Source of the DNA: Rhizophagus irregularis
Taxonomy: Eukaryota > Glomeromycota > Glomeromycetes > Glomerales > Glomeraceae
Length of the DNA stretch: 64,000 bases
Direction of reading: 5' to 3'
Assembly (NCBI RefSeq): GCF_026210795.1
Contig: NC_089449.1
Span: 1 to 64,000, forward strand
The notes below the pieces were generated by a model, which had not been told where the DNA came from, searched no databases, and saw only the letters and a list, made by a program, of their open reading frames with translations. The stretch's first letter is position 1, and the number at the start of each line of letters is the position of its first letter. Below are positions 1-64,000 of the stretch, one piece after another. A program made the translations under genes and the position numbers.

Positions 1-1016
1 TAACCCTAACCCTAACCCTAACCCTAACCCTAACCCTAACCCTAACTCCTAACCCTAACCCTAACCCTAACCCTAACCCTAACCCTAACCCTAACCCTAA
101 CCCTAACCCTAACCCTAACCCTAACCCTAACCCTAACCCTAACCCTAACCCTAACCCTAACCCTAACCCTAACCCTAACCCTAACCCTAACCCTAACCCT
201 AACCCTAACCCTAACCCTAACCCTAACCCTAACCCTAACCCTAACCCTAACCCTAACCCTAACCCTAACCCTAACCCTAACCCTAACCCCAACCCTAACC
301 CTAACCCTAACCCTAACCCTAACCCTAACCCTAACCCTAACCCTAACCCTAACCCTAACCCTAACCCTAACCCTAACCCTAACCCTAACCCTCAACCCTA
401 ACCCTAACCCTAACCCTAACCCTAACCCTAACCCTAACCCTAACCCTAACCCTAACCCTAACCCTAACCCTAACCCTAACCCTAACCCTAACCCTAACCC
501 TAACTCCTAACCCTAACCCTAACCCTAACCCTAACCCTAACCCTAACCCTCCGCAACCCTAACCCTAACCCTAACCCTAACCCTAACCCTAACCCTAACC
601 CTAACCCTAACCCTAACCCTAACCCTAACCCTAACCCTAACCCTAACCCTAACCCCTAACCCTAACCCTAACCCTAACCCTAACCCTAACCCTAACCCTA
701 ACCCTAACCCTAACCCTAACCCTAACCCTAACCCTAACCCTAACCCTAACCCTAACCCTCAACCCTCAACCCTTAACCCTAACCCTAACCCCTAACCCAA
801 CCCTAACCCTAACCCTAACCCTAACCCTAACCCTAACCCCTAACCCTAACCCTAACCCTAACCCTAACCCTAACCCTAACCCTAACCCTAACCCTAACCC
901 TAACCCTAACCCTAACCCTAACCCTAACCCCAACCCTAACCCTAACCCTAACCCCAACCCTAACCCTAACCCTAACCCTAACCCTAACCCTAACCCTAAC
1001 CCTAACCCTAACCCTA
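1..1016. repeat. Telomere repeat array (CCCTAA)n
   Basis: About 1 kb of nearly uninterrupted CCCTAA hexamers begins at base 1, so the window starts at a chromosome end with the C-rich strand reading inward. Variant units are scattered through it: ACTCCT near 46 and 504, a CCGCAA interruption near 550, CCCCAA units near 287, 930 and 955, and CCCTCAACCC near 765-775. Variants increase toward the inner side, as expected for older repeats not renewed by telomerase. The open frames in the array (RV or LG dipeptides) are translation of the repeat, not genes. Confidence 0.98.
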
Positions 1017-1062
1017 GGCGCGTAGGTCCTAACCCTAACCCTAGGCGCGTAGGTCCTAACCC
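1010..1062. repeat. Telomere-junction repeat with GGCGCGTAGGTC units
   Basis: The hexamer array changes into a compound unit in which CCCTAGGCGCGTAGGTC occurs twice (about 1012 and 1039), separated by normal telomere hexamers. It then grades into unique sequence (GTAGGCGGACC). This marks the inner telomere boundary and probably a subtelomere repeat family shared between chromosome ends. Confidence 0.7.
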
Positions 1063-2050
1063 TGTAGGCGGACCAATCAGAAGTTTTTCCGCTTCCTGTC
1101 ACGCGCTCTAACCCTAAGCTTTAGCCAATCAAAAGTTTATCCGCGCGATCACGCGATCGCAAAAGGGATAAAAATTTGGCCGAGAGCGCAGTATTGCTAA
1201 CCCTAACCGGCCCGAAAAAATTGTGCGCGCGCAGTATGTTGTGTTACGTAAAAGGCCAGTCACGTGACTTTTGCACGCGGCCGGCTGTTTTACGTTGGGT
1301 TACTCAAATCACGCGACACCGTCAAATTGCCTCTCCCCACCCAGGGTGGGACAGTCAGTTGAAGTTGACGCAAACGATCCGCATGGCGCAGTTTCGACGC
1401 AGCTAAAAAAACTGCGGCCTTCCCAAGCGAAGCCTTCACATGATTTCGGATAAATATTACACCCGTTTCGATAAATATTTAGCCATTATAAATTTGGATT
1501 TGCGAGCTTTCCAGTTGATCCAGCTATTTTCACTTTTTGTATTAATTATTTAAAATTAAATGGAAACCGTCGCGTCATGCCACAAGCAACGCCAAGTTTC
1601 ATTCACAACGTTTAGAGGGATTTTAAGTTTCAAAGTATTTTTAATACTTCCAAGCTTTAGTTAATCAGTTTACACGAACTTTCGCGACGTAATGTTCGCG
1701 TTACCTTTTCGATAGGTCTTTCAGCCGCTTTGCGTTCCATAACGTTTCGACGTTTAATTAACTTTTCGCATGCGCTTTTTCTTCATACAACGAAAGGCAC
1801 GCCACCTTTTTTAGAAATCATACGATTTTTTGCTGCAGAATAAAGTCCACACGCGATGGACTTTCGGGTTTTATTTGAAAAGATTCAAAATTATAAGTTT
1901 CATTGATTTGTCGCAAGTATAAATAGGAGGAACGCGAACACGGACGTCCAGTAGCCTAGACGTGTCGGCCGAACGACGTCGCTTGTTCAAATTCTGTTTT
2001 TTCTTTGCATTTTTTTATTCAAAAAATTTTACAAATCGCCTAATCTAACA
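1063..2050. other. Subtelomeric unique region, relatively GC-rich, no convincing gene
   Basis: About 1 kb of mixed sequence, clearly richer in GC than the DNA that follows, with CG-rich stretches such as the CACGCGATCGC area near 1150. Open frames of 60-76 codons exist (1176-1406, 1271-1453), but they lack recognisable motifs and start close to degenerate telomere sequence, so I do not call them. A TATA-type box lies near the inner end and may drive transcription toward the chromosome interior. Confidence 0.5.
1918..1927 (+). promoter_or_regulatory. TATA-box-like element in subtelomere
   Basis: The sequence TATAAATAGG is followed about 25-60 bp downstream by a GC-rich stretch (ACGCGAACACGGACG) and then a T-rich run. 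The layout resembles a core promoter facing rightward. No open frame follows, so any product would be non-coding or spliced. This is a motif match only. Confidence 0.3.
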
Positions 2051-2052
2051 TT

Positions 2053-2090
2053 GACCCTAACCCTAACCCCTAACCCCTAACCCCTAACCT
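2053..2090. repeat. Interstitial telomere-like repeat
   Basis: A short block of CCCTAA and CCCCTAA units (about six) lies 1 kb inside the terminal array, at the border where GC-richer subtelomeric DNA meets extremely AT-rich DNA. It may be a scar of an older chromosome end or of telomere capture. Confidence 0.8.
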
Positions 2091-2094
2091 CTAG

Positions 2095-4494
2095 TCCAAT
2101 TCTTCTCTGATATTAATAAACATAGTTTACCAATATTATCCATAATCTAAACAAAAAACTGTAGTAAATCAGAAATAATCATTGAAATAATACAATAGCT
2201 AAATTAGTGAAGAATCAGTAAAAAATTGGATTTATAATTTTTCTCTAATATATCATTATTCAACCAGTGATATGTATATAATATGTATATTATTTATGTA
2301 TAATTTTCTATATTTTAAATACCTACTAATATATATAAAATATATGTAAGATATACGTATAAGATACATTATTTTTTTACCAGTAAAGATGCAACGTAAA
2401 TCTGAAAGAACTTAAAAAGAAAAAGCCGACTATCTAAAAAAAAATGAAAATAAAACATTAGTTATCATTTCGTTAAAATAAAAAAAAATTATAAAAAAAA
2501 ACTTACTACAAAAAAAATCTAAAAAAACTGTCTAAAAAAAAGTTAAAACAATTATTAAAAACCATTCATTAAAAAAAAGTTTAAAAAAAAGTTTAAAATT
2601 TACCAGAATATCACCTTTAAAGTAATCCAAAAGAACCGTCTTAAAAAACAAAAAAATTAATCTGCTCATTGGAAAAAATAATTAAATATATAAAAAAAAA
2701 TTCTTTAATAAAATCGACTGCCGACTAAAAAATAAGTAAAAACATTATTTAATATTACATTATGGATTTCAGAAGAGAAAAAAACAGGTGAAAATAAAAT
2801 AGACAAGAAAGAAAAAAATAAAAGCATGAATAAAAGATGAAAGCTTAGAAAAAATTCTATATCAATATATCGTATGTACTCGATCATTAAACATTAAGAT
2901 TATAACACGCGATACTCAATTTTAAAATAAAAATAAAATTTTTTAAAGATTTAGACATAATTTTAAAATAAAAATAAAATTTTTTTAAAGATTTTTTATA
3001 TGCGAATATATAAGGATTTTTTATATAAAATCTTTAAGAAATCTTTAAGGATCTGTAAACTTATAAATTCCTTAAGGGTATTTTACAAATCAATAAGAAT
3101 TTTTAAAGAATCCATAAAATTACAAATCCTTAAGGATTCTAAAGTAATTTATAAAATCCTTATGATCTATATTTCAAAAAATTTACTAATGAACTTTATT
3201 TTATTTTTTTAGATTTTTTAGCTCTTTAGTTTTGCAATTAAAGTATATATATCCAGCACTAGCCATTTTTTATGTTTATTTTATTTTTATATTTTGTTTC
3301 TTACATTTTGTATTTCATTCTTTTTAGATCTTTTGGTTTTTCTATACAATTACTAAGGTAATGTTTTTCATTTTTTTATTTTCGTTTATTTATTATATGT
3401 AATTTCCATTTCCTACTAACTTTGTTTCTTCTTTTATTTTATAGTTTAATTTTTACTTTATTTCCTGTTTATCTTATTTTTGTTTCTTCTTTATTTTTGT
3501 TCTTTTTTCATCTCTTCATTTTTTTTTGCTTTTTTATTTTTTTTTCCTTCATTTTTTCCGTTATTCTTTATTTTCTCTTCATTCCTTTCATTTTTTTTTT
3601 GTTTTCACTTCGTCTCTTTTGTTTCTTTACACTATCCTTAATTCCTTTTATTTTTAATTTATTTCCACTTCATCTTTTTATTCTTTTATACTACTCATTA
3701 TTCTTTTTATTCTCTTTTTGGCTTCATTTCATCTCTCTTTCATTCTTTTTACTTTTTTTCATTTCCACTTAATCTTTTTCACTTTTTTCGTTTCTTTCAC
3801 TTCTCTTTTCGCTCCATTTTGTTTAATTCCCCTTTATTTTTTTCTATTCCCTTTCACTTTCCTTATTTTTTTTATTCACTCTCATTATTTTTTCCTTTTT
3901 TTATTCACATATTTACTTTTCTTTATCGTCGTAACTTATTTTTTTTGTTATTTCTATCAAAAAATTTAGTATTTTCGAATAGTATAAGTTTGTTTTTTCC
4001 AATCAATGATTCATGTAATCTATTAAAAATTAATAAATTGCTATAAACTTTTAGTGCGAAAATATTTTAAGCATGTTTATTATATATTTAAAAAATTTAA
4101 CCAATCAAAAAATTTTATGATTTTTATGCAAATTACGAAATTAAAATATTAAAATTTACAACAAATTAATCGTGAGTGAAATCATCTTAGGTGAAATCAC
4201 CTTAAGTGATCTTTACCCGGGGAGAAAGTTAGCAACAGTCTTTAATTTATTATTAAATTAATCATAAAATTTATTATAAATTTTTATAAATTCTTAATTT
4301 ATTAAAAATACAAAAAATTGCAAAAGTAACACACTAACTTTTTTTGACGAAATATTATACTAAAAAATTAACCAACCAATTTACATTAAATATTTGCCAT
4401 ATTTTGATAATTATATGATAAATAATTTATATTTTTAATTTTATTTTAATTGGCTTTAATTTAATATTACTACAGTTAATTAATGATCAACCAT
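2095..4494. other. AT-rich intergenic DNA with a 600-nt pyrimidine tract
   Basis: No gene is supported. From 2400 to 2700 the sequence is a series of A-runs split by CT/TT. From about 3360 to 3965 the + strand is almost pure T/C with repeated blocks of the type CTTTTTTCATTTC. Open frames there (for example 3422-3772) translate to F/L/I/S-rich low-complexity protein and are treated as composition artefacts. Confidence 0.6.
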
Positions 4495-5640
4495 TTGCAT
4501 AGTTACTTTTGAAAGTTACTGTATATAAGTTTTTTTTCTGAATTATAGTAGATGAAAACAAGATGCATTATTATTTCAACTGTAAGCCTTTAAAATGGAA
4601 TATTAATAAATTTTTAAATAAATGCAATCTGAAAATAACAAAAATGAAGTTAGAACTTTATCTTAAATATTTCAAGACGATTATTAATAATAATAAGAAC
4701 AGCCAAAGATGTGAGAAAGCGCAGAAACTACTTAATAATTATAGGAAAATAGGAACTTTTTACTTAGAATATAGATAGTAGATTAGTGGTATAACAAAAA
4801 CTTTTCAAGTTTCTTGTCATTCAAGCCTTTTAAGCCAACCCAATTCTAATGCGACTAAATGCAATTGACCTTTTAAGCTTGCCTGATATTCAAGCCTTTT
4901 AAACTGATCTAATGGATTGGATTTTGATGAGAATTAAAGATATATTAGCTAAAAAAGTTACTAATTTTTCAAGCTTTTATACTAGGGTGATAAAACTGAC
5001 TGAAAACTTGCTAAAAATTAGGAGTTAGATCATGAATCAGAAAAAATACCACTGATTAAAATTTACAATATATTTTTGAAAAGTACTCAAACAATTAGAA
5101 CTGTTAATGATATAATTTTCATTGCTAGATCATCTAAAATTAAAGACTATAAAAAGATACAGATGCATACTTTTTATCTAGAAATTAAAAGATAATTATT
5201 TTGCATTTCTTTAAAATAATAAAAAGCTAACTAAGCAAACAAAATGGGTACAGTTTCATGAGAATGAATCTTCAGTAAAAAGGGTCTGCATACTGTATAA
5301 CTTAAATTTGTCTGCAAAAAACACTTTTCACAGAAAGTAATCAAATTAATTTTTTAGGGTGATATATTGTCTAGTGAGGCGAAAATTAAAAAGCCAGCTT
5401 TTATTAACTTTATATCATCAGATAAAGATTTCTCTGATGATGACAATTTTCTTTAAGTGAACAACTATTTTTCTCAAATAATTAATAATCATTATAATAA
5501 TGATGATGAAGAAAATATATCTGTTCTGGAAGAATTTCTCAATTCCATTCTTAATGATCAATCCAAAGAATTGGATTCTTCTTTCTGGAGAAAATGTTAA
5601 TGTTATTGTTACTAGAAATTATCTGTAAATGCAAAAGTAA
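4495..5640 (+). repeat. Degenerate interspersed repeat, copy 1
   Basis: This ~1.1-kb stretch recurs with moderate divergence at 6640-7690. Shared landmarks in the same order include AGATGCATTATTATTTCAAC (4563 and 6699), the CTGTATAACTTAAATTTG block (5294 and 7488) and the TTTTTTAGGGTGATATATTG block (5352 and 7543). A 71-codon frame (4563-4778) spans the first landmark but is broken in copy 2, so the pair is best read as remnants of one transposon family rather than a gene. Confidence 0.65.
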
Positions 5641-6639
5641 CCAAAAAAAAAGAAGAAGATATCTATCTTAGAAAAAGTTATATTATATTATAAATTATTG
5701 CAAATAATCAATTTAACTACAGATATGAGATACTGGTTTTTCATAGATAATAGGAAATCTATGATGAAAGGCTACAAAAGCTATATTGCAAATTCTTTGC
5801 ATAACAAATAAAATTAGCTCATTTCGTCTAAAATTTAGCTTGTTCCGTATATACAGTATATTGAATCATTATTTTGTACAGATGATATATAAAGAAAAAA
5901 TAAATAAGACATATAAATTTTGCATTAAGAAACACCTTAATTCTGAAGAAAATAATTACATATACAAACTTAATAAAATATATGGTAATTTGTGAATAAT
6001 TTGTTGGCTATTACTATGTACTTTTTTTCAATACTTTATTTTTGCTTTTTGTAATTTAAAATTTCTTGTATTCAGTATTTATAAATAAAAAGGCAAGTAG
6101 ATATGCTGGATTGCAGGTATACAGAAATCGATATAATTCTGAAGACCTATTCATATATTATTGAAACATTTAATAAAGGTCTTATAATATATCAAATATG
6201 ATCTGTATAAATAAGATTTATTTTTAATAATGCTTTTACAAGTTATTTATACTATATTTTATATGTTAAAGAAATGAATCTTTTTGTCTAGTAATTAAAA
6301 TCACAGAATACAATAAGATCATAAATATGATATACTGTATATTTCTTGTCAACATCAAAAGTAGATATAGCAAAATAGAAGTTTGCAAAAAACTCAATAG
6401 ACATACAAGATAATTGGTAACTGTTGTTGCTCAAGTTGAATTAACCAATATTAAACAGTTTGTTAAATCACAATTTGAATGATAAATAGGCAAAAAAATT
6501 AATATTTTTTTTTTTACAAATTGCAAGTATAAGTGGTTAAATGTTAATTGAAAATTTGGTTAAGAGTTTTTACATTACAAATTTTCATGTGCATATAAGT
6601 GGGAGTTTAAACACATTTCTATACTTTTTATTAGTTTAT
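5641..6639. other. AT-rich spacer, no feature seen
   Basis: Between the two copies of the degenerate repeat I see only AT-rich sequence with short A/T runs. The 69-codon frame at 5786-5995 shows no recognisable motif. Confidence 0.5.
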
Positions 6640-7690
6640 AGTGCACAAATTTTATATATATAAGTTTTTTTTTTTTGAATTATAATGGATGAAAATAAGA
6701 TGCATTATTATTTCAACTGTAAACTTTTGAAATGGAATATAAATGAATTTTTAAATAAGTGCAATCTGAAAACAACGAAAGCAAAGTTAGAACTTTACTT
6801 TAATCTTGAGATGATCACTGGTGATAATAATAAGAGCAGCCAAAGGTGTGAGAAAACATAAAAACTAGGAATTTTTTACTTAAAATATAAATAACAGATT
6901 GGTGGTATGACTGTTAGTAAAGACCTTTCAAGCTTCTCATTATTCAAGCCTTTTAAGTTAAGTTACAAAGCTATTGTTAGGACACAGGTAACCTTTTAAA
7001 CTTGCCTGCTATTCAAATCTTTTAAGCTGATCCAATTCTAGTGTCACTGGAGTACAGGTAAGCTACCTACTACTTAAGCCTTTTAAATTGATTCAATAGA
7101 TTAGATTTTGATGAAAATCAAAAATATGTTAGCTAAAAAATTACTAATTTTTCAAACTTTCATACTAGAATAATAAAACTGCCCAAAAACTTGCTAAAAA
7201 TTAAAAGTTGAATCGTGAATCAAAGAAAATACCACCAATTAAAATTCACAATATATTTTTAGAAGGTACTCAAACAATTGGAACTGTTAACAACAGAATT
7301 TTCATTACTGAATTATCTAAAAGAGTAGATCATAAAAAAATACAGATACACACTTTTCATCTAAAAATTGAGAGAATCAATTAAATTAATTATTTTGCAT
7401 TTCTTTAAGATGATAAAGAGCTAACTATGCAAATAAAGTGGATACAGTTTCATAAGAAGAAATCTTCAGAAAAAAAGATCTGTATACTGTATAACTTAAA
7501 TTTGTTTGTAAAAAGCACCTTCACAAAAGATAATCAAATTAATTTTTTAGGGTGATATATTGCCTAGTGGAATGAAAATTAAAAAACCAGCTTCTATTAA
7601 CCTTATACTATTGGATGAAGATTCCTCTGATAATAATAATTTTTTCTAAGTGAACGATTATTCCTTTCAAATAGATAATAATCATTATAA
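6640..7690 (+). repeat. Degenerate interspersed repeat, copy 2
   Basis: Second, diverged copy of the repeat at 4495-5640, in the same orientation. Its reading frames carry more stops than copy 1. Its right end is interrupted by the 639-bp MITE at 7695, whose ATAATAAT target duplication lies in the AT-rich tail of this repeat, so the repeat is older than the MITE. Confidence 0.65.
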
Positions 7691-7694
7691 TAAT

Positions 7695-8333
7695 AGGACC
7701 CCAGACATTACATATATAACTCACATTTGAGTTTTAGCAAATTCAATCAAAATTAGGTTAAACTCATAATTTTAGAAAGAGCAAATTGATTGAAAATTAA
7801 TTAATAGTCATAATTATGAGTTTTAGCAAATTGTATTGATTTTACAAAGTCATATTTTATATTTGAGCAAATTGGTACTTTTTTTTAAATTTAACTTATC
7901 CTTTGTTTTTAACTTTATAAATAATATTTTTAAAAATATTAGTTTCGGGATTCAGGTCATATTTTGGCCAAAATTAAGTATAATTCCGGCCAAAATTAAG
8001 CATAATGTGGGCCAAAAACTGTCCGTTTAGTTTCGCAACATTTTATTTTTTAATAATTATTTATTTAATTTATTATTTTTATTAATTATTATTTTATCTA
8101 TAATCTACATATTTTAATTATAAAAATTGGCAGTTTAATTTATATTAATCATTTATTTTTTTATTGATAATAAAAAAAGATTATTAACTCATATTTTGAG
8201 TTTTAGCAAATTAGTATAGATTTGAAATGTGATAATTTGATTTTTAGCAAATTAGGTCTATTTTAGCAGAAGCAAAAAGTACTTAAATTCATGCAGATCA
8301 GTTATGAGTTATATATGTGATGTCCGGGATCCT
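7695..8333. mobile_element. 639-bp MITE with 8-bp target duplication
   Basis: The ends form an imperfect inverted repeat of about 29 bp beginning AGGACCCCAGACATTACATA on the left; the right end reads as AGGATCCCGGACATCACATA on the opposite strand. It is flanked on both sides by ATAATAAT (7687-7694 and 8334-8341). The interior is AT-rich with repeated GAGTTTTAGCAAATT-like motifs and GGCCAAAATTAAG units, with no transposase frame. An 8-bp duplication is typical of hAT or P superfamilies. The element at 12565-13723 has the same AGGACCC tip, so both probably belong to one family. Confidence 0.8.
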
Positions 8334-8341
8334 ATAATAAT

Positions 8342-11300
8342 AGTAATGAAAAAAAAGATATACTTGCTCTGAAAAAATCTTTTAATTTTGTTTAAAACTT
8401 TGAACAGTTCTGATTCTATCTGAAAACTGAATTGAAATAAAACCAAAAATCTATTTCAGTTCTAAAAAATTTTAATTTGAAATTACCAGTTCAGTTTTAG
8501 TTTCAATTTAGTTTATTTAATAATCTGATTCAAGAACTTAACTGAAAACCAGTAGAATTAATAAAATTTTTTTTAAAAAAAAAAATTTTATATAATTCTT
8601 TACTCTTTCCCTTTAATGACTTCACAGAAAGTCAAAAAAAAACTTCTTTTTATTTTCTTTTACCAATTCTGTCCTTCTTAGGCTTTAGTTAATTCTCAAA
8701 GCATGGTAGTAGGCTTAAATATTTTTTTTCTGTTTAATTTCTTATTCTTCTTTACTAATATATATTCTTTCTTCTTTTAGGTCTCAGTTTTTTGCAGTTT
8801 TTCACAGAAATGTAGTTTATTTTTTAAATGAATAGAACTTAAGTAAAGAAGATTTTTTAAGCAAATATAAAGAATTGAAGAGTATATCTTTAAGTTTCAG
8901 TTCTTTGGTTCTCTATACACAAAAAGGTAGGCTTTAACTTGTTTTTTGTTTTATTTATTGTTCCCTTGCTAATATATGTTCTTTTCTTCTTTTTTAGGTC
9001 TCAGTCTTTGCAATTCTTCACAGAAATCTCAAAAACTTAAATAATAATAAAAAAAAAATTTTTTTTTCTCATTCTCCTTTACTAATTTCGTACATCTCTT
9101 TCCTTCAAGTTTCAGTTCTTGTGAAAAGGCAGATGTTTTTACTTTTTAATTCTTTTTTAGTTCTCCTAATTGTTAATCTACAACTTTATTCTCTAAAGAT
9201 ACAAATGTAATTGGATTTTTTTAAAAAAAAATTATATTGTTGAAACTTTTTTTTTTTTTGTGAAATAATCCCAGTCCTTTCCAGTCCTTCATTTTAAACC
9301 TTTTTCAATCAGATTTCCTAACATCTCTTCATATTTATAATACATATAAAAAAACCTTTTACTTTTAATATATATCATTTAAATTTATCAACTTCTTTTC
9401 TAATAAATTCTTTTATTTATCTTTAATTTCTTTATAAGCAACATATTTGTACTTTTTACAGATATCAAATAATTTTATAGATCCTAAAAATTATCAGAAA
9501 AATATACTTTACCATTTATCAGCTATATTCATGATATTAATATTGCTTTACATCACTTCCATCTAAAATAAATTTCTGTCTTTACCAATTTATACTTGTG
9601 TTAAAATTTAACTAAAATTTTTTTACCAACTCTAAGTTTTTTAAAAACAGCTGTAATTTTTTCATTCTTCTATTTAAAATTTGCTTCATTTAAGCTCAAG
9701 GAATTAGCCAGAAAATCAAAATAAAAAAATAGTTACCATCTCCTTTGATAAAGATTTTTATCAATTCCTTTAATTGGTAATTGATCAATATCAGGATTGG
9801 TTATTTTTCTTTTTTGCAAGCTCATATTGTTCATAAGTTGTGCTAAACAAAGCTATTCTTTTAAGTCTAAATTTTGTCTTCCTATTATTGTAATGCTTTT
9901 ATTATAAAGGTTATAAGCAACCTTTTAGAAACTTTCACTTTTCATTTAATCTTAATATTTTATTAATATTTTTTTTTTTAAAAAAAATATTATCAATATT
10001 TCTTTTGAAAAAATTTTTTGGAAGTATTCCTATATTTAGTTTTTTTTGTTTGGATATATAATTAATAACTGCAATTTCTAGAGCTCTGAACAGATAAAGA
10101 TCAATTCAGGTAACCCATCAGATTAATCCAAAATATTCAGATCAGATCATTAAATTTATAACCTGATCTCAGGTCAGATTACAATTTGATTCAACCTATT
10201 TGACCTATTTAACCCAAAAATAATGAATAAAAAAATTTTTTTAGTTAAAATGTCAGAACACTTTCTAAATAAATTTTAAAGGTAAAACTATTTTCTTTTT
10301 TTATTTATTTAATGAAATATTTACTAATGTTTCAATTTCTTTTTTTTTAGATTTGTGTCTTAATTTAAAGTGCTATACAATATTTCATTATTAATTTTTA
10401 CGCAAATATGCAATAACTATTATGAATTCAAGCTTTTTGAATAAAATTTTAAAGGTACACTTCCCAATAAAAAGTATCTAACCACCCTAAAAATTATAAA
10501 ATATTTTAGAAATTCAAATTTTTTAATAAAAATTTTACATTTATTTTAAAGTATTAAACATTAAAAAACTATTTAGAAATGTTTTTTTTACTTAAATAGT
10601 AATAAAATTCTGTATAAATATTTAATTTAAAAAATATAGAAAATTTTATCATTTTAATCAGAAGAGTTACAGTAAAATAAATGCTAAATCAGATTCTTTA
10701 ACTAAAAAATACTTTATACCCCAAAAATCAGAAAGATTAGATTAATATTTGTCGAAAAACCTGTTTTTGAAAATTATTAAAATTCAGTAAAAATAATGGT
10801 TTATATATGAAATTCATAAAATTCATCATTTTTAAATGATGATCTCTCAATAACTGCTAATTCTATTCCTTAGTCAAAGAATCAATTTATAACATTTAAC
10901 TATTCTGGTTAAAAAGCCAAAAAAAATTTCATCATAAAAATTAAATATTTCTGTAGTATATTACTATTAATTAAGTGAAAAATTACTTTTTAAATAGTTT
11001 TTTTACACCTCAAATTTTAAAATAAATATGAATTTTATTTAAACCCTAGTTTTTTTTAAATTTTAGGGTGATCAGATACTTTTTATCAGAAAGTGTATTT
11101 ACCTTCAAAGAATTAATTTTTTGGGTGGAGTTTTAAAGGTAAAAACTTTAAAATATTTTTGTTTTATTATTTTTGATGAAACGTTACTAACATTTTATTT
11201 TTCTTTTTTTTTGTAAATTTATAGGTTTTCTGGAGACTCTGAATGGAATTTTGAAGGTAAAACTTTAAAATTCTATTAGTTTTTTTTATTTAACAAAATG

Positions 11301-11448
11301 TTGACTAACATTTTGATTTTCTCCTTTTATAGGTTATCAGTTTTTCAGACAGAATAGAATTTTGAAGGTATTTATTTATTTTCAAAAAATTGTTTTTTTA
11401 TTTTACTAATAAAATGTAAACTAACAGTTTATTTCTTTTTTTGTAGGT
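8342..11448 (+). repeat. T-rich region with degenerate exon-like repeat units
   Basis: No long frame is present. From about 8750, and clearly from 11200 to 11450, the sequence cycles through a T-rich tract ending in TTTAG or TTTTATAG, a 35-50-nt exon-like block often ending GAATTTTGAAG, and then GTA plus T-rich spacer with an ACTAA-type branch motif. Examples of the block lie at 11225-11255 and 11335-11367. Related units continue at 14065-14475 and again beyond the large element at 52185-52860, so the large element sits inside this series. Whether it is or was a spliced gene cannot be decided from sequence alone. Confidence 0.5.
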
Positions 11449-11745
11449 AAGGATGACGCCGTAAATAGGCAATTGCGGAATAATTGTGATTTGCGGTATT
11501 GCGAAACATTGCGGATTTTGAAGTCTAAATATCTGCAAATCCGCAATTCACAATTGTTCGCAATTCCGCAAATATTCCGCAATTCTGCAAATGATCTAAA
11601 GTACCGCAATTCAATTGCGGTACAATTGCAGTACTTTACGAAATTGCAGAACATTTGCGGATTTGTGGATTTGCCAATTATAGTCCGCCAGTCCGATACA
11701 GATTATCAAATGAATTGCGTAGTACAAATCATCTGATGATCTCTT
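11449..11745. repeat. Cluster of TTGCGGA/TCCGCAA motifs
   Basis: Roughly 250 bp packed with a short motif in both orientations (GCAATTGCGG, TCCGCAATT, TTGCGGATTT), around a dozen occurrences. The cluster starts at AAGGATGACG; a related block with the same motifs at 13975-14066 ends with the inverse (ACTCATCCTT). The two may be the ends of an older element split by later insertions. Open frames on both strands (11421-11654, 11473-11736) merely translate the repeat. Confidence 0.55.
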
Positions 11746-11755
11746 TTTCTTTTTT

Positions 11756-12564
11756 ATTGAAGTTTCTGGACAAAAATTATGACTGAACTTTTTAAAATGG
11801 AGTCATATAGATAAGGAGAAACTGGACAGCAAGTTGTTTTTTTTAATAAATTTTTTTTTTTTTTGATTTTGTAGAGTTGCCAGACGAAAATTATGGTCGG
11901 ACTTTTGAAATTGAAGTAAGAGAAGGACCGGAAAGGATTTTTGTTATTTTTTTTTAATTTATTTTTTTTTTATTTTTGTAGTGTTGCCAGATGAAAAGCT
12001 CAAGATAAGGAAAGACCGGGAAAAGTTTTCATTATTTTTTTTAATAACTAATTTATTTTTTTTTTTGTTTTTGTTGAGTTGCCAAAAGAAAAGTATGACT
12101 GGACTTTTGAAATTAAGGTAAGGAAGGACCGGGAAGGGTTTTTGTTGCTTTTTTTTTTAATATTTTCAAACTAATTTATTTTTTTTTCATTTTTGTAGAG
12201 TTGCCAAACAAAAAGCATGACCAAACTTCTGGAATTGAGGTAAGGGAGAACTGGGAAGGGATTTTGTTATTTTTTTTAATAATTTTCACTAATTTATTTT
12301 TTTTTTTCATTTTTGTAAAGTTGCCAGACGAAAAGTATAACTGAATTCTGGATTGAGGTAAGGGAGGACCAGAAAATTTTCGTTATTTTTTGTTGATAAA
12401 TTTAATTAATTTATTTTTTTTTTCTTTTTGTAAGGTTTTAATAATTAAAGACACGACCAGAATTTTGAAATTGAGATAAGGAGAATCGAAGGAAAAGATG
12501 TTTGTTGCTAATTTTCTTTAAAAAGAAACGTCACTAACATTTCTTTTCTTTTTATAGGGTTGCT
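11756..12564 (+). repeat. Tandem ~115-bp exon-intron-like repeat array
   Basis: About six to seven units of roughly 105-125 bp. Each has a poly-T tract ending in GTAG, a ~45-nt block beginning with a GAGTTGCCAGACGAAAA-like sequence and ending ATTGAG, a GTAAGG donor-like site, then GGACCGGGAAGG and T-rich spacer. Blocks start near 11875, 11982, 12079, 12199, 12320 and 12432. Every unit carries a plausible splice acceptor and donor. The next unit (GGGTTGCT at 12557) is cut by the MITE and resumes at 13724. Confidence 0.6.
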
Positions 12565-13723
12565 AGGACCCTGAAGAATACATATAATACTGGGATCCAA
12601 TTTTGTATAAACTTACTATGTAATTTCTTAATAAGTCATATGTTTGAAATTGTATAACCAAATAGCAGTTACGCAAAAAGTCAGATTTTTATTTGTATAA
12701 CAATAATGATTTTTACAATAAGTAAGATTTTCATTTTGTATAACGGATATTAGAATTTTTTTTTATATACGTTTAAAATTTTTTAAAGTTTTTTTTTATT
12801 TTTTATTTAAGAAATTTTTAAGATATTTTTTAATAAAGAGTTTTTTTATTTGTTTTAAAAAACACTTGAAATATTTTTTAATAGAAATTGTTTTTTGTTT
12901 AAGAAGTTTTTAAGGGTTCGTTTAAAGACATTTTTTTAATAAAAATGAAGAAATTTTTTTAAAATTCATTTACAAAATTAAAAAAAATACATTTTATTAT
13001 ATATCTCAGCATCCAGTGATCATAGAGAAATGAAACACAGCTTATTAGATTCGTCTCAATACGATGAGTCGAATGGTGGTAGTTTCATATTTCTAGGCGC
13101 GATAGATGCTGAGTTATGTGATAAAATGTAAAAATGCACAGTAGACGAAAATACAAAGTGCCGATGTGTGGTATAGCTCATCATCTATCACACCTAGAAA
13201 CATGAAACTACTACCATTCGATTCGTCTTGTCAAGACGAATCCAACGAGCTGTGTTTCATCTTTTTACGATCACTGGTGGTGAGATATATAACAAAATGT
13301 ATTTTCTTTTATTTTGTAGTATACACCCAAATTTTTGCATAAAACTTACTATATTATACATATTGGGCATCAATATCTATCGGGTATTTAAAATTTTAAC
13401 ATGCAATTTTGTTTAAAAATTTTATTTAAGTTATTTTTTAATAATTTTTTTTAATAATTTTTTTTAAAAAAATTTTTTAAGTATTTGTTAGAATTTTTAA
13501 ATAGTTTTTAATAATATTTATTAAAATTTTCAATAAAATTTATTTGAAATTTTTCTTTAAAAATTTTTTTTTATATAAACTCAGATTTATAATTGTATAA
13601 TTTATAATAAAATTTGAACTTATGTGATGATTTTGTATAAAGCTTCTAATAAAATTAGACGTATAAAGTTATATTAAAATTTTGGGTCTGGATCTGAGTT
13701 GTATATGTATTTTTCGGGGTCCT
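12565..13723. mobile_element. 1.16-kb non-autonomous transposon with 8-bp target duplication
   Basis: Flanked by perfect GGGTTGCT duplications (12557-12564 and 13724-13731). The termini are inverted: the left begins AGGACCCTGAAGAATACATA, and the right complement begins AGGACCCCGAAAAATACATA. The interior is A/T-rich with repeated TTTTGTATAA motifs and carries another foldback insertion. No transposase frame is seen. It inserted into a unit of the tandem exon-like array, so it is younger than the array. Confidence 0.85.
12988..13301. mobile_element. Nested foldback (inverted repeat) element
   Basis: A 314-bp block whose two halves are imperfect reverse complements along almost the full length. 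TACATTTTATTATATATCTC at the left pairs with the right end (AGATATATAACAAAATGTA), and an inner arm around the GTAGTTTCAT motif (13080 and 13200) pairs as well. It could form a long hairpin. It lies wholly inside the 1.16-kb element, so it inserted later or forms its core. Confidence 0.7.
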
Positions 13724-14484
13724 GGGTTGCTGGATGAAAAAATATATAGCAGGGAGACTTATTTTAAAAATGGACAAAATTGTCCAGAATTTTTTCTAAG
13801 AAACGGCACGGTTATGCAATTTAGAAAAATATCAGTCTACGCTAAGATTTAATGTATAAACAAATAAATAAATAAATAAATAAATTTATTATATTGATTT
13901 AAAAAACATTTTTATTTATTTATCGTTATAAACGTTTAAAAAATAATTTATTATTTAAAAATATTAGCCAATCAGAATTGTGGAATTGCGGATTACTAAC
14001 CGCAATTTGACTCCAAAATCTGCAATATTGCGGATTTGAAAAATCATTTGAGGACTCATCCTTATTTGTAGGTCCATGGTTCCAAATGCTTCCTAATGGA
14101 ATTTTGAAGGTATTTTTCCAGAAATTTTTGATCTTTTTTAAAAATTAAATAAAACATTAGCTAAAGTTTTGATTTTTTCTTTGCAGATTTTCAGTTTTAT
14201 GGTTTACCTCCTAAACAGAATTTTGAAGGTAAACTTAGAAATTCTGTACTTTTTATTTTAATTTTTTTATTATTCAATAAAATGTTTACTAACGTTTCAG
14301 TTTCTTTTTCTTTTGCAGATTTTCAGCTTTTTGGAAAGAATTTTAAAGGTATACCTTTAAAATTCTTTTATTTTTTTATTTTTCTTTTATTTTAATGAAA
14401 TATTTACTAATATTTCAGCTTTTTTTTTGTAGGTTTATGGCTTTCTGGACACTTTGTAAGCTCCATTTTGAAGGTATATCCTTT
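13724..14484 (+). repeat. Exon-like repeat units left of the large element
   Basis: Continuation of the exon-like series after the MITE. It includes an AAATA microsatellite at 13861-13885, GCGGA motifs at 13975-14066, and four units at about 14070-14110, 14188-14229, 14319-14349 and 14433-14473. Each unit ends GAA-TTTTGAAG or similar and is followed by GTA. The last one, GCTCCATTTTGAAG then GTATATCC, ends 11 bp before the ATATC duplication, so the large element inserted just downstream of a donor-like site. Confidence 0.5.
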
Positions 14485-14489
14485 ATATC
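14485..14489. repeat. Target-site duplication, left copy (ATATC)
   Basis: ATATC directly precedes the first base of the left TIR and is repeated directly after the last base of the right TIR (52180-52184). Five bases fits integration by an rve-type integrase, which the element encodes. The surrounding DNA is AT-rich with a second ATATCC nearby, so a one- or two-base uncertainty remains. Confidence 0.7.
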
Positions 14490-14539
14490 AGCCGTTTATG
14501 ACTAAATAATATAATTATATTATTTAGTCATAAACGGCT
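14490..14539. repeat. 50-nt perfect palindrome at the left tip
   Basis: Begins AGCCGTTTATGACTAAATAA, centres on AATATAATTATATT and ends with the exact reverse complement. The right tip (52135-52174) keeps 40 nt of the palindrome, but its inner arm has changed (GCTTTATG instead of CGTTTATG). A terminal palindrome can fold into a hairpin, so it may serve in end replication or integrase recognition. Confidence 0.9.
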
Positions 14540-14559
14540 TAACTTAGGTTATTTAGTAA

Positions 14560-14720
14560 TAAAATAATCTAACTATAACTAAATAATCTAAGTATGACTA
14601 TAAATAATCTAAATATAACTAAATAATCTAAGTATGACTATAAATAATCTAAATATAACTAAATAATTTAAATATATCTAAATAATCTAAAGTTAATAAC
14701 CTAAATATGATTAAATACTC
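14560..14720. repeat. Short AT-rich tandem subrepeats in left TIR
   Basis: Repeated AACTAAATAATCTAA and TATGACTATAAATAATC units, with a ~43-bp block occurring twice (14590-14680), immediately inside the terminal palindrome. The mirror set is at 51950-52105. Such subterminal repeats commonly bind a transposase or replication protein; that role is inferred. Confidence 0.7.
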
Positions 14721-15599
14721 TAACTAAATAACCTGTTTGTGACAATTTTGTATACCTAGTTATTTTTCTTACTATATTCCTTCCCTTTGAATCCGCTTTT
14801 CTTTAGCTTTTTCCCATTTATTATTTGTGATCATGTGATTAAATAACCTAAATATTACTGTTACTAAATAATCGAAATGTACCTATTTTTGTTTGGTTCT
14901 CTGCGCCAATAATCATTTTCTAATATAATTTATGTTATTGGGGTTCTATGGTTGATTGGTTATTAAATTCTATGTTGGAGGTCCAGCCTGTCTGCAATTA
15001 TTTGGATTCTAAGTTTTATGATGAAGTTTTTGCCATTCTGCGCCTCTTTGGTTGCCTGTTAAGGATTCGAGGGTGCTTTTCTTTTTTACTTATTTTGTTA
15101 TTTATCAAAATGCTGAAATATGGTAAAAAAATATCATGTTAGGTGGTGCAGTAGATCTGCGATTAATTTTGGCCGGCACTATACCATAATTTTGGCCGAT
15201 CTTTTGGGCATGTGATTCGAGGATCCAGCTTAGTACCATGATGGTGACTTGATAGTGTCCTGGAACTTCTGTGAAGCTGTCGTGGAACTAGTGAGGAACC
15301 ATCGTAGGAAGTGTTATGGAATGTCAGCTTGGATGCCGACCTTTATACCCAAAGTTCTGACTGAAATTGTGAAATAATGCTGGCCGGTACTACGCCAGAC
15401 ACGTGATACTGTTCCATCACCAGAACAGCCATTCATAGTTACGGGCTAGTAACGGGAACATTTCTGGAACATTTCTGGAATCCAATATATATGCATTTGT
15501 ATCACATATTTTTGTATCCATATATTTCTGAAATCTTACCTAGCTCCAGTCTGGCGGATGGTTGGTTAGTAAAGAATTGGAGGTGCAATATGTAAACAT

Positions 15600-16016
15600 A
15601 TTTTTGAGATGGATTTCGTTCTAAAAATTCCGTCCTGGTTATCCAAGTTATTGGGTCAACTAGGACGGGAATAATCAGGACGGGTTTTGATATGGGAGAA
15701 AAGCTTCTTTCTTTGATCTAACTTGTTCTTATATACTATGTCCTAGTTGTCATAGTTGTCCTAGTAAAAAGTAAAGTTCTTGGAAAAACCGATTTTTTAT
15801 ATCTTATGCATGCTATGTATGTATGTCATGTATGCATGCTATATATACCTATATGTAAAAAAATAAAAAAGTCTGGGATCTTGCATTTTTTCTAGAACAA
15901 CTATGACAACTAGGACGGGTATTCAAATTCCCTTTAGTTCGATTCGACAATGCCATTTAGCTATAATTTTCCGTCCTGGTTTCCGTCCTAACTCGTCCCA
16001 GTAAACTTGGACGGAT
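15600..16016. repeat. Inverted GTCCTAG/GGACGG repeats in left TIR
   Basis: Several copies of a CCGTCCTGG/AACTAGGACGG motif occur in both orientations. A 25-bp palindromic unit GTCCTAGTTGTCATAGTTGT... (15740-15764) faces its near inverse at 15892-15916 across a centre rich in GCATGC and GTATGTAT steps. The same set is mirrored in the right TIR (about 50650-51050). It may be an origin or protein-binding cluster, or a nested MITE; the sequence does not decide. Confidence 0.55.
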
Positions 16017-16047
16017 TTTTCTAGTGAATCCCAAAGAGATCGTATCA

Positions 16048-16359
16048 CTAGTGACAAGTCGTATTATTTTTGTTTATATCTAAATTACCTACCAGTATCT
16101 CTGTCGAAGCCAACTTAGCCTGCTTTTTCTGATGATAATGTTCTCTTGATCTATGTTTTTTTGCATGCGTATCGCAATAGTCATATTTGGATCTTGTATT
16201 CTCTTTACACCCGGGTTCTTTGCAAAGAACTTGCCTAGAATTCTGATGGACTTTACATCCCTTTGGATCATAGCATCTCCAATTGCACACTTCTCCAGTC
16301 CTAAGAATATATGGACAATAATAAAAATTCCAAGGTGTCAGCTTTTTTCCGCCTCCCAT
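16048..16359 (-). CDS. Small Cys/His-rich zinc-binding protein, left TIR copy
   Basis: A 103-residue protein starting at an ATG (MGGGKKLTPWNFYY). Cysteines and histidines are arranged in pairs: C15, then C24-x3-C28, C34-x2-H37, C45, C50, C61-x2-H64, followed by a basic HxKKHRSREHYHQKK stretch. Two treble-clef-like zinc sites followed by a basic tail suggest nucleic-acid binding. It is divergent from the primase-helicase, with about 105 bp between starts. An almost identical copy is in the right TIR (50310-50621; R for W at 27 and I for V at 90). A shorter relative is at 27784-28047. The exact function is unknown. Confidence 0.75.
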   Translation of the reverse strand: MGGGKKLTPWNFYYCPYILRTGEVCNWRCYDPKGCKVHQNSRQVLCKEPGCKENTRSKYDYCDTHAKKHRSREHYHQKKQAKLASTEILVGNLDINKNNTTCH

Positions 16360-16465
16360 TTGTATATATCAATTAATAATGTTGGGGAATTATTTTCATT
16401 TTAAACTTTTTTCTTGCGAATAATATACCTTGAGATTTGGTATAACTATAAATCTTTCGAAAAAA
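16360..16465 (+). promoter_or_regulatory. Shared bidirectional promoter region in left TIR
   Basis: The 106 bp between the zinc gene (minus) and the primase start (plus) contain a T-tract with a CTTGCGAATAATATACC core (16406-16427) and a TATAACTATAAATC stretch (16441-16454) just ahead of the ATG at 16466. The same T-tract plus CG(C/A)AT-like core recurs upstream of other genes in the element. The right TIR carries the identical region ahead of the polymerase, so both replication genes should have the same control. Confidence 0.6.
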
Positions 16466-19400
16466 ATGGCCGAACAATCCTCACTTTCAGAGTTCATCGA
16501 CGCCCCCGCCGCCCCATACTATTGTGGGTTTAAAGCCTCCGATGTAGGTCAATACCGATATAAAATTCGTGATGATAGTGTTCAGCCAAGAAATTTCCTT
16601 GGCGCAGATAACGAGGACGAAATAGAGGCCATACTCGCAGAACGTGAAGGTCATTCCTTACACGAAATCATCGATGGTAATGAACCACTCCGCCCATTAT
16701 AGATTTTGACTTACTAGTAGAAGCATTAAATGCTATTACCCCCAAGCTTTCAAGCGGTCAGGCAAAAAATTTACTTTGTCGCGCCTTTAGAGATACTTGC
16801 CTAGAAATATTCCCAGAATGGAATAAAGAAACTATGTCTATTGCCGAAAGTAGTGATGAGAAAAAAATATCTCTACATGTCTTAACTTTCGGCATGAGAC
16901 TTCCAAATATCGCTAAGGTTTCAGCTTTCACCGAACTTGTTCGCAAGAAACTTCCAGTAGGATTACAGAAAAAAGGGATAATTGATAATATAGCAAATAT
17001 AGGTTCTTTCAAATCTTTCTCCTTACGGATGCTTGGAACGCCCAAATATGATAAAAAAACAGACAAACATATTCGTATAAAAAAAGTTATTCGTCCAAAA
17101 GATGGATCTATCTTTGACTTTATGATTCGTCCACCCAATGATGATTCTAGAGTCATTGACAGTCCTCTTTTGGTTGTTCTAGAGTCAGAAGTTAACAGAT
17201 GTTCGAAGGAAAATAATGATACAAGTAGCGAAACTACCCAGGCTGATTTCGATTTTGTGGAATCGTTACTTGGGGGAAACGGTATCGAAGGGTATACTCT
17301 CTCATTCCCCTCAGATAACATTCCAGACTTGTTTCCATTAACTCGCAACTCCCCATCACACTGCCCAATATGTGATCGGGAACATGAAAGTGATAACGGA
17401 TATATCTTACGAAATAAAAAAATATATAGATTTTATTGTCATCGTGCAAACCACGAAAGAGAACCTGGAACTAGAAATCCCTCAATAAAGCTTACCATTA
17501 GTGAAACTGCTTTGCAACGGGAACAAAAGCTTCCGAGTCCTATAAAACAAGACCGAAGCAGAATTTCAAACCCAAAAGACCATTTCGTATGGTGGGATTT
17601 AATACGTATGTGTACTTCGGGTAAGAAATTCTCCCGCGCTGAAGTTTATGAAGCAATCCAATCAACTGTTGCTTATATTCAAAAGAAAATACCAATCTGG
17701 ATATTAAAACATAAGGATCCAGAAAATGGGCTTTACTTCGATATGGGAGCTGAGCTAAAGCTTGCCAAGTTTGAGATTAAAATAATCGAATATGGGGGTG
17801 AATCGGTAAAGTTAAAATCATTAATAGACCAGGCAGTTATTAAAGGTCTAATCGTTTACGAAGATTATGACTTCCTCCCATATCCCATAAGCGTTCCTCA
17901 ACCAGATTCAGATTTCTTTAACCTTTTCCTAGGATTTTTAGCTAAGCCAGGGACAAAGGTTAATAAAGAAATTATGGATCCGATTCTCTGGCATGTAAAG
18001 AATATAATTTGCAATGGGGATGAAAAACTCAATGAATATATCTGGAACTGGTGGGCATATTTGGTTCAGAAGCCAGAAAAGAAGCCTCGAACAATCTTAG
18101 TACTAAAATCCACTTTACAACAGTGCGGAAAAAATATTATCACTGATTTTATTGGTGATAAAGTTCTAGGAGAGCATCTTCATTATGCAGGATCGGATTT
18201 GGAAAAAATGCTTGGGCGCTTCAATAGCGTCATCCAAGCTCGAAAACTTATTGTTATGAATGAGACTGGGATGTCTAGTGGAGAATGGCATAGATTTAAT
18301 GGGCATCTTAAATCTCTTATAACAGAAGGGAAGGTATCCATAGAACGCAAAGGTCTTGAAACTAAGAGATTAAAAGATTTTGCCGGATATATGGTTACAA
18401 GCAATCAGGACGCCCCACTCAAAATAGATATAGGAGATTCCCGTGTAGTTTGTTTTAATGTCTCTACACGCTGTAGAGGAAATACAAAGTATTTCAAAAG
18501 ACTAGGAAATATACTTGACCATTCTGATGCGCCTGGCGTAGTTATGAAATATCTTCTTAGTCTAGATATCTCAGATTTTGATCCACAAGAAATTCCTGCA
18601 ACTAAAATGAAAGTAGATATAATGCGCGACCAGCTTCCTAATCCCATTCGATTTTTAATTGATCATATTACATCTTGGGTTGAGGATAAAGTAGCCAACC
18701 CAAGTCGTACATCATTGTATCAGAATTATCTTGAATGGTGTGGAGAAAACGGTGAAAAGATATTCCCTAACAACATTTTCAGTAAGAAGTTATTAGAGAA
18801 AAATATTATTGAATGCAAGAGAGCAAGTAGTGGAATAAGAGAATGGCAATATATTCTCGACCGCTCCAAGATCGTAGCCAAGCTCCGTGAATCTGGCCTA
18901 GGTGATATGGAAGAATTTTCCGATATACCTCAAGACGACTTGCCCGAAAATGAGACTACAGACATACCCATATTCAATGTGCCAGAAACGGTCCTAGAGG
19001 GACCAACCATTCCACAGAAAATAATCCCACCTCAGCCAGAGCGCCATAACAGAGTAGCCGATAGAAAGAATAAGCCTTCACCTAATACCAGTAAAGATAA
19101 GAAGGCCAGTAATCAGGATGATTCGACTCAGGCACTTTTCGACTATATGGCAGAAGATACACGTGCTCCGGTCGCCCCAACATCTGGTACATCCGAGACT
19201 TCTAAAAGACCTGAACCAGTAATCGATGAACCAGAGACTTGTAAGTCACCCAAGTCTATTAAATCTAGTAACGAAGTATCATCTACCATACTTCTGGCTA
19301 GACAAGAGCGAGAAGAGTGCCTCAGGAAATGGGCTATCGATCATGGCGAAGATCCAGACGTATTCGTGACCATCACAGAAAAAGATATCAGACTATCTCA

Positions 19401-19629
19401 TGAATATAGGGACAGAATGATGTCGGACGCAGATGCCATCGATTTCGCGAAAGAAGACGGTATGAATGTAAACGATATATTTTATATGTCTAGGAGAGAA
19501 AGGCTAATAAGTGAAGAAATATATCTCCGCAACTTCGAGAATGCAGGTAAGCTCCGGACATATGTTTATGACGATGAGGAGTGGCAAAAGGGTATTAGCA
19601 TACTTCAAAAGAACGGTCACCTATGGTAG
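16466..19629 (+). CDS. Primase-SF3 helicase (D5-like), broken by a one-base shift near 16690
   Basis: A two-part replication enzyme. The start ([10 protein letters not shown], 16466) lies in the TIR. That frame stops at 16702, and the main frame runs from 16684 to 19629, so one base appears missing around 16690-16700, directly before an IIDFD motif that resembles the DxD metal-binding motif of archaeo-eukaryotic primases. Further on are KKISLHVLTFG (primase-like His motif), a zinc site CPICDREH...FYCHRANH (~residues 175-205 counted from 16834), and an SF3/D5-type helicase with Walker A STLQQCGKN (~425), Walker B KLIVMNET (~470) and a motif C-like MVTSNQD (~518). The C-terminal ~230 residues are acidic and low-complexity. 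Such proteins prime and unwind DNA at viral forks. Alternatives to a mutation are programmed frameshifting or an assembly error. Confidence 0.8.
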
Positions 19630-20025
19630 GTTTGATATCGACAAGAAATGACAAAAAATATAAGCATACTCAGCGCAAGCGCGGAGAATGGTATGCTTTG
19701 GTAAAGAGCGAATAAGAGTGGGTTATGAAATATTAGTAGGGATGGGACTTTCGTTCTTTACAATTAGGCGATATAAAATCCCAAATTATTATTATTTTTT
19801 TCGCATATCCTATCTACCCGCAATTTTCAAATATATATATAAAAGATATTCTGGCCGGAGCTTGTGACCTCATAGAGAGCCCGCAATAAGTTATAATATT
19901 CTTTTTGCCCAGCGACCATGGATGTCAGAATAATTATTTATTTTTTCGAATTGAACTTTCTCCGCATAGTATATACCAAACAACCTAGGTATAACCAAAT
20001 ATCCTACATATTACCAAATAATAAC
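19630..20025 (+). promoter_or_regulatory. Intergenic region with two promoter-like cores
   Basis: There is no gene here. A hairpin-like CTCAGCGCAAGCGCGGAG lies at 19669-19686, 40 bp after the primase stop. T7-CGCATATCC is at 19795-19810, and T6-CGAA...CTCCGCATAGTATATACC is at 19941-19976. The second closely parallels the TIR promoter (CGAATAATATACC then GGTATAAC). Because of it I place the next gene's start at the ATG at 20026 and not at the upstream in-frame ATG at 19918. Confidence 0.5.
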
Positions 20026-21168
20026 ATGGCTGGCATCGCTACTAGATATGTAACAGAAAACGAGCTCAATAACGAGATGAGTATCGAAGAGCTCAGTCGA
20101 CACACACTGACGTTAGACATCCTTTTGACGGATAAAACTAAGAGGGATCAGGCACGACGTCGTTTCAAGAAAGGATACAACTTTAGCGAAAAACAGGTAT
20201 TTGCATTAATTCCTAAGCAGACGGCTGGTCAGAAAAAAGAAGGAGCCGTTTCCAATACTCCTGATACCACTCAGGAAATAGAACCAGAAGAGGGGACAGT
20301 GAATGTGTGTCAAATTTCACCGAAAGAGACTATTAGAGATTTGGCCGAACGTATTATCTGAGATAATATTAGCGAAAAAGAGGTAGAAGTTATAGCCAAG
20401 GCCTTATCTGGAACGGCCTCTAATGCCAGCGCTGGCCTATCACGCCTCACTAGACTTCGAAGAGAACTGAAAGCCCTCGGAGCCTCAAAAAAAATTATCT
20501 CGGCTACATTTATTCCAGACATAACTTGTTCGGCTAATAAAATTCAAAAGGAGAATAGATTGTTACGTGAGAATGAAGGGATCTATTATCCAGACCACTT
20601 CTCATTAGAATCGGTTAAGGAAAGACTGGATTCATATGTTGTGTCAAATATACCCGATAAACAAGCCCTAGCCGATGTAATGATAATGCTTTGTATTCGC
20701 CCTGGCGAAATTAAAGACTTGCACATATTCAATGGAAATGTAACTGGGTATGGGAAAAATCGAGATCAACAAGACATTTCTCGAGTATTTAGATCACTAG
20801 AGAAGAATGAGGAACGGGCGAAGCAATTGCTTATATGGATTCAGAAAGCAATTTCTTCCGGACAGTTACGAGACCCAGGAAAGCCAGGCGTATTATGGTT
20901 CAATACATTCCTAAAAAAAGATGAATTTCTCCCTGAAATAGGTAAACCGCTACTCCCTAGTTCTTTGCGCAAATTAGGGGCGGTATTTGCAGTTGTATCG
21001 CATGGTTCAAAGAATTTATCAGAGGCTATGACTATCGCTAGTGAAGCACTTCGCCACAGTGCAGACAACCATGCTCCCCCTGCAAAAAACTATACTATAG
21101 TCAATTACAGGCCCCGTGGGGTACCTTATGATCAGGCAAAAGCATTCGAGTTCTTTGACGAAAACTAA
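20026..21168 (+). pseudogene. Tyrosine-recombinase-like protein with an in-frame TGA
   Basis: The frame is open from the ATG at 20026 (MAGIATRYVTENELNN) to 21168 except for one TGA at 20359-20361; about 380 codons in total. The downstream part has features of a tyrosine recombinase catalytic domain: LCIRPGEIKDL resembles box I with its arginine, SSLRKLGAVF supplies a second arginine, and EALRHSADNHAPPAKNYTI followed by VNYR resembles the His...Tyr end. The usual H of the HxxR box is not clear. Related proteins are frequent in Rhizophagus, to my recollection. The stop could be CGA changed to TGA by one C-to-T transition, or be read through. It might be a second integration/excision enzyme or a Crypton-like passenger. 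The family call is moderate. Confidence 0.5.
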
Positions 21169-21293
21169 TCACATACTGTAAACGGGTTAGATGATTAGGA
21201 TCGGGAGAGCGTTACCTCCGGTAACCCTGGTATCATTTATTAATTTTATTTTTTCGCCCAGGCAATATATAGCATATATAAAGTATCGTAAAA

Positions 21294-21785
21294 ATGGTAA
21301 CCGATCAAAATCATTCATCCGACGTATCCAGCGAGCAGGAAGTAATCAGATATACAGAGAAATTAGCCCAGTCATTAGGACTGGATGAGCAGAATACAAG
21401 AGCATATAAAGCACTCTCTGGACAGATTTGGGCATTAGAAAAAAAACTGGAAGATTATCATATCAAATATGTAAAGCTTAAAAGGAAGGTCAATTTATTG
21501 GAAGATGAATTGGAAGATGGATTGGATGATCTGGGCGAATGTGTAGATAGGGGAGCTGTGGTCGACTTAATACATGAAATAGTTCTCTCGCTAATTAGTA
21601 AAAAAGGGCTGAAAGGCGATGTGCATAAAAATTCCTACTATTCGTCTGAGTCTTCCAAAGATTCCGATTCGGTTGAGATAATTGAGGTAAGAGAAAAAAA
21701 GGCTGTCCCTCATGCTTTAGCGCCTTTGGCTAAGCAACGAAGAAGGGCGCGATCAAAGAAAGTTAAGACCCTTCGATCAGGATGA
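21294..21785 (+). CDS. Coiled-coil protein with basic tail, unknown function
   Basis: A 163-residue protein starting at the ATG at 21294. A promoter-like T6-CGCCC core and TATATA (21275) sit just upstream. Residues ~45-80 form a heptad-rich coiled coil (ALEKKLEDYHIKYVKLKRKV...). A Ser/Asp patch (SSESSKDSDS) follows, and the C-terminus is strongly basic (KQRRRARSKKVKTLRSG), resembling a nuclear localisation or DNA-binding tail. No family was recognised. It stands between the recombinase-like and F-box genes on the same strand. Confidence 0.65.
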   Translation: MVTDQNHSSDVSSEQEVIRYTEKLAQSLGLDEQNTRAYKALSGQIWALEKKLEDYHIKYVKLKRKVNLLEDELEDGLDDLGECVDRGAVVDLIHEIVLSLISKKGLKGDVHKNSYYSSESSKDSDSVEIIEVREKKAVPHALAPLAKQRRRARSKKVKTLRSG

Positions 21786-21845
21786 AAGCTTTCCAATATT
21801 GTATTTCACTTTTTTTTGATCGAAAGATATTCTAACCGTATATAA

Positions 21846-22211
21846 ATGTATACAGTTAATTTGCTAGAACAACTTCCGCCTGAACTAATACCATCCATTT
21901 CAAAGTACCTCCCAGAACGGAATCTAAAAAATGCCCGCAATATAAATAATATATGGGAAAGAGAGGTTAATCTTGAATGGTCCAAAAGAATGAATTTTTT
22001 ATTTGGGAGAATAGTTCAAGGCAATTATACAGTAAAGGAATATTATTCGAAACTGAAAGAGTGTAATTTAAGCAAAGACTATCCAGAATGGCTTCTTAAA
22101 AATCTATTCTTCAGAGAATTATCACCTGAAGATATATTAAAAGTTCGTTTGGATGGGTTACAAGCACTTGCGTTAGATGACATAGTGGAAAGGCTTAGTC
22201 CGGAGCAGTAA
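21846..22211 (+). CDS. F-box-like small protein
   Basis: A 121-residue protein. The N-terminal ~40 residues (LLEQLPPELIPSISKYLPER then NLKNARNINNIW) fit an F-box: LP-x-E-L-I start, hydrophobic pattern and a terminal W. F-boxes bind Skp1 and link substrates to SCF ubiquitin ligase. The rest is helical without known repeats. The start at 21846 follows a T-tract/GATCGAAAG core and TATATAA at -11. The next gene also begins with an F-box, so the two may be related or cooperate. Confidence 0.55.
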   Translation: MYTVNLLEQLPPELIPSISKYLPERNLKNARNINNIWEREVNLEWSKRMNFLFGRIVQGNYTVKEYYSKLKECNLSKDYPEWLLKNLFFRELSPEDILKVRLDGLQALALDDIVERLSPEQ

Positions 22212-22257
22212 TTGTGTAATTTTATTTTTTCGTTTAAAGATACAGCATATATTATTT

Positions 22258-23577
22258 ATGGTCCATACAAGCATTTTTAATATATAGGAATTACTAGAGC
22301 AGATTTTACATTTCTTATTGATAGATAAATCTCTATACTCTGCTCTATTTGTTTGCCGGTCATGGTACAGATGTGCCGTTCCTAGCTTATGGAAATATAT
22401 CAAACTAAAGGGGAATGACCTGAAATGTTACCATTATTTTCCAGATGATTATACTTATCAAGAGAGAGACCGTACTCGTTTGGAAAGATTTGTAAAAATA
22501 ATGTGCGAAAAGCATAAGCCAGCTTATGTCTCGAATGTAACCCATCTAGAAATTACTTATTACCATTCGCTTTCGGATAGAAAAATAAAAAATATTGTGG
22601 ATACATTTCCGAATATAATTCATTTAAATTTCAAAGAAAGTATAGGTTTTGGTAATAGATCACTATTTATAATAGCGGAATCATATCTTAATTTAAGATA
22701 TCTCAATTTGTGGGATGCTGAAGCGATAACCGATAAAGGCTTATGTGCGATCGTACGATCATGCCGTAACTTAGAACATCTAAATATTTCTTACTGCAGG
22801 AATATTACCAATGAATCTTTGTTTGTAATTGCAGATAATTGTCATGATTTACAAGAGTTCCATTTTGCCGAAGCACGTCGGATCACAGATAAATCTATAT
22901 GTTGCATCTTAAACTCATGCCCAAATTTACGTAAATTTGATATTGCATATAGCAAGGGGAAAATCAAAAATGCTAGTACTTTAATGCAGAGATGTCTCAA
23001 TATAGAGTATCTTGACTTTGCTGGTGTTATGGCTTTCTATGATGATGCATTAATTGTAGCTATCATTAGAGCATCTCCGAATTTAAGACACTTAGAGATT
23101 GGTGGTAATGATATTGGTGATGAGGTTACTGAGGCGCTAGCCCATACTTGTCAAAAATTAGAATATCTCGATTTAAGTAGTTGTACATTTATTAGTGAAT
23201 TATCAATCTGCAATGTTATTCGCTCCTGCCCGAAGATTCAGCATCTCAGCCTTGAATGTTGCAATATTACCAGTACCACTATCAAAGAAATTGCTCGTTC
23301 ACGTCCCAATTTAAAATTTCTTGATTTGGAGGGGTGTAGAAATATCAGCAAAGAAGCCATGGACCAGCTAAATCCAAATATTCATATCGAAAATTTTGAT
23401 GAAGATTACTGTTCTGATTCGGAATCTTCTAGCTCCGAAACTGAATCAGAGGATGAAGTTGCCTATAATAATGATGTACCTCCTCCGATAATTACGGGCA
23501 CGGCAGAAACTCCGAATGATTTTATTACTGCATTTAATGATTATCTTAGACAGGTTGGTGGTACTCTGCCGATCTAA
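22258..23577 (+). pseudogene. F-box/leucine-rich-repeat protein with an early in-frame TAG
   Basis: From ATG 22258 the frame is open to 23577 except for TAG at 22285-22287 (codon 10). Just after that stop comes an F-box ([18 protein letters not shown], then [17 protein letters not shown]), followed by about ten AMN1-type Cys-containing leucine-rich repeats (for example [37 protein letters not shown]) to ~residue 370 and an acidic Ser/Glu tail. F-box/LRR proteins recruit ubiquitylation targets. Translation from the ATG would give nine residues. One base change (for example CAG to TAG), readthrough or an internal start could explain it. A T6-CG core and TATATT lie just before the ATG. Confidence 0.75.
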
Positions 23578-23658
23578 CTAGTCTGAAGCAATGATCATTA
23601 ATTAGATTTTTGCTAGGCCACATGCATGTACAATGCTTCTGTACGACAAAAATATAGA

Positions 23659-24285
23659 TTATCTAACCTGTTCTAGACATGGACATTGGTCTGTGCCAGC
23701 CAAATTTTTTACAAAAATTTTGTGCAATTGTTGAGGAGTAACCTTCGGAAATAATGGTAGTCCCTTTCCAGTAAACAGAATTTTCTTTACCCCCATTTCA
23801 CCATATTTCGGTAATATCACGCCTGGATCATCTTCTAAGGGACCGTGAAATTCCTTAAGCTTTCGGAGTTGTGCTCTTACATTCTCATTGACTTCTTCTG
23901 CCCTTGCTTGATTAGAATAACCAATAATATTGAGTTCATCCTGAATTGCTATTATATCCTCTTCCAAATACATAAGCAAATTTAATATTTCACTAAATGA
24001 AACATCTGCAGAAGCTTTATTGCTTCGATATTCTACTTCTAGAACAGGATTGACATCTATACCAAGTTTCTCCTGTATCGGTATTAAATCCCCTACCAAT
24101 TCTAACAACAATTTGTATGAATCAGCAAGTGTTTTCCCCATAAGCTCGGAATCTGGAGGCACTACTAATTCATTTGCATTGCCAGGGCCAATACCGAGTT
24201 TCTTCTGAATAGCTATTATATCCTTCTTCTTATATAAAAACAGTCCATAAAACTGAGCAAGCGTTTCGGGATTATTATTTGCCAT
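23659..24285 (-). CDS. Protein with three internal ~50-residue repeats, unknown function
   Basis: 208 residues from the ATG at 24285. Three tandem units share a core: DIIAIQKKLGIGPG (~22), DLIPIQEKLGIDVN (~66) and DIIAIQDELNIIGY (~113), each preceded by a hydrophobic helix (LFLYKK, LLLELVG, LLMYLEE). The C-terminal third (from ~140) is different and ends CPCLEQVR. No known family was recognised. Its upstream side on the minus strand has TTTTCCGCATTAAATATATT (24303-24322), matching the element's promoter pattern. It is convergent with the F-box/LRR gene. Confidence 0.7.
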   Translation of the reverse strand: MANNNPETLAQFYGLFLYKKKDIIAIQKKLGIGPGNANELVVPPDSELMGKTLADSYKLLLELVGDLIPIQEKLGIDVNPVLEVEYRSNKASADVSFSEILNLLMYLEEDIIAIQDELNIIGYSNQARAEEVNENVRAQLRKLKEFHGPLEDDPGVILPKYGEMGVKKILFTGKGLPLFPKVTPQQLHKIFVKNLAGTDQCPCLEQVR

Positions 24286-24950
24286 GATTGCTATAATAAA
24301 GTAATATATTTAATGCGGAAAATTTAGCGAAGCGCCTTAAGGGCCAAGTCCGGAATACTGATCATCAACCCGGATCACTTCGTTCGAAAGAAGATTTTGC
24401 TAAGCCATAGATTTCTATGCAATGATGTAATGGCCGATCACACGGTCAGTCTGTGAAACATTATTTTTTTTTGCATATATATTCGAAAAAGAAAACATAC
24501 TAACCAGTACCTATATTTTTTCCCCAAACAAATGTGAGAAAATGTAAGGGAGGTCTAGTTGCCTACCGTAAAAGTAAATACTGACGGCAAAAGCATATGT
24601 TATGAAAGGCTGAGGACTTTGGAATTTCGAGATCGCCAGGCGTAAAACCAACTATGTCTTTCCGGTAGATCTACATGTGAAAAGGTAAGAGGATTCCGTT
24701 TACATGTGCTTTCATAGAGCTCTTGGCATCATACGACAATGCTAATCACTATTCTTATCTCCTTAACTTCGGCTTGGCGCTCTTTTTTCCCAGCAAGATA
24801 TAAAGCATGTAGAGGTATGTGGAAGTTCAGCCAACTTTCCGCAAAAAACTTTCCCGTAAAATAACGCAAAATAAGGTATGTATATGCTAGAAGTTATGTA
24901 TGTATGGGAGCGAGTTTTCTCACTATGGACCTTGTATTTAGGAAAGCAAG
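24286..24950. other. Intergenic region, no gene recognised
   Basis: About 660 bp. It contains the minus-strand promoter-like core for the upstream gene, a T9-GCATATATATTCG core at 24463-24483 facing right, and mixed sequence with short frames only. The next gene starts at 24951, which leaves room for a long leader or an intron; I see no convincing splice pair. Confidence 0.4.
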
Positions 24951-25403
24951 ATGTCCGATAAGACCAAGGAATCTGATAAGACCAAGACTCCTGACAAGCT
25001 TGACAAGTTTCTCGCTGGTGGGGATATTACTCTCAACTGTCTCATTTCTGACGAGGGAGTGAACGATATTTTCGAAGTAACGATATCTAACGCTAACAAC
25101 AATAGAGTCTCTTCTCTTGCGGAGGCAATCAGAACCCGTCGTCTAGATCGATTTCAAGATATAGATTCGACCAATTTGGCTTTATATAGGGTCGCATTTA
25201 TAGCTGATAGTGTCATAATCAACAGCTTAAGAAACATCAGTGAATTTGAAGTAGAAGGTGCAATAAGAATGGAACCGCAAGACACCATTTTTACTCATTT
25301 TCCTATACAACCCCAACGTATCTTTGGTGGTGAAAAGGGAATTAATGTTATCGTGTACCCTCCCGCTGAAAGGGTGCCGGAGGTACTAAGCAAAGATAAT
25401 TAG
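24951..25403 (+). CDS. Crinkler (CRN)-type N-terminal domain protein
   Basis: 150 residues from the ATG at 24951. After a repetitive DKTKESDKTKTPDK leader, ITLNCLISDEGVNDIFEVTI, a SLAEAIRTRR helix, NLALYRVAFI and late VIVYPPAERVPEV match the ubiquitin-like header domain of Crinkler proteins in order (typical forms: xxLxCLxxG, LKxxIKxKK, LxLWKVxI, hxVxPP). Crinklers are modular eukaryotic effectors found in oomycetes and, in number, in Rhizophagus; the header is normally followed by a nuclease or kinase-like C-domain. Here the protein ends after the header, so it is a stand-alone or truncated copy. No signal peptide is visible. Confidence 0.65.
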   Translation: MSDKTKESDKTKTPDKLDKFLAGGDITLNCLISDEGVNDIFEVTISNANNNRVSSLAEAIRTRRLDRFQDIDSTNLALYRVAFIADSVIINSLRNISEFEVEGAIRMEPQDTIFTHFPIQPQRIFGGEKGINVIVYPPAERVPEVLSKDN

Positions 25404-25706
25404 ATTTTTTTATCTATATTACATTATCATGTAATAGCGATACAGTCGCAATTTTTATGTATTGTAGGCCAGCTTGGTCCCTTTAGGGCCCTTCCGCCAA
25501 TATTTTTTATTTCATAAATAAAGTATTATTTTATCAAACGTATATGAGAAAGGGTCACGTGTAATGATGCAATGCCTGTGCTACATAAAAACCTATATTA
25601 ATGGCCAGTATTCTCTTTCCCATCCCAGAAATAAAATTTTATCTCACTCCGGAAAGTAACACTATTTTTTTGTCCGAGCCAAATATCCCTATAAAAACGT
25701 AACACT
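25404..25706 (+). promoter_or_regulatory. Intergenic region with promoter-like core for the SAM gene
   Basis: About 300 bp without a gene. T7-GTCCGAGCC (25665-25680) and CCCTATAAAAACG (25688-25700) stand directly ahead of the ATG at 25707, giving a TATA about 15 bp from the start codon. Confidence 0.4.
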
Positions 25707-26919
25707 ATGTCTGAAACTAGTACACCTTATACTCCAGCTTCCACCTCCACTACTGTTGCTGGAAATGAGACGGTCTCGCTGGCTGACGAAATTAAAAAAT
25801 ATGACACGGCCAAGCTTATAGAATATTTGCGGGAACAGAACCTAAACCTTGTGAAGGATGACTTTGATATAATCGAAAATGAGAGAGTGGGTGGGCAAGA
25901 CTTCTTCGACTTGACTCAGGAAGAGCTTCGAGCGACATGGAATGAAATTGGGGCCAGCTAAGAGACTCGTGAAGTTCGCTAAGGAGTGTAAAGATAAAAA
26001 GTTGAGGTCGTTCTCCTCGTACAAGACTAAGAAAGAGTTGGGTGAGGTGCTGGAGAAATATGGGATTGTTAGCGGGGATATAACTCGCATTCCACAGTTC
26101 ATACCACGTAAGTAATATCAGATTAAAGGAGTTCTTTTTTTTTATATATTTCGAGCTCACATATCATAATATAGCCATCCACACTATCAACGAAAGCGCC
26201 CCCGAATTTAAGCTATGTATTGACGACATCCTTCGTAGAATAAAAAATATGGGTCCAGTTGTAGATAGTAACGAAGCTATGCGGTGCGAAAGATATTTCA
26301 ACGATCTTACATACGGCTGTAAGTATTCTCGGCGACTTGGTAATCACACCTCAGGCAAATATAATTGGTGAAGAAAACACAGGCCGTGTCGACTATGCCA
26401 TCAAAAAAATTATCAGCGAGATGCTGGAGGAAATAATTTGCATAACCGAAGGCAAACAGAATCAAGCAACTATAGGTATCTGCCAAAACTTACTACAATG
26501 CCGAAGTGCTTGCGATGTAAGTATAACAGATTCTACTAGCTCGCTCGCTATAGGATGATCATGGGCTATTGCTAACTTACTTCTCTATTTCCCTCAGATG
26601 AATATAAATATGAACAAGAAAAAAAGAAAGGTGGATGATGCATTCGATCCCGACTACGACTACGTCTATGGTATAGTCAGTACTGGAACTGACTGGTACT
26701 TCATTCTTCACAGCACCGAGGGCATCTATAGTACGAGCAGGACCGAGTATCGAATTTCACTTACAGAAAGAAGACGCTCTCAAAGATGATACAGAATTGC
26801 GTAAGAATGTGAAGAGGGTTTTAGAAGTGATCGTAGGATTATTAAAGGATAGAGCAGTAGGTAGTGAGGAACCCGCAACTAAGAAGCGCCGTGTAGAAGA
26901 GATAATCAAGAAAAAATAA
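25707..26919 (+). pseudogene. Three-exon SAM-domain protein with three one-base shifts
   Basis: The gene starts at ATG 25707 with a Ser/Thr-rich leader, then a SAM-like domain (EIKKYDTAKLIEYLREQNL...). Introns are 26108-26174 (GTAAGT...ATAG) and 26517-26597 (GTAAGT, branch-like GCTAAC, CTCAG). The coding sense continues in other frames after about 25950, 26338 and 26765, each time consistent with one extra base in a short run (GGGG, TTGG, GAAAG). Exon 2 carries NEAMRCER and IIGEENTGRVDYAIKK; exon 3 carries KKKRKVDDAF, YGIVSTGTDWYFILHS and a basic C-terminus ending at 26919. I recognise this as an expanded Rhizophagus family of unknown role. Three shifts in one gene suggest decay or sequence error. 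Confidence 0.6.
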
Positions 26920-27104
26920 TTGTATAGGACACTAGCATAGACGTCATGTATCCCGGGCTACGTCCCGAAACTTTGTATTTATTTTTCGCATGTAATAATA
27001 AAAAAAAATTGAATTTTGCAGGAATATATGATAAGCGAAAAATATTTAGTCATGGAACTGCCATTCCAGGACTATAAACAATTTATTTATATCATAATCA
27101 CGCC

Positions 27105-27656
27105 TTAGCAAAATGCTCGCGCTAGAGCCAATATATGTTCTGGCCCTAAAACACTAGTCTTGGTAAATGCATCATATAATGCACCCGGTCTATGCTTCGA
27201 AGGAGTTAAATTTGAATGATGGAGGAATTTCATAAGCACGTCGTTCCTCCAAGTTTTTATCTCTTCTTGCTCCCAAGTTATTCCTATTAACGTAGTCAAG
27301 TTATCAATGGAATAGTTCATTTGGATTAGATTCTGGAGCGAAGATCGTTTATTTTTTTCTAGAGTAAATAGACTCATTCCTCCCATAACAGCAGACTCCA
27401 CACTAATAATAAATTTTTCACGAATATCTGCTCTAATTGCTAAGACAGATAGAGGCGGAATTAGAGCTGGGTGGTAGAAGTCGGCTAAGGGATCCAGCTC
27501 AAATTCACCTACATATATGATTCCAATGTCTTCTAAATAATCTGAGAGTCTATCAACATATTTATAGCCTTCCCGAATCAACTTCTGGAATAGCTTTCTG
27601 TTTGGATCGATCCATCGGCCGGTTAAAATGTTGAGTACTGTTTTTTCCGCGTTCAT
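27105..27656 (-). CDS. Unknown 183-residue protein
   Basis: Starts at ATG 27656 (MNAEKTVLNILTGRWIDPNR), stop at 27105. It is mixed alpha/beta in appearance, with no Cys pairs, no membrane segment and no motif I know. It is divergent from the small zinc-protein gene at 27784 (127 bp between starts) and convergent with the SAM gene. The intact frame, lacking in shadow codon bias, and the intergenic structure on both sides support a real gene. Confidence 0.6.
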   Translation of the reverse strand: MNAEKTVLNILTGRWIDPNRKLFQKLIREGYKYVDRLSDYLEDIGIIYVGEFELDPLADFYHPALIPPLSVLAIRADIREKFIISVESAVMGGMSLFTLEKNKRSSLQNLIQMNYSIDNLTTLIGITWEQEEIKTWRNDVLMKFLHHSNLTPSKHRPGALYDAFTKTSVLGPEHILALARAFC

Positions 27657-27783
27657 AGATGATGATTTATGCTGTGGTATATGATTAATCGTTTACGATA
27701 TACTTTTTCCACCACAGTTCAATTAGGATTTTCTCATTTTGAAATTCGAATTCTATAATGTGAAAGGTGCAAGAATATAATAA

Positions 27784-28047
27784 ATGGAACGTCTTACCTG
27801 TCCCCACATTAAAAAAGATGGAAGTGTTTGTGGCCGTGTTTGCACTCGCTTGGTGGGATGCTCGCTCCACTGGAAATCAGGTGCAAATAATATGCTAAAA
27901 TCTCCATGTAGAATATGCGATAAACCTACATTATCTTATACGGGCTATTGCTCCAAACATGCCAAAAAAATTTATCGTCGTCTTGAAAGGGAAAGGCAAC
28001 TAGAGTCTTATCACAGCCAAAAGGGATGTATTACTCCAGAGTACTAA
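27784..28047 (+). CDS. Small Cys/His-rich zinc-binding protein, relative of the TIR protein
   Basis: 87 residues from ATG 27784. The pattern CPH...CGRVC...GCSLHW, then CRICDKP...GYCSKHAKK, mirrors the TIR protein (YCPY...CNxRC...GCKVH, CKEPGCK...YCDTHAKK), including the shared (Y/G)YC-x-x-HAKK end and a following basic helix (IYRRLERERQLESYH). Two zinc sites are likely. It is internal to the element and so single-copy, unlike its TIR relative. Confidence 0.7.
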   Translation: MERLTCPHIKKDGSVCGRVCTRLVGCSLHWKSGANNMLKSPCRICDKPTLSYTGYCSKHAKKIYRRLERERQLESYHSQKGCITPEY

Positions 28048-28075
28048 CTGGTGCTGTCTTAAACATTTGTCCCAA

Positions 28076-28112
28076 ACTATGTATTTATTTTTTCGCATGT
28101 AATAATAAAAAA
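28076..28112 (+). repeat. Repeated T-tract/CGCATG intergenic block (second copy)
   Basis: ACTATGTATTTATTTTTTCG followed by CATGTAATAATAAAAAA also occurs at 26970-27006 with few changes. Both copies lie 30-60 bp after a stop codon. The block contains the T-tract/CGCAT promoter-like core and also AATAATAAA, which could act as a polyadenylation signal, so either role is possible. Confidence 0.55.
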
Positions 28113-28120
28113 TTTCTTGG

Positions 28121-28147
28121 CAAAACCGTGAACAATGTTCACGATCA
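28121..28147. repeat. Dispersed palindromic repeat GTGAACAATGTTCAC
   Basis: A 27-bp block containing the palindrome GTGAACAATGTTCAC is repeated exactly at 29410-29436, inside the coding sequence of the next gene, with a diverged form near 28775. The first copy is non-coding and lies about 70 bp ahead of the ATG at 28213. It may be a regulatory palindrome or a coding duplication. Confidence 0.6.
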
Positions 28148-28212
28148 GCCAAAATGGCCTACATATTTTTCTGATTTTGAATACTAGCATTATAGAGCAT
28201 TAAAATATTATC

Positions 28213-29866
28213 ATGTCATCTGAACTTGATTCATTGAGACAACGCATCATTGAGCTTGAGGCCGAGAATGCTGAGGTTAAGGCCAAATATATCAAGGTTA
28301 TGGATGAGAATGCAGAGGTCAAGGCTGAGAATGCAAAGTTAAGGTGCGCTTTAGAAGAACATGAAGCTAGGTTCACGAGACTAGAGCAGAGAGATAAAGA
28401 AAAGACCAACCTTATTTCCAAAATGGATGATGATATCAAGGAAATCAAACAATCATCGGCCAACGCAGCTCGTCGGTAACCCCAACAATGTTGTTCGTCT
28501 CAGGTAAACTAGAAAAGATGGCAAAACCATCAAATACATCTGATAGCACATTTAATTCTAATGTATGCAAACCTATTCGCACAGAAACTAAGTCATTGGA
28601 GGTTAAAGAGACGGATGATTTCTTGGATGAGGTACATAAGAAAAGGGTTAGTGATGAGATAAGGCAACGTAACAAAGAGAAGAAAATTCAGCGTGAGTTA
28701 ACTGTCCCTTCCGACTTATCATGTGTTACAGAAACTTCTCTAAGAAATCATGATGAAAACGAAAGTAACACAAAAACCGCGAACATCGTTCTCACGATCG
28801 AAAAGATTTCATTGGAAGACTCGTGCAAAAAATGCTCGAAAGACTTAACGAGCGATGTTTCCCTGCAGAGACCCGGATTCAGGCTTACCTACTGAAATTG
28901 CACGTTTACGGCTCGATTTCACATGATTTCCAGAGGGAATTTATTAATACCGAATTTATTGATAGAGAGCATTCTAATTCTTCGCCTGTCACAGAAGAGC
29001 TTGCCCGTTTATTTCATCAAGCGAGTATAGCAAGGAAAAATTCGATCAAAGCTAAGCAGGAAGAGATTTCATCTTGGGGTCGCTACTCTGAAAGATTCGA
29101 AGATAAGGTCATAAAGCTCAGATCCGAGGATAAAAATCTTAAGGATAAGACAGCAAGGTCCCAGATTTATAATGAAATGAAACCATACCTTTCAGGCGTT
29201 TCTGATGAATATTTGCGCAAGATAACAAGCAAAGCAAGGAAGATCAATAAGCTATTTGGATATGATTACGATCCTATAACTCTGAAAAAGATTAAAGGTA
29301 TAGGATGGCATATGGTTAATCGGGTTACCTATAGTGCTGACAGTATTTCCAGACTCACTAACCTTCAAATTCAATACATTATAGATCAAGTGAACTTAAC
29401 TGTCACCAATAAAACCGTGAACAATGTTCACGATCAGAGTCATGTGACTTCGGAAATGATCACTAGTGACACAACTGCTCCGATCACACTGGGTCGTATA
29501 ACTAGCGAAAAAATCGTAAATGCATCTCAAACCATACCAGCTGAAGTACCAGCATTCTCTCAGCCAAATGCTTCACCAGAAATGATTTCATCAGACATGT
29601 TTCAAGCAAGTGTATCATCTGCATCCCAATCTAAGCCCGATCATTCCTATTTTCGCAACAAGATATTGGATCAATATCCTAATCTATATAGAGAATGTAG
29701 TAGTGAAAATTTTGATTATTATGGGATGACTGATGAGACATCATGCGGGGACTACATCTGCCCATTATGCAAATTAGGTCATGATGATGAAGAAATAGAA
29801 GGTAGGTATAAAGCCGGATCTTACTTTATTAAATGTGAACAGCGTGAAATTGAGATAGTTGCGTAG
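28213..29866 (+). pseudogene. Coiled-coil, lineage-specific family protein in three frames
   Basis: Three consecutive open frames, each -1 to the one before, read as one gene. 28213-28479 is a coiled coil (LRQRIIELEAENAEVKAKY...). 28488-28895 carries VSGKLEKMAKPS and FLDEVHKKRVSDEIRQRNKE. 28823-29866 carries SIARKNSIKAKQEEISSW, the YLSGVSDEYLRKITSKARKI region and a C-terminal zinc-like YICPLCKLGHDDEE...FIKCEQREIEIVA. I associate this order with a large Rhizophagus-specific family of unknown function. The first switch lies within 28443-28479 and the second within 28823-28895. No intron of normal size explains them, so decay, recoding or sequence errors are the options. The C-terminal zinc motif resembles that of the next gene. 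Confidence 0.6.
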
Positions 29867-29974
29867 TCTCATTGCTTCACAATAGTCTGGGAATTTTAAT
29901 CTTTTTTTTTCGAATGAATAGGTCTATATGAGAAAAAAGGGATTTAAATTGTTTGCAGCCATATAAAAAGGAAA

Positions 29975-30481
29975 ATGACTGAGTCTGTTAAAATACTAAC
30001 CGCCGATTATCTGGATTGGCATGCCAAATTAACTGGGTTACCAAGTATTTTGACAGATAAGATTCGTTCCAAATTATACAAAAGATATAAAAAAGAAACT
30101 GGAAATGAGCCATGGCAATTATCAGAAGTGCATGCATCGGAAGCCGGTCTTCTCATAAATTCGAAGCCAGAAAACAAAGTATCCTATTTATCTTCTTCTG
30201 AGCAATGTGAAGAAAAAGGGCCTATCACCTTCAAAGCCAGACCCGATCCAGAATCAATTATCAAATCCGTCTTAGAGCATTTCACATACCTGAAATTCCG
30301 AAATAGCTTTAAAGGGATTGATAATTATAATTTTGCATCACCTCAGCCATGGAGCTCACCATGCCCTATCTGCGATGGAAAGCATGGGAATTATGGATTA
30401 CATGGCGAATGGTATGGAACAGAATATTGTCTTACTTGCTTCACTTCAAGCAATAAATTCAAGTTCGCGATCGTAGCATAG
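29975..30481 (+). CDS. Protein with C-terminal CPICDGKH zinc motif
   Basis: 168 residues from ATG 29975, preceded by T9-CGAATG (29902-29916). The N-terminal helix-rich part has YKKETGNEPWQLSEVHAS. The C-terminal 45 residues hold CPICDGKHGNYGLHGEWYGT, then EYCLTCF, with W/Y between the Cys pairs, and end FAIVA. The same layout (CPxCxxxH, aromatic loop, C) ends the preceding gene and lies inside the primase (CPICDREH...FYC). The shared module could be a DNA-binding zinc ribbon. Function unknown. Confidence 0.65.
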   Translation: MTESVKILTADYLDWHAKLTGLPSILTDKIRSKLYKRYKKETGNEPWQLSEVHASEAGLLINSKPENKVSYLSSSEQCEEKGPITFKARPDPESIIKSVLEHFTYLKFRNSFKGIDNYNFASPQPWSSPCPICDGKHGNYGLHGEWYGTEYCLTCFTSSNKFKFAIVA

Positions 30482-31420
30482 GCCAGTCATGTGAGATCAA
30501 TCATCTGAAAAAATGCATAGTACGATATCTAGATATTTTTTTTCCAAATAGGTAAGTGATGCAACATTCACGACGTACTGCAGTATGAAAGAGTGCCGGC
30601 AAAAAAAAATACTGGAGAAGAAACTTCTGGACAAGACATTATGCAGTTAAGGTGAGTTTACTTTCGGTTATATTGGGTATTTGCAAGGAAGCAACAAGCT
30701 AATAGACAATTTTTTCATTAGGATTTTGAGAATAATATTAGCATCACAGAAGGGGAAGCGGTATAATGCTTCAATTTTTTATCATTTTAAATTAGTTTGA
30801 AGTAGCATCATGTAGCAGTCTTTGATTTGTATTATGTATTTTTTTCTCGTATGATCAATAAAGCAAAGATGCAATTAATTTACAAAATTCAGATATACAA
30901 TGGAGGGATTGTGGGAAGCGTGTATGCTAATATATTTTTTCAATCAATTATTGTAACGAAATCATTGATCTAGAACTTAATAAATGCGCATAGTATATAC
31001 GTCACATGTATCACGGGAACAAGTAGTTGCGCAAAATAATTTATTCTCAAACTTTCTCGCATATTCTCAAAATTCTTACGTATATTATTATTAAAAAGGG
31101 GCCTTGATGATCTTTACATATGGATAGTGTTAAATTAAGGAGAGGAGGTTGATCAGATTTTCGTGATGCGATCATATTAACATAATTTACCCCAAAAGCG
31201 TATTCCAGAATCGATCCTGGAAATTATATAAAAAGGTGAAGTCTTAGTTAGTGAACTTTTTTATCCGCCTTGTGCAAGTAAAACAAAAAAATAACAAACG
31301 AAACTAATCAAATTTACCGTTATATTCATCATTAATATCCACAATCAACCAAACGAGTATATTCCGCAAAATAATAATAAGGTGGGTTTGATTATTGATT
31401 GGCTAGATTCCGGAAGAACG
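30482..31420. other. Intergenic region with a possible tiny spliced gene
   Basis: No long frame. At 30540-30800 a promoter-like T8 tract is followed by a short frame, a good donor (TTAAG then GTGAGT, 30657-30664), an acceptor (TTTCATTAG, 30720) and an open continuation (ILRIILASQKGKRYNA). I cannot identify a start or family. TATATAAAAAGG at 31225-31236 is a TATA-like box facing right. Confidence 0.3.
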
Positions 31421-32364
31421 TCATCACGATATTAATCGATTTTCCCACCTATATAGATGCTCAAAAATAAAACGGACATATTACCTTTCTTGATCCTTTT
31501 AATATTCGTTGAGAAAATCGGGATCGCTGATACGCGTCTAACCAAATTGCTGTGGCTGATTCTCGAAGTCTGGCGCAGTATATCGAATAAAATTTTAATC
31601 ATAAAAATAATTCCCCGTGATGGGGGTAATATCAGCATCATCAGCGCAGTAAAATTGTGGCTTTGCCTGATTCTCATCACATGTCTTATATCAAACATCT
31701 GGCGCAATAAATCAAGCAACAATCTTTCGATCCAAAAAACATTAAGCAATAATTTTCTCAAATATTGGCGGAGTGGAATGCTACAAAAATGAAATATCAT
31801 GGTAAGGATGAAATGAAGTATAACGTTTATTTTTTATCAAAAATTATGGGCATATACTTATTTCTATTCTCCGATTCTATAGGTTCGAAATTAATATATC
31901 ATGGGTACGGAACTTAATCTTTTACATAGTCTGTGTGGGTAGGAGTGATATGTATAAGCGTAGATATGGGTGGGATTATTTATTTCGAAAATATAGTGTA
32001 ATAAAGGAGTATGGAGCTGAGAATCTTGTAGTTAGTAGTAGATATAGAAACAAATTTATCTGTAGAAATTATTCTGAGAGCAAAGAAATAATGTGGTGCT
32101 GGGACTCGCATTAAATGGCCTAGGATCCGCGTACTCCCTCCCTCTTTGATAGCATCATACATTTCATTCGCTATGTATCTGAAAAATAATTAAAATTTCG
32201 TCCACTTCGGGCATTTGGCATAAAAAAAAATTAATTCGATCATCGTTATAAATGAGAGCATGCAGTAGAGGCGTATTAGAAAGTTCTAGCATATTTCAAT
32301 CATGTGGCCCCAATATCACAAATCGATTACGCGATTACGCAGTTAATTTTTTTTTTTCCGCATT
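31421..32364 (+). other. Decayed coding-like stretch
   Basis: Between 31520 and 31800 one + frame reads VADSRSLAQYI and, after stops, IVALPDSHHMSYIKHLAQ, in-frame TAA, IKQQSFDPKNIKQ, TAA and FSQILAEWNATKM. The two halves are partly a duplication of each other (TGATTCTC...TCTGGCGCA at 31557 and 31669). It looks like an old gene with many stops. The continuous 111-codon frame in another phase (31457-31792) is hydrophobic and probably spurious. The remainder to 32364 holds no gene that I see. Confidence 0.3.
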
Positions 32365-35180
32365 ATGTCTAAGTTTGACAAATACTTCGACGATTTGACT
32401 TCCTGCTCGCTAATTAGCTTCTTGGAGCACAAACTTCCGACGAACAAAAAGAAAGCCTACAGCCTATACAAAGGAACACTTAGTTCTATTGCCAAAGACG
32501 TTGATACAGAGCAAGATCGAAGAGTGACTGCACGCGCTTGCATGGATGCTTTTAAGGTTTTATTTCTTTCATACTGTTTTCTTTGTTACGTAAACGCGTC
32601 GTGTACCATCGTCCTATCCCATCCTCCTCCAATCGACCTTTCGTGTCGTGAGGGACATTTGTTTGACCTCTGTGTCAAACCCATGTCGTGAGGAAACATT
32701 TGTTTGACCTCCGTGTCAATGGGAGAATATGCCTCTGTGCTGGTATGGATTCTACACTACCTCCGCCGAACCTCAGTGTTTTGGAGTTAGGGCCTCTGTG
32801 CCGTGTGTGTCCCTTTGGTACATATTTGTGTCCAATAATTAAAAATACTCCCCTTCAAGCGTTCCAAACCATAAAAAATCTTACCTTAAAACAGGATCAA
32901 AGCAAGTCGGAGGTGGTGAAACAATATTGGACAAAGAGAGAACTGGAGAATAAGATTGATATCGAAGAGGTTGGTATGTTAATTCTCGAAACCTTTACTA
33001 CATCTTGATTTGCATACTGAATGGTCTATTTTTTTAGAACTTACACATTCTGGACGCAACAAAAGACGTGCGAGTTCAAGGCCGTTTTCTACGAAAAATA
33101 ATCACAAAAAAGCTCGAAAAAAGGAGTGGCTTTGAAGACAATGTGAGTCCGGTTAAAAACACGGTCATTAAGTTAGTTACATCTTATAATTGGTTTACGA
33201 TTTTCTTTAGGAAGAGGATCCCGGGAAGGTGCTTAGGAAAAGAAACCGACCATTTATTGACATTCTTTTTTTATATCATTTCATAATACTGACCTTGTAT
33301 TTCTGTAGGATTTGAGTGACAAAGTCGACAGCTTTTTTAAAAGTCCAGCCGAAGAAAAATCGTCTAATCTGTTTTTAAAGAAACTGCAAAAATCGAAAGA
33401 TGAAACGGACAATGAGGAGGGTAAGGTATGGTACTCACATAAAATGAATTGTTCGGTTATCGCCATTCATAACAGGTAAATTAATTAATTCGGGGATATA
33501 TATTCTTTATCTCGCTTTCACTCTTTGTAGATTAATCACCGGGCAGAGAAGCATAAGCGGGATAAGTCTTCTCGTTGCTCCGATTGTGACATGGAGGTAA
33601 ATACATTTAAAATCGGATCTTACAATGGATAAATAAGATTTACCTTCTTTATTCTTTAGATCAATATCTATGAACTAATGAGATATTGTCCTTATTGTGG
33701 AAGTAAGATTATGTCATTTGAAGTTGAATCAGATCTTGAAGCGCTTGATGATGAACAGTCAGATGAGGAAAGCGTTGCGGATGATGTAGACGAAGATGAG
33801 GATACTCCCCCAAAGTTGACAAGGTGGCTTTCCGGATGGCCTATGGTGCTATCCCAAATACTTCGAAGTTGCGGTTGAGTACGGGTAAGATTGTGGAAGA
33901 CGTTCTCTTTAAATTTGCAAAAGACATGGACTATGAGCAGTAAGTTTCTCGAAAATTAAATTCTTTTTATCTTATCATTCATGATACTGACATATTATTA
34001 GCCATGCTCATTCATATATTGTTGATTTTGATGATGAGAATGTCAAAGCATTGTTTACCGATGAGGAATGGAAAGAATTAACTGAAGATCGAATTGGGGT
34101 TCCATCTGTTCCAAGCGATATTGTAAAAGAGATGGCAAGATATGGAAAAAAAACGGTAGAAGAACTACGTATAACCGTTATGACGACGTATCTTAAAGAT
34201 AAAGAACGATATGATATTTGTAAACATTTTAATCAAGAATGGGTCCAGATGACTATGCGAACACTCTGTAATTTGTACGAAAATGTAGATTCCCCGCTGA
34301 TAAGGAGCCAATACGAAGATTGGTACACAATTGCGCTTTTCGGAACATGTATTGATTTTTGCATGAGGGACATACAATTAGGAACTGACATTAAGAGGTT
34401 TTAACCGGATTTTTACTAGCATAAATGATTCAACTTTGTATTTCTTTTAACAGCTTATTTCTCATTTTTTGTAGAACAGATGCACCATCGGTGAGTAGTG
34501 CAAACAGAAAAAATCGTGGTCGGCAAGCAAACACAAGAAAACTTATCGGCCGTAAAATTGATGGGATCATTTATAGCGTTGACAGAAAGCTTGAAATCGG
34601 GGCTATCGAAGCTGCAAGATCTTTCTTGGGTGTTTCTGACCGAAAATACCTTCTCGAGGCATTCAAAATGCCCAAAACTCTTCGAGATATGTATACTGAT
34701 CTAATGATTGCCGCAAATTATGAACAACAAAAAGCAGACAAACTTCAGGTCGTCGGAATCATACATCTTGGGACGTGGATCCAATTTGTTAGATTGTGGC
34801 GTGCTGGTGGTTCTATTTGTATTTTCCGTAAAGACCCTAGATCTTTCAATGTGGATAGCAAGTTCTCGAAAGAAGCAGTAAAATCATTTCTAAAACTTTT
34901 AGTAGCAATATATCAACACAAGGTAAGGAAAGCTTATTGCTGTAATTATGATTTCGTTCTCTAATCATTTTCACAGTTGATTATTAAGGACAACCTACAA
35001 GTCTTGGATATCCGGAATAACAATGATAATGAATCACAAGATGACTTGGAAAATGAATTAATGGAAGCTAGCCAAATTTCTGCACCTATATCTACAGTTG
35101 AATTTTTTGCCGATAACACCAAGACCCCAAGGAAGTCAAAGAAAAAAAAGCCGGTTAAAAAGAGAAGACTGAACAATTAA
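32365..35180 (+). CDS. Multi-exon lineage-specific gene with zinc ribbon
   Basis: Starts at ATG 32365 directly after T11-CCGCATT. Likely introns: 32557-32894, one near 32970-33037, 33143-33210, 33229-33308, 33426-33530, 33597-33659, 33940-34001, 34398-34474 and 34923-34976, mostly GT(A/G)AGT...TAG and 54-105 nt; the second is uncertain. Exons join in phase across the last five. A CSDCDME | INIYELMRYCPYCGSKI zinc ribbon is split by intron 33597-33659. The C-terminal half (YIVDFDDENVKALFTDEEW, QYEDWYTIALFGTC, GRKIDGIIYSVD, WIQFVRLWRAGGSICIF, KSKKKKPVKKRRLNN) matches my recollection of an expanded Rhizophagus family of unknown role. One base seems missing near 33823. Confidence 0.6.
32640..32728 (+). 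repeat. Short tandem duplication in the first intron
   Basis: A ~36-bp unit, TGTCGTGAGG-ACATTTGTTTGACCTC-TGTGTCAA, occurs twice in direct orientation (about 32644 and 32684), with TTTGAC and GTCAAA forming a small inverted pair inside each. It lies within the 338-nt first intron, the longest in this gene. Confidence 0.6.
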
Positions 35181-35950
35181 ATTATATTTTACGATGAATC
35201 AATGTTGCGGTTTTGTTTCTGCTATTTTTTAATTGGACAATTTTTTATTACAAAATCAAATGGCAATCATGTTAACACATAGTCATAATGTATTTTATAC
35301 TGCGCATACCAATAAAATTTATCCTTCCTGAAAATAATTTAGCCATCGGATCTAATTTAACAAAATCATGACATCAGGAAAATCATCCAATCTACATGCA
35401 TGTGAATATAGCGTTGACTCAAGAAGTTCATATTCAAGAAACTCCAGTTCAAGAAATACAAGATCTCATAATGCAAAAGATTCAAAGTCAAAAAAGTTCT
35501 AAATTAAAAAAAATCTCATACTAGAAATAAAAAAACAAAACCATTATTCACGGTTAATAATAATAATATTGTTTGGCTATAATGGTAGCTTAGTTACTGC
35601 GCAAAATCTGATTAGTCGATCATCTCGTGATTTGAGTTGCGGGAAGGTTGCGAGGAAGTGCCGGCAACGATGATCATGATGTCGTTCTAGATCCAAACCG
35701 CATGTAAATATAAAATTAGCTTAGCCGAGATATGACCCTATATAAATCCCGAAATGTTTGTAATCGAATAAAAAAATGAATTTTGGATTTAGCAGTATGT
35801 AGTCTCCCAAATCGGCTACATATCAATTAACCGCTAATCAGTAAATCCGTATAAATTTGAATGGCGATATTATTTAGTATAAGTTGCTAAAGAATTGCTA
35901 AAAAGCGCTATAAATCACTAAATCACTATAAACTACTTATTATCGTAAAA
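35181..35950. other. Intergenic region with TCAAGAA repeats
   Basis: About 770 bp, no gene recognised. 35415-35510 is built from repeated TTCAAGAA/CAAAAG steps and may be a relic of repetitive coding sequence. A CTATAAACTACTTATTATCG stretch (35924-35943) just before the next ATG could be its TATA region. Confidence 0.4.
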
Positions 35951-37120
35951 ATGGTTAGGACTGACTACCGATATGGTTTAAATCCTATAGTAGTGAAAGC
36001 ATTAACTCATCTGCATTACAGATATAGTAATGAAACGCCAAAAATGTGGTGCTCCCGTATTCGTGTTTCGTTTAAGAAACTCCTTGAATATAACCCTAAA
36101 TTCTTCTCCAAGAATGAATTTATTCACATGACTGAAAGAGAATATAAATATGGGAAATTCGGACCTGGAAGACGTACATTTCATATTTATTGCACTGCAT
36201 GTGATTCCTTAGTATTTATCTGTGATAATACTGAGAAATGCGCAAATAAGCATCTGAATGAATGCATTGCTAAAATAGAGGAAAGGCGTATCGCGTATGT
36301 TAGATCTGTATTATGGAAACGAAAAAGTAAAAAATGGCTTAGTGATAATGAAATTAATGAAATTTATGATAATATTTATTTTAGATACAGAAAAAGCTCT
36401 GAATGTTATTGTCGTACTTCAAAAGAAATTAGGAAAAAGACTGCATATCATATATTTAATAATGCAAAAATTATCCAACGGGCTTGGAGAGCTTTCAAGT
36501 TGAGACCTGAAACTTGGGCAAAACGAGTTTGGAATATGGTGAGAAACGATAATACTCCTGACGAGAAGAAGTATTTAGGTATAACTCCTCGTGATATAAG
36601 AATTCCTGATGATCAATATGTAGACTATTTTGGTCAAAGAATTCTAGCCAGAGATGTACCTGCACATCATCAGAATGAACCTCGTTTGCGTAGTTTGTAT
36701 TATCATTATACTCCACATGACTGGGCAGAAAAGAAGAAATACCAGTTATATGTTCGACTAACTACTGTAGCATATATAGTTACTTTTATAAAATCGTATC
36801 AGCAAAATTATAGATTCGTTGGTTATAGTGATTGGACTATTATGCTAAAATATCTAGCAAATCCTGGACATTACCATACTACTAAAGACTATTATAACAA
36901 TATTGTTACAAACTTTGTTAAAATTTCAGAATATGCACGATATAAATGTAAAAAGGAAGGCAAACTATATCCATGTAATTCACTAGAAATTGACATGTTC
37001 AAATCTTCCTATATTACTACTTTCGACAGAGGGTTAACTATTATAGATTTCTCAGATTTTAACAATAACTATGACTATGTGCAACAAATTCTCTGGACTA
37101 TAGATTCTTTATTAAAATAA
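35951..37120 (+). CDS. 389-residue protein with IQ-like motif, unknown function
   Basis: An intact frame from ATG 35951. A Cys/His cluster near the N-terminus (YCTACDSLVFIC...CANKHLNEC) may bind zinc, with a further CYCRT at ~150. Around residue 175 AKIIQRAWRAFKLRPETW fits an IQ motif (IQxxxRxxxxR), which usually binds calmodulin-like light chains. It is followed by DEKKYLGITPRDIRIPDDQY and DYFGQRILARDVPAHHQN. I associate this with an expanded Rhizophagus family. No catalytic motif was recognised, and no relation to capsid proteins is evident. Confidence 0.7.
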   Translation: MVRTDYRYGLNPIVVKALTHLHYRYSNETPKMWCSRIRVSFKKLLEYNPKFFSKNEFIHMTEREYKYGKFGPGRRTFHIYCTACDSLVFICDNTEKCANKHLNECIAKIEERRIAYVRSVLWKRKSKKWLSDNEINEIYDNIYFRYRKSSECYCRTSKEIRKKTAYHIFNNAKIIQRAWRAFKLRPETWAKRVWNMVRNDNTPDEKKYLGITPRDIRIPDDQYVDYFGQRILARDVPAHHQNEPRLRSLYYHYTPHDWAEKKKYQLYVRLTTVAYIVTFIKSYQQNYRFVGYSDWTIMLKYLANPGHYHTTKDYYNNIVTNFVKISEYARYKCKKEGKLYPCNSLEIDMFKSSYITTFDRGLTIIDFSDFNNNYDYVQQILWTIDSLLK

Positions 37121-37436
37121 TATGATAGCTATATAATTTGTATACATGATCGCCTAGTAAAATTGGTCGACACTATGTATCGTATCACCTGCTGAATTTT
37201 CCAGATCAGTCCTTGACCCAGATCCTGAATATTGTCTTAATAAAATAATAATATATTGTCCAGCCCGAAGCGCCTTCGGTCATAGGTGTACTATTATTAT
37301 TTGAATTATAATAAAACTGGCCCTGGTGATTTATTTCACAAATATACCTCCATGTACTAATCTGATAGAATAAAGTGGTCTATTTTTTTTGAAATTTCAT
37401 GGAATTCCATTTTTTTGCGTCATGTATAAATATATA
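37121..37436 (+). promoter_or_regulatory. Intergenic region with promoter-like core
   Basis: The sequence CCCGAAGCGCCTTCGG (37264-37279) is a short GC-rich hairpin that could end transcription of the preceding gene. T8-GAAAT at 37383 and GTATAAATATATA (37424-37436) directly abut the ATG at 37437, again the T-tract plus TATA pattern. Confidence 0.4.
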
Positions 37437-38027
37437 ATGGCATTTAACCAAGCATATTCTGAATTGCTAGCTAAGTTACCAGCTTCCATAATAAATGAGG
37501 CATGGATTCGTCTCACATCACGGAAGCGTAACCCATTATCTGAGAAAGAGGCCAGTGAAATTAATCCAATTGTAGAGTCGTTTTTAAAACATGAAGCTAT
37601 TAGATATCAGAAAAGATTAATGCGCCAGAGACGAACCCAAAGTTGGCCAGAGTGCCCAACATTATTACCATTCAAAGAAATATCAACTATATACGTTGCA
37701 GATAATGGAACCCAAACTGATGATAGCACCTGGCGGGGTTCTTCGAACCAGACACTAAAGCACGATCATGAAGAAGAGAATAATCGCCAGGTTATGAATG
37801 AGCTTAAAGTACTATCCCAGCACCTGATCGATTATAATAGACGAACTTTTGAGAAATTTATGCATGACATAGAAAAGGAATATAGGGAGCGGGTTAATGC
37901 AAATAAGAAATTACGAGGCAGAATTAAGGATCTGAAGTTGCAGTTACAGGAGGCAGAAAAAGAGCTGGCATCTATGAAGTCAGATTCTACTCATTCAATA
38001 TTAATGGCGTATCCCAACCTAGCCTAA
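37437..38027 (+). CDS. Coiled-coil protein downstream of the ATPase
   Basis: About 196 residues from the ATG at 37437 ([15 protein letters not shown]). I prefer this start to upstream in-frame codons because a TATAAATATATA stretch directly precedes it. The C-terminal ~80 residues form a coiled coil ([20 protein letters not shown]...). The 3' end overlaps the ATPase gene on the other strand by about 41 bp. It has no known family; its position in the morphogenesis half of the element makes a structural or scaffold role possible, but that is inference. Confidence 0.65.
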
Positions 38028-38730
38028 TCGCTAATGGATCATCTACTGGTCTAGTAAAATTGAAGACCACGAAATTCCGATCCCGCAGATGTTTGTCAAT
38101 AATTTTGGATGCTTTTTTTGGATTATCTGTGTATTGGTGCACAATACGACTAATATCGTCCCGACTACCACTCCCTCGACATAGGGCTAAATGCGTAATA
38201 TTTTCACGGATTATTTTAGGAGTTTGCGTATACTTCTGACTCACATATATGCTCGATATTCCTTGATGTCGCCCGCTAATGAAATATGGGACAATCTGAT
38301 CCTGAATCTTTTTTGATTCAGCGCAAAGGTCCTCAAAGACAACAACTGTATTTCTGTCTGAGGAAAACTTAGTTACATCTGGAATAGCGTTCGCCTTTAA
38401 GGCCCGAAATGTAACATTCTCCCGAGTTGCTTCTGGAGCATTTGCAAATATCTTATAGCAGTTTTTGACCAATACCCATTTCGGTTCATGAATATGCTTC
38501 CCGATAAGGACCAGATCATCATTCTTGACATATCTTTCCCCTTTTCTTTTCTTATGTAATCGCTGGATTTTATTACCAAGAAGAAGATTAAGGATCATAT
38601 TGGTCTTTCCACTATCAGATCCACCGCAGATTAACAGACGAAAAGGAAATGCAGGACTTGCAGGGTGATTGGTGTTCTTCATACTTTTAACCTCATCGAG
38701 ATGATAAATATAATATTCCATTCTTCTCAT
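37987..38730 (-). CDS. A32-like packaging ATPase (FtsK-HerA type)
   Basis: 247 residues from ATG 38730. Walker A GGSDSGKT is at 36-43 in [20 protein letters not shown], the typical start of this viral family. Walker B TVVVFED is at ~128-134. The sensor-like stretch [14 protein letters not shown] (~152-164) and [13 protein letters not shown] follow, as in packaging ATPases of Polintons, virophages and nucleo-cytoplasmic large DNA viruses. These proteins pump DNA into preformed capsids. The intact frame suggests recent function. Its presence next to integrase and Gag-like genes implies the element once, or still, forms particles. CGCAT and TATAGTATATAG upstream (minus strand) fit the promoter pattern. 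Confidence 0.88.
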
Positions 38731-38796
38731 TGTGATGGGTCACTGAATTACTATATACTATAAAATGTCTGAACATTGTTTCCCAAATCATGCGAC

Positions 38797-40400
38797 TTAT
38801 TGCTTTGGTAAGAACCCTTTCTCGATTAGAGTATGCCTGATATAGGATAGGAGATCAGCGGTATATGGAATTTCGATAAGGCATATATTTTGCTTCTTGC
38901 ATATATCCCGCTTCTTCTGATCACGAATCTTTTGTATTTCTAAAGTTTCATTCTCCCGATGATATAGGCTATTGTGGACGATAGTGCCGAGGGTCATGGT
39001 ACGTCCATCTAAGAACTTAGCCTTACATGGTGGAAATTTCTTGCCTAGTAGATCCTCAAAAATATATCGGCATTTACGCTCTTGAGTATGATGGCATAGA
39101 GGGCACCACTCGAATTTTTTCATGATATATTTTAATGGATACTCCCACTGGTGTACACCATTTTCGCAAGACCAAAGATATACATCATGACTATTTATTT
39201 GACCAGTCCTTCCTAGACACTGACCACCACGTCTTCTGGCATAATCTTTAGCATGATCAAACTCGCTATTGATAGGGGAGACATAAACGAAATTTACAGA
39301 TAATATTCTTTGAGGGGGGAGCTCAGGATCACGAGACAAATGCATGAGTTTTTCTCGCACAAATCCCCACTTTGGAGTAAATTCATCGTCATCACTTCCG
39401 AGATAATATAGGACAGGCTCCTTTTTAGAGACCACAATTTTTCGGATTTTATGAATAGAAGGCGAGTATGTGGGATCTGTAGCCCTTTTCTGATTCTCCA
39501 TTCCTCCCTCCCATTCAGCATTTGCAAGAAGATAGCGAACTGAATCACCTTTCTTCAATGTTATTTCATCTTTGCCAATAGGTCGCTTTGATGATATTGA
39601 TGGCTTAGATTCAACCTCTTCCAATAAAATGGCTTCTGAAGGCGCTAATCCCCATTTTGAAGTACCTGGAGCTCTAATAAGGCGTGTGGGGTAATTGTTT
39701 AGGTAATCGACAACCTTTGGCAAATGCCTAACCCATGTTCTTATTAATTTTGGATCAGAAGATATAGACTCAACAGCATACTGAATTTTATAGAGCATTT
39801 CCCCTTCTGTCTTATTGAAACGTTCCACCATTCCATTACCTCGATGGGAATATGGACCAATCACTCGAATAGTGACATTATGCTCTTGCATTAGCCTAGA
39901 GGTCTCGCCCATCCATTCTCGCCCATTATCACATTGAAGAAGTTTTGGCCAAGTTAATGGGTCATTTCGATCTCCATATTTTCTCTTAAATGCTTTAGCG
40001 ACTTCTGAACTTTTCTTCGATGTGAGTGGAACCGAAGCCTTATATCGGGAAGCGCAGTCTATTATATTAAGTACCGCTTTATAGGTCTTACCTTTGTAGT
40101 AATCGTGGGTAAGGAACATTATATCGCACTGGTGGACACAATTTGGTCGTGTTATTTTCCCATAACTGACTCTAGGGATATGTTTTGGTGGGGGCATATA
40201 GATTTGGTGTGATTGCTGATTTTCTAAAAAATCTTTACATTCACTTAGGCGGAATTGGTGCCCTCTTTTTTACATGCATCTCTTAACGATTTGGGATTAG
40301 AGTAATAGCCAGTTGGGCGATAATATATTCCACGCAATATGATATTTTTTTCAATTCTCTGAGCCTCAATAGGGTCTATCAAGATTTGTGGTTGGCTTAT
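38797..40400 (-). CDS. rve integrase fused to a zinc-ribbon/degenerate nuclease-like tail
   Basis: The main frame (40197-38797, 466 residues from [10 protein letters not shown]) holds the DDE core: D25 (HQCDIMFL), D90 (QCDNGREW) and E125 ([12 protein letters not shown]), a DD34E spacing by my count. An SH3-like region follows (GDSVRYLL...WGFVREKL, ~210-300), as in Polinton integrases. From ~320 comes a Cys-paired module (QCLGRTG...[11 protein letters not shown]...WCPLC) and a nuclease-like end ([36 protein letters not shown]). The N-terminal part, [21 protein letters not shown], is upstream in another frame (to ~40400), so one base is missing near 40250, and its first codon appears to be ATA instead of ATG. 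The enzyme inserts the element; ATATC fits its expected 4-6-bp duplication. Confidence 0.85.
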
Positions 40401-40430
40401 TCTGATTCTCTTTTATAATCACAAAAAAGA

Positions 40431-42518
40431 ATGGCATTTCGGAGGCCCCATCCAAGGCAGAGAAGAACATGTGAAGAATATAAAGCTGAGCTGGAGAAGG
40501 AGAACTACCATCTTCGTAGTGAATTGCAAGCAGAAGTTGATAGTAACTGCCAAAATGAAAAGCAGATCAGGGAGCTGGAACGTGAATGTGTCCATTGTGA
40601 ACAAGAAATCCAAACTCTTAACGGTGAGATAGAACGTCTTGAGAATGCTTCGAAAGAGGAGATAGCAGAGCTAAAATCTGAAATCTCCAGCCTAAAAAAG
40701 CAACTATATCAAGCTAAAAAGGATATTCGTGATAATGAAAAACATATTTCTAGTATAGAGAGTCTGTTAGTAGATTCCGAGGAGCAGGTAAAGAAATTGC
40801 GATGCCAGATCAGGACTATCTCATCACGAAAAAATTCACCGGAAAGAGGTAATTCTCCGGACTTGTATAATTCGGATGATAATATGGCCACAATCACAGA
40901 GCTAGCAAATGCTATAGATGGTTATCTAAATAATAGGACAACGAGCAGAGATATTCTAATAGACCAAATAAAAAGGGCGACAAGGCAGATACGTCGAAAA
41001 GAGAATAATTTGCATCAGGATTTAGTCCGTGAGCAAAGAAGGCGCTATGATGCAGAAGGTAAGCGAGATCTTGCTATTACGCGAAGAGATCTTGCTGAAG
41101 GTGGGATGGCTAATGTTATTGGTGATCTCCATCAGTTGCGGACCAATGCTCAAAACCAGGTAAATAGAATGATAGGTAATATAGTAAGAAAGCAAACCCG
41201 TATAGGTGTACTGATACAAGAAAAATTTGCCTTACAATTATTGTATCAGCGAAATGCCCACCACTTACAGCTAAGTAGAGGGGATATAGGTCTGTTAGAA
41301 TTTAATCGAGACAGGTTATATGAGCGATATGAGAAATGGAAAAATAAGACCCAAGCAGAACGCCAGAATAATTTAAATTTGCAAGGACAAATATTCGCAT
41401 TACAAAATAATCTTCCACATTTAAGGATGGCAGGATATGCACCAAAAAGATTCTCAGGTAGAGCGGATGAAGATATAGATGAATTCATAAAAGATTACAG
41501 ACTCTATCTTACGGCGGCCAATATCACTACTGCTAATGCAGGTGGTAAACAGAGAGCTTTAGAGCTATTCTGGTCCTGCTTGACAGATGAGGCATCACGT
41601 TGGGCTGAAGATAAGCTTAAAGGTAAAAAATGGCGATTGAATCATGTAAGATGTGGGAATGCTTTAGCAAATATGGCCGCCGTAGTGGCCCTAAATAATG
41701 CTAACATAACGGCCGCCATGATTAATGCGCCTGATGGTACTCCACCACCAGGATTGCCAGCTGGAGCTACTGGCGCTACAGTTATCCTAGCACATAATAT
41801 TCACGCAGATGAAGATTGGTCTCTTGCTGGTGGGTGTCCCGTCGATGCTGGTACAGCAACCAATGCCCCGAATGGAGCTTTAAATAATAACAATCATATA
41901 GTCCTTCCTGATATCAATATTAGTCAGGTCATCTATTGGTTTAAAAGGAATTATCCTACAGTTGTTCGAGAGCAACAGGAATTGATCTTTGGCACTTTGA
42001 CTCAAGGATCTGATTCAGTTAGAAATTACTATAGAAAGATAAATAAATATGCTAGCTGGGCTCGAATATCTGATCGTGAAAAAAGAATACAATTTATACG
42101 TGGCTTGACTCCTGAAAACAAGCTGGAAATGAAACGACTGGGTTTAAACAGACCTTTAAATGATGAATTGATTGAGACACTGGAAGAGATTGAAACAGAA
42201 AGGAATAATTTGCTTCTGGGTGAGGATATTTATAACCAGCCAATTATCAAGACAAAACCAAAAGCGCCTGCCCACCAGAATATTACTACAGAAGATATTG
42301 ATAGGATTGTAAATAGTAGAATTCAGGCGTTACAACAATCGGTGCCAAATCTATCACCGGTATCTTCTTCTGGTCAGGAAAATATCACTAAGGCTGATTT
42401 ACAAGAAGCCATAGCTAAATCCTTTCAAGAGACTATGTCTCGAGCAACTAAGACTCTAGATAATAGTAAAAAATCGGCCAATAAGAGAGGGAAGACCTTA
42501 TTATTAGACGATTTTTAA
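40431..42518 (+). CDS. Gag-like capsid protein
   Basis: 695 residues from ATG 40431, only ~30 bp from the integrase 5' end on the other strand. Residues ~1-130 are a long coiled coil. A second helical region follows (~150-330). A retrotransposon-Gag-type capsid domain spans ~338-590: GYAPKRFSGRADEDIDEFIK, ALELFWSCLTDEASRWAED, then, after a ~100-residue Ala/Gly/Asn insert, IYWFKRNYPTVVREQQELIF, RNYYRKINKYA and FIRGLTPENKLEMKRLG. Gag proteins assemble particles around nucleic acid. The next frame adds a zinc knuckle and the one after it a protease, the usual Gag-NC-PR order. No reverse transcriptase is nearby and I see no LTRs, so this is unlikely to be a nested retrotransposon. Confidence 0.8.
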   Translation: MAFRRPHPRQRRTCEEYKAELEKENYHLRSELQAEVDSNCQNEKQIRELERECVHCEQEIQTLNGEIERLENASKEEIAELKSEISSLKKQLYQAKKDIRDNEKHISSIESLLVDSEEQVKKLRCQIRTISSRKNSPERGNSPDLYNSDDNMATITELANAIDGYLNNRTTSRDILIDQIKRATRQIRRKENNLHQDLVREQRRRYDAEGKRDLAITRRDLAEGGMANVIGDLHQLRTNAQNQVNRMIGNIVRKQTRIGVLIQEKFALQLLYQRNAHHLQLSRGDIGLLEFNRDRLYERYEKWKNKTQAERQNNLNLQGQIFALQNNLPHLRMAGYAPKRFSGRADEDIDEFIKDYRLYLTAANITTANAGGKQRALELFWSCLTDEASRWAEDKLKGKKWRLNHVRCGNALANMAAVVALNNANITAAMINAPDGTPPPGLPAGATGATVILAHNIHADEDWSLAGGCPVDAGTATNAPNGALNNNNHIVLPDINISQVIYWFKRNYPTVVREQQELIFGTLTQGSDSVRNYYRKINKYASWARISDREKRIQFIRGLTPENKLEMKRLGLNRPLNDELIETLEEIETERNNLLLGEDIYNQPIIKTKPKAPAHQNITTEDIDRIVNSRIQALQQSVPNLSPVSSSGQENITKADLQEAIAKSFQETMSRATKTLDNSKKSANKRGKTLLLDDF

Positions 42519-42907
42519 GTGAACTATTAAGAGGGAAAGGTAGTGTAGCCCCTAGCGATGATTATAATTATGATCCTGTGGATGATATTACTGACAGTAT
42601 GGCTGGCATGACACTAAATAGTGCCACAATAAATGCTATCAAATCCGCCGTTAAAAGTGCCATTAAGAAATGTTCTAAGTGCGGTAGATTTGGACACACT
42701 TCTCGTAAGTGCTCTGTAAAGAAGAAAAAGAAAAGTAAGAAGTCTAAAAAGGGTAAGGTTAATCTCGCTATAGAACCAGATTCAGATTCAGATTCTTCTT
42801 CCAATACCTCATCTAACGATAGTTCTGATTCTGATTCAAGTTCAGATGATTCTTCCGATTCTGGAGGCGATATTACTGTTAATATTGCCAAGACAAAAAA
42901 AAAGTGA
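42512..42907 (+). CDS. CCHC zinc-knuckle (nucleocapsid-like) segment, -1 to Gag
   Basis: This frame is open from 42512, overlapping the Gag stop (42516-42518), to a TGA at 42905-42907. It has no early ATG (first at ~42599), so expression as a -1 extension of Gag at the GAT TTT TAA site is likely if the sequence is right. KCSKCGRFGHTSRKC is a perfect CX2CX4HX4C zinc knuckle, followed by a Lys-rich stretch and an acidic Ser/Asp run (SDSDSSSNTSSNDSS). Such knuckles bind the packaged nucleic acid. The frame ends in A9-G-TGA, a possible slippery site into the protease frame. Confidence 0.75.
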   Translation, partial: FLSELLRGKGSVAPSDDYNYDPVDDITDSMAGMTLNSATINAIKSAVKSAIKKCSKCGRFGHTSRKCSVKKKKKSKKSKKGKVNLAIEPDSDSDSSSNTSSNDSSDSDSSSDDSSDSGGDITVNIAKTKKK

Positions 42908-43713
42908 AGAAGGGGAGTGAATCCGAGAAATTATCCTCTAAAGAGATGTCTAGTGCCAAGCTGAGAAAAATACCACTAGAGGAGACTATTCGTAAAGTCC
43001 TTCATAGTGAGCTTAAACTAATCTTCCCCTCACATTTTTTTCAAGATTCTGGTCTCATTGCGTCCAAACAGATAGTGGCTTCTACGGAGGCAAAGATAGT
43101 ATCCCAAAATGATGTATCATCATCTTCAAAAGATTCGGATGAGTCCAGTCTGGAAGAGGAGTCTTTAGATGATCCTATGGAGATTGACTTCGTCAAGAAG
43201 AAGGAGCCGAAAACCAGTGTTGCCACTATAAAGTGCAAAATCAGGCGCTTGAAGATTCCAGCCATGACTCTAGACTCCGGAGCTGAGCCTCCAATTATAA
43301 CGAAAAACATTGTTGATCGTACTAAGGACAAAATAGATAAATCTGAAAAACATGACCTTAGCGGTGTAGCTACTGTCCCGATTGAATCTATTGGTATTGT
43401 CTGCAATCTGCCCATTACTCTAGCTCCTGGGTGCATCATTTATGAAGATTTTGTAGTTGTGGATTATCACAAGCCAACGCTAATATTTTCTAATCAACTC
43501 CTAAAGAAATATGGATGCGCAGTGGATTGGGCTACTAACGAGCTAAAGATCCCTCTTAATGGAAAGGATTATATTATCCCAGTGACTATGCATAAGATCA
43601 AGAATAAGCTCGAGGTGAATTGTGTGAGGACTACTCCCGAATGTGATGATCTGCCAGCTCCAGACAAGATTTCACAGGACTTGGATGCAGATGTGACATT
43701 AAAAAAAAAGTGA
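42904..43713 (+). CDS. Retropepsin-like aspartic protease, -1 to the zinc knuckle
   Basis: Open from the A9 run at 42895-42903 to TGA 43711-43713. A GTG at 42904 is in frame, but no ATG is near, so a -1 shift at A AAA AAG is the natural way in. After an acidic linker, IPAMTLDSGAEPPIITKNIV holds the D-S-G-A catalytic triad of retroviral-type proteases (Asp near residue 124). FVVVDYHKPTLIFSNQLLKK and CAVDWATNELKI fit the C-terminal strand-helix part. Retropepsins act as dimers and cut Gag polyproteins. It would process the Gag-like protein upstream, replacing the Ulp1-type cysteine protease of standard Polintons. Confidence 0.75.
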   Translation: MKKGSESEKLSSKEMSSAKLRKIPLEETIRKVLHSELKLIFPSHFFQDSGLIASKQIVASTEAKIVSQNDVSSSSKDSDESSLEEESLDDPMEIDFVKKKEPKTSVATIKCKIRRLKIPAMTLDSGAEPPIITKNIVDRTKDKIDKSEKHDLSGVATVPIESIGIVCNLPITLAPGCIIYEDFVVVDYHKPTLIFSNQLLKKYGCAVDWATNELKIPLNGKDYIIPVTMHKIKNKLEVNCVRTTPECDDLPAPDKISQDLDADVTLKKK

Positions 43714-43838
43714 GTTATGAGGAGCTTGAAAGAATGTTATATAACACTCTTAAGTCTAAAGAAAATCTCAATGAATCATGTGAGGAGTTGTTATTACGTT
43801 ATAATGAACTAAATGAAAAATATCTTTTACGTGGCTAG
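43710..43838 (+). CDS. Coiled-coil extension, -1 to the protease
   Basis: The protease frame also ends in A9-G-TGA (43701-43713). Shifting -1 there opens 42 more codons, beginning VSYEELERMLYNTLKSKENL and ending at TAG 43836-43838, with coiled-coil character. I recall similar wording continuing the protease in related Rhizophagus proteins, which supports real coding. It overlaps the 3' end of the HTH gene on the other strand by 12 bp. Confidence 0.5.
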   Translation: MSYEELERMLYNTLKSKENLNESCEELLLRYNELNEKYLLRG

Positions 43839-44282
43839 TATCCTATTCATTTCTTCTGTGATTTTTTCGCCTCTCTTATCTTCTTTCTCACAAAATGCTT
43901 TTAATTCCTCATTGCTTATATTTAAACTTTTTGAGCTTATTGAAGCTAGTGGTGTCTGAATAACAGGTAATTCAGAGATACGAACGGATTTAGACTTAGT
44001 TTTTTTTCCTCTAAACTTTTTTACCTTACTTCCAGAAATAACATTACATTCCACAGGGTCTGCTTGCTGAGGCGAACCAGGTTCTTCCGAAAATCGATTT
44101 ATGTCTTTAGGATCTATTTGTGGATGGGCTCCTCTCCATATTTGATATACCCGTCGTGATGATATTTTGTACTTGTTAGCCATGGCTTCCGATGCTCGCT
44201 TCATTGAATTTTTAGCTTTAATAATATCCTGAATATCTTCAGCTGATAGGGGGGTCGCATCTGAACGTAGATACCGAAGCAT
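43827..44282 (-). CDS. Helix-turn-helix DNA-binding protein
   Basis: 151 residues from ATG 44282. Residues ~14-52 (SAEDIQDIIKAKNSMKRASE..MANKYKISSRRVYQIWRG) form a recombinase/homeodomain-like helix-turn-helix, with KISSRRVYQIW as recognition helix. A basic KKFRGKKTKSKS segment follows and a helical tail ends the protein. It is divergent from the membrane-protein gene; the 237 bp between them contain repeated TCGATAT and TTTTCGGTAGATTC motifs that could be its binding sites. It may be a regulator or a transposition accessory factor. Confidence 0.6.
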   Translation of the reverse strand: MLRYLRSDATPLSAEDIQDIIKAKNSMKRASEAMANKYKISSRRVYQIWRGAHPQIDPKDINRFSEEPGSPQQADPVECNVISGSKVKKFRGKKTKSKSVRISELPVIQTPLASISSKSLNISNEELKAFCEKEDKRGEKITEEMNRILAT

Positions 44283-44519
44283 TTTTACAGATAGATATAA
44301 AAAAATCTTTCGAAAAATTATCGGTGTATTTTCGATATAATTTCGATATTCAATCGATTTTTGTTCGATATTATCGATTTATTTTCGGTAGATTCGGTAC
44401 ATTCGATCCATCCGATATATTCAGTATATTCAGTACTATCAATATATTTTCGGTAGATTCAGTCCAGAAATTTTTAGACACATTTTTTATATTAGCAACT
44501 AAGCCGAAAAAAAAAGGCT
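44283..44519. promoter_or_regulatory. Divergent control region with TCGATAT and TTTTCGGTAGATTC repeats
   Basis: TTTCGATAT/TCGATTTTTGTTCGATATT steps occur from 44325 to 44385, and TATTTTCGGTAGATTC occurs twice (44387 and 44449), separated by ATTCGATCC/ATTCAGTA steps. The density of one short motif family between a divergent HTH gene and its neighbour suggests operator-like sites. No gene lies here. Confidence 0.45.
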
Positions 44520-45572
44520 ATGACCAATGTATATACCTTGAAAAATATCAATAATAAAGATAATGATTCCTTTAAGGGGGTCGGACAACGACTTGGTGGT
44601 ACATATGAGCAAGAGTTTAAAGAAAAATTATATTCCACTATTAAATCTAAAGCCGAAATTAATGATCTCAGCGAAAAGCTGGTAGATAAGTACAATGAGC
44701 GAGAAAAGGAGTTTGAAAATAAAGCTAGCCAGTTAATTGCATCCACTACTAAAGTTAGATCCCAACTTATTTCTGAACGAAAGTCTCATACTGAGAGTCA
44801 ACGTGAGCTTGAAGCCAAATATACTGCCGAAATCCAATCGCTCAAATCTAAGATTAAAACACTGAAAAGAGAGGGGACTTTAGCCCAGAAAGCTTCATCC
44901 GCCGACAAGACCAAGATTCTTTCTCTTGAAACTAAAGTACGTGAATTGGAAGGTAAGTTGGATGACTTGGAACTAGAACAGGTGCTCCATGATTCGAATG
45001 CAGTGGGAGGACTTCTAGAGGAGCCGGCCCAAACTGATCCCAAAGAAATCGATTCTCTCAGGCTTGAATTAGAACAAATAAAGGAGGACCTTAATTCAAA
45101 AGAATATGAAATAGAATGTATGGAAAAAGGGAAAGAGTCATCAGATAGTATGTACAAACGGGAAATAGATATTCTGTCTTCGGGGCGATTAAAGTTAATA
45201 GATGAAAATAGATCCCTCAGGGACCAGTTAGCGTCAAAGAAAAATAATGAAGTAGATACTCCACCCCTGCCTATGAATGATTCATCGCAACTTGATCCTG
45301 AAGGGACCCTTTCCACTTTTAATCCTTCGTCCCAAATAATTTCTGTAGGTGGTGCAGAAGCAGTATCTTTACCGGTGACTGCTCCTATCATTGCGAGTTC
45401 CTCGATGTCGCCTATGTTAATATATTCTATACTTACCCTAGTACTTATTACAATTATATGCTTCATGGTCAGGAAATGGTGGAATTCACGGAAAAAAAGT
45501 AACCAATTTTTCACCTACGAAAATTATATAAATAGAGAACATAGACCGGATTTTTATTATCTCAAATCCTAA
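44520..45572 (+). CDS. Coiled-coil protein with C-terminal membrane anchor
   Basis: 350 residues from ATG 44520. Residues ~25-255 are almost continuous coiled coil (EKLVDKYNEREKEFENKASQ, EIQSLKSKIKTLKREG...). A Pro/Ser linker follows, then one hydrophobic segment at ~297-317 (MLIYSILTLVLITIICFMV) with a basic R-K-W-W stop-transfer and a 30-residue tail. There is no signal peptide, so it is a tail-proximal membrane protein. In an element with packaging and Gag genes this could be a particle or membrane-fusion/attachment component, but no homology was recognised. Its first codons align with SYEELE/KYNE-type coils of the protease extension. Confidence 0.65.
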   Translation: MTNVYTLKNINNKDNDSFKGVGQRLGGTYEQEFKEKLYSTIKSKAEINDLSEKLVDKYNEREKEFENKASQLIASTTKVRSQLISERKSHTESQRELEAKYTAEIQSLKSKIKTLKREGTLAQKASSADKTKILSLETKVRELEGKLDDLELEQVLHDSNAVGGLLEEPAQTDPKEIDSLRLELEQIKEDLNSKEYEIECMEKGKESSDSMYKREIDILSSGRLKLIDENRSLRDQLASKKNNEVDTPPLPMNDSSQLDPEGTLSTFNPSSQIISVGGAEAVSLPVTAPIIASSSMSPMLIYSILTLVLITIICFMVRKWWNSRKKSNQFFTYENYINREHRPDFYYLKS

Positions 45573-45576
45573 TCGA

Positions 45577-45915
45577 TTACCGTATAAGTACTGGAGCTAG
45601 TGGAACTTCTTCGAATCTTTTTTCGATATGAGACAATATCGTTTCTGCTAAATCTTTGGGCGGATTAATTAAGATCTTTTCAGCATCGGCTACCGTACAT
45701 CCTAATAACCATCCAATATGAATCCGGTCACCTCCCTTACCATTATGCCCATGGTGTTGTAAAAATCGATAGTCTTCCATTACAATATCCGTCATTTTCT
45801 CCTGATCAGCTATTATTTTACAAAATTCCTGTCTATCCTCTTCTGTGATTGGGAAATGGATTTTGTTGGGTTCGAAGCCTATGTACTGGAAAACTTGGTC
45901 ACGTAATTCGGCCAT
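45577..45915 (-). CDS. Small protein of unknown function
   Basis: About 112 residues from ATG 45915 (MAELRDQVFQYIGFEPNKIH); the longer frame upstream has only a TTG start. The middle contains MEDYRFLQHHGHNGKGGDRIHIGWLLGC, a His/Gly-rich loop that might bind metal or phosphate. Its stop lies only 4 bp from the stop of the membrane-protein gene on the other strand. No family recognised. Confidence 0.6.
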   Translation of the reverse strand: MAELRDQVFQYIGFEPNKIHFPITEEDRQEFCKIIADQEKMTDIVMEDYRFLQHHGHNGKGGDRIHIGWLLGCTVADAEKILINPPKDLAETILSHIEKRFEEVPLAPVLIR

Positions 45916-46205
45916 TATACCAATAAAGCTTATCTTTAAAATATGTGGATTTTTCGGCTGATCGTATCTCAAGGATACGGTTTTGCCAAATTAAAATACT
46001 AATGATCATCTCTGGGCATATCCGAGGCTGGGCTATATGATCGGAGGGATGGATCTCTCATGTTCAGGGTCGGAAGATCGATTATAGGAATTGATGTTAG
46101 CCAGTATTATTGCACGAGAAAAAATATGCGGTCATAAATAATGTTGCAAGTATTCTAGCAGAGGTGTGGCAATTTCAGCTAAGAATACTTGACAATATAA
46201 CTTAT
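45916..46205. other. Intergenic region, nothing recognised
   Basis: About 290 bp between two minus-strand genes. It contains mixed sequence with GATCATC and GATCGGAGG-like steps but no frame, and no clear T-tract core on the minus strand. Confidence 0.4.
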
Positions 46206-46832
46206 CTAAGTGCTTTCGGTCACATCCTCAAGATGGAAATACCATAAATTACTAATCTCATCTAGTGCCCCAATTTCTGATATATGAGGTAAGGTAGGTA
46301 GGTCAGCAATTATCTCATTTTTTCGCATGGATGAAACTGGGCCGATTTCTTCTGGAATTGATACATGCTCTTTATAACGCATATGATAGACCAATTTGTG
46401 AAAGAATAAATTATACTCTTCAATACATTTTGCAAGCTCGCTAGGATATCGAGCAAAATCAGAGCATATTTTTTCCCTCATTTCGTCATCTACTGAGAGG
46501 TTTTTATCTTTTGAAATTTTCCTAGCGCATTTCATAAATGTCTCCCATAATACCTCGATAGGGTTGCTTGCCATGAAAATCTCATAGCTAAGCCATTTAC
46601 CATGAAATATTTCATATGAACTACCTATCTTTTGATACAACATTTCTTGTGCTTCTATGACAGCGTTTCTATAGGCGCGTTTATAAGCATTTCCACGGGA
46701 TACCATCATCTTGGAAGTAATACCATTAACTATGATATTCTCCTTCACAAAACCCTCAAGCCATGATTTGGCTTTCTTTTGAGCATGGTCATCTATTTGC
46801 TTATATTTCTCATCCGGATCCTTAATTTGCAT
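46206..46832 (-). CDS. 208-residue protein translationally coupled to the polymerase gene
   Basis: The ATG at 46832 overlaps the polymerase stop as TAATG (one shared base). The protein is helix-rich (KKAKSWLEGFVKENIIVNG, RGNAYKRAYRNAVIEAQEML), has no Cys pairs or membrane segment and belongs to no family I know. There is no room for its own promoter unless it lies inside the polymerase gene. In eukaryotes TAATG overlaps are rare and allow termination-reinitiation, as in some viruses and non-LTR retrotransposons. A replication accessory role is suggested by position only. Confidence 0.65.
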   Translation of the reverse strand: MQIKDPDEKYKQIDDHAQKKAKSWLEGFVKENIIVNGITSKMMVSRGNAYKRAYRNAVIEAQEMLYQKIGSSYEIFHGKWLSYEIFMASNPIEVLWETFMKCARKISKDKNLSVDDEMREKICSDFARYPSELAKCIEEYNLFFHKLVYHMRYKEHVSIPEEIGPVSSMRKNEIIADLPTLPHISEIGALDEISNLWYFHLEDVTEST

Positions 46833-49800
46833 TATTTTATCTGAGGGGGTCGCTCATGTCTTTTATCATACATGATAAATCGGGCACAGAGACCAATGAT
46901 AGTTTTTTCGTAATAATGATATAAATCTAACTCCTTACCCAATTCCTTAGCTACGTCCACAAATTCCATTTTCTCGCCTTTAGTTGGTTCTAACTTTCTA
47001 CCATGTAAATCAAAAGTCGTATCTGGATGAGTTACTACGTAACTAAAGCGCCCACCTGGTACCGGAATCTTAGTATCATATTTTCCTTTCATTCGTCCTA
47101 TAAAACGCTGAACAGCTTTGTTATCTTTATCGGGTTTCCAAGCGTCAGTCTCTATAAATTGTTCAAAATTCCACTGCTCATGATTAATTATAGCATCCCT
47201 GAGAACGTCTTCAACAATCTCATGGAGTGATTGGACGTTATTAATATCCATAGCCCTTCGCATAATACGATCCCCTATAGTTTTGAAAACTTGGGATTTA
47301 CCCTGCTTCACAGTATCTATTCCCCTTATAAAAGGCTCTCTTGGTTCGAAGTTAGGAGTCTCTTCATGGTCAATGCCAAAATATTTTTTCTTTCCGGTAA
47401 ACGCTACTGGAAATAGTACTTCCTCGTAGGCCATTTTAAGATAATCTGACCTAGTCTTGAGCCTGAGGAAAGTATTCACATCATTGCGCAATTTTTCCAT
47501 TACACCCATAGTAGTCTTGACCATCTCGGTCCAATACTCTAGTTTAAAGATTTCTCCCTTCCCATCATTATAAGCCAGATCGTATTTCTCATAGCAGGAA
47601 TCTGGACAAATGAGATATAAGGAATCGGTATCACCGTATTTTATCCTAAAGCCTTTCTTTCTAACGTACTCTGCAACACGTTTGATAATTTCTTGCCCAG
47701 CCGAAGTAACACCTCCAGCAAGTTCGAGTATGTAGAATGGGGAGCCACTTCTGCCCGTCACACCATAGAATGAATTCATATACAATTTAATGGCTTTCTG
47801 CTTAGAATTTAAAGAATCATAGGCAAAGCAGACAGAACTGTATTCTTTTATAAAATTATCATATGATAAATCAATAAAAGGATCTAAGATTTTAACCATC
47901 TCAGTACGCTTCTTCACATTCTTCGTCGAGGACAAAACATCTTTGATTGCATCCGCTATTGAGATAGATCCGCTGGCATGATCCCTTTGGGATCCATCCA
48001 TTCTACTTTTGACCTTTCCCATATATTCCTTTTTCTTTCCAATAGGCTTTAGCTGGGCTTTTATTTCATTTCGCATTCTCCCCAATCTCTCCAATATCTT
48101 TGGGAAAAGACCTTTCTGATCAGGCTTATTCCCATGCCGTATAGTCCAGGCTCGTATAGGATTACCATTATACTTGAACTCGATATTGTGAAGTACTTTA
48201 TTCTCTCTTTCTAACTCATCTGCTTCCGAAAGTGTTGAGACCATCTTCTCGGGTGAGAGGTTGTAAGTCATAATTATGCTAGGATACAAGGATCTAAAGT
48301 CTAAACCAGTGACAGGACGTTTATTTTTGAGACCCTTTACTGGCGGGAAAACATATGCTCCCGGAAACTTCCCAGATGCTTTCTGATCGGAAGTTTTCAT
48401 GCTAAATAGTATGTCCTGGGTCCATGCTTCCGCACCCAAGAGGTTGGATACTTTTGTCCCTATGGCATAATAATGTGTATCAAATAGAGTTATATATGCT
48501 ATCGAAGCAACTTCTCTATAATCATTTATTATATTATGCCTGACCGCGAGCTCCTGACAACGTAAGGCGTCTATGGTACAGTAATTAGCTATTTCGTGCA
48601 TATTTTCAGTGGAAGAGTCTGAAATCCTACCCCTCGCTTCTGAATAGTACTTCCATAATTTGCTCATAGGTAAATCGGCTTTGCTGTCGAGACCACAATC
48701 TTCTAAGAAGTATTTGAGTGATCTTCTCTCTGAACGGGGGAAAAGTTGCAACAAACTCGCGCAAACGTCAATTGGTACGCATCCGGGAAGCTTAAGAAAA
48801 GATGATTCAAAGCTCAAATTATTGGTACCAAATTTGATGTTAATAGATTCACGACCTTCTGTTCTTCTGAAGTTCCTGTCCGTTTTCTTCGCCCATTGGT
48901 CCCTATAAAAGAAACCACTGCTTAATGGCTTTCCAGTTCCACCGAAATAATTCCAAATGAGAATGGATTGAATATTGGCTGTCTTACGCGGATTTGCTGA
49001 CATTTGTTGGACCATCCAGTCAAGAACCTTTAATTTTGTAGCCTTCTCCACTATAAATGGCCAATCATATCCAGAATCGTTAAAGCCAAGCTGGATGTCT
49101 GGGGCAAAAGATTTCCAACATAGAGCAAATGCCTTTAAGAGATTGGTCTGATTCCCGCATATGATGGTCATGCAACGTGGATCTGGTGCCGTCTCAAGAT
49201 CAACGAGACGTATTTGTTCTAGTGGTTTTGGGTCATCTTTCCAGTGAACTGTCATACAGATCATAAAAACTTGAGCTGTATCATTTTCTGCTTGTGGGAC
49301 ATTACCTAACCCACGCGAATCGTATGTTTCTATGTCCCATGTTAGAACTAATGCTCGGTCACGAGAAAAGAGAGAAGATGGATAAATTTTATAAAGTGAT
49401 CCAAAATCAACTATGGGTTGGAAATTACCAATGTGAACATAAAATGCATGCGGACAATATTGGGATTTCGCATAATAAGGTGCACTGAAATTATATTTGT
49501 AGTCGCTTATTAACCCCCATCCAGAAAGTGGTATTCTATACTCTCTTGCGACTTTACGGTAATATGTGCCCGTATCATCTGAAGCGGTTTCTATCCTATT
49601 TTCTTGATCGACCTTCGAATTATAGTTTGAAATAATATCGAGAGCAGTGAACCTTATATCTTTATTAGGTGCAATGATGCGAAGATAAGACTTTTTTTCC
49701 GCATGGTAGCCACGAATAGGATATGCCTTTATGCACTCCCTTCGGATCAGATTCATGTTTACTCTATTCTCCTGGCTGTCTTTTTCAGTAGCGAGTAAGT

Positions 49801-50203
49801 GCTTTATTTTGGACCAGAATTTAGGAATACTTGCATTTTCAGAAACGCGAATATCGAAAAATACCTTGATACCAGTAATGGTGACGACTGCCTTCTGGCC
49901 ATTAACGAGATGTCCATAGATTCGAAGAACATAATGGGGGATTTTATTAACATTCTCTTTGGCTTCTTCTATGTCGTATGACACGAATGGAATATCTCGA
50001 TGATTCGCTATCTCAACTTTGAGAGTTGAAGTTGACCCCTCATCATTTCTCATAGCTAATTTATTACGGGTTGAGAAACCCGCCAAGTAATTCTCACCGC
50101 CATATCTGATTACCTGACCCAATGATGTTTTTTCTTTTTCAGCCTCTGGGTGAAAAAGGGCGGGGGCGTCGATGAACTCTGAAAGTGAGGATTGTTCGGC
50201 CAT
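46832..50203 (-). CDS. Family B DNA polymerase (Pol delta/large-DNA-virus type)
   Basis: 1,123 residues from ATG 50203 ([15 protein letters not shown]); an upstream TTG in frame lies in the promoter and is not chosen. The proofreading exonuclease has Exo [10 protein letters not shown] (~287), Exo [14 protein letters not shown] (~372) and Exo [12 protein letters not shown] (~541). The polymerase has motif [21 protein letters not shown] (~630), motif [13 protein letters not shown] (~803), motif C YGDTDSLY (~854) and KKKYFGI (~936). DFRSLYPSI and the [11 protein letters not shown] insert follow cellular/viral RNA- or DNA-primed enzymes; the TPR1/TPR2 layout of protein-primed polymerases is not apparent. 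The frame is intact. The first ~15 codons come from the TIR and equal those of the primase. It should replicate the element. Confidence 0.93.
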
Positions 50204-50309
50204 TTTTTTCGAAAGATTTATAGTTATACCAAATCTCAAGGTATATTATTCGCAAGAAAAAAGTTTAAAATGAAAATAATTCCCCAACATTATTAATTGA
50301 TATATACAA
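50204..50309 (-). promoter_or_regulatory. Shared bidirectional promoter region in right TIR
   Basis: Mirror of 16360-16465. It serves the polymerase on the minus strand and the zinc protein on the plus strand. The T-tract with TTGCGAATAATATACC and the TATAACTATAAATC stretch precede ATG 50203 exactly as they precede the primase ATG. Confidence 0.6.
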
Positions 50310-50621
50310 ATGGGAGGCGGAAAAAAGCTGACACCTTGGAATTTTTATTATTGTCCATATATTCTTAGGACTGGAGAAGTGTGCAATCGGAGATGCTATG
50401 ATCCAAAGGGATGTAAAGTCCATCAGAATTCTAGGCAAGTTCTTTGCAAAGAACCCGGGTGTAAAGAGAATACAAGATCCAAATATGACTATTGCGATAC
50501 GCATGCAAAAAAACATAGATCAAGGGAACATTATCATCAGAAAAAGCAGGCTAAGTTGGCTTCGACAGAGATACTGATAGGTAATTTAGATATAAACAAA
50601 AATAATACGACTTGTCACTAG
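50310..50621 (+). CDS. Small Cys/His-rich zinc-binding protein, right TIR copy
   Basis: 103 residues, identical to the left-TIR copy except R for W at residue 27 (CNRRC) and I for V at 90. It has the same zinc-ligand pattern and basic HAKKHRSREHYHQKK segment. Being in both TIRs, it has two copies per element, each sharing a divergent promoter with a replication gene. A regulator or TIR-binding role is plausible but unproven. Confidence 0.75.
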   Translation: MGGGKKLTPWNFYYCPYILRTGEVCNRRCYDPKGCKVHQNSRQVLCKEPGCKENTRSKYDYCDTHAKKHRSREHYHQKKQAKLASTEILIGNLDINKNNTTCH

Positions 50622-52134
50622 TGACACGATCTCTTTGGGATTCACTAGAAAAATCCGTCCAAGTTTACTGGGACGAGTTAGGACGGAAACCAGGACGGAA
50701 AATTATAGCTAAATGGCATTGTCGAATCGAACTAAAGGGAATTTGAATACCCGTCCTAGTTGTCATAGTTGTCCTAGAAAAAATGCAAGATCCCAGACTT
50801 TTTTATTTTTTTACATATAGGTATATATAGCATGCATACATAACATACATACATAGCATGCATAAGATATAAAAAATCGGTTTTTCCAAGAACTTTACTT
50901 TTTACTAGGACAACTATGACAACTAGGACATAGTATATAAGAACAAGTTAGATCAAAGAAAGAAGCTTTTCTCCCATATCAAAACCCGTCCTAGTTCCCA
51001 TCCTAGTTGACCCAATAACTTAGACAACTAGGACGGAATTTTTAGAACGAAATCCATCTCAAAAATATGTTTACATATTGCACCTCCAATTCTTTACTAA
51101 CCAACCATCTGCCAGACTGGAGCTAGGAAGATTTCAGAAATATATGGATACAAAAATATGTGATACAAATGCATATATATTGGATTCCAGAAATGTTCCA
51201 GAAATGTTCCCGTTACTAGCCCGTAACTATGAATGGCTGTTCTGGTGATGGAACAGTATCACGTGTCTGGCGCAGTACCGGCCAGCATTATTTCACAATT
51301 TCAGTCAGAACTTTGGGTATAAGAAGTCGGCATCCAAGCTGACATTCCATAACACTTCCATGATGGTTCCTCACTAGTTCCATGACAGCTTCACAGAAGT
51401 TCCAGGACACTATCAAGTCACCATCATGGTACTAAGCTGGATCCTCGAATCACATGCCCAAAAGATCGGCCAAAATTATGGTATAGTGCCGGCCAAAATT
51501 AATCGCAGATCTACTGCACCACCTAACATGATATTTTTTTACCATATTTCAGCATTTTGATAAATAACAAAATAAGTAAAAAAGAAAAGCACCCTCGAAT
51601 CCTTAACAGGCAACCAAAGAGGCGCAGAATGGCAAAAACTTCATCATAAAACTTAGAATCCAAATAATTGCAGACAGGCTGGACCTCCAACATAGAATTT
51701 AATAACCAATCAACCATAGAACCCCAATAACATAAATTATATTAGAAAATGATTATTGGCGCAGAGAACCAAACAAAAATAGGTACATTTCGATTATTTA
51801 GTAACAGTAATATTTAGGTTATTTAATCACATGATCACAAATAATAAATGGGAAAAAGCTAAAGAAAAGCGGATTCAAAGGGAAGGAATATAGTAAGAAA
51901 AATAACTAGGTATACAAAATTGTCACAAACAGGTTATTTAGTTAGAGTATTTAATCATATTTAGGTTATTAACTTTAGATTATTTAGATATATTTAAATT
52001 ATTTAGTTATATTTAGATTATTTATAGTCATACTTAGATTATTTAGTTATATTTAGATTATTTATAGTCATACTTAGATTATTTAGTTATAGTTAGATTA
52101 TTTTATTACTAAATAACCTAGTCTAAGTTGTTGC

Positions 52135-52174
52135 TTTATGACTAAATAATATAATTATATTATTTAGTCATAAA
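52135..52174. repeat. 40-nt palindrome at the right tip
   Basis: TTTATGACTAAATAATATAA followed by its exact reverse complement. The outer CGGCT (52175-52179) is no longer matched on the inner arm (TTGC), unlike the perfect 50-nt palindrome at the left tip. The tip ends at 52179, next to ATATC. Confidence 0.9.
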
Positions 52175-52179
52175 CGGCT

Positions 52180-52184
52180 ATATC
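52180..52184. repeat. Target-site duplication, right copy (ATATC)
   Basis: Matches 14485-14489. Beyond it the flank continues CTTTAAAAGTATTTTT and then exon-like repeat units of the same kind as on the left, so both flanks belong to one pre-insertion locus. Confidence 0.7.
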
Positions 52185-53000
52185 CTTTAAAAGTATTTTT
52201 TTTATTAGTTTTTTTATAAAGTTCATTTTCATTTTTGTAGGTCTAAGATACTGAAGATATATGTCTTAGACTCAATTTAAAGATAAAATAACTTCAAAAA
52301 AAAGGAGTCTTTTTTTTTTAATGAACGTTTACTAATGTTCATTTTTCTTTTTTTTTTATAGATCTAGAATACCAAAGGACCTTAATTCTGAATGTAAACT
52401 TTGATTTTATTTTTATTTTTATGTTTATTTTAATAAAGCATCATAAATGTTTTAATTATCTTTTTTTAGGTTTTTAGCTCTCCTAAACTCTTCTGAATAG
52501 AATTTTGAAGGTATTTTTTCAAAATTCTTTTTTTTTGTTGCTTTTAATTTACAAAACATTTACTAACATTTCAGTCATTTTTTTGTAGGATTTTAGTTTT
52601 TCAACTTCTGAATGAAAGAATTTAAATTTAAAATTTTTCATTTTTTTTTTGTATTTTTTTCTTTAATAAACATTTTATTAATATTCACTATTCTTTTATT
52701 TTTAGGTTCCAGCTTCCATTTGAAAGAATTTCGAAGGTAATAACATTTTGAAGTTTTTTTTTTTATTTTTCTTTAATGAACATTCTACTAATATTCATTT
52801 TTCTTCTATTTTTTAGATTCTGGACTTCCATTTGGAAGAACTTAAAAGAACTTTAAAGGTAATAACACTTTAAAGTTCTTTATTTTTTACTTTTTTTAAC
52901 GAACATTTTACTAATTATTCATTCAAACATTTCAAAAGTAATAACTTTGAAATGTTTTTCTTATTTATAACAAACATCTTTGATTTTCTATTTTGTTTGT
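52185..53000 (+). repeat. Exon-like repeat units right of the large element
   Basis: At least six units, each a T-rich tract with TTTGTAG, TTTATAG or TTTTTAG acceptor-like ends, a 35-50-nt block and an ATTTACTAA-type spacer motif, start near 52242, 52363, 52472, 52590, 52708 and 52818. Blocks ending GAATTTTGAAG-GTA (52500-52512) and GAATTTCGAAG-GTAATA (52725-52743) match those left of the element (14220, 14340). The series therefore spans the insertion. Confidence 0.5.
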
Positions 53001-54233
53001 TATTTGTTAGAATTGAATCAACTGGAACAATGTTCTAAACTATTAACAACATGTAAATTGCAGAACTTTTAGTTAGCTATTAGTGCATTAATAAAATAGT
53101 GTAGTAAAGCAATAAATTTGTAATACGTTTAATTAATAAATTGATGATGTTAGATAATACTGAAATAATAATTGAGATCTGTATAATTTATTATTATTCT
53201 GATGAATTTTGCAGATTTTTATTTTGTAAAATATGCACAGAATTTAATAACAAAAATCTTCATAGAATTTTGTTTTTGAAATTCTTAGCAGGTTTATTTT
53301 TTTAAAAATCTTCACAGAAATTTACTTTCTTAAAATTCTGCACAGGAATTATAAATTTTTTTCTTCAAAAATCGATGGCATATCTTAAGATTTGTATAAA
53401 AAAATTAATCTGCAAATCTGCACAGATTTGCACTCCAAAAAATTTGCCAATGCAAAATTACATTTGCTTTTTTTTAATTTATAAAGAATTTTACCTTATA
53501 AACTTAAATAGATTTTTTTAATTTTATATATATCTTAAGCTAATAGGTAATCTTTTTTAGAAGTAAAGCAGGTTTTGATCAGATACAATAAACTTGTATT
53601 TATAGAAATAGCTATTAATAACCATAAATAGAAGTTATTCTCATAGGATATGATGGTATTCATAATCATTTTTAAAATTGAAAAAAGTAGTATTTTTATT
53701 TTTTTATTGCATTATTGATCATTTTATTTTTTTAAAAAATAAGCTATAAAGTTATGAGTAATAAAATAATTACATAAAAATCTATTATATATCAAAAAAA
53801 TAATCAAATATTATTGAGAATCAGTATTATGTAATCACAAAAGTAGTATTAAACTTGAATATAATAAGATTAGGATTCATATGTTGAATCTATTCAACTT
53901 AGCCAACTGATTATGACCAGTGAAAATCAAATATAATTTGCACTTTTAAATTTATTGATTGTGAAAGTGTTATTGAGTAATTTTAAAGCTCTAATCAGGT
54001 CAGTTCTAATCTGACAACCTAGACTAAAAATTTAGATTAGTCCAGTCCAAGTTGTTGCTTCAACTCAGACTGAAATATTTAGTTTAGTTTCAGATTATAA
54101 ATCTAACCTAGACTGAATTAAACAGATTAAAATCAGATCAGATTGAGTAAATATTTTCGCAATAGTTTTATATTAAAACTATTGCGATTATTTAATTATT
54201 AAATAAAAAAATATCACAAAACGTTTTTTAATA
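53001..54233. other. AT-rich spacer, no gene seen
   Basis: Very AT-rich DNA with repeated TCTTCACAGAAATT/TCTGCACAG steps around 53220-53440 and a CAGTCTAGACTGAA-like AT-rich part at 54000-54130. Nothing codes convincingly. Confidence 0.5.
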
Positions 54234-54235
54234 TA

Positions 54236-54545
54236 CCGTATATAGCGGGTCACAGTACCCCGGGTATCTTGCAAAAATCGGGGTTTGACCCTGTACCCCC
54301 AGGTACTAAACAAAGCCTAAAAATTCCATTTTTTGCAAATATCTCACGATCTACTGGTCCAATTTGAACGATCTTTTTTTTATTTTGAAGAGCTCAATGA
54401 GAGCTATCAAACAAAAAAAGATGGCTCAAATCTGATCACTAGATCACGAGATAATTGTAAAATATCCCCCGGATACTATATAATTCTATGAAATTTTTCA
54501 AGGAAGGTACTATGTATAGGGGGTACTATGGCCCGCGATATACGG
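54236..54545. mobile_element. ~310-bp MITE with TA duplication
   Basis: The ends are inverted: left CCGTATATAGCGGGTCACAG, right complement CCGTATATCGCGGGCCATAG, continuing into TACCCC. TA flanks both sides. The interior includes GGGGTTTGACC and CTCACGATCTACTGG-like sequence and is less AT-rich than its surroundings. The TA target suggests a Tc1/mariner-type mobiliser. Confidence 0.75.
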
Positions 54546-54547
54546 TA

Positions 54548-56770
54548 TTATTACAAAAAAAATATTTGCGCAATATTTTTTCAAAGTATATTTAATTAAA
54601 AAATTGTTTGCGCAATATTTTTTAATTAATTTAACAAAAAAATGTTGTAAAAATGTTTTTTAAAGCAATTATAATTTAAAAATGTTTTTGCAATGTTTTA
54701 ATTAATTTAACAAAAAAATATTGCAAAACATTTTTTCAAAGTAATTATAATTAAAAAAGAATTTTTTTAACTATCACCAGAGGTGATGATCACTGGTGAC
54801 TGAAATTATAACAATTAACTAGCATTAAAAAACTATAGTGCCAGTAAAAATTGATAATTCTGGCTAACGGTGATGATCACCCCAGTAACTTGAAGTAAAA
54901 ACCATTAAAAAATATTTTCACAATATTTTTTAATTAATTTAATGAAAAAATATTATGATGAAAACATTTTTTCAATGCAATTATAATTAAAAAAATATTT
55001 TTGCACCATTTTTTTATTATAGAACTAGATTGAACTAGACTAAAATAACTGGTCCAGTCTGATCTGATTTCAGATTTTCCTTTTAACATAAACTGGATTG
55101 GATTGAAATGAACCAATTTTTTCAGTCTGGTTCCAGGTTACTCTTCAACCTGAACTAATCTGCTTTAGATAGTTTTGAAATGTAAAATTAAAAATTTTTT
55201 GCCTACTAATATTAGCTATTATGTAAGTTAAATTTATCAATTTATAAACATTATCATGCTTTTTAAAATATAAATCAAAATCAGAACTAATCATATCAAA
55301 CATATAAATGCTTTTATGATTATTTTCTCTTAGTTCCATCAATATATAGTTATTTTTGCAAGAAGATTAATAATGAACATCAAATCGTTGTCTCTCCAGT
55401 TCTTAGAAGATTTCTTTGACAGTTTCTTATTGAATTTAAATATTTCCCTAAAAATATAGAATAATAAGTTTAAAAATATATGGCACTTTTTTATATAGAA
55501 TATTTAGATAAAGAGTATACCTTGGAAAGGTTCTTGCTTAGATTTTGTAATACAAAAAATATTTATTCTATTATTAAGCTTTTTATTTTTCAGGTTCTTA
55601 TTATTAACAATTTTTATTAACTTTCAAGTAAAATTTTTCTTATTTTTTTTTTGTACATTGTTCTTCTCTCTCTTTTTTTCAAGAATCATTCTAAATATAA
55701 AAGTATATTAAGTTATGAAAAGAAAAGTGACATTATACTAATAACTAGCTTACTTTATACCAGAAAACATTTTGGTTTATAAATTAGAAATTTTTAAATT
55801 ATAGTAAAAATTTAATTACTTAAAGGTAAAAAATAATAGTTGTTGAAAATGGAATTACATTACTTGTGATGATTACATCTAACTACAGACATTTATTATG
55901 TAATACATCCAATTATAAACTTTTTTACCTCTCTACATATTTTTATTTTTTAAGTGTAATTAAATAATTAGGTTTCTGTTTACTTTTGAAGAGCAGTTTC
56001 TTTCTAAATAAACAAAAAAATAGGTTTATTCTTTTTAATTTTTGTTTTTGCTTTTTTTAACTTCAGAAATATAATTAAAGTTTCCTTTTTTTCTTTTTAT
56101 TATTATTGTTTTAGGAACATAATTTGGATAAACAGAAGACTTTATTATTTCTTTGTATTATTAAATTTTTGCATTAATAAATAAAGTTATTCTAAATTAT
56201 TATATATAAAAAATGCAATTATTTTTTTTACTTAACCAAATACAATAAAAATACTTTATAAATACAATTACTAATAATTATATTATAATTAAATGTAAAA
56301 ATATATATTTAAAATAAGATCAACATTTGGGTGAAAAGGGAAAAATAATTGGTTTTCTGTTTTTTTATAATGAGAAAATTTATATATCGCATATGCGATG
56401 ATATCGCATCATTAAATTTATCATATAATATTAAGTAATATATACATTATAATTACATAATAATAAACTATTGATAGTGTAACTATATTAATAATATAAA
56501 TTGTTGCTTAGTAATGATCATTTTTTTCCTCTCCTCTTCTTATCGTACGAGTCTAAAAATGGATGTTAACGTAACTCAAGATATATTTCTTTTTGTTTAA
56601 GAATACAGTATACCAGAATTTTTTAAATCATTCAAATGGACTTTTTTTACTTACAGATAGCAGTTTTATTTTGAATAATTATGAAGAACTTGATCAAAGT
56701 TAGTTACTTTATTTTTTGCATCGTATTATATAGCTTAGAGACTAATTAATAGTCTTTATTATATAGTTTC
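54548..56770. other. AT-rich region with GCAATATTTTTTAATTAATT repeats
   Basis: From 54560 to 55010 a ~55-75-bp unit with GCAATATTTTTTAATTAATT recurs about five times, split by a small hairpin-like CACCAGAGGTGATGATCACTGGTG. A second AT-rich stretch to 56770 has no gene; the minus-strand frames at 54934-55116 and 55145-55342 show no motif. Confidence 0.5.
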
Positions 56771-56774
56771 AGAG

Positions 56775-58290
56775 GTATTCAAAAATGATACTCCTTGTTC
56801 TATTGAAATTTTAGAAGAGATTGGTCTAGATTTCGTTAAAAATGAATCCTTTTCTTTTATAGCCACTATTTTAGGTTCAGATTTAGAATCTTTAGAACTT
56901 ACTAAATATCCTTTATTAACTCAACCTGTGGAATTAGCTATTAGTTCAAGTTTTCCATCCTAGGCTATTGCTGAACATTATATAAAAGAGTATGGAAAAC
57001 AGAAAGGCTTTGTTATTAATCATTATCAAGCTGAATATTACTATAGTACTGCTTCCACTTCATCTGAATGACCTGTAAAAAAAAGAACATTTTTCTGTGA
57101 GTATAGTGGAAAGTATAAGTCTAAGAAAACAAAACTATTGGACCAACAACGTACTAAAGGATCTAAAAAAACTGGTTGCAAATGGCATATCAATTTATCT
57201 GAAAATGGTGGGTTTATTTATATGACCTTTTTAAACTTAGAGCACAACCATGAAATACTTGCAGATAATGTTAGATTTGCCACAAAATTTTGAAAGTTTG
57301 ATCAATTTACATTAGCTGAAATTGAGCGTGCTATTGTATATAGTAGATGTGATGCATATACAATAAGAAATTTGTTGCAGCCATTATTTCCTGAGCAACT
57401 TTTTCTTACTCAAAATCTGTCAAACGCAATTCAAAAGATTAAACATGATGACAAAAGAGTTATTGGATCTAAAGTAAGACCATCTCTCTAGCCTCGATAT
57501 ATCACAAGATAATTAATGCCAAACAATTTTTATGAAACTAGCGATAGAATCATATCTATTGATCCTAGAGAAATGATCTTGGCATCATTTGATAGGTCTT
57601 AATGAGACGAATCTAATGAGCCTTTTTTATTTTTTTATTATCACTACATAACGAGTTATCTTAATTTTCGCATTTTTTCTTAAATAAAATAGAACTGAAT
57701 TGAACTGAACGGTTCTGGTTCCAAAACTAAACCGAGAACTGAACTGTATTTTTGGTCAGTTTTGGATCAGTTCCCAGTTCAAATCAGAACTGTTTGGAGT
57801 TCTAATTTGGTCAGATGCATTTCACTTGTTAAAATTTCTTCTTGATCAACAAAAGAAAGATCAGATGATGTTTATGCAACTATTAATTAATGTAGATAGT
57901 AATAGATTGTGTGGTATATTTTGGATGACTGCAAATCAGATTGTATTATGATCACATTATTCAGATGTTGTGTTGCATGATAATACTTCTAAAACTAACA
58001 AATATAATTTCCCATTATCTTTATTTATAATTGTTAACAACAATGGAAAATCACGTTTAGGTGCTTAAGTCTTTTTAACTGATGAAACACAGGAAAGCTA
58101 TGAGTGGGTTTTACAACAAACATTAGATACAACGGGTTTGGAACCAAAAGTTATATTAACTGACATAAATCCAGTTATGGATGCGGCATGTAGCATTGTA
58201 TACAAAAATACTTATCATATTCATTGCATATAGTATATGTCATAAAATTTGCCAAAAAGACTTAAATTTAAGCTTGCATATGGGCTGATT
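56775..58290 (+). pseudogene. Broken MULE transposase (FAR1-like)
   Basis: The + strand reads FFCEYSGKYKSKK, TGCKWHINLSENGGFIYMTF and LEHNHEI (57085-57260), a FAR1/WRKY-GCM1-type zinc-finger domain. AEIERAIVYSRCDAYTIRNL follows (57315-57375). After an insertion come IFWMTANQIVL, SDVVLHDNTSKTNKYNFPLS, DETQESYEWVLQQTLDTTGL and KNTYHIHCI (57915-58230), the MULE transposase core. Stops interrupt it at 57069, 57482, 57948, 58066 and 58231. It is a dead copy. The core motifs are clear enough for family assignment, and 9-bp duplications of the MITE at 63321 fit the same superfamily. Confidence 0.8.
57485..57815. mobile_element. Insertion inside the MULE pseudogene
   Basis: About 330 bp of unrelated sequence separate the two halves of the MULE. 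The second half of the insertion holds repeated GAACTGAACTGA/GGTTC, AACTGAACTG and CAGTTC steps in both orientations (57690-57800), similar to the AACTGAAAT-type sequence at 8390-8540. The ends could not be fixed and no target duplication was found. Confidence 0.45.
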
Positions 58291-58471
58291 TGTTTACCTT
58301 TAATTAAAATATTGATTTTGTTACATTTTTATTATACAAAATACTATATAATATACAGTAAATTGGGGGTGAGTATTAAAAAACTTTTATTTAATGTTAT
58401 TATACTTTAAGTAGGTAAATATTTCTTTTAAATTAATATAATTCTTAGCACTTACTATATATATTAAAAAT

Positions 58472-58795
58472 TTGTATCTCAACTTTAAACGTAAATATCT
58501 CTAGATCTAATGGTCCAATCAGCAAGCTCTTTTTTCGCTCATATAGACCAGATCAAGGGCTTTCCGAAGAGCCTAAATTTATAAAAAAAGGATCAGTGAA
58601 TCCCAAGATATTTGCATTTAAGCATGTTAAAAAGTTCATACCTCAACTTTAAACGTAAATATCTCTGGATCTAATGATTCAATCAGCGAGCTCTTTTTTT
58701 GCCTATAAATTCCAGAACAAGGGCTTTCCAACGAGCCTAAAATTATAGAAAACGGATCAGTGAATCTTGATATATTTGCGTCTAAAGATGGTAAT
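58472..58795 (+). repeat. Two-copy tandem repeat of ~160 bp
   Basis: The unit CTCAACTTTAAACGTAAATA...GGATCAGTGAATC...GATATTTGC occurs twice in tandem (58478-58620 and 58642-58790) at roughly 85 percent identity by eye. No coding. Confidence 0.7.
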
Positions 58796-59593
58796 ACAAA
58801 TTCTGACATAAAATAATTATTTTTATTGTTTGAAAATATCTATTATGATACCATCATCAGGAAGTCACAGGAAAAATATTCATCACATGTATATTTTTGC
58901 AAATCATTTACATCGTAATTTTTATTATTTTAAATGTACATGTAATATTTAATATTAATAAACATCACCAATGAGATTTTTATCATGATATGCATCATTT
59001 AATAATGAAAATTCAATGTTTATCAAATATGATGGTTTCAAAAATAAATTTTTATGATATCAGCCCCTATTTATTATCATGTCACGTGAAATAATCTTAG
59101 CAATATGATAAACGAAACTTCCTCTTCTTTATTCTTTTATTTTCCCTTTCCCGCCCTTTCTCTTCCCCACATTTCCCTTCTCTTACTACTAGTTGAAAAA
59201 GGAATATTCGGCCTTAGTAAAATTCGGCCTATATTCGACTAGTACTTAAAATTAAAAAATTCGACCATGATCTACGATTAGATGTTAGTCGAATAATGCA
59301 CTAATTAAACATCACGTTATCACGCATTACGCATATCAAAAGTTTAAAAAAGGATCATCTTTTTTAACCTTTTTCCTTTCCCTTCCTTTTTCTTCCTTTA
59401 CTCCTTCCCCTATCGTCCTTCCCTTCCCCTTTCATTCTCCCCTTTTTCTCACACCCTTTTTCTCACACTTTTCTTCCGCCTCTTTTTCTTAAAAGTAATG
59501 TAAGTTTCATTTTGAAACTTACATAATTTTTTTTTTAATTTTTTTTTTTAATTTAAGAAACCACTTAATGTTTCTTATTTTATTTTTTTGTAG

Positions 59594-60240
59594 GACGCGT
59601 ACTAGGAGGACGCCGGCTTGAATATGACGAAACCGGACTTTAAGGTAGTGAGAAATGGGAAAGGGAGTTTGTTATTTTTAATTAAAAAAATGAACTAACA
59701 TTTCTTTTCGTTATTTTTTTTTTGTAGAACGTCTACTAGGAGGACGCCAGCTTGAATACGACGAAACCGGACTTTAAGGTAGTGAGAAATGGGGAAAGGG
59801 GGGTTTGTTATTTTTAATTAAAGAAACGAACTAACGTTTCTTTTTGTTATTTTTTTTTTGTAGAACTTCTACTAGGAGGACGCCGGCTTGAATACGACGA
59901 AACTGGACTTTAAGGTAGTGAGAAATGGGGAAGAGAAGGTTTGTTATTTTTAATTAAAGAAACTATTTAACGTTTCTTATTTTATTTTTTTGTAGGACGC
60001 GTACTAGGAGGACGCCAGCTTGAATATAACGAAACCGGACTTTAAGGTAGTGAGAAATGGGAAAGGGGGTTTGTTATTTTTAATTAAAGAAATGAACTAA
60101 CGTTTCTTTTCATTATTTTTTTTTTGTAGAACGTCTACTAGGAGGACGCCGGCTTGAATATGGAACCGGACTTTAAGGTAGTGATGGGAAAGGGTTGGGA
60201 TTTTGTTGTTTTTAATTTAAGAAACAATCTAACATTTCTT
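59594..60240 (+). repeat. Tandem array A: five ~134-bp exon-like units
   Basis: Each unit is T-tract + GTAG, a ~51-nt block (CTACTAGGAGGACGCCGGCT ... ACCGGACTTTAAG), GTAGTGAG donor-like site, GAAATGGGAAAGGGGGTTTG and TTTTTAATTAAAGAAAC spacer. Blocks begin at about 59594, 59728, 59864, 59996 and 60130, a period of 132-136 bp. All three frames of the block hit a stop when joined end to end, so protein coding is doubtful here, unlike array B. Confidence 0.7.
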
Positions 60241-60784
60241 TTCATATTTTTTTGTAGAGTTCCGGTTTCTTTGGCTTTGGGACTTAGGTCTGGTAAGTTT
60301 CGATTCGAAACTTATGTTTTTTTAATTTATTTTTTTTTAATTTATTTTTTTTTTAATTTTCTTGTTTTTTTTTGTAGGTATGATTCTTTCGGCTTTGGAA
60401 CTTGAATATATGGTAAGTTTCAATTTGAAATTCGAAACATAACTTTTTTTTTTAATTTATTTTTTTTTAAATTTTATATTATTTTTTTTGTAGGTATCGG
60501 TACATTTATTTTTTGATTAAATAATATAATTTTTTGATACCTTCTTTGATATCTAACTCATTAGATGAAACCAATAAACTAAGAATATCTTTATATGATG
60601 GCTTCTTGAACTTCTTCGATTGGATTTTTTGACGTTGGATGGCTGGCTTCGGTGGTTTCTTTTTTGTAGAACAGTACCTTGCTGTAGATTAGCGTCTTGA
60701 AATGAATTGTTAAGTTTTGAAGCAAATCTTTGCTTCAGAACTTTTTTAAAATTTATTTATTTTTTTTTTGATTTTTTTTTGCAG

Positions 60785-61166
60785 GTACTGGTAGATTGAG
60801 TTCCCGGATCTTAGACGATATGATTTGTAAGTTTCGAAAGTAAAGTTTACTTTCGAACTTTTTAATTTATTAATTTTTTTTTCTTTTTTTTTTGCAGGTA
60901 CCGGTAGATTGAGCTTCCGGATCTTAGACGATATGATTGGTAAGTTTCGAAAGTTTAGTTTACTTTCAAAATTTTTTAATTTATTAATTTCTTTTTCTTT
61001 TTTTTTTGCAGGTACCGGTAAATTGAGCTTCCGGATCTCAGACGATATGATTGGTAAGTTTCGAAAGTTTAGTTTACTTTTGAAACTTATTAATTTATTA
61101 ATTTCTTTTTCTTTTTTTTTGCAGGTACCGGTAGATTGAGCTTCCGGATCTTAGACGATATGATTG
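60785..61166 (+). repeat. Tandem array B: four 42-nt exons in phase encoding a 14-residue repeat
   Basis: Units with a 113-114-bp period: T-tract + TTTGCAG, a 42-nt exon (GTACCGGTAGATTGAGCTTC ... GATATGATTG), then GTAAGTTTCGAAAG. Exons are at 60785-60826, 60898-60939, 61012-61053 and 61125-61166. Splicing adjacent exons keeps one frame open and would encode tandem copies of TGRLSFRILDDMIG. Both splice sites are canonical in nearly every unit. Flanking exon-like blocks (60260-60294, 60380-60413, 61270 and 61375 onward) may belong to the same transcript. Tandem-exon repeat genes are known for Rhizophagus SP7-like effectors, but I see no signal peptide or family match here. Confidence 0.6.
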
Positions 61167-62419
61167 GTAAGTTTCAAAAGTTTAGTTTACTTTCAAAACT
61201 TTTTTCTTTAAATTTTTTCTGTTTTGTTTTGAAGAAACTAACCATTTCTTCTTTTGTCTATTTTGTAGGAATCATCTTCGAGTTTTGGGTCGGCTTCTCA
61301 AATAAGTTTTGAAGTTTCTCTTCGAAACTTTTTTTATTAAATTAATTTTTTTTATTTTATCTTTTTATTGTAGGTTGTAGACGACATTATAAGGACCATC
61401 CATAATGGGATTGGTGAAACATTCAGATCACGTGCCGGTAATGGCGACTCCAGTATGGACAGAGAAGGCACAGGAGCATGTGATGACAAGTACAAACATG
61501 AAATTGTCGTATTGTTATGACATAAAGAAGTCAAAGATAACCTGTCACGTGGCTGAATGTTTGTTAGTGTAGGATTGAATCTGCTAGCTCTTGTGGAACC
61601 AATTAATGGAGAATCAAAAATATGTTGTGCGTATTGTCATTGACGTTTGTGAATAAGCATAAATCACGAATGCTATTGGATGAATTTGAGGAGATTTTCA
61701 AATAAAATGTTTATTTTTAATAGAAACATTTAGCTAATATTTTTGGGTTAATTAGATTAGTATAGATTTAGTAGACTTTAGTATAGATTATTATAATGTA
61801 ATTTAATAAATAATTTGTTATTCAATAACATTTAGCATTGTCATATTAACATAATTTATATAAATTTGATATGATGTTTATTATCTTTAAAATAATGTAC
61901 ATCGTTAATGGACATTAAAATTAGGTGATGCACATCAAATGTTGTGACATCAATTGTACATTGCAGGGTCCGATGTTCAGCGCTTCTTTATGATGTACAT
62001 CAAATGACCGATGTACATTTGATGAACATTTTTCCTGTGACTTCCTGATGATCTTTTATATGATATTTTTATTATACTTTTATAAACATTTATAGCTACT
62101 AAGACTATATAAATTTTTATTTTACTTTATATTTTATTAAAATATACTTACTTTTTAATAATATATGTTGAAAATTTCATATATATGAGAAATGGGTTTT
62201 TTATTAGTGAAATGGATTTTTTTACATCTCTTTTACATTTAATGATTTAAGTTTCGCAAATGTAAATTTTTGTTCAACTTATTATTTAGTCAAGTGATTA
62301 TCAATCAGATGATTTTTTGGTATTACAAAACAATTTTGAGTAATGAAAATTGTGAAAATCAATTCAATAACTCTTTTTAATGCAGAGTAGACAAATCAGC
62401 CCATATATATAGGGTTAAT

Positions 62420-63320
62420 CACCCTATCTTAGTAGTTGGTTACTAAGACCCTAATTAAACCTGAGTATGGTGAGGTCGCAGGTTTGATTCCCATAATCAC
62501 GGAAATAAAAAGAATTTTACTGCGAACGCTACTACCAATAGTGTGAAGATACAGGGATTAGGTAGTTGGACTGCACCATGGTAAATTAGTGTGTACGGTC
62601 AGGCTGCACATTTCAACAAAGGGTCATGGTGTCCTTCTAACGTTCCCTATGAGGTCATTGGGATGTTCAGAGTCCTGTCCGTAAGGTCGCTGCTTGTATA
62701 CCTTGGTGGTAATTTCCTATCCAGGTGGTCACTCAAATGATACTTGGAGTCAATGTACTAGATGGTTATTATAGATGGTAAAATCCTGGGTGCAATGACT
62801 TTGTGGTAGTTTACCTTCTAATAGGTTTAGGCCAACTAGAATATTCCTGAACAGACAGGTGTACTAGGTGAGGTATGGGGTTCAACTCCCCACTAGACGG
62901 GTACCAGGTGGCAGCTTGGATGGTAAGGCATCACTGGAAATAATCCCAAATAAGCGAGTCTATACTATCTCATGTTCTCTCTGTCTCAGTGGTCACTACT
63001 ATACCTTTAGGGGATTTACAACTGTACCTTGGGGCTAAGGAATCGTGGGGCTGTAGTGGCCTTGAATGAGCCTTAATTCAGTTCTGAAGTGTGAATGTTG
63101 GTACGGAAGGGTTTCTAGATGATTGCCATTACACCTGCACTGAAAGTTCTCCATTACTAAGACTGCCAGGGTGGCATATAAATTCAAGCTTGTCTTACCT
63201 CTAGGGGGTTATGACTAGCCAGTTAGTATTCCGTTGATGGATAAGGACTATTCTGAGGTCAAACTAAAATGGCAGTTGTAGTGATATTTGGTCAGGTTGC
63301 ACATACCAGTTAGTTGGTAT
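62420..63320 (+). repeat. SINE-like composite with tRNA-type box motifs
   Basis: This ~900-bp stretch is richer in GC than its surroundings. It opens with TTAGTAGTTGGTTA (A-box-like, 62428) and, about 55 bp on, GCAGGTTTGATTCCC (B-box-like, 62479). A second B-box-like GGGGTTCAACTCCCC lies at 62878-62892. Such pairs are the RNA polymerase III promoter of tRNA-derived SINEs. No tRNA cloverleaf with a matching acceptor stem is evident, so it is not a functional tRNA gene. The rest resembles a low-copy repeat with recurring GGTAGTT/GGTGG steps. Confidence 0.4.
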
Positions 63321-63938
63321 AGCATGGCGGACATGCTTATATCACCTTGCCGATCATTTGCCGATCACATAATTCCAATTTTAAAATTTATTGCAAAAGC
63401 TACAAATATTTTCAAAATAATGTGGCAAAAAATTATGGAAATATAAGCTAAGCATTGAATTATTATATAATTTTAATTATATAATTATTGGCATAATTTT
63501 TTAATATTTTTATAACACATTATTTATATGTGATCATTCATAATTTTTGCCGATCATCAGACAAAATTTGATGTGCGGAGATGAATATGCATGGGCGAAA
63601 TTCAAAACTTTGCACAAATATTCTTTATATTATGTAGAATCTATAAAAAAATAATGCAGTGATCTGATTCATAATGCAGGTGTTTTATTAGTAACATATT
63701 TAGTGAATAATTTCGTAAAATGAATGAATATATACCAAATAATAATAAAAGCTAAAAAGTTTCTAATGAAATTTAATATACAATAAATTAGAACTAAATT
63801 TAAGTTATTTGTGAAATTTGAGCATATATTATTATGTAAATTTTTTTAGCAACGGTATTATATTATGTGATAATTGAATAAATGATCAGCAAATGATCGA
63901 CAAATGATCAGTGATAAAATAGGGATGTCCGCTATGCT
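63321..63938. mobile_element. 618-bp MULE-type MITE with 9-bp target duplication
   Basis: Perfect flanking AGTTGGTAT (63312-63320 and 63939-63947). The inverted ends are AGCATGGCGGACATG on the left and AGCATAGCGGACATC (complement) on the right, followed by subterminal TTGCCGATCATTTGC-type repeats in both arms. The interior is AT-rich, without a gene. A 9-bp duplication is typical of Mutator-like elements, and a broken MULE lies 5 kb away. Confidence 0.85.
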
Positions 63939-64000
63939 AGTTGGTATACGTTAGTCAACTAATTGTATTTATGGACTACCATGCTATAAATAGGTTCTTA
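63939..64000. other. Right edge of window
   Basis: Target duplication of the MITE and the continuation of the interrupted host sequence (TAGTCAACTAATTG). Nothing further is seen before the window ends. Confidence 0.5.

Follow-up and report, generated by a model that had tools for sequence, protein, structure and literature searches.

Polintons carry jelly-roll capsids, a Ulp1-type protease and a protein-primed polymerase, and capsid type is a main axis dividing virus realms, jelly-roll capsids going with the polinton/adenovirus/giant-virus line and Gag with retroelements. A locus in Rhizophagus irregularis (NC_089449.1) raises the question of whether a DNA element can join the two. The original prediction described a Polinton-like unit whose particle module appeared replaced by a Gag-type module. 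The window analysed is the whole stretch of 64,000 nucleotides containing this unit, and 30 of its ORFs were covered by a Pfam profile search.

Borders and replication, integration and packaging genes

The TIR-bounded unit spans 14490..52179 (37.7 kb). Its arms (14533-16510 versus 50159-52132) are 96-99% complementary in four in-register blocks, and reading of the ends pushes the TIR limits outward to 14490 and 52179, with ATATC flanking both, which bears out the predicted TIRs of about 2.02 kb and the ATATC duplication.

14485..14489, unstranded: target site duplication ATATC, left (sequence)
14490..16510, unstranded: left terminal inverted repeat (repeat comparison and end reading)
14490..14539, unstranded: perfect terminal palindrome, left, 50 bp (sequence)
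16424..19629, + strand: D5-type primase-helicase, DUF5906/Pox_D5 (Pfam; two overlapping ORFs in different frames)
37987..38739, - strand: A32-type packaging ATPase (Pox_A32 7.1e-11)
38797..40269, - strand: rve (DDE) integrase (rve 7.5e-9)
46832..50245, - strand: family B DNA polymerase, asfarvirus-like, RNA-primed type (PF00136, DNA_pol_B, 2.1e-43; PDB 8ywg 1.5e-204)
50159..52179, unstranded: right terminal inverted repeat (repeat comparison and end reading)
52135..52179, unstranded: terminal palindrome, right, perfect over 52135-52174 (sequence)
52180..52184, unstranded: target site duplication ATATC, right (sequence)

Between the two duplicates of the target site lie genes for a polymerase and a D5-type helicase of the unit's own, along with its rve integrase and its A32 ATPase, all four as predicted and all matched in Pfam. 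The primase-helicase, whose N-terminus falls inside the TIR, matches DUF5906 at 1.9e-18 and Pox_D5 at 7.4e-4, the latter narrowly missing the cut-off, and the ATPase keeps its P-loop GKT and FED motif in 4/4 aligned sequences. The polymerase belongs to PF00136 instead of the protein-primed family PF03175; its PDB match 8ywg is presumably the African swine fever virus enzyme, the matches themselves being labelled just “DNA polymerase”. The designation “Polinton-like” therefore rests on the integrase, the ATPase and the TIRs, and does not extend to the RNA-primed, asfarvirus-like polymerase. No IMG/VR relatives were confirmed for the polymerase or for the A32 and Gag alignments. A leader resembling a PIP box, common to polymerase and primase via the TIR, was dropped as a candidate, being present in the window, altered in copy C12 and absent from copies C14 and C23.

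The remaining genes assigned in the element are the following.

19897..21168, + strand: tyrosine-recombinase-like protein, stop-interrupted in the window copy (relatives, weak fold matches)
21846..23577, + strand: F-box and LRR ORFs (Pfam), probably host-derived
43827..44378, - strand: conserved protein, HTH-like by eye (matched in C12, C14, C23 and a fourth family; phrog_836 in PHROGs, 0.0036)
44496..45572, + strand: conserved coiled-coil protein with C-terminal hydrophobic segment (clade-1 copies and fourth family)
45577..45990, - strand: conserved protein (matched in other clade-1 copies)

The tyrosine-recombinase-like gene is parted by an in-frame stop into ORFs 19897-20361 and 20362-21168, and its closest database relative (P0044) is a single 380-aa protein. 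Neither Pfam (window ORF and 10 relatives) nor PHROGs returned a recombinase family, and VIA listed none. The predicted model is weak in its catalytic half; in Foldseek, Cre/Tre accounts for the first 18 chains, with E-values of 0.043-0.56, and no match falls below 1e-3. Lys297 and Tyr356 are present in 35/35 alignment rows. A protelomerase (hairpin-telomere) system pairs a palindromic telomere site with a tyrosine-recombinase-fold resolvase; terminal palindromes are present here, and this gene, with its weak fold match, is a candidate for the second component.

The Gag-Pro cassette

40419..42518, + strand: Gag, with a coiled coil at its N-terminus and a capsid domain (CA) at about 41400-42515 (weak Pfam match; predicted fold)
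42485..42907, + strand: CCHC zinc knuckle, the end of Gag (weak Pfam match; shares the CA frame in another copy)
42883..43713, + strand: retropepsin-type protease, D-S-G-A (weak Pfam match; profile comparisons)
42893..42907, + strand: candidate -1 frameshift site ACAAAAAAAAAGTGA (sequence)

Pfam matches for the cassette lie below the cut-off (Retrotrans_gag 0.0038, zf-CCHC 0.0019, Asp_protease 0.015). The protease profile matches DDI1 retropepsins in the PDB (2.7e-5) and an LTR protease from the same genome (hhalign probability 88.9). The CA sequence has no significant PDB match; its predicted model matches CA folds, including those of Arc and PEG10. With this fold and the protease profiles added to the weak Pfam matches, the foreseen Gag-like capsid, CCHC knuckle and D-S-G-A protease are upheld, and the element has a retropepsin together with a predicted Gag CA fold. 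The window copy is damaged: Gag and its CCHC knuckle, which share a single frame in C23, are split between two frames in this copy, and their overlap was accordingly rejected as a frameshift signal. The candidate site at the gag/protease junction is recurrent, and the joint retention of Gag and protease with this recurrent site points to particle assembly and maturation.

Copies and families

Four clade-1 copies were read (the window, C12, C14 and C23). All four of these polB copies are TIR-bounded 36-47-kb units with an rve integrase and a common, non-asfarviral gene order; a 5-bp target duplication flanks three of them, C14 having none. In the window and in 3/3 other copies, gag and protease stand between rve and the polymerase side, so that the cassette is not a separate insertion absent from other copies, an outcome for which the prediction had allowed.

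Gag-Pro recurs in three further families and is thus kept across four families of TIR units. A32 adjoins it in three of the four; none was seen in clade 3. The CCHC knuckle is present in clades 1 and 3 and, by eye, in the fourth family, and clade-2 Gag has none visible by eye or matched in Pfam. The clade-2 polymerase matches PF03175 (3.7e-6). That of clade 3 has no Pfam polymerase-family match, no match in phage records and no significant BLASTP alignment with the clade-2 enzyme, and the first piece tried was also without PHROGs or PDB matches; many relatives at ~50% identity carry PF03175, which, together with motifs read by eye, suggests that it is PF03175-related. Clade-3 duplications are of 6 bp (TCGCTG in C3; TAATAT in C29, by eye, with the boundary shifted one base).

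Comparison with known systems

The window element resembles Polintons/Mavericks in its TIRs, rve integrase, A32 ATPase and self-encoded family B polymerase, and its TIRs begin with AG, a Polinton trait; clade 3 adds a PF03175-related polymerase and 6-bp duplications. It differs in carrying a Gag capsid and a retropepsin where Polintons have jelly-roll capsids and a Ulp1-type protease (no Ulp1/adenain-type cysteine protease was matched by Pfam in the 30 ORFs), and in its PF00136 polymerase, D5-type helicase and 5-bp duplication. With Ty3/gypsy LTR retrotransposons and retroviruses it shares a predicted Gag CA fold, CCHC, retropepsin, rve integrase and a -1 frameshift-type junction, but it has a DNA polymerase and TIRs and no LTRs, and Pfam found no RT family in the 30 ORFs. 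Caulimoviridae, pararetroviruses whose DNA is made by reverse transcription and which have a Gag-type capsid, offer the nearest precedent for DNA within such a capsid; no RT was found in the window element. Like the element, asfarviruses have inverted terminal repeats, theirs with hairpin ends. Asfarviridae and the asfarvirus-like endogenous elements of Rhizophagus, as described in PMC10640383, share polymerase B with our element, which is instead a 37.7-kb transposable unit with an integrase; no asfarviral capsid (virion) or transcription genes are among the Pfam matches of the 30 ORFs.

Interpretation

The observation of a TIR-bounded element with Gag-Pro is confirmed, and its first interpretation, replacement of the particle module by a Gag-type module, is supported. 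We read the element, with a probability of roughly two in three, as belonging to a group of self-synthesizing DNA transposons of arbuscular mycorrhizal fungi, possibly integrated DNA viruses, whose particle module is Gag-Pro; Gag-like capsids would then form around DNA. We found no published description of a DNA-polymerase transposon carrying retrovirus-type capsid and protease genes.

The most serious alternative, though an unlikely one, is that these transposons leave their DNA unpackaged and keep Gag-Pro for another job, for example to form a compartment (RNA-protein or replicative) or to mediate transfer of the Arc type from one nucleus or hypha to another. CA folds are re-used in Arc and PEG10, both among the fold matches of our model, and both the distribution of the CCHC knuckle and the apparent lack of A32 in clade 3 fit such a role; the joint upkeep of Gag and protease with a recurrent candidate frameshift site, the A32 gene adjoining Gag-Pro in three families and the clade-2 Gag without a visible CCHC speak against it.

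Improbable by comparison is a Polinton with a divergent, missed jelly-roll capsid and an accessory Gag-Pro. Several clade-1 ORFs outside the folded set (e.g., 35891-37120 and 28769-29866) carry no assignment and leave room for one. However, no capsid family is among the Pfam matches of the 30 ORFs, and neither a 15-kb nor a 12-kb element has an unassigned ORF of major-capsid size: in a survey of ORFs of at least 110 aa in unspliced genes, the largest was 203 aa in the former, besides a 386-aa ORF continuing the primase, and 267 aa in the latter. The NCLDV capsid family PF04451 had 0 matches in the fungus's own genome, a result that carries no weight, since the control likewise matched nowhere. 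tBLASTn and HMM searches of five R. irregularis genomes gave no MCP, according to PMC10640383. A jelly-roll capsid was thus looked for and none found, an absence that is strong, not absolute, because folding covered one unassigned protein.

Very improbable are scattered remnants of integrated Asfarviridae-like viruses, the suggestion made for 15-33 dispersed polB copies per genome in PMC10640383: the polymerase is indeed asfarvirus-like, but all four copies read lie in TIR-bounded, integrase-bearing units of non-asfarviral order, three with target duplications. An LTR retrotransposon nested by chance in a Polinton-like element, conceivable in a genome where two Ty3/gypsy-type Gag genes were read, is refuted by the collinear copies; recurrence of the cassette in other families, the lack of an RT match among the 30 ORFs and the absence of visible LTRs around the cassette also speak against it.

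Under the packaged-DNA reading, the polymerase would copy an extrachromosomal DNA form; Gag would be the abundant product, with smaller amounts of Gag-Pro arising through -1 frameshifting at an A-run; Gag would build a CA lattice that the protease matures; the A32 ATPase, where present, would help load or move DNA; and the integrase would insert the DNA via the element ends. In clade 1, palindromes of ~50 bp, a tyrosine-recombinase-like gene and an RNA-primed polymerase occur together, and hairpin telomeres may solve end replication. It is tempting to go further, tentatively and at somewhat short of even odds, and propose that fungi harbour a hitherto unrecognised line of DNA viruses, or of transposons resembling viruses, with Gag-type capsids around polymerase-replicated DNA, without reverse transcription, in which Gag-Pro was captured once and moved among at least four backbones with different polymerases, clade 1 adding hairpin-telomere ends.

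DNA elements with the replication and integration genes of the polinton line and the particle genes of retroelements cross a line between realms. Gag-Pro elements also offer a reading for the scattered, strain-variable asfarvirus-like polB genes of Rhizophagus genomes and the missing major capsid gene, both reported in PMC10640383. The “Maverick” elements of R. irregularis, recently expanded and with many poorly methylated copies according to PMC8647823, may in part be Gag-Pro elements.

Conservation of the element in its host genome

Contig C21 opens with a (TAACCC)168 telomere array (window 1-1016), which puts the element roughly 13.5 kb from the end of a chromosome. Its arms are 96-99% complementary across nearly 2 kb, it is flanked by a 5-bp duplication, and G+C in 2-kb windows is 0.34-0.40 in its interior versus 0.20-0.33 outside (telomere window excepted). 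Its Gag matches proteins of Rhizophagus irregularis DAOM 197198 at 98-99%, which makes this fungus or a near relative the host. The TIRs enter coding sequence at window 16424-16702 and 50100-50245, and because both reach into coding sequence, the polymerase and primase ORFs open with the same ~15 residues. Each TIR also holds a small Cys/His-rich ORF (16048-16368, 50301-50621), similar to one inside the element at 27784-28047.

The searched genome comprises 146.7 Mb in 32 contigs, the window being the initial 64 kb of C21. Three further copies of the same family, clade 1, and three other element families were read.

Elements carrying Gag-type genes in R. irregularis
Clade 1, contig C23: 36 kb between TIRs of 1.8-2.0 kb
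Clade 1, contig C12: 38 kb between TIRs of 1.8-2.0 kb
Clade 1, contig C14: 47 kb between TIRs of 1.8-2.0 kb
Clade 2, C1:1430408-1445482: 15,075 bp, TIRs of 0.54 kb at 95%
Clade 3, C29:2998311-3010416: 12.1 kb, TIRs of ~450 bp at 99.3%
Fourth family, C9:48001-58000: partly read

All three clade-1 copies match the A32 packaging ATPase, rve integrase, gag, protease, HTH-like, coiled-coil and 137-aa proteins and polymerase in the window's order, and on the left side the recombinase-like gene and several others. The collinearity of gag and protease with rve, A32 and polymerase in these copies argues against the Gag cassette being a separate insertion. The primase is matched only in C12 and the CCHC stretch in C23 and C12, with no match in C14, where the polymerase is split by an insertion. 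As cargo, the window element carries a Crinkler-type N-terminal domain (24942-25403; PF20147, 9.9e-13), found at 98.7% identity in C23 and without match in C12 and C14.

Further families with Gag-type genes

The clade-2 element encodes DUF5906, a DNA_pol_B_2 polymerase, A32, gag, a protease matching PF13650 (5.8e-8) and a chromodomain-bearing rve integrase. A 196-aa ORF adjoining the integrase (3822-4409 of the clade-2 stretch L021) has a short zinc-ribbon-like stretch with four cysteines. The C29 copy of clade 3 has a polymerase frame with one interrupting stop and an rve gene. Gag, CCHC and protease share a single ORF of 1075 aa in this copy, alongside an F-box protein (assigned by a Pfam match on the C3 copy) and three small ORFs; neither A32 nor primase was found among clade-3 ORFs of at least 110 aa. 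A second copy is split by nested insertions. Three animals (sea slug, land snail and sea anemone) have relatives of the clade-3 polymerase with PF03175, at 46-50% identity. A 267-aa clade-3 protein (L035:2446-3246) consists of two beta-rich halves that resemble each other; by eye it is TBP-like, with nothing significant in Pfam.

In the fourth family, Gag and CCHC are accompanied by a protease-like ORF, by A32 and rve, and by genes for the HTH-like and coiled-coil proteins. Its Gag (L036:361-2378) shares 72-82% identity with clade 1 in the coiled coil and 29% in CA, a mosaic that suggests domain exchange between families. By eye, protease active-site motifs read D-S-G-A in the window, D-T-G-S in clade 3, D-T-C-A in one clade-2 copy (L021:2174-2938) and D-S-A-S in the fourth family (L036:3110-3808).

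The DNA-element Gags look divergent, since those tested score far more weakly on Retrotrans_gag (0.0038 window, 0.082 clade 3; no Pfam match to it in clade 2) than two Gags of Ty3/gypsy type from this genome (5.2e-13 and 1.3e-11; Ty3_capsid 4.1e-10 and 2.8e-8).

Genome-wide association

The genome holds at least 154 A32, 140 protease, 111 Gag-CA, 91 rve and 67 polB matches. Among the matches listed, a protease match lies within 12 kb of 73 of the 145 A32 matches used (chance mean 3.2), 71 of these 73 pairs being divergently oriented; the gap is 4.1-5.2 kb in 23/26 pairs with A32 identity of at least 46% and 2.4-2.5 kb in 40/47 pairs at 40-45%. Gag or protease likewise occurs within 12 kb of 26/32 polB, 66/79 rve and 92/145 A32 loci listed, against 2.6% for a random genomic point, and 37 of 169 listed gag/protease loci are without a polB, rve or A32 neighbour.

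The gag-protease junction

In the window, C23 and the clade-2 element on C1, the protease ORF overlaps gag in a -1 relation at ACAAAAAAAAAGTRA; in C14 there is no overlap between the two. The motif occurs 181 times genome-wide versus 87 for its reversed control. Among the 100 of these sites listed, on contigs C1-C13, one is in register at 18 of the 76 protease matches of those contigs: 6/19 at 49% identity or more, 0/26 at 30-48% and 12/31 below 30%, the last clade-2-like. In two copies read from the 30-48% group, gag and protease lie within one ORF. This pattern would be expected of a slippery site in use, and the junction is a candidate -1 frameshift site.

Terminal palindromes and a recombinase-like protein

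In clade 1 the ends have perfect palindromes, 50 bp long at the left of the window element, 44 and 50 bp in C23, 50 and 52 bp in C12 and 48 bp at the right of C14; the window element's right end is perfect across 40 bp and the C14 left end imperfect. The C14 arms differ around an identical TATAATTATA centre. Clade-2 ends have no palindrome of 24 bp or more. The recombinase-like clade-1 protein belongs to a large glomeromycotan family (457 relatives, some named integrase), in whose aligned rows Lys297 and Tyr356 are present in 35/35, His344 in 33/35, Arg315 in 29/35 and Arg225 in 28/35. Pfam gave no recombinase family for 10 relatives. With a model poor in its catalytic half, the first 18 Foldseek chains were Cre or Tre (E 0.043-0.56), and the VIA listing contained no recombinase. 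A clade-1 hairpin-telomere system is a lead and not a result. Passages of PMC12220804 describe rve and tyrosine recombinase genes together in 11 polinton-like viruses of cryptophytes.

Relation to known elements

The window polymerase matches PDB 8ywg, which we take to be the African swine fever virus polymerase, at E 1.5e-204. All four polB loci read, their polymerases found with the window query, lie in TIR-bounded elements with A32. According to Zhao et al. 2023 (PMC10640383), each R. irregularis genome holds 15-33 PolB copies beyond the authors' 1.5-Mb viral region, at strain-variable positions and possibly of Asfarviridae origin, with MCP, A32 and D5 undetected; we infer that the polB copies described here are theirs. 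Passages of TE studies present R. irregularis Mavericks as recently expanded and variably methylated, and leave capsids unmentioned (PMC8647823, PMC11075540). Titles and abstract openings of full-text literature, a coverage outside which subscription papers and preprints fall, yielded no report of Gag in Polintons; in the parts seen of PMC6431247, PMC8547959, PMC4046053, PMC12220804, PMC10175614 and PMC10328495, "Gag" refers to retrotransposons, belongs to the key of a figure or is a chance string of letters, and in one paper it is absent from the main text.

The architecture, DNA-element genes together with Gag and protease, is held with a probability of roughly 0.9. The polymerase type places the element outside the strict definition of a Polinton, and being without RT places it outside that of a retroelement. 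The label "Polinton-like" fits by integrase, ATPase and TIRs and not by polymerase; the element works like a Polinton whose particle module has been exchanged. That Gag packages the element's DNA is an evenly balanced proposition; were DNA-containing particles shown, the element would count as categorically new.
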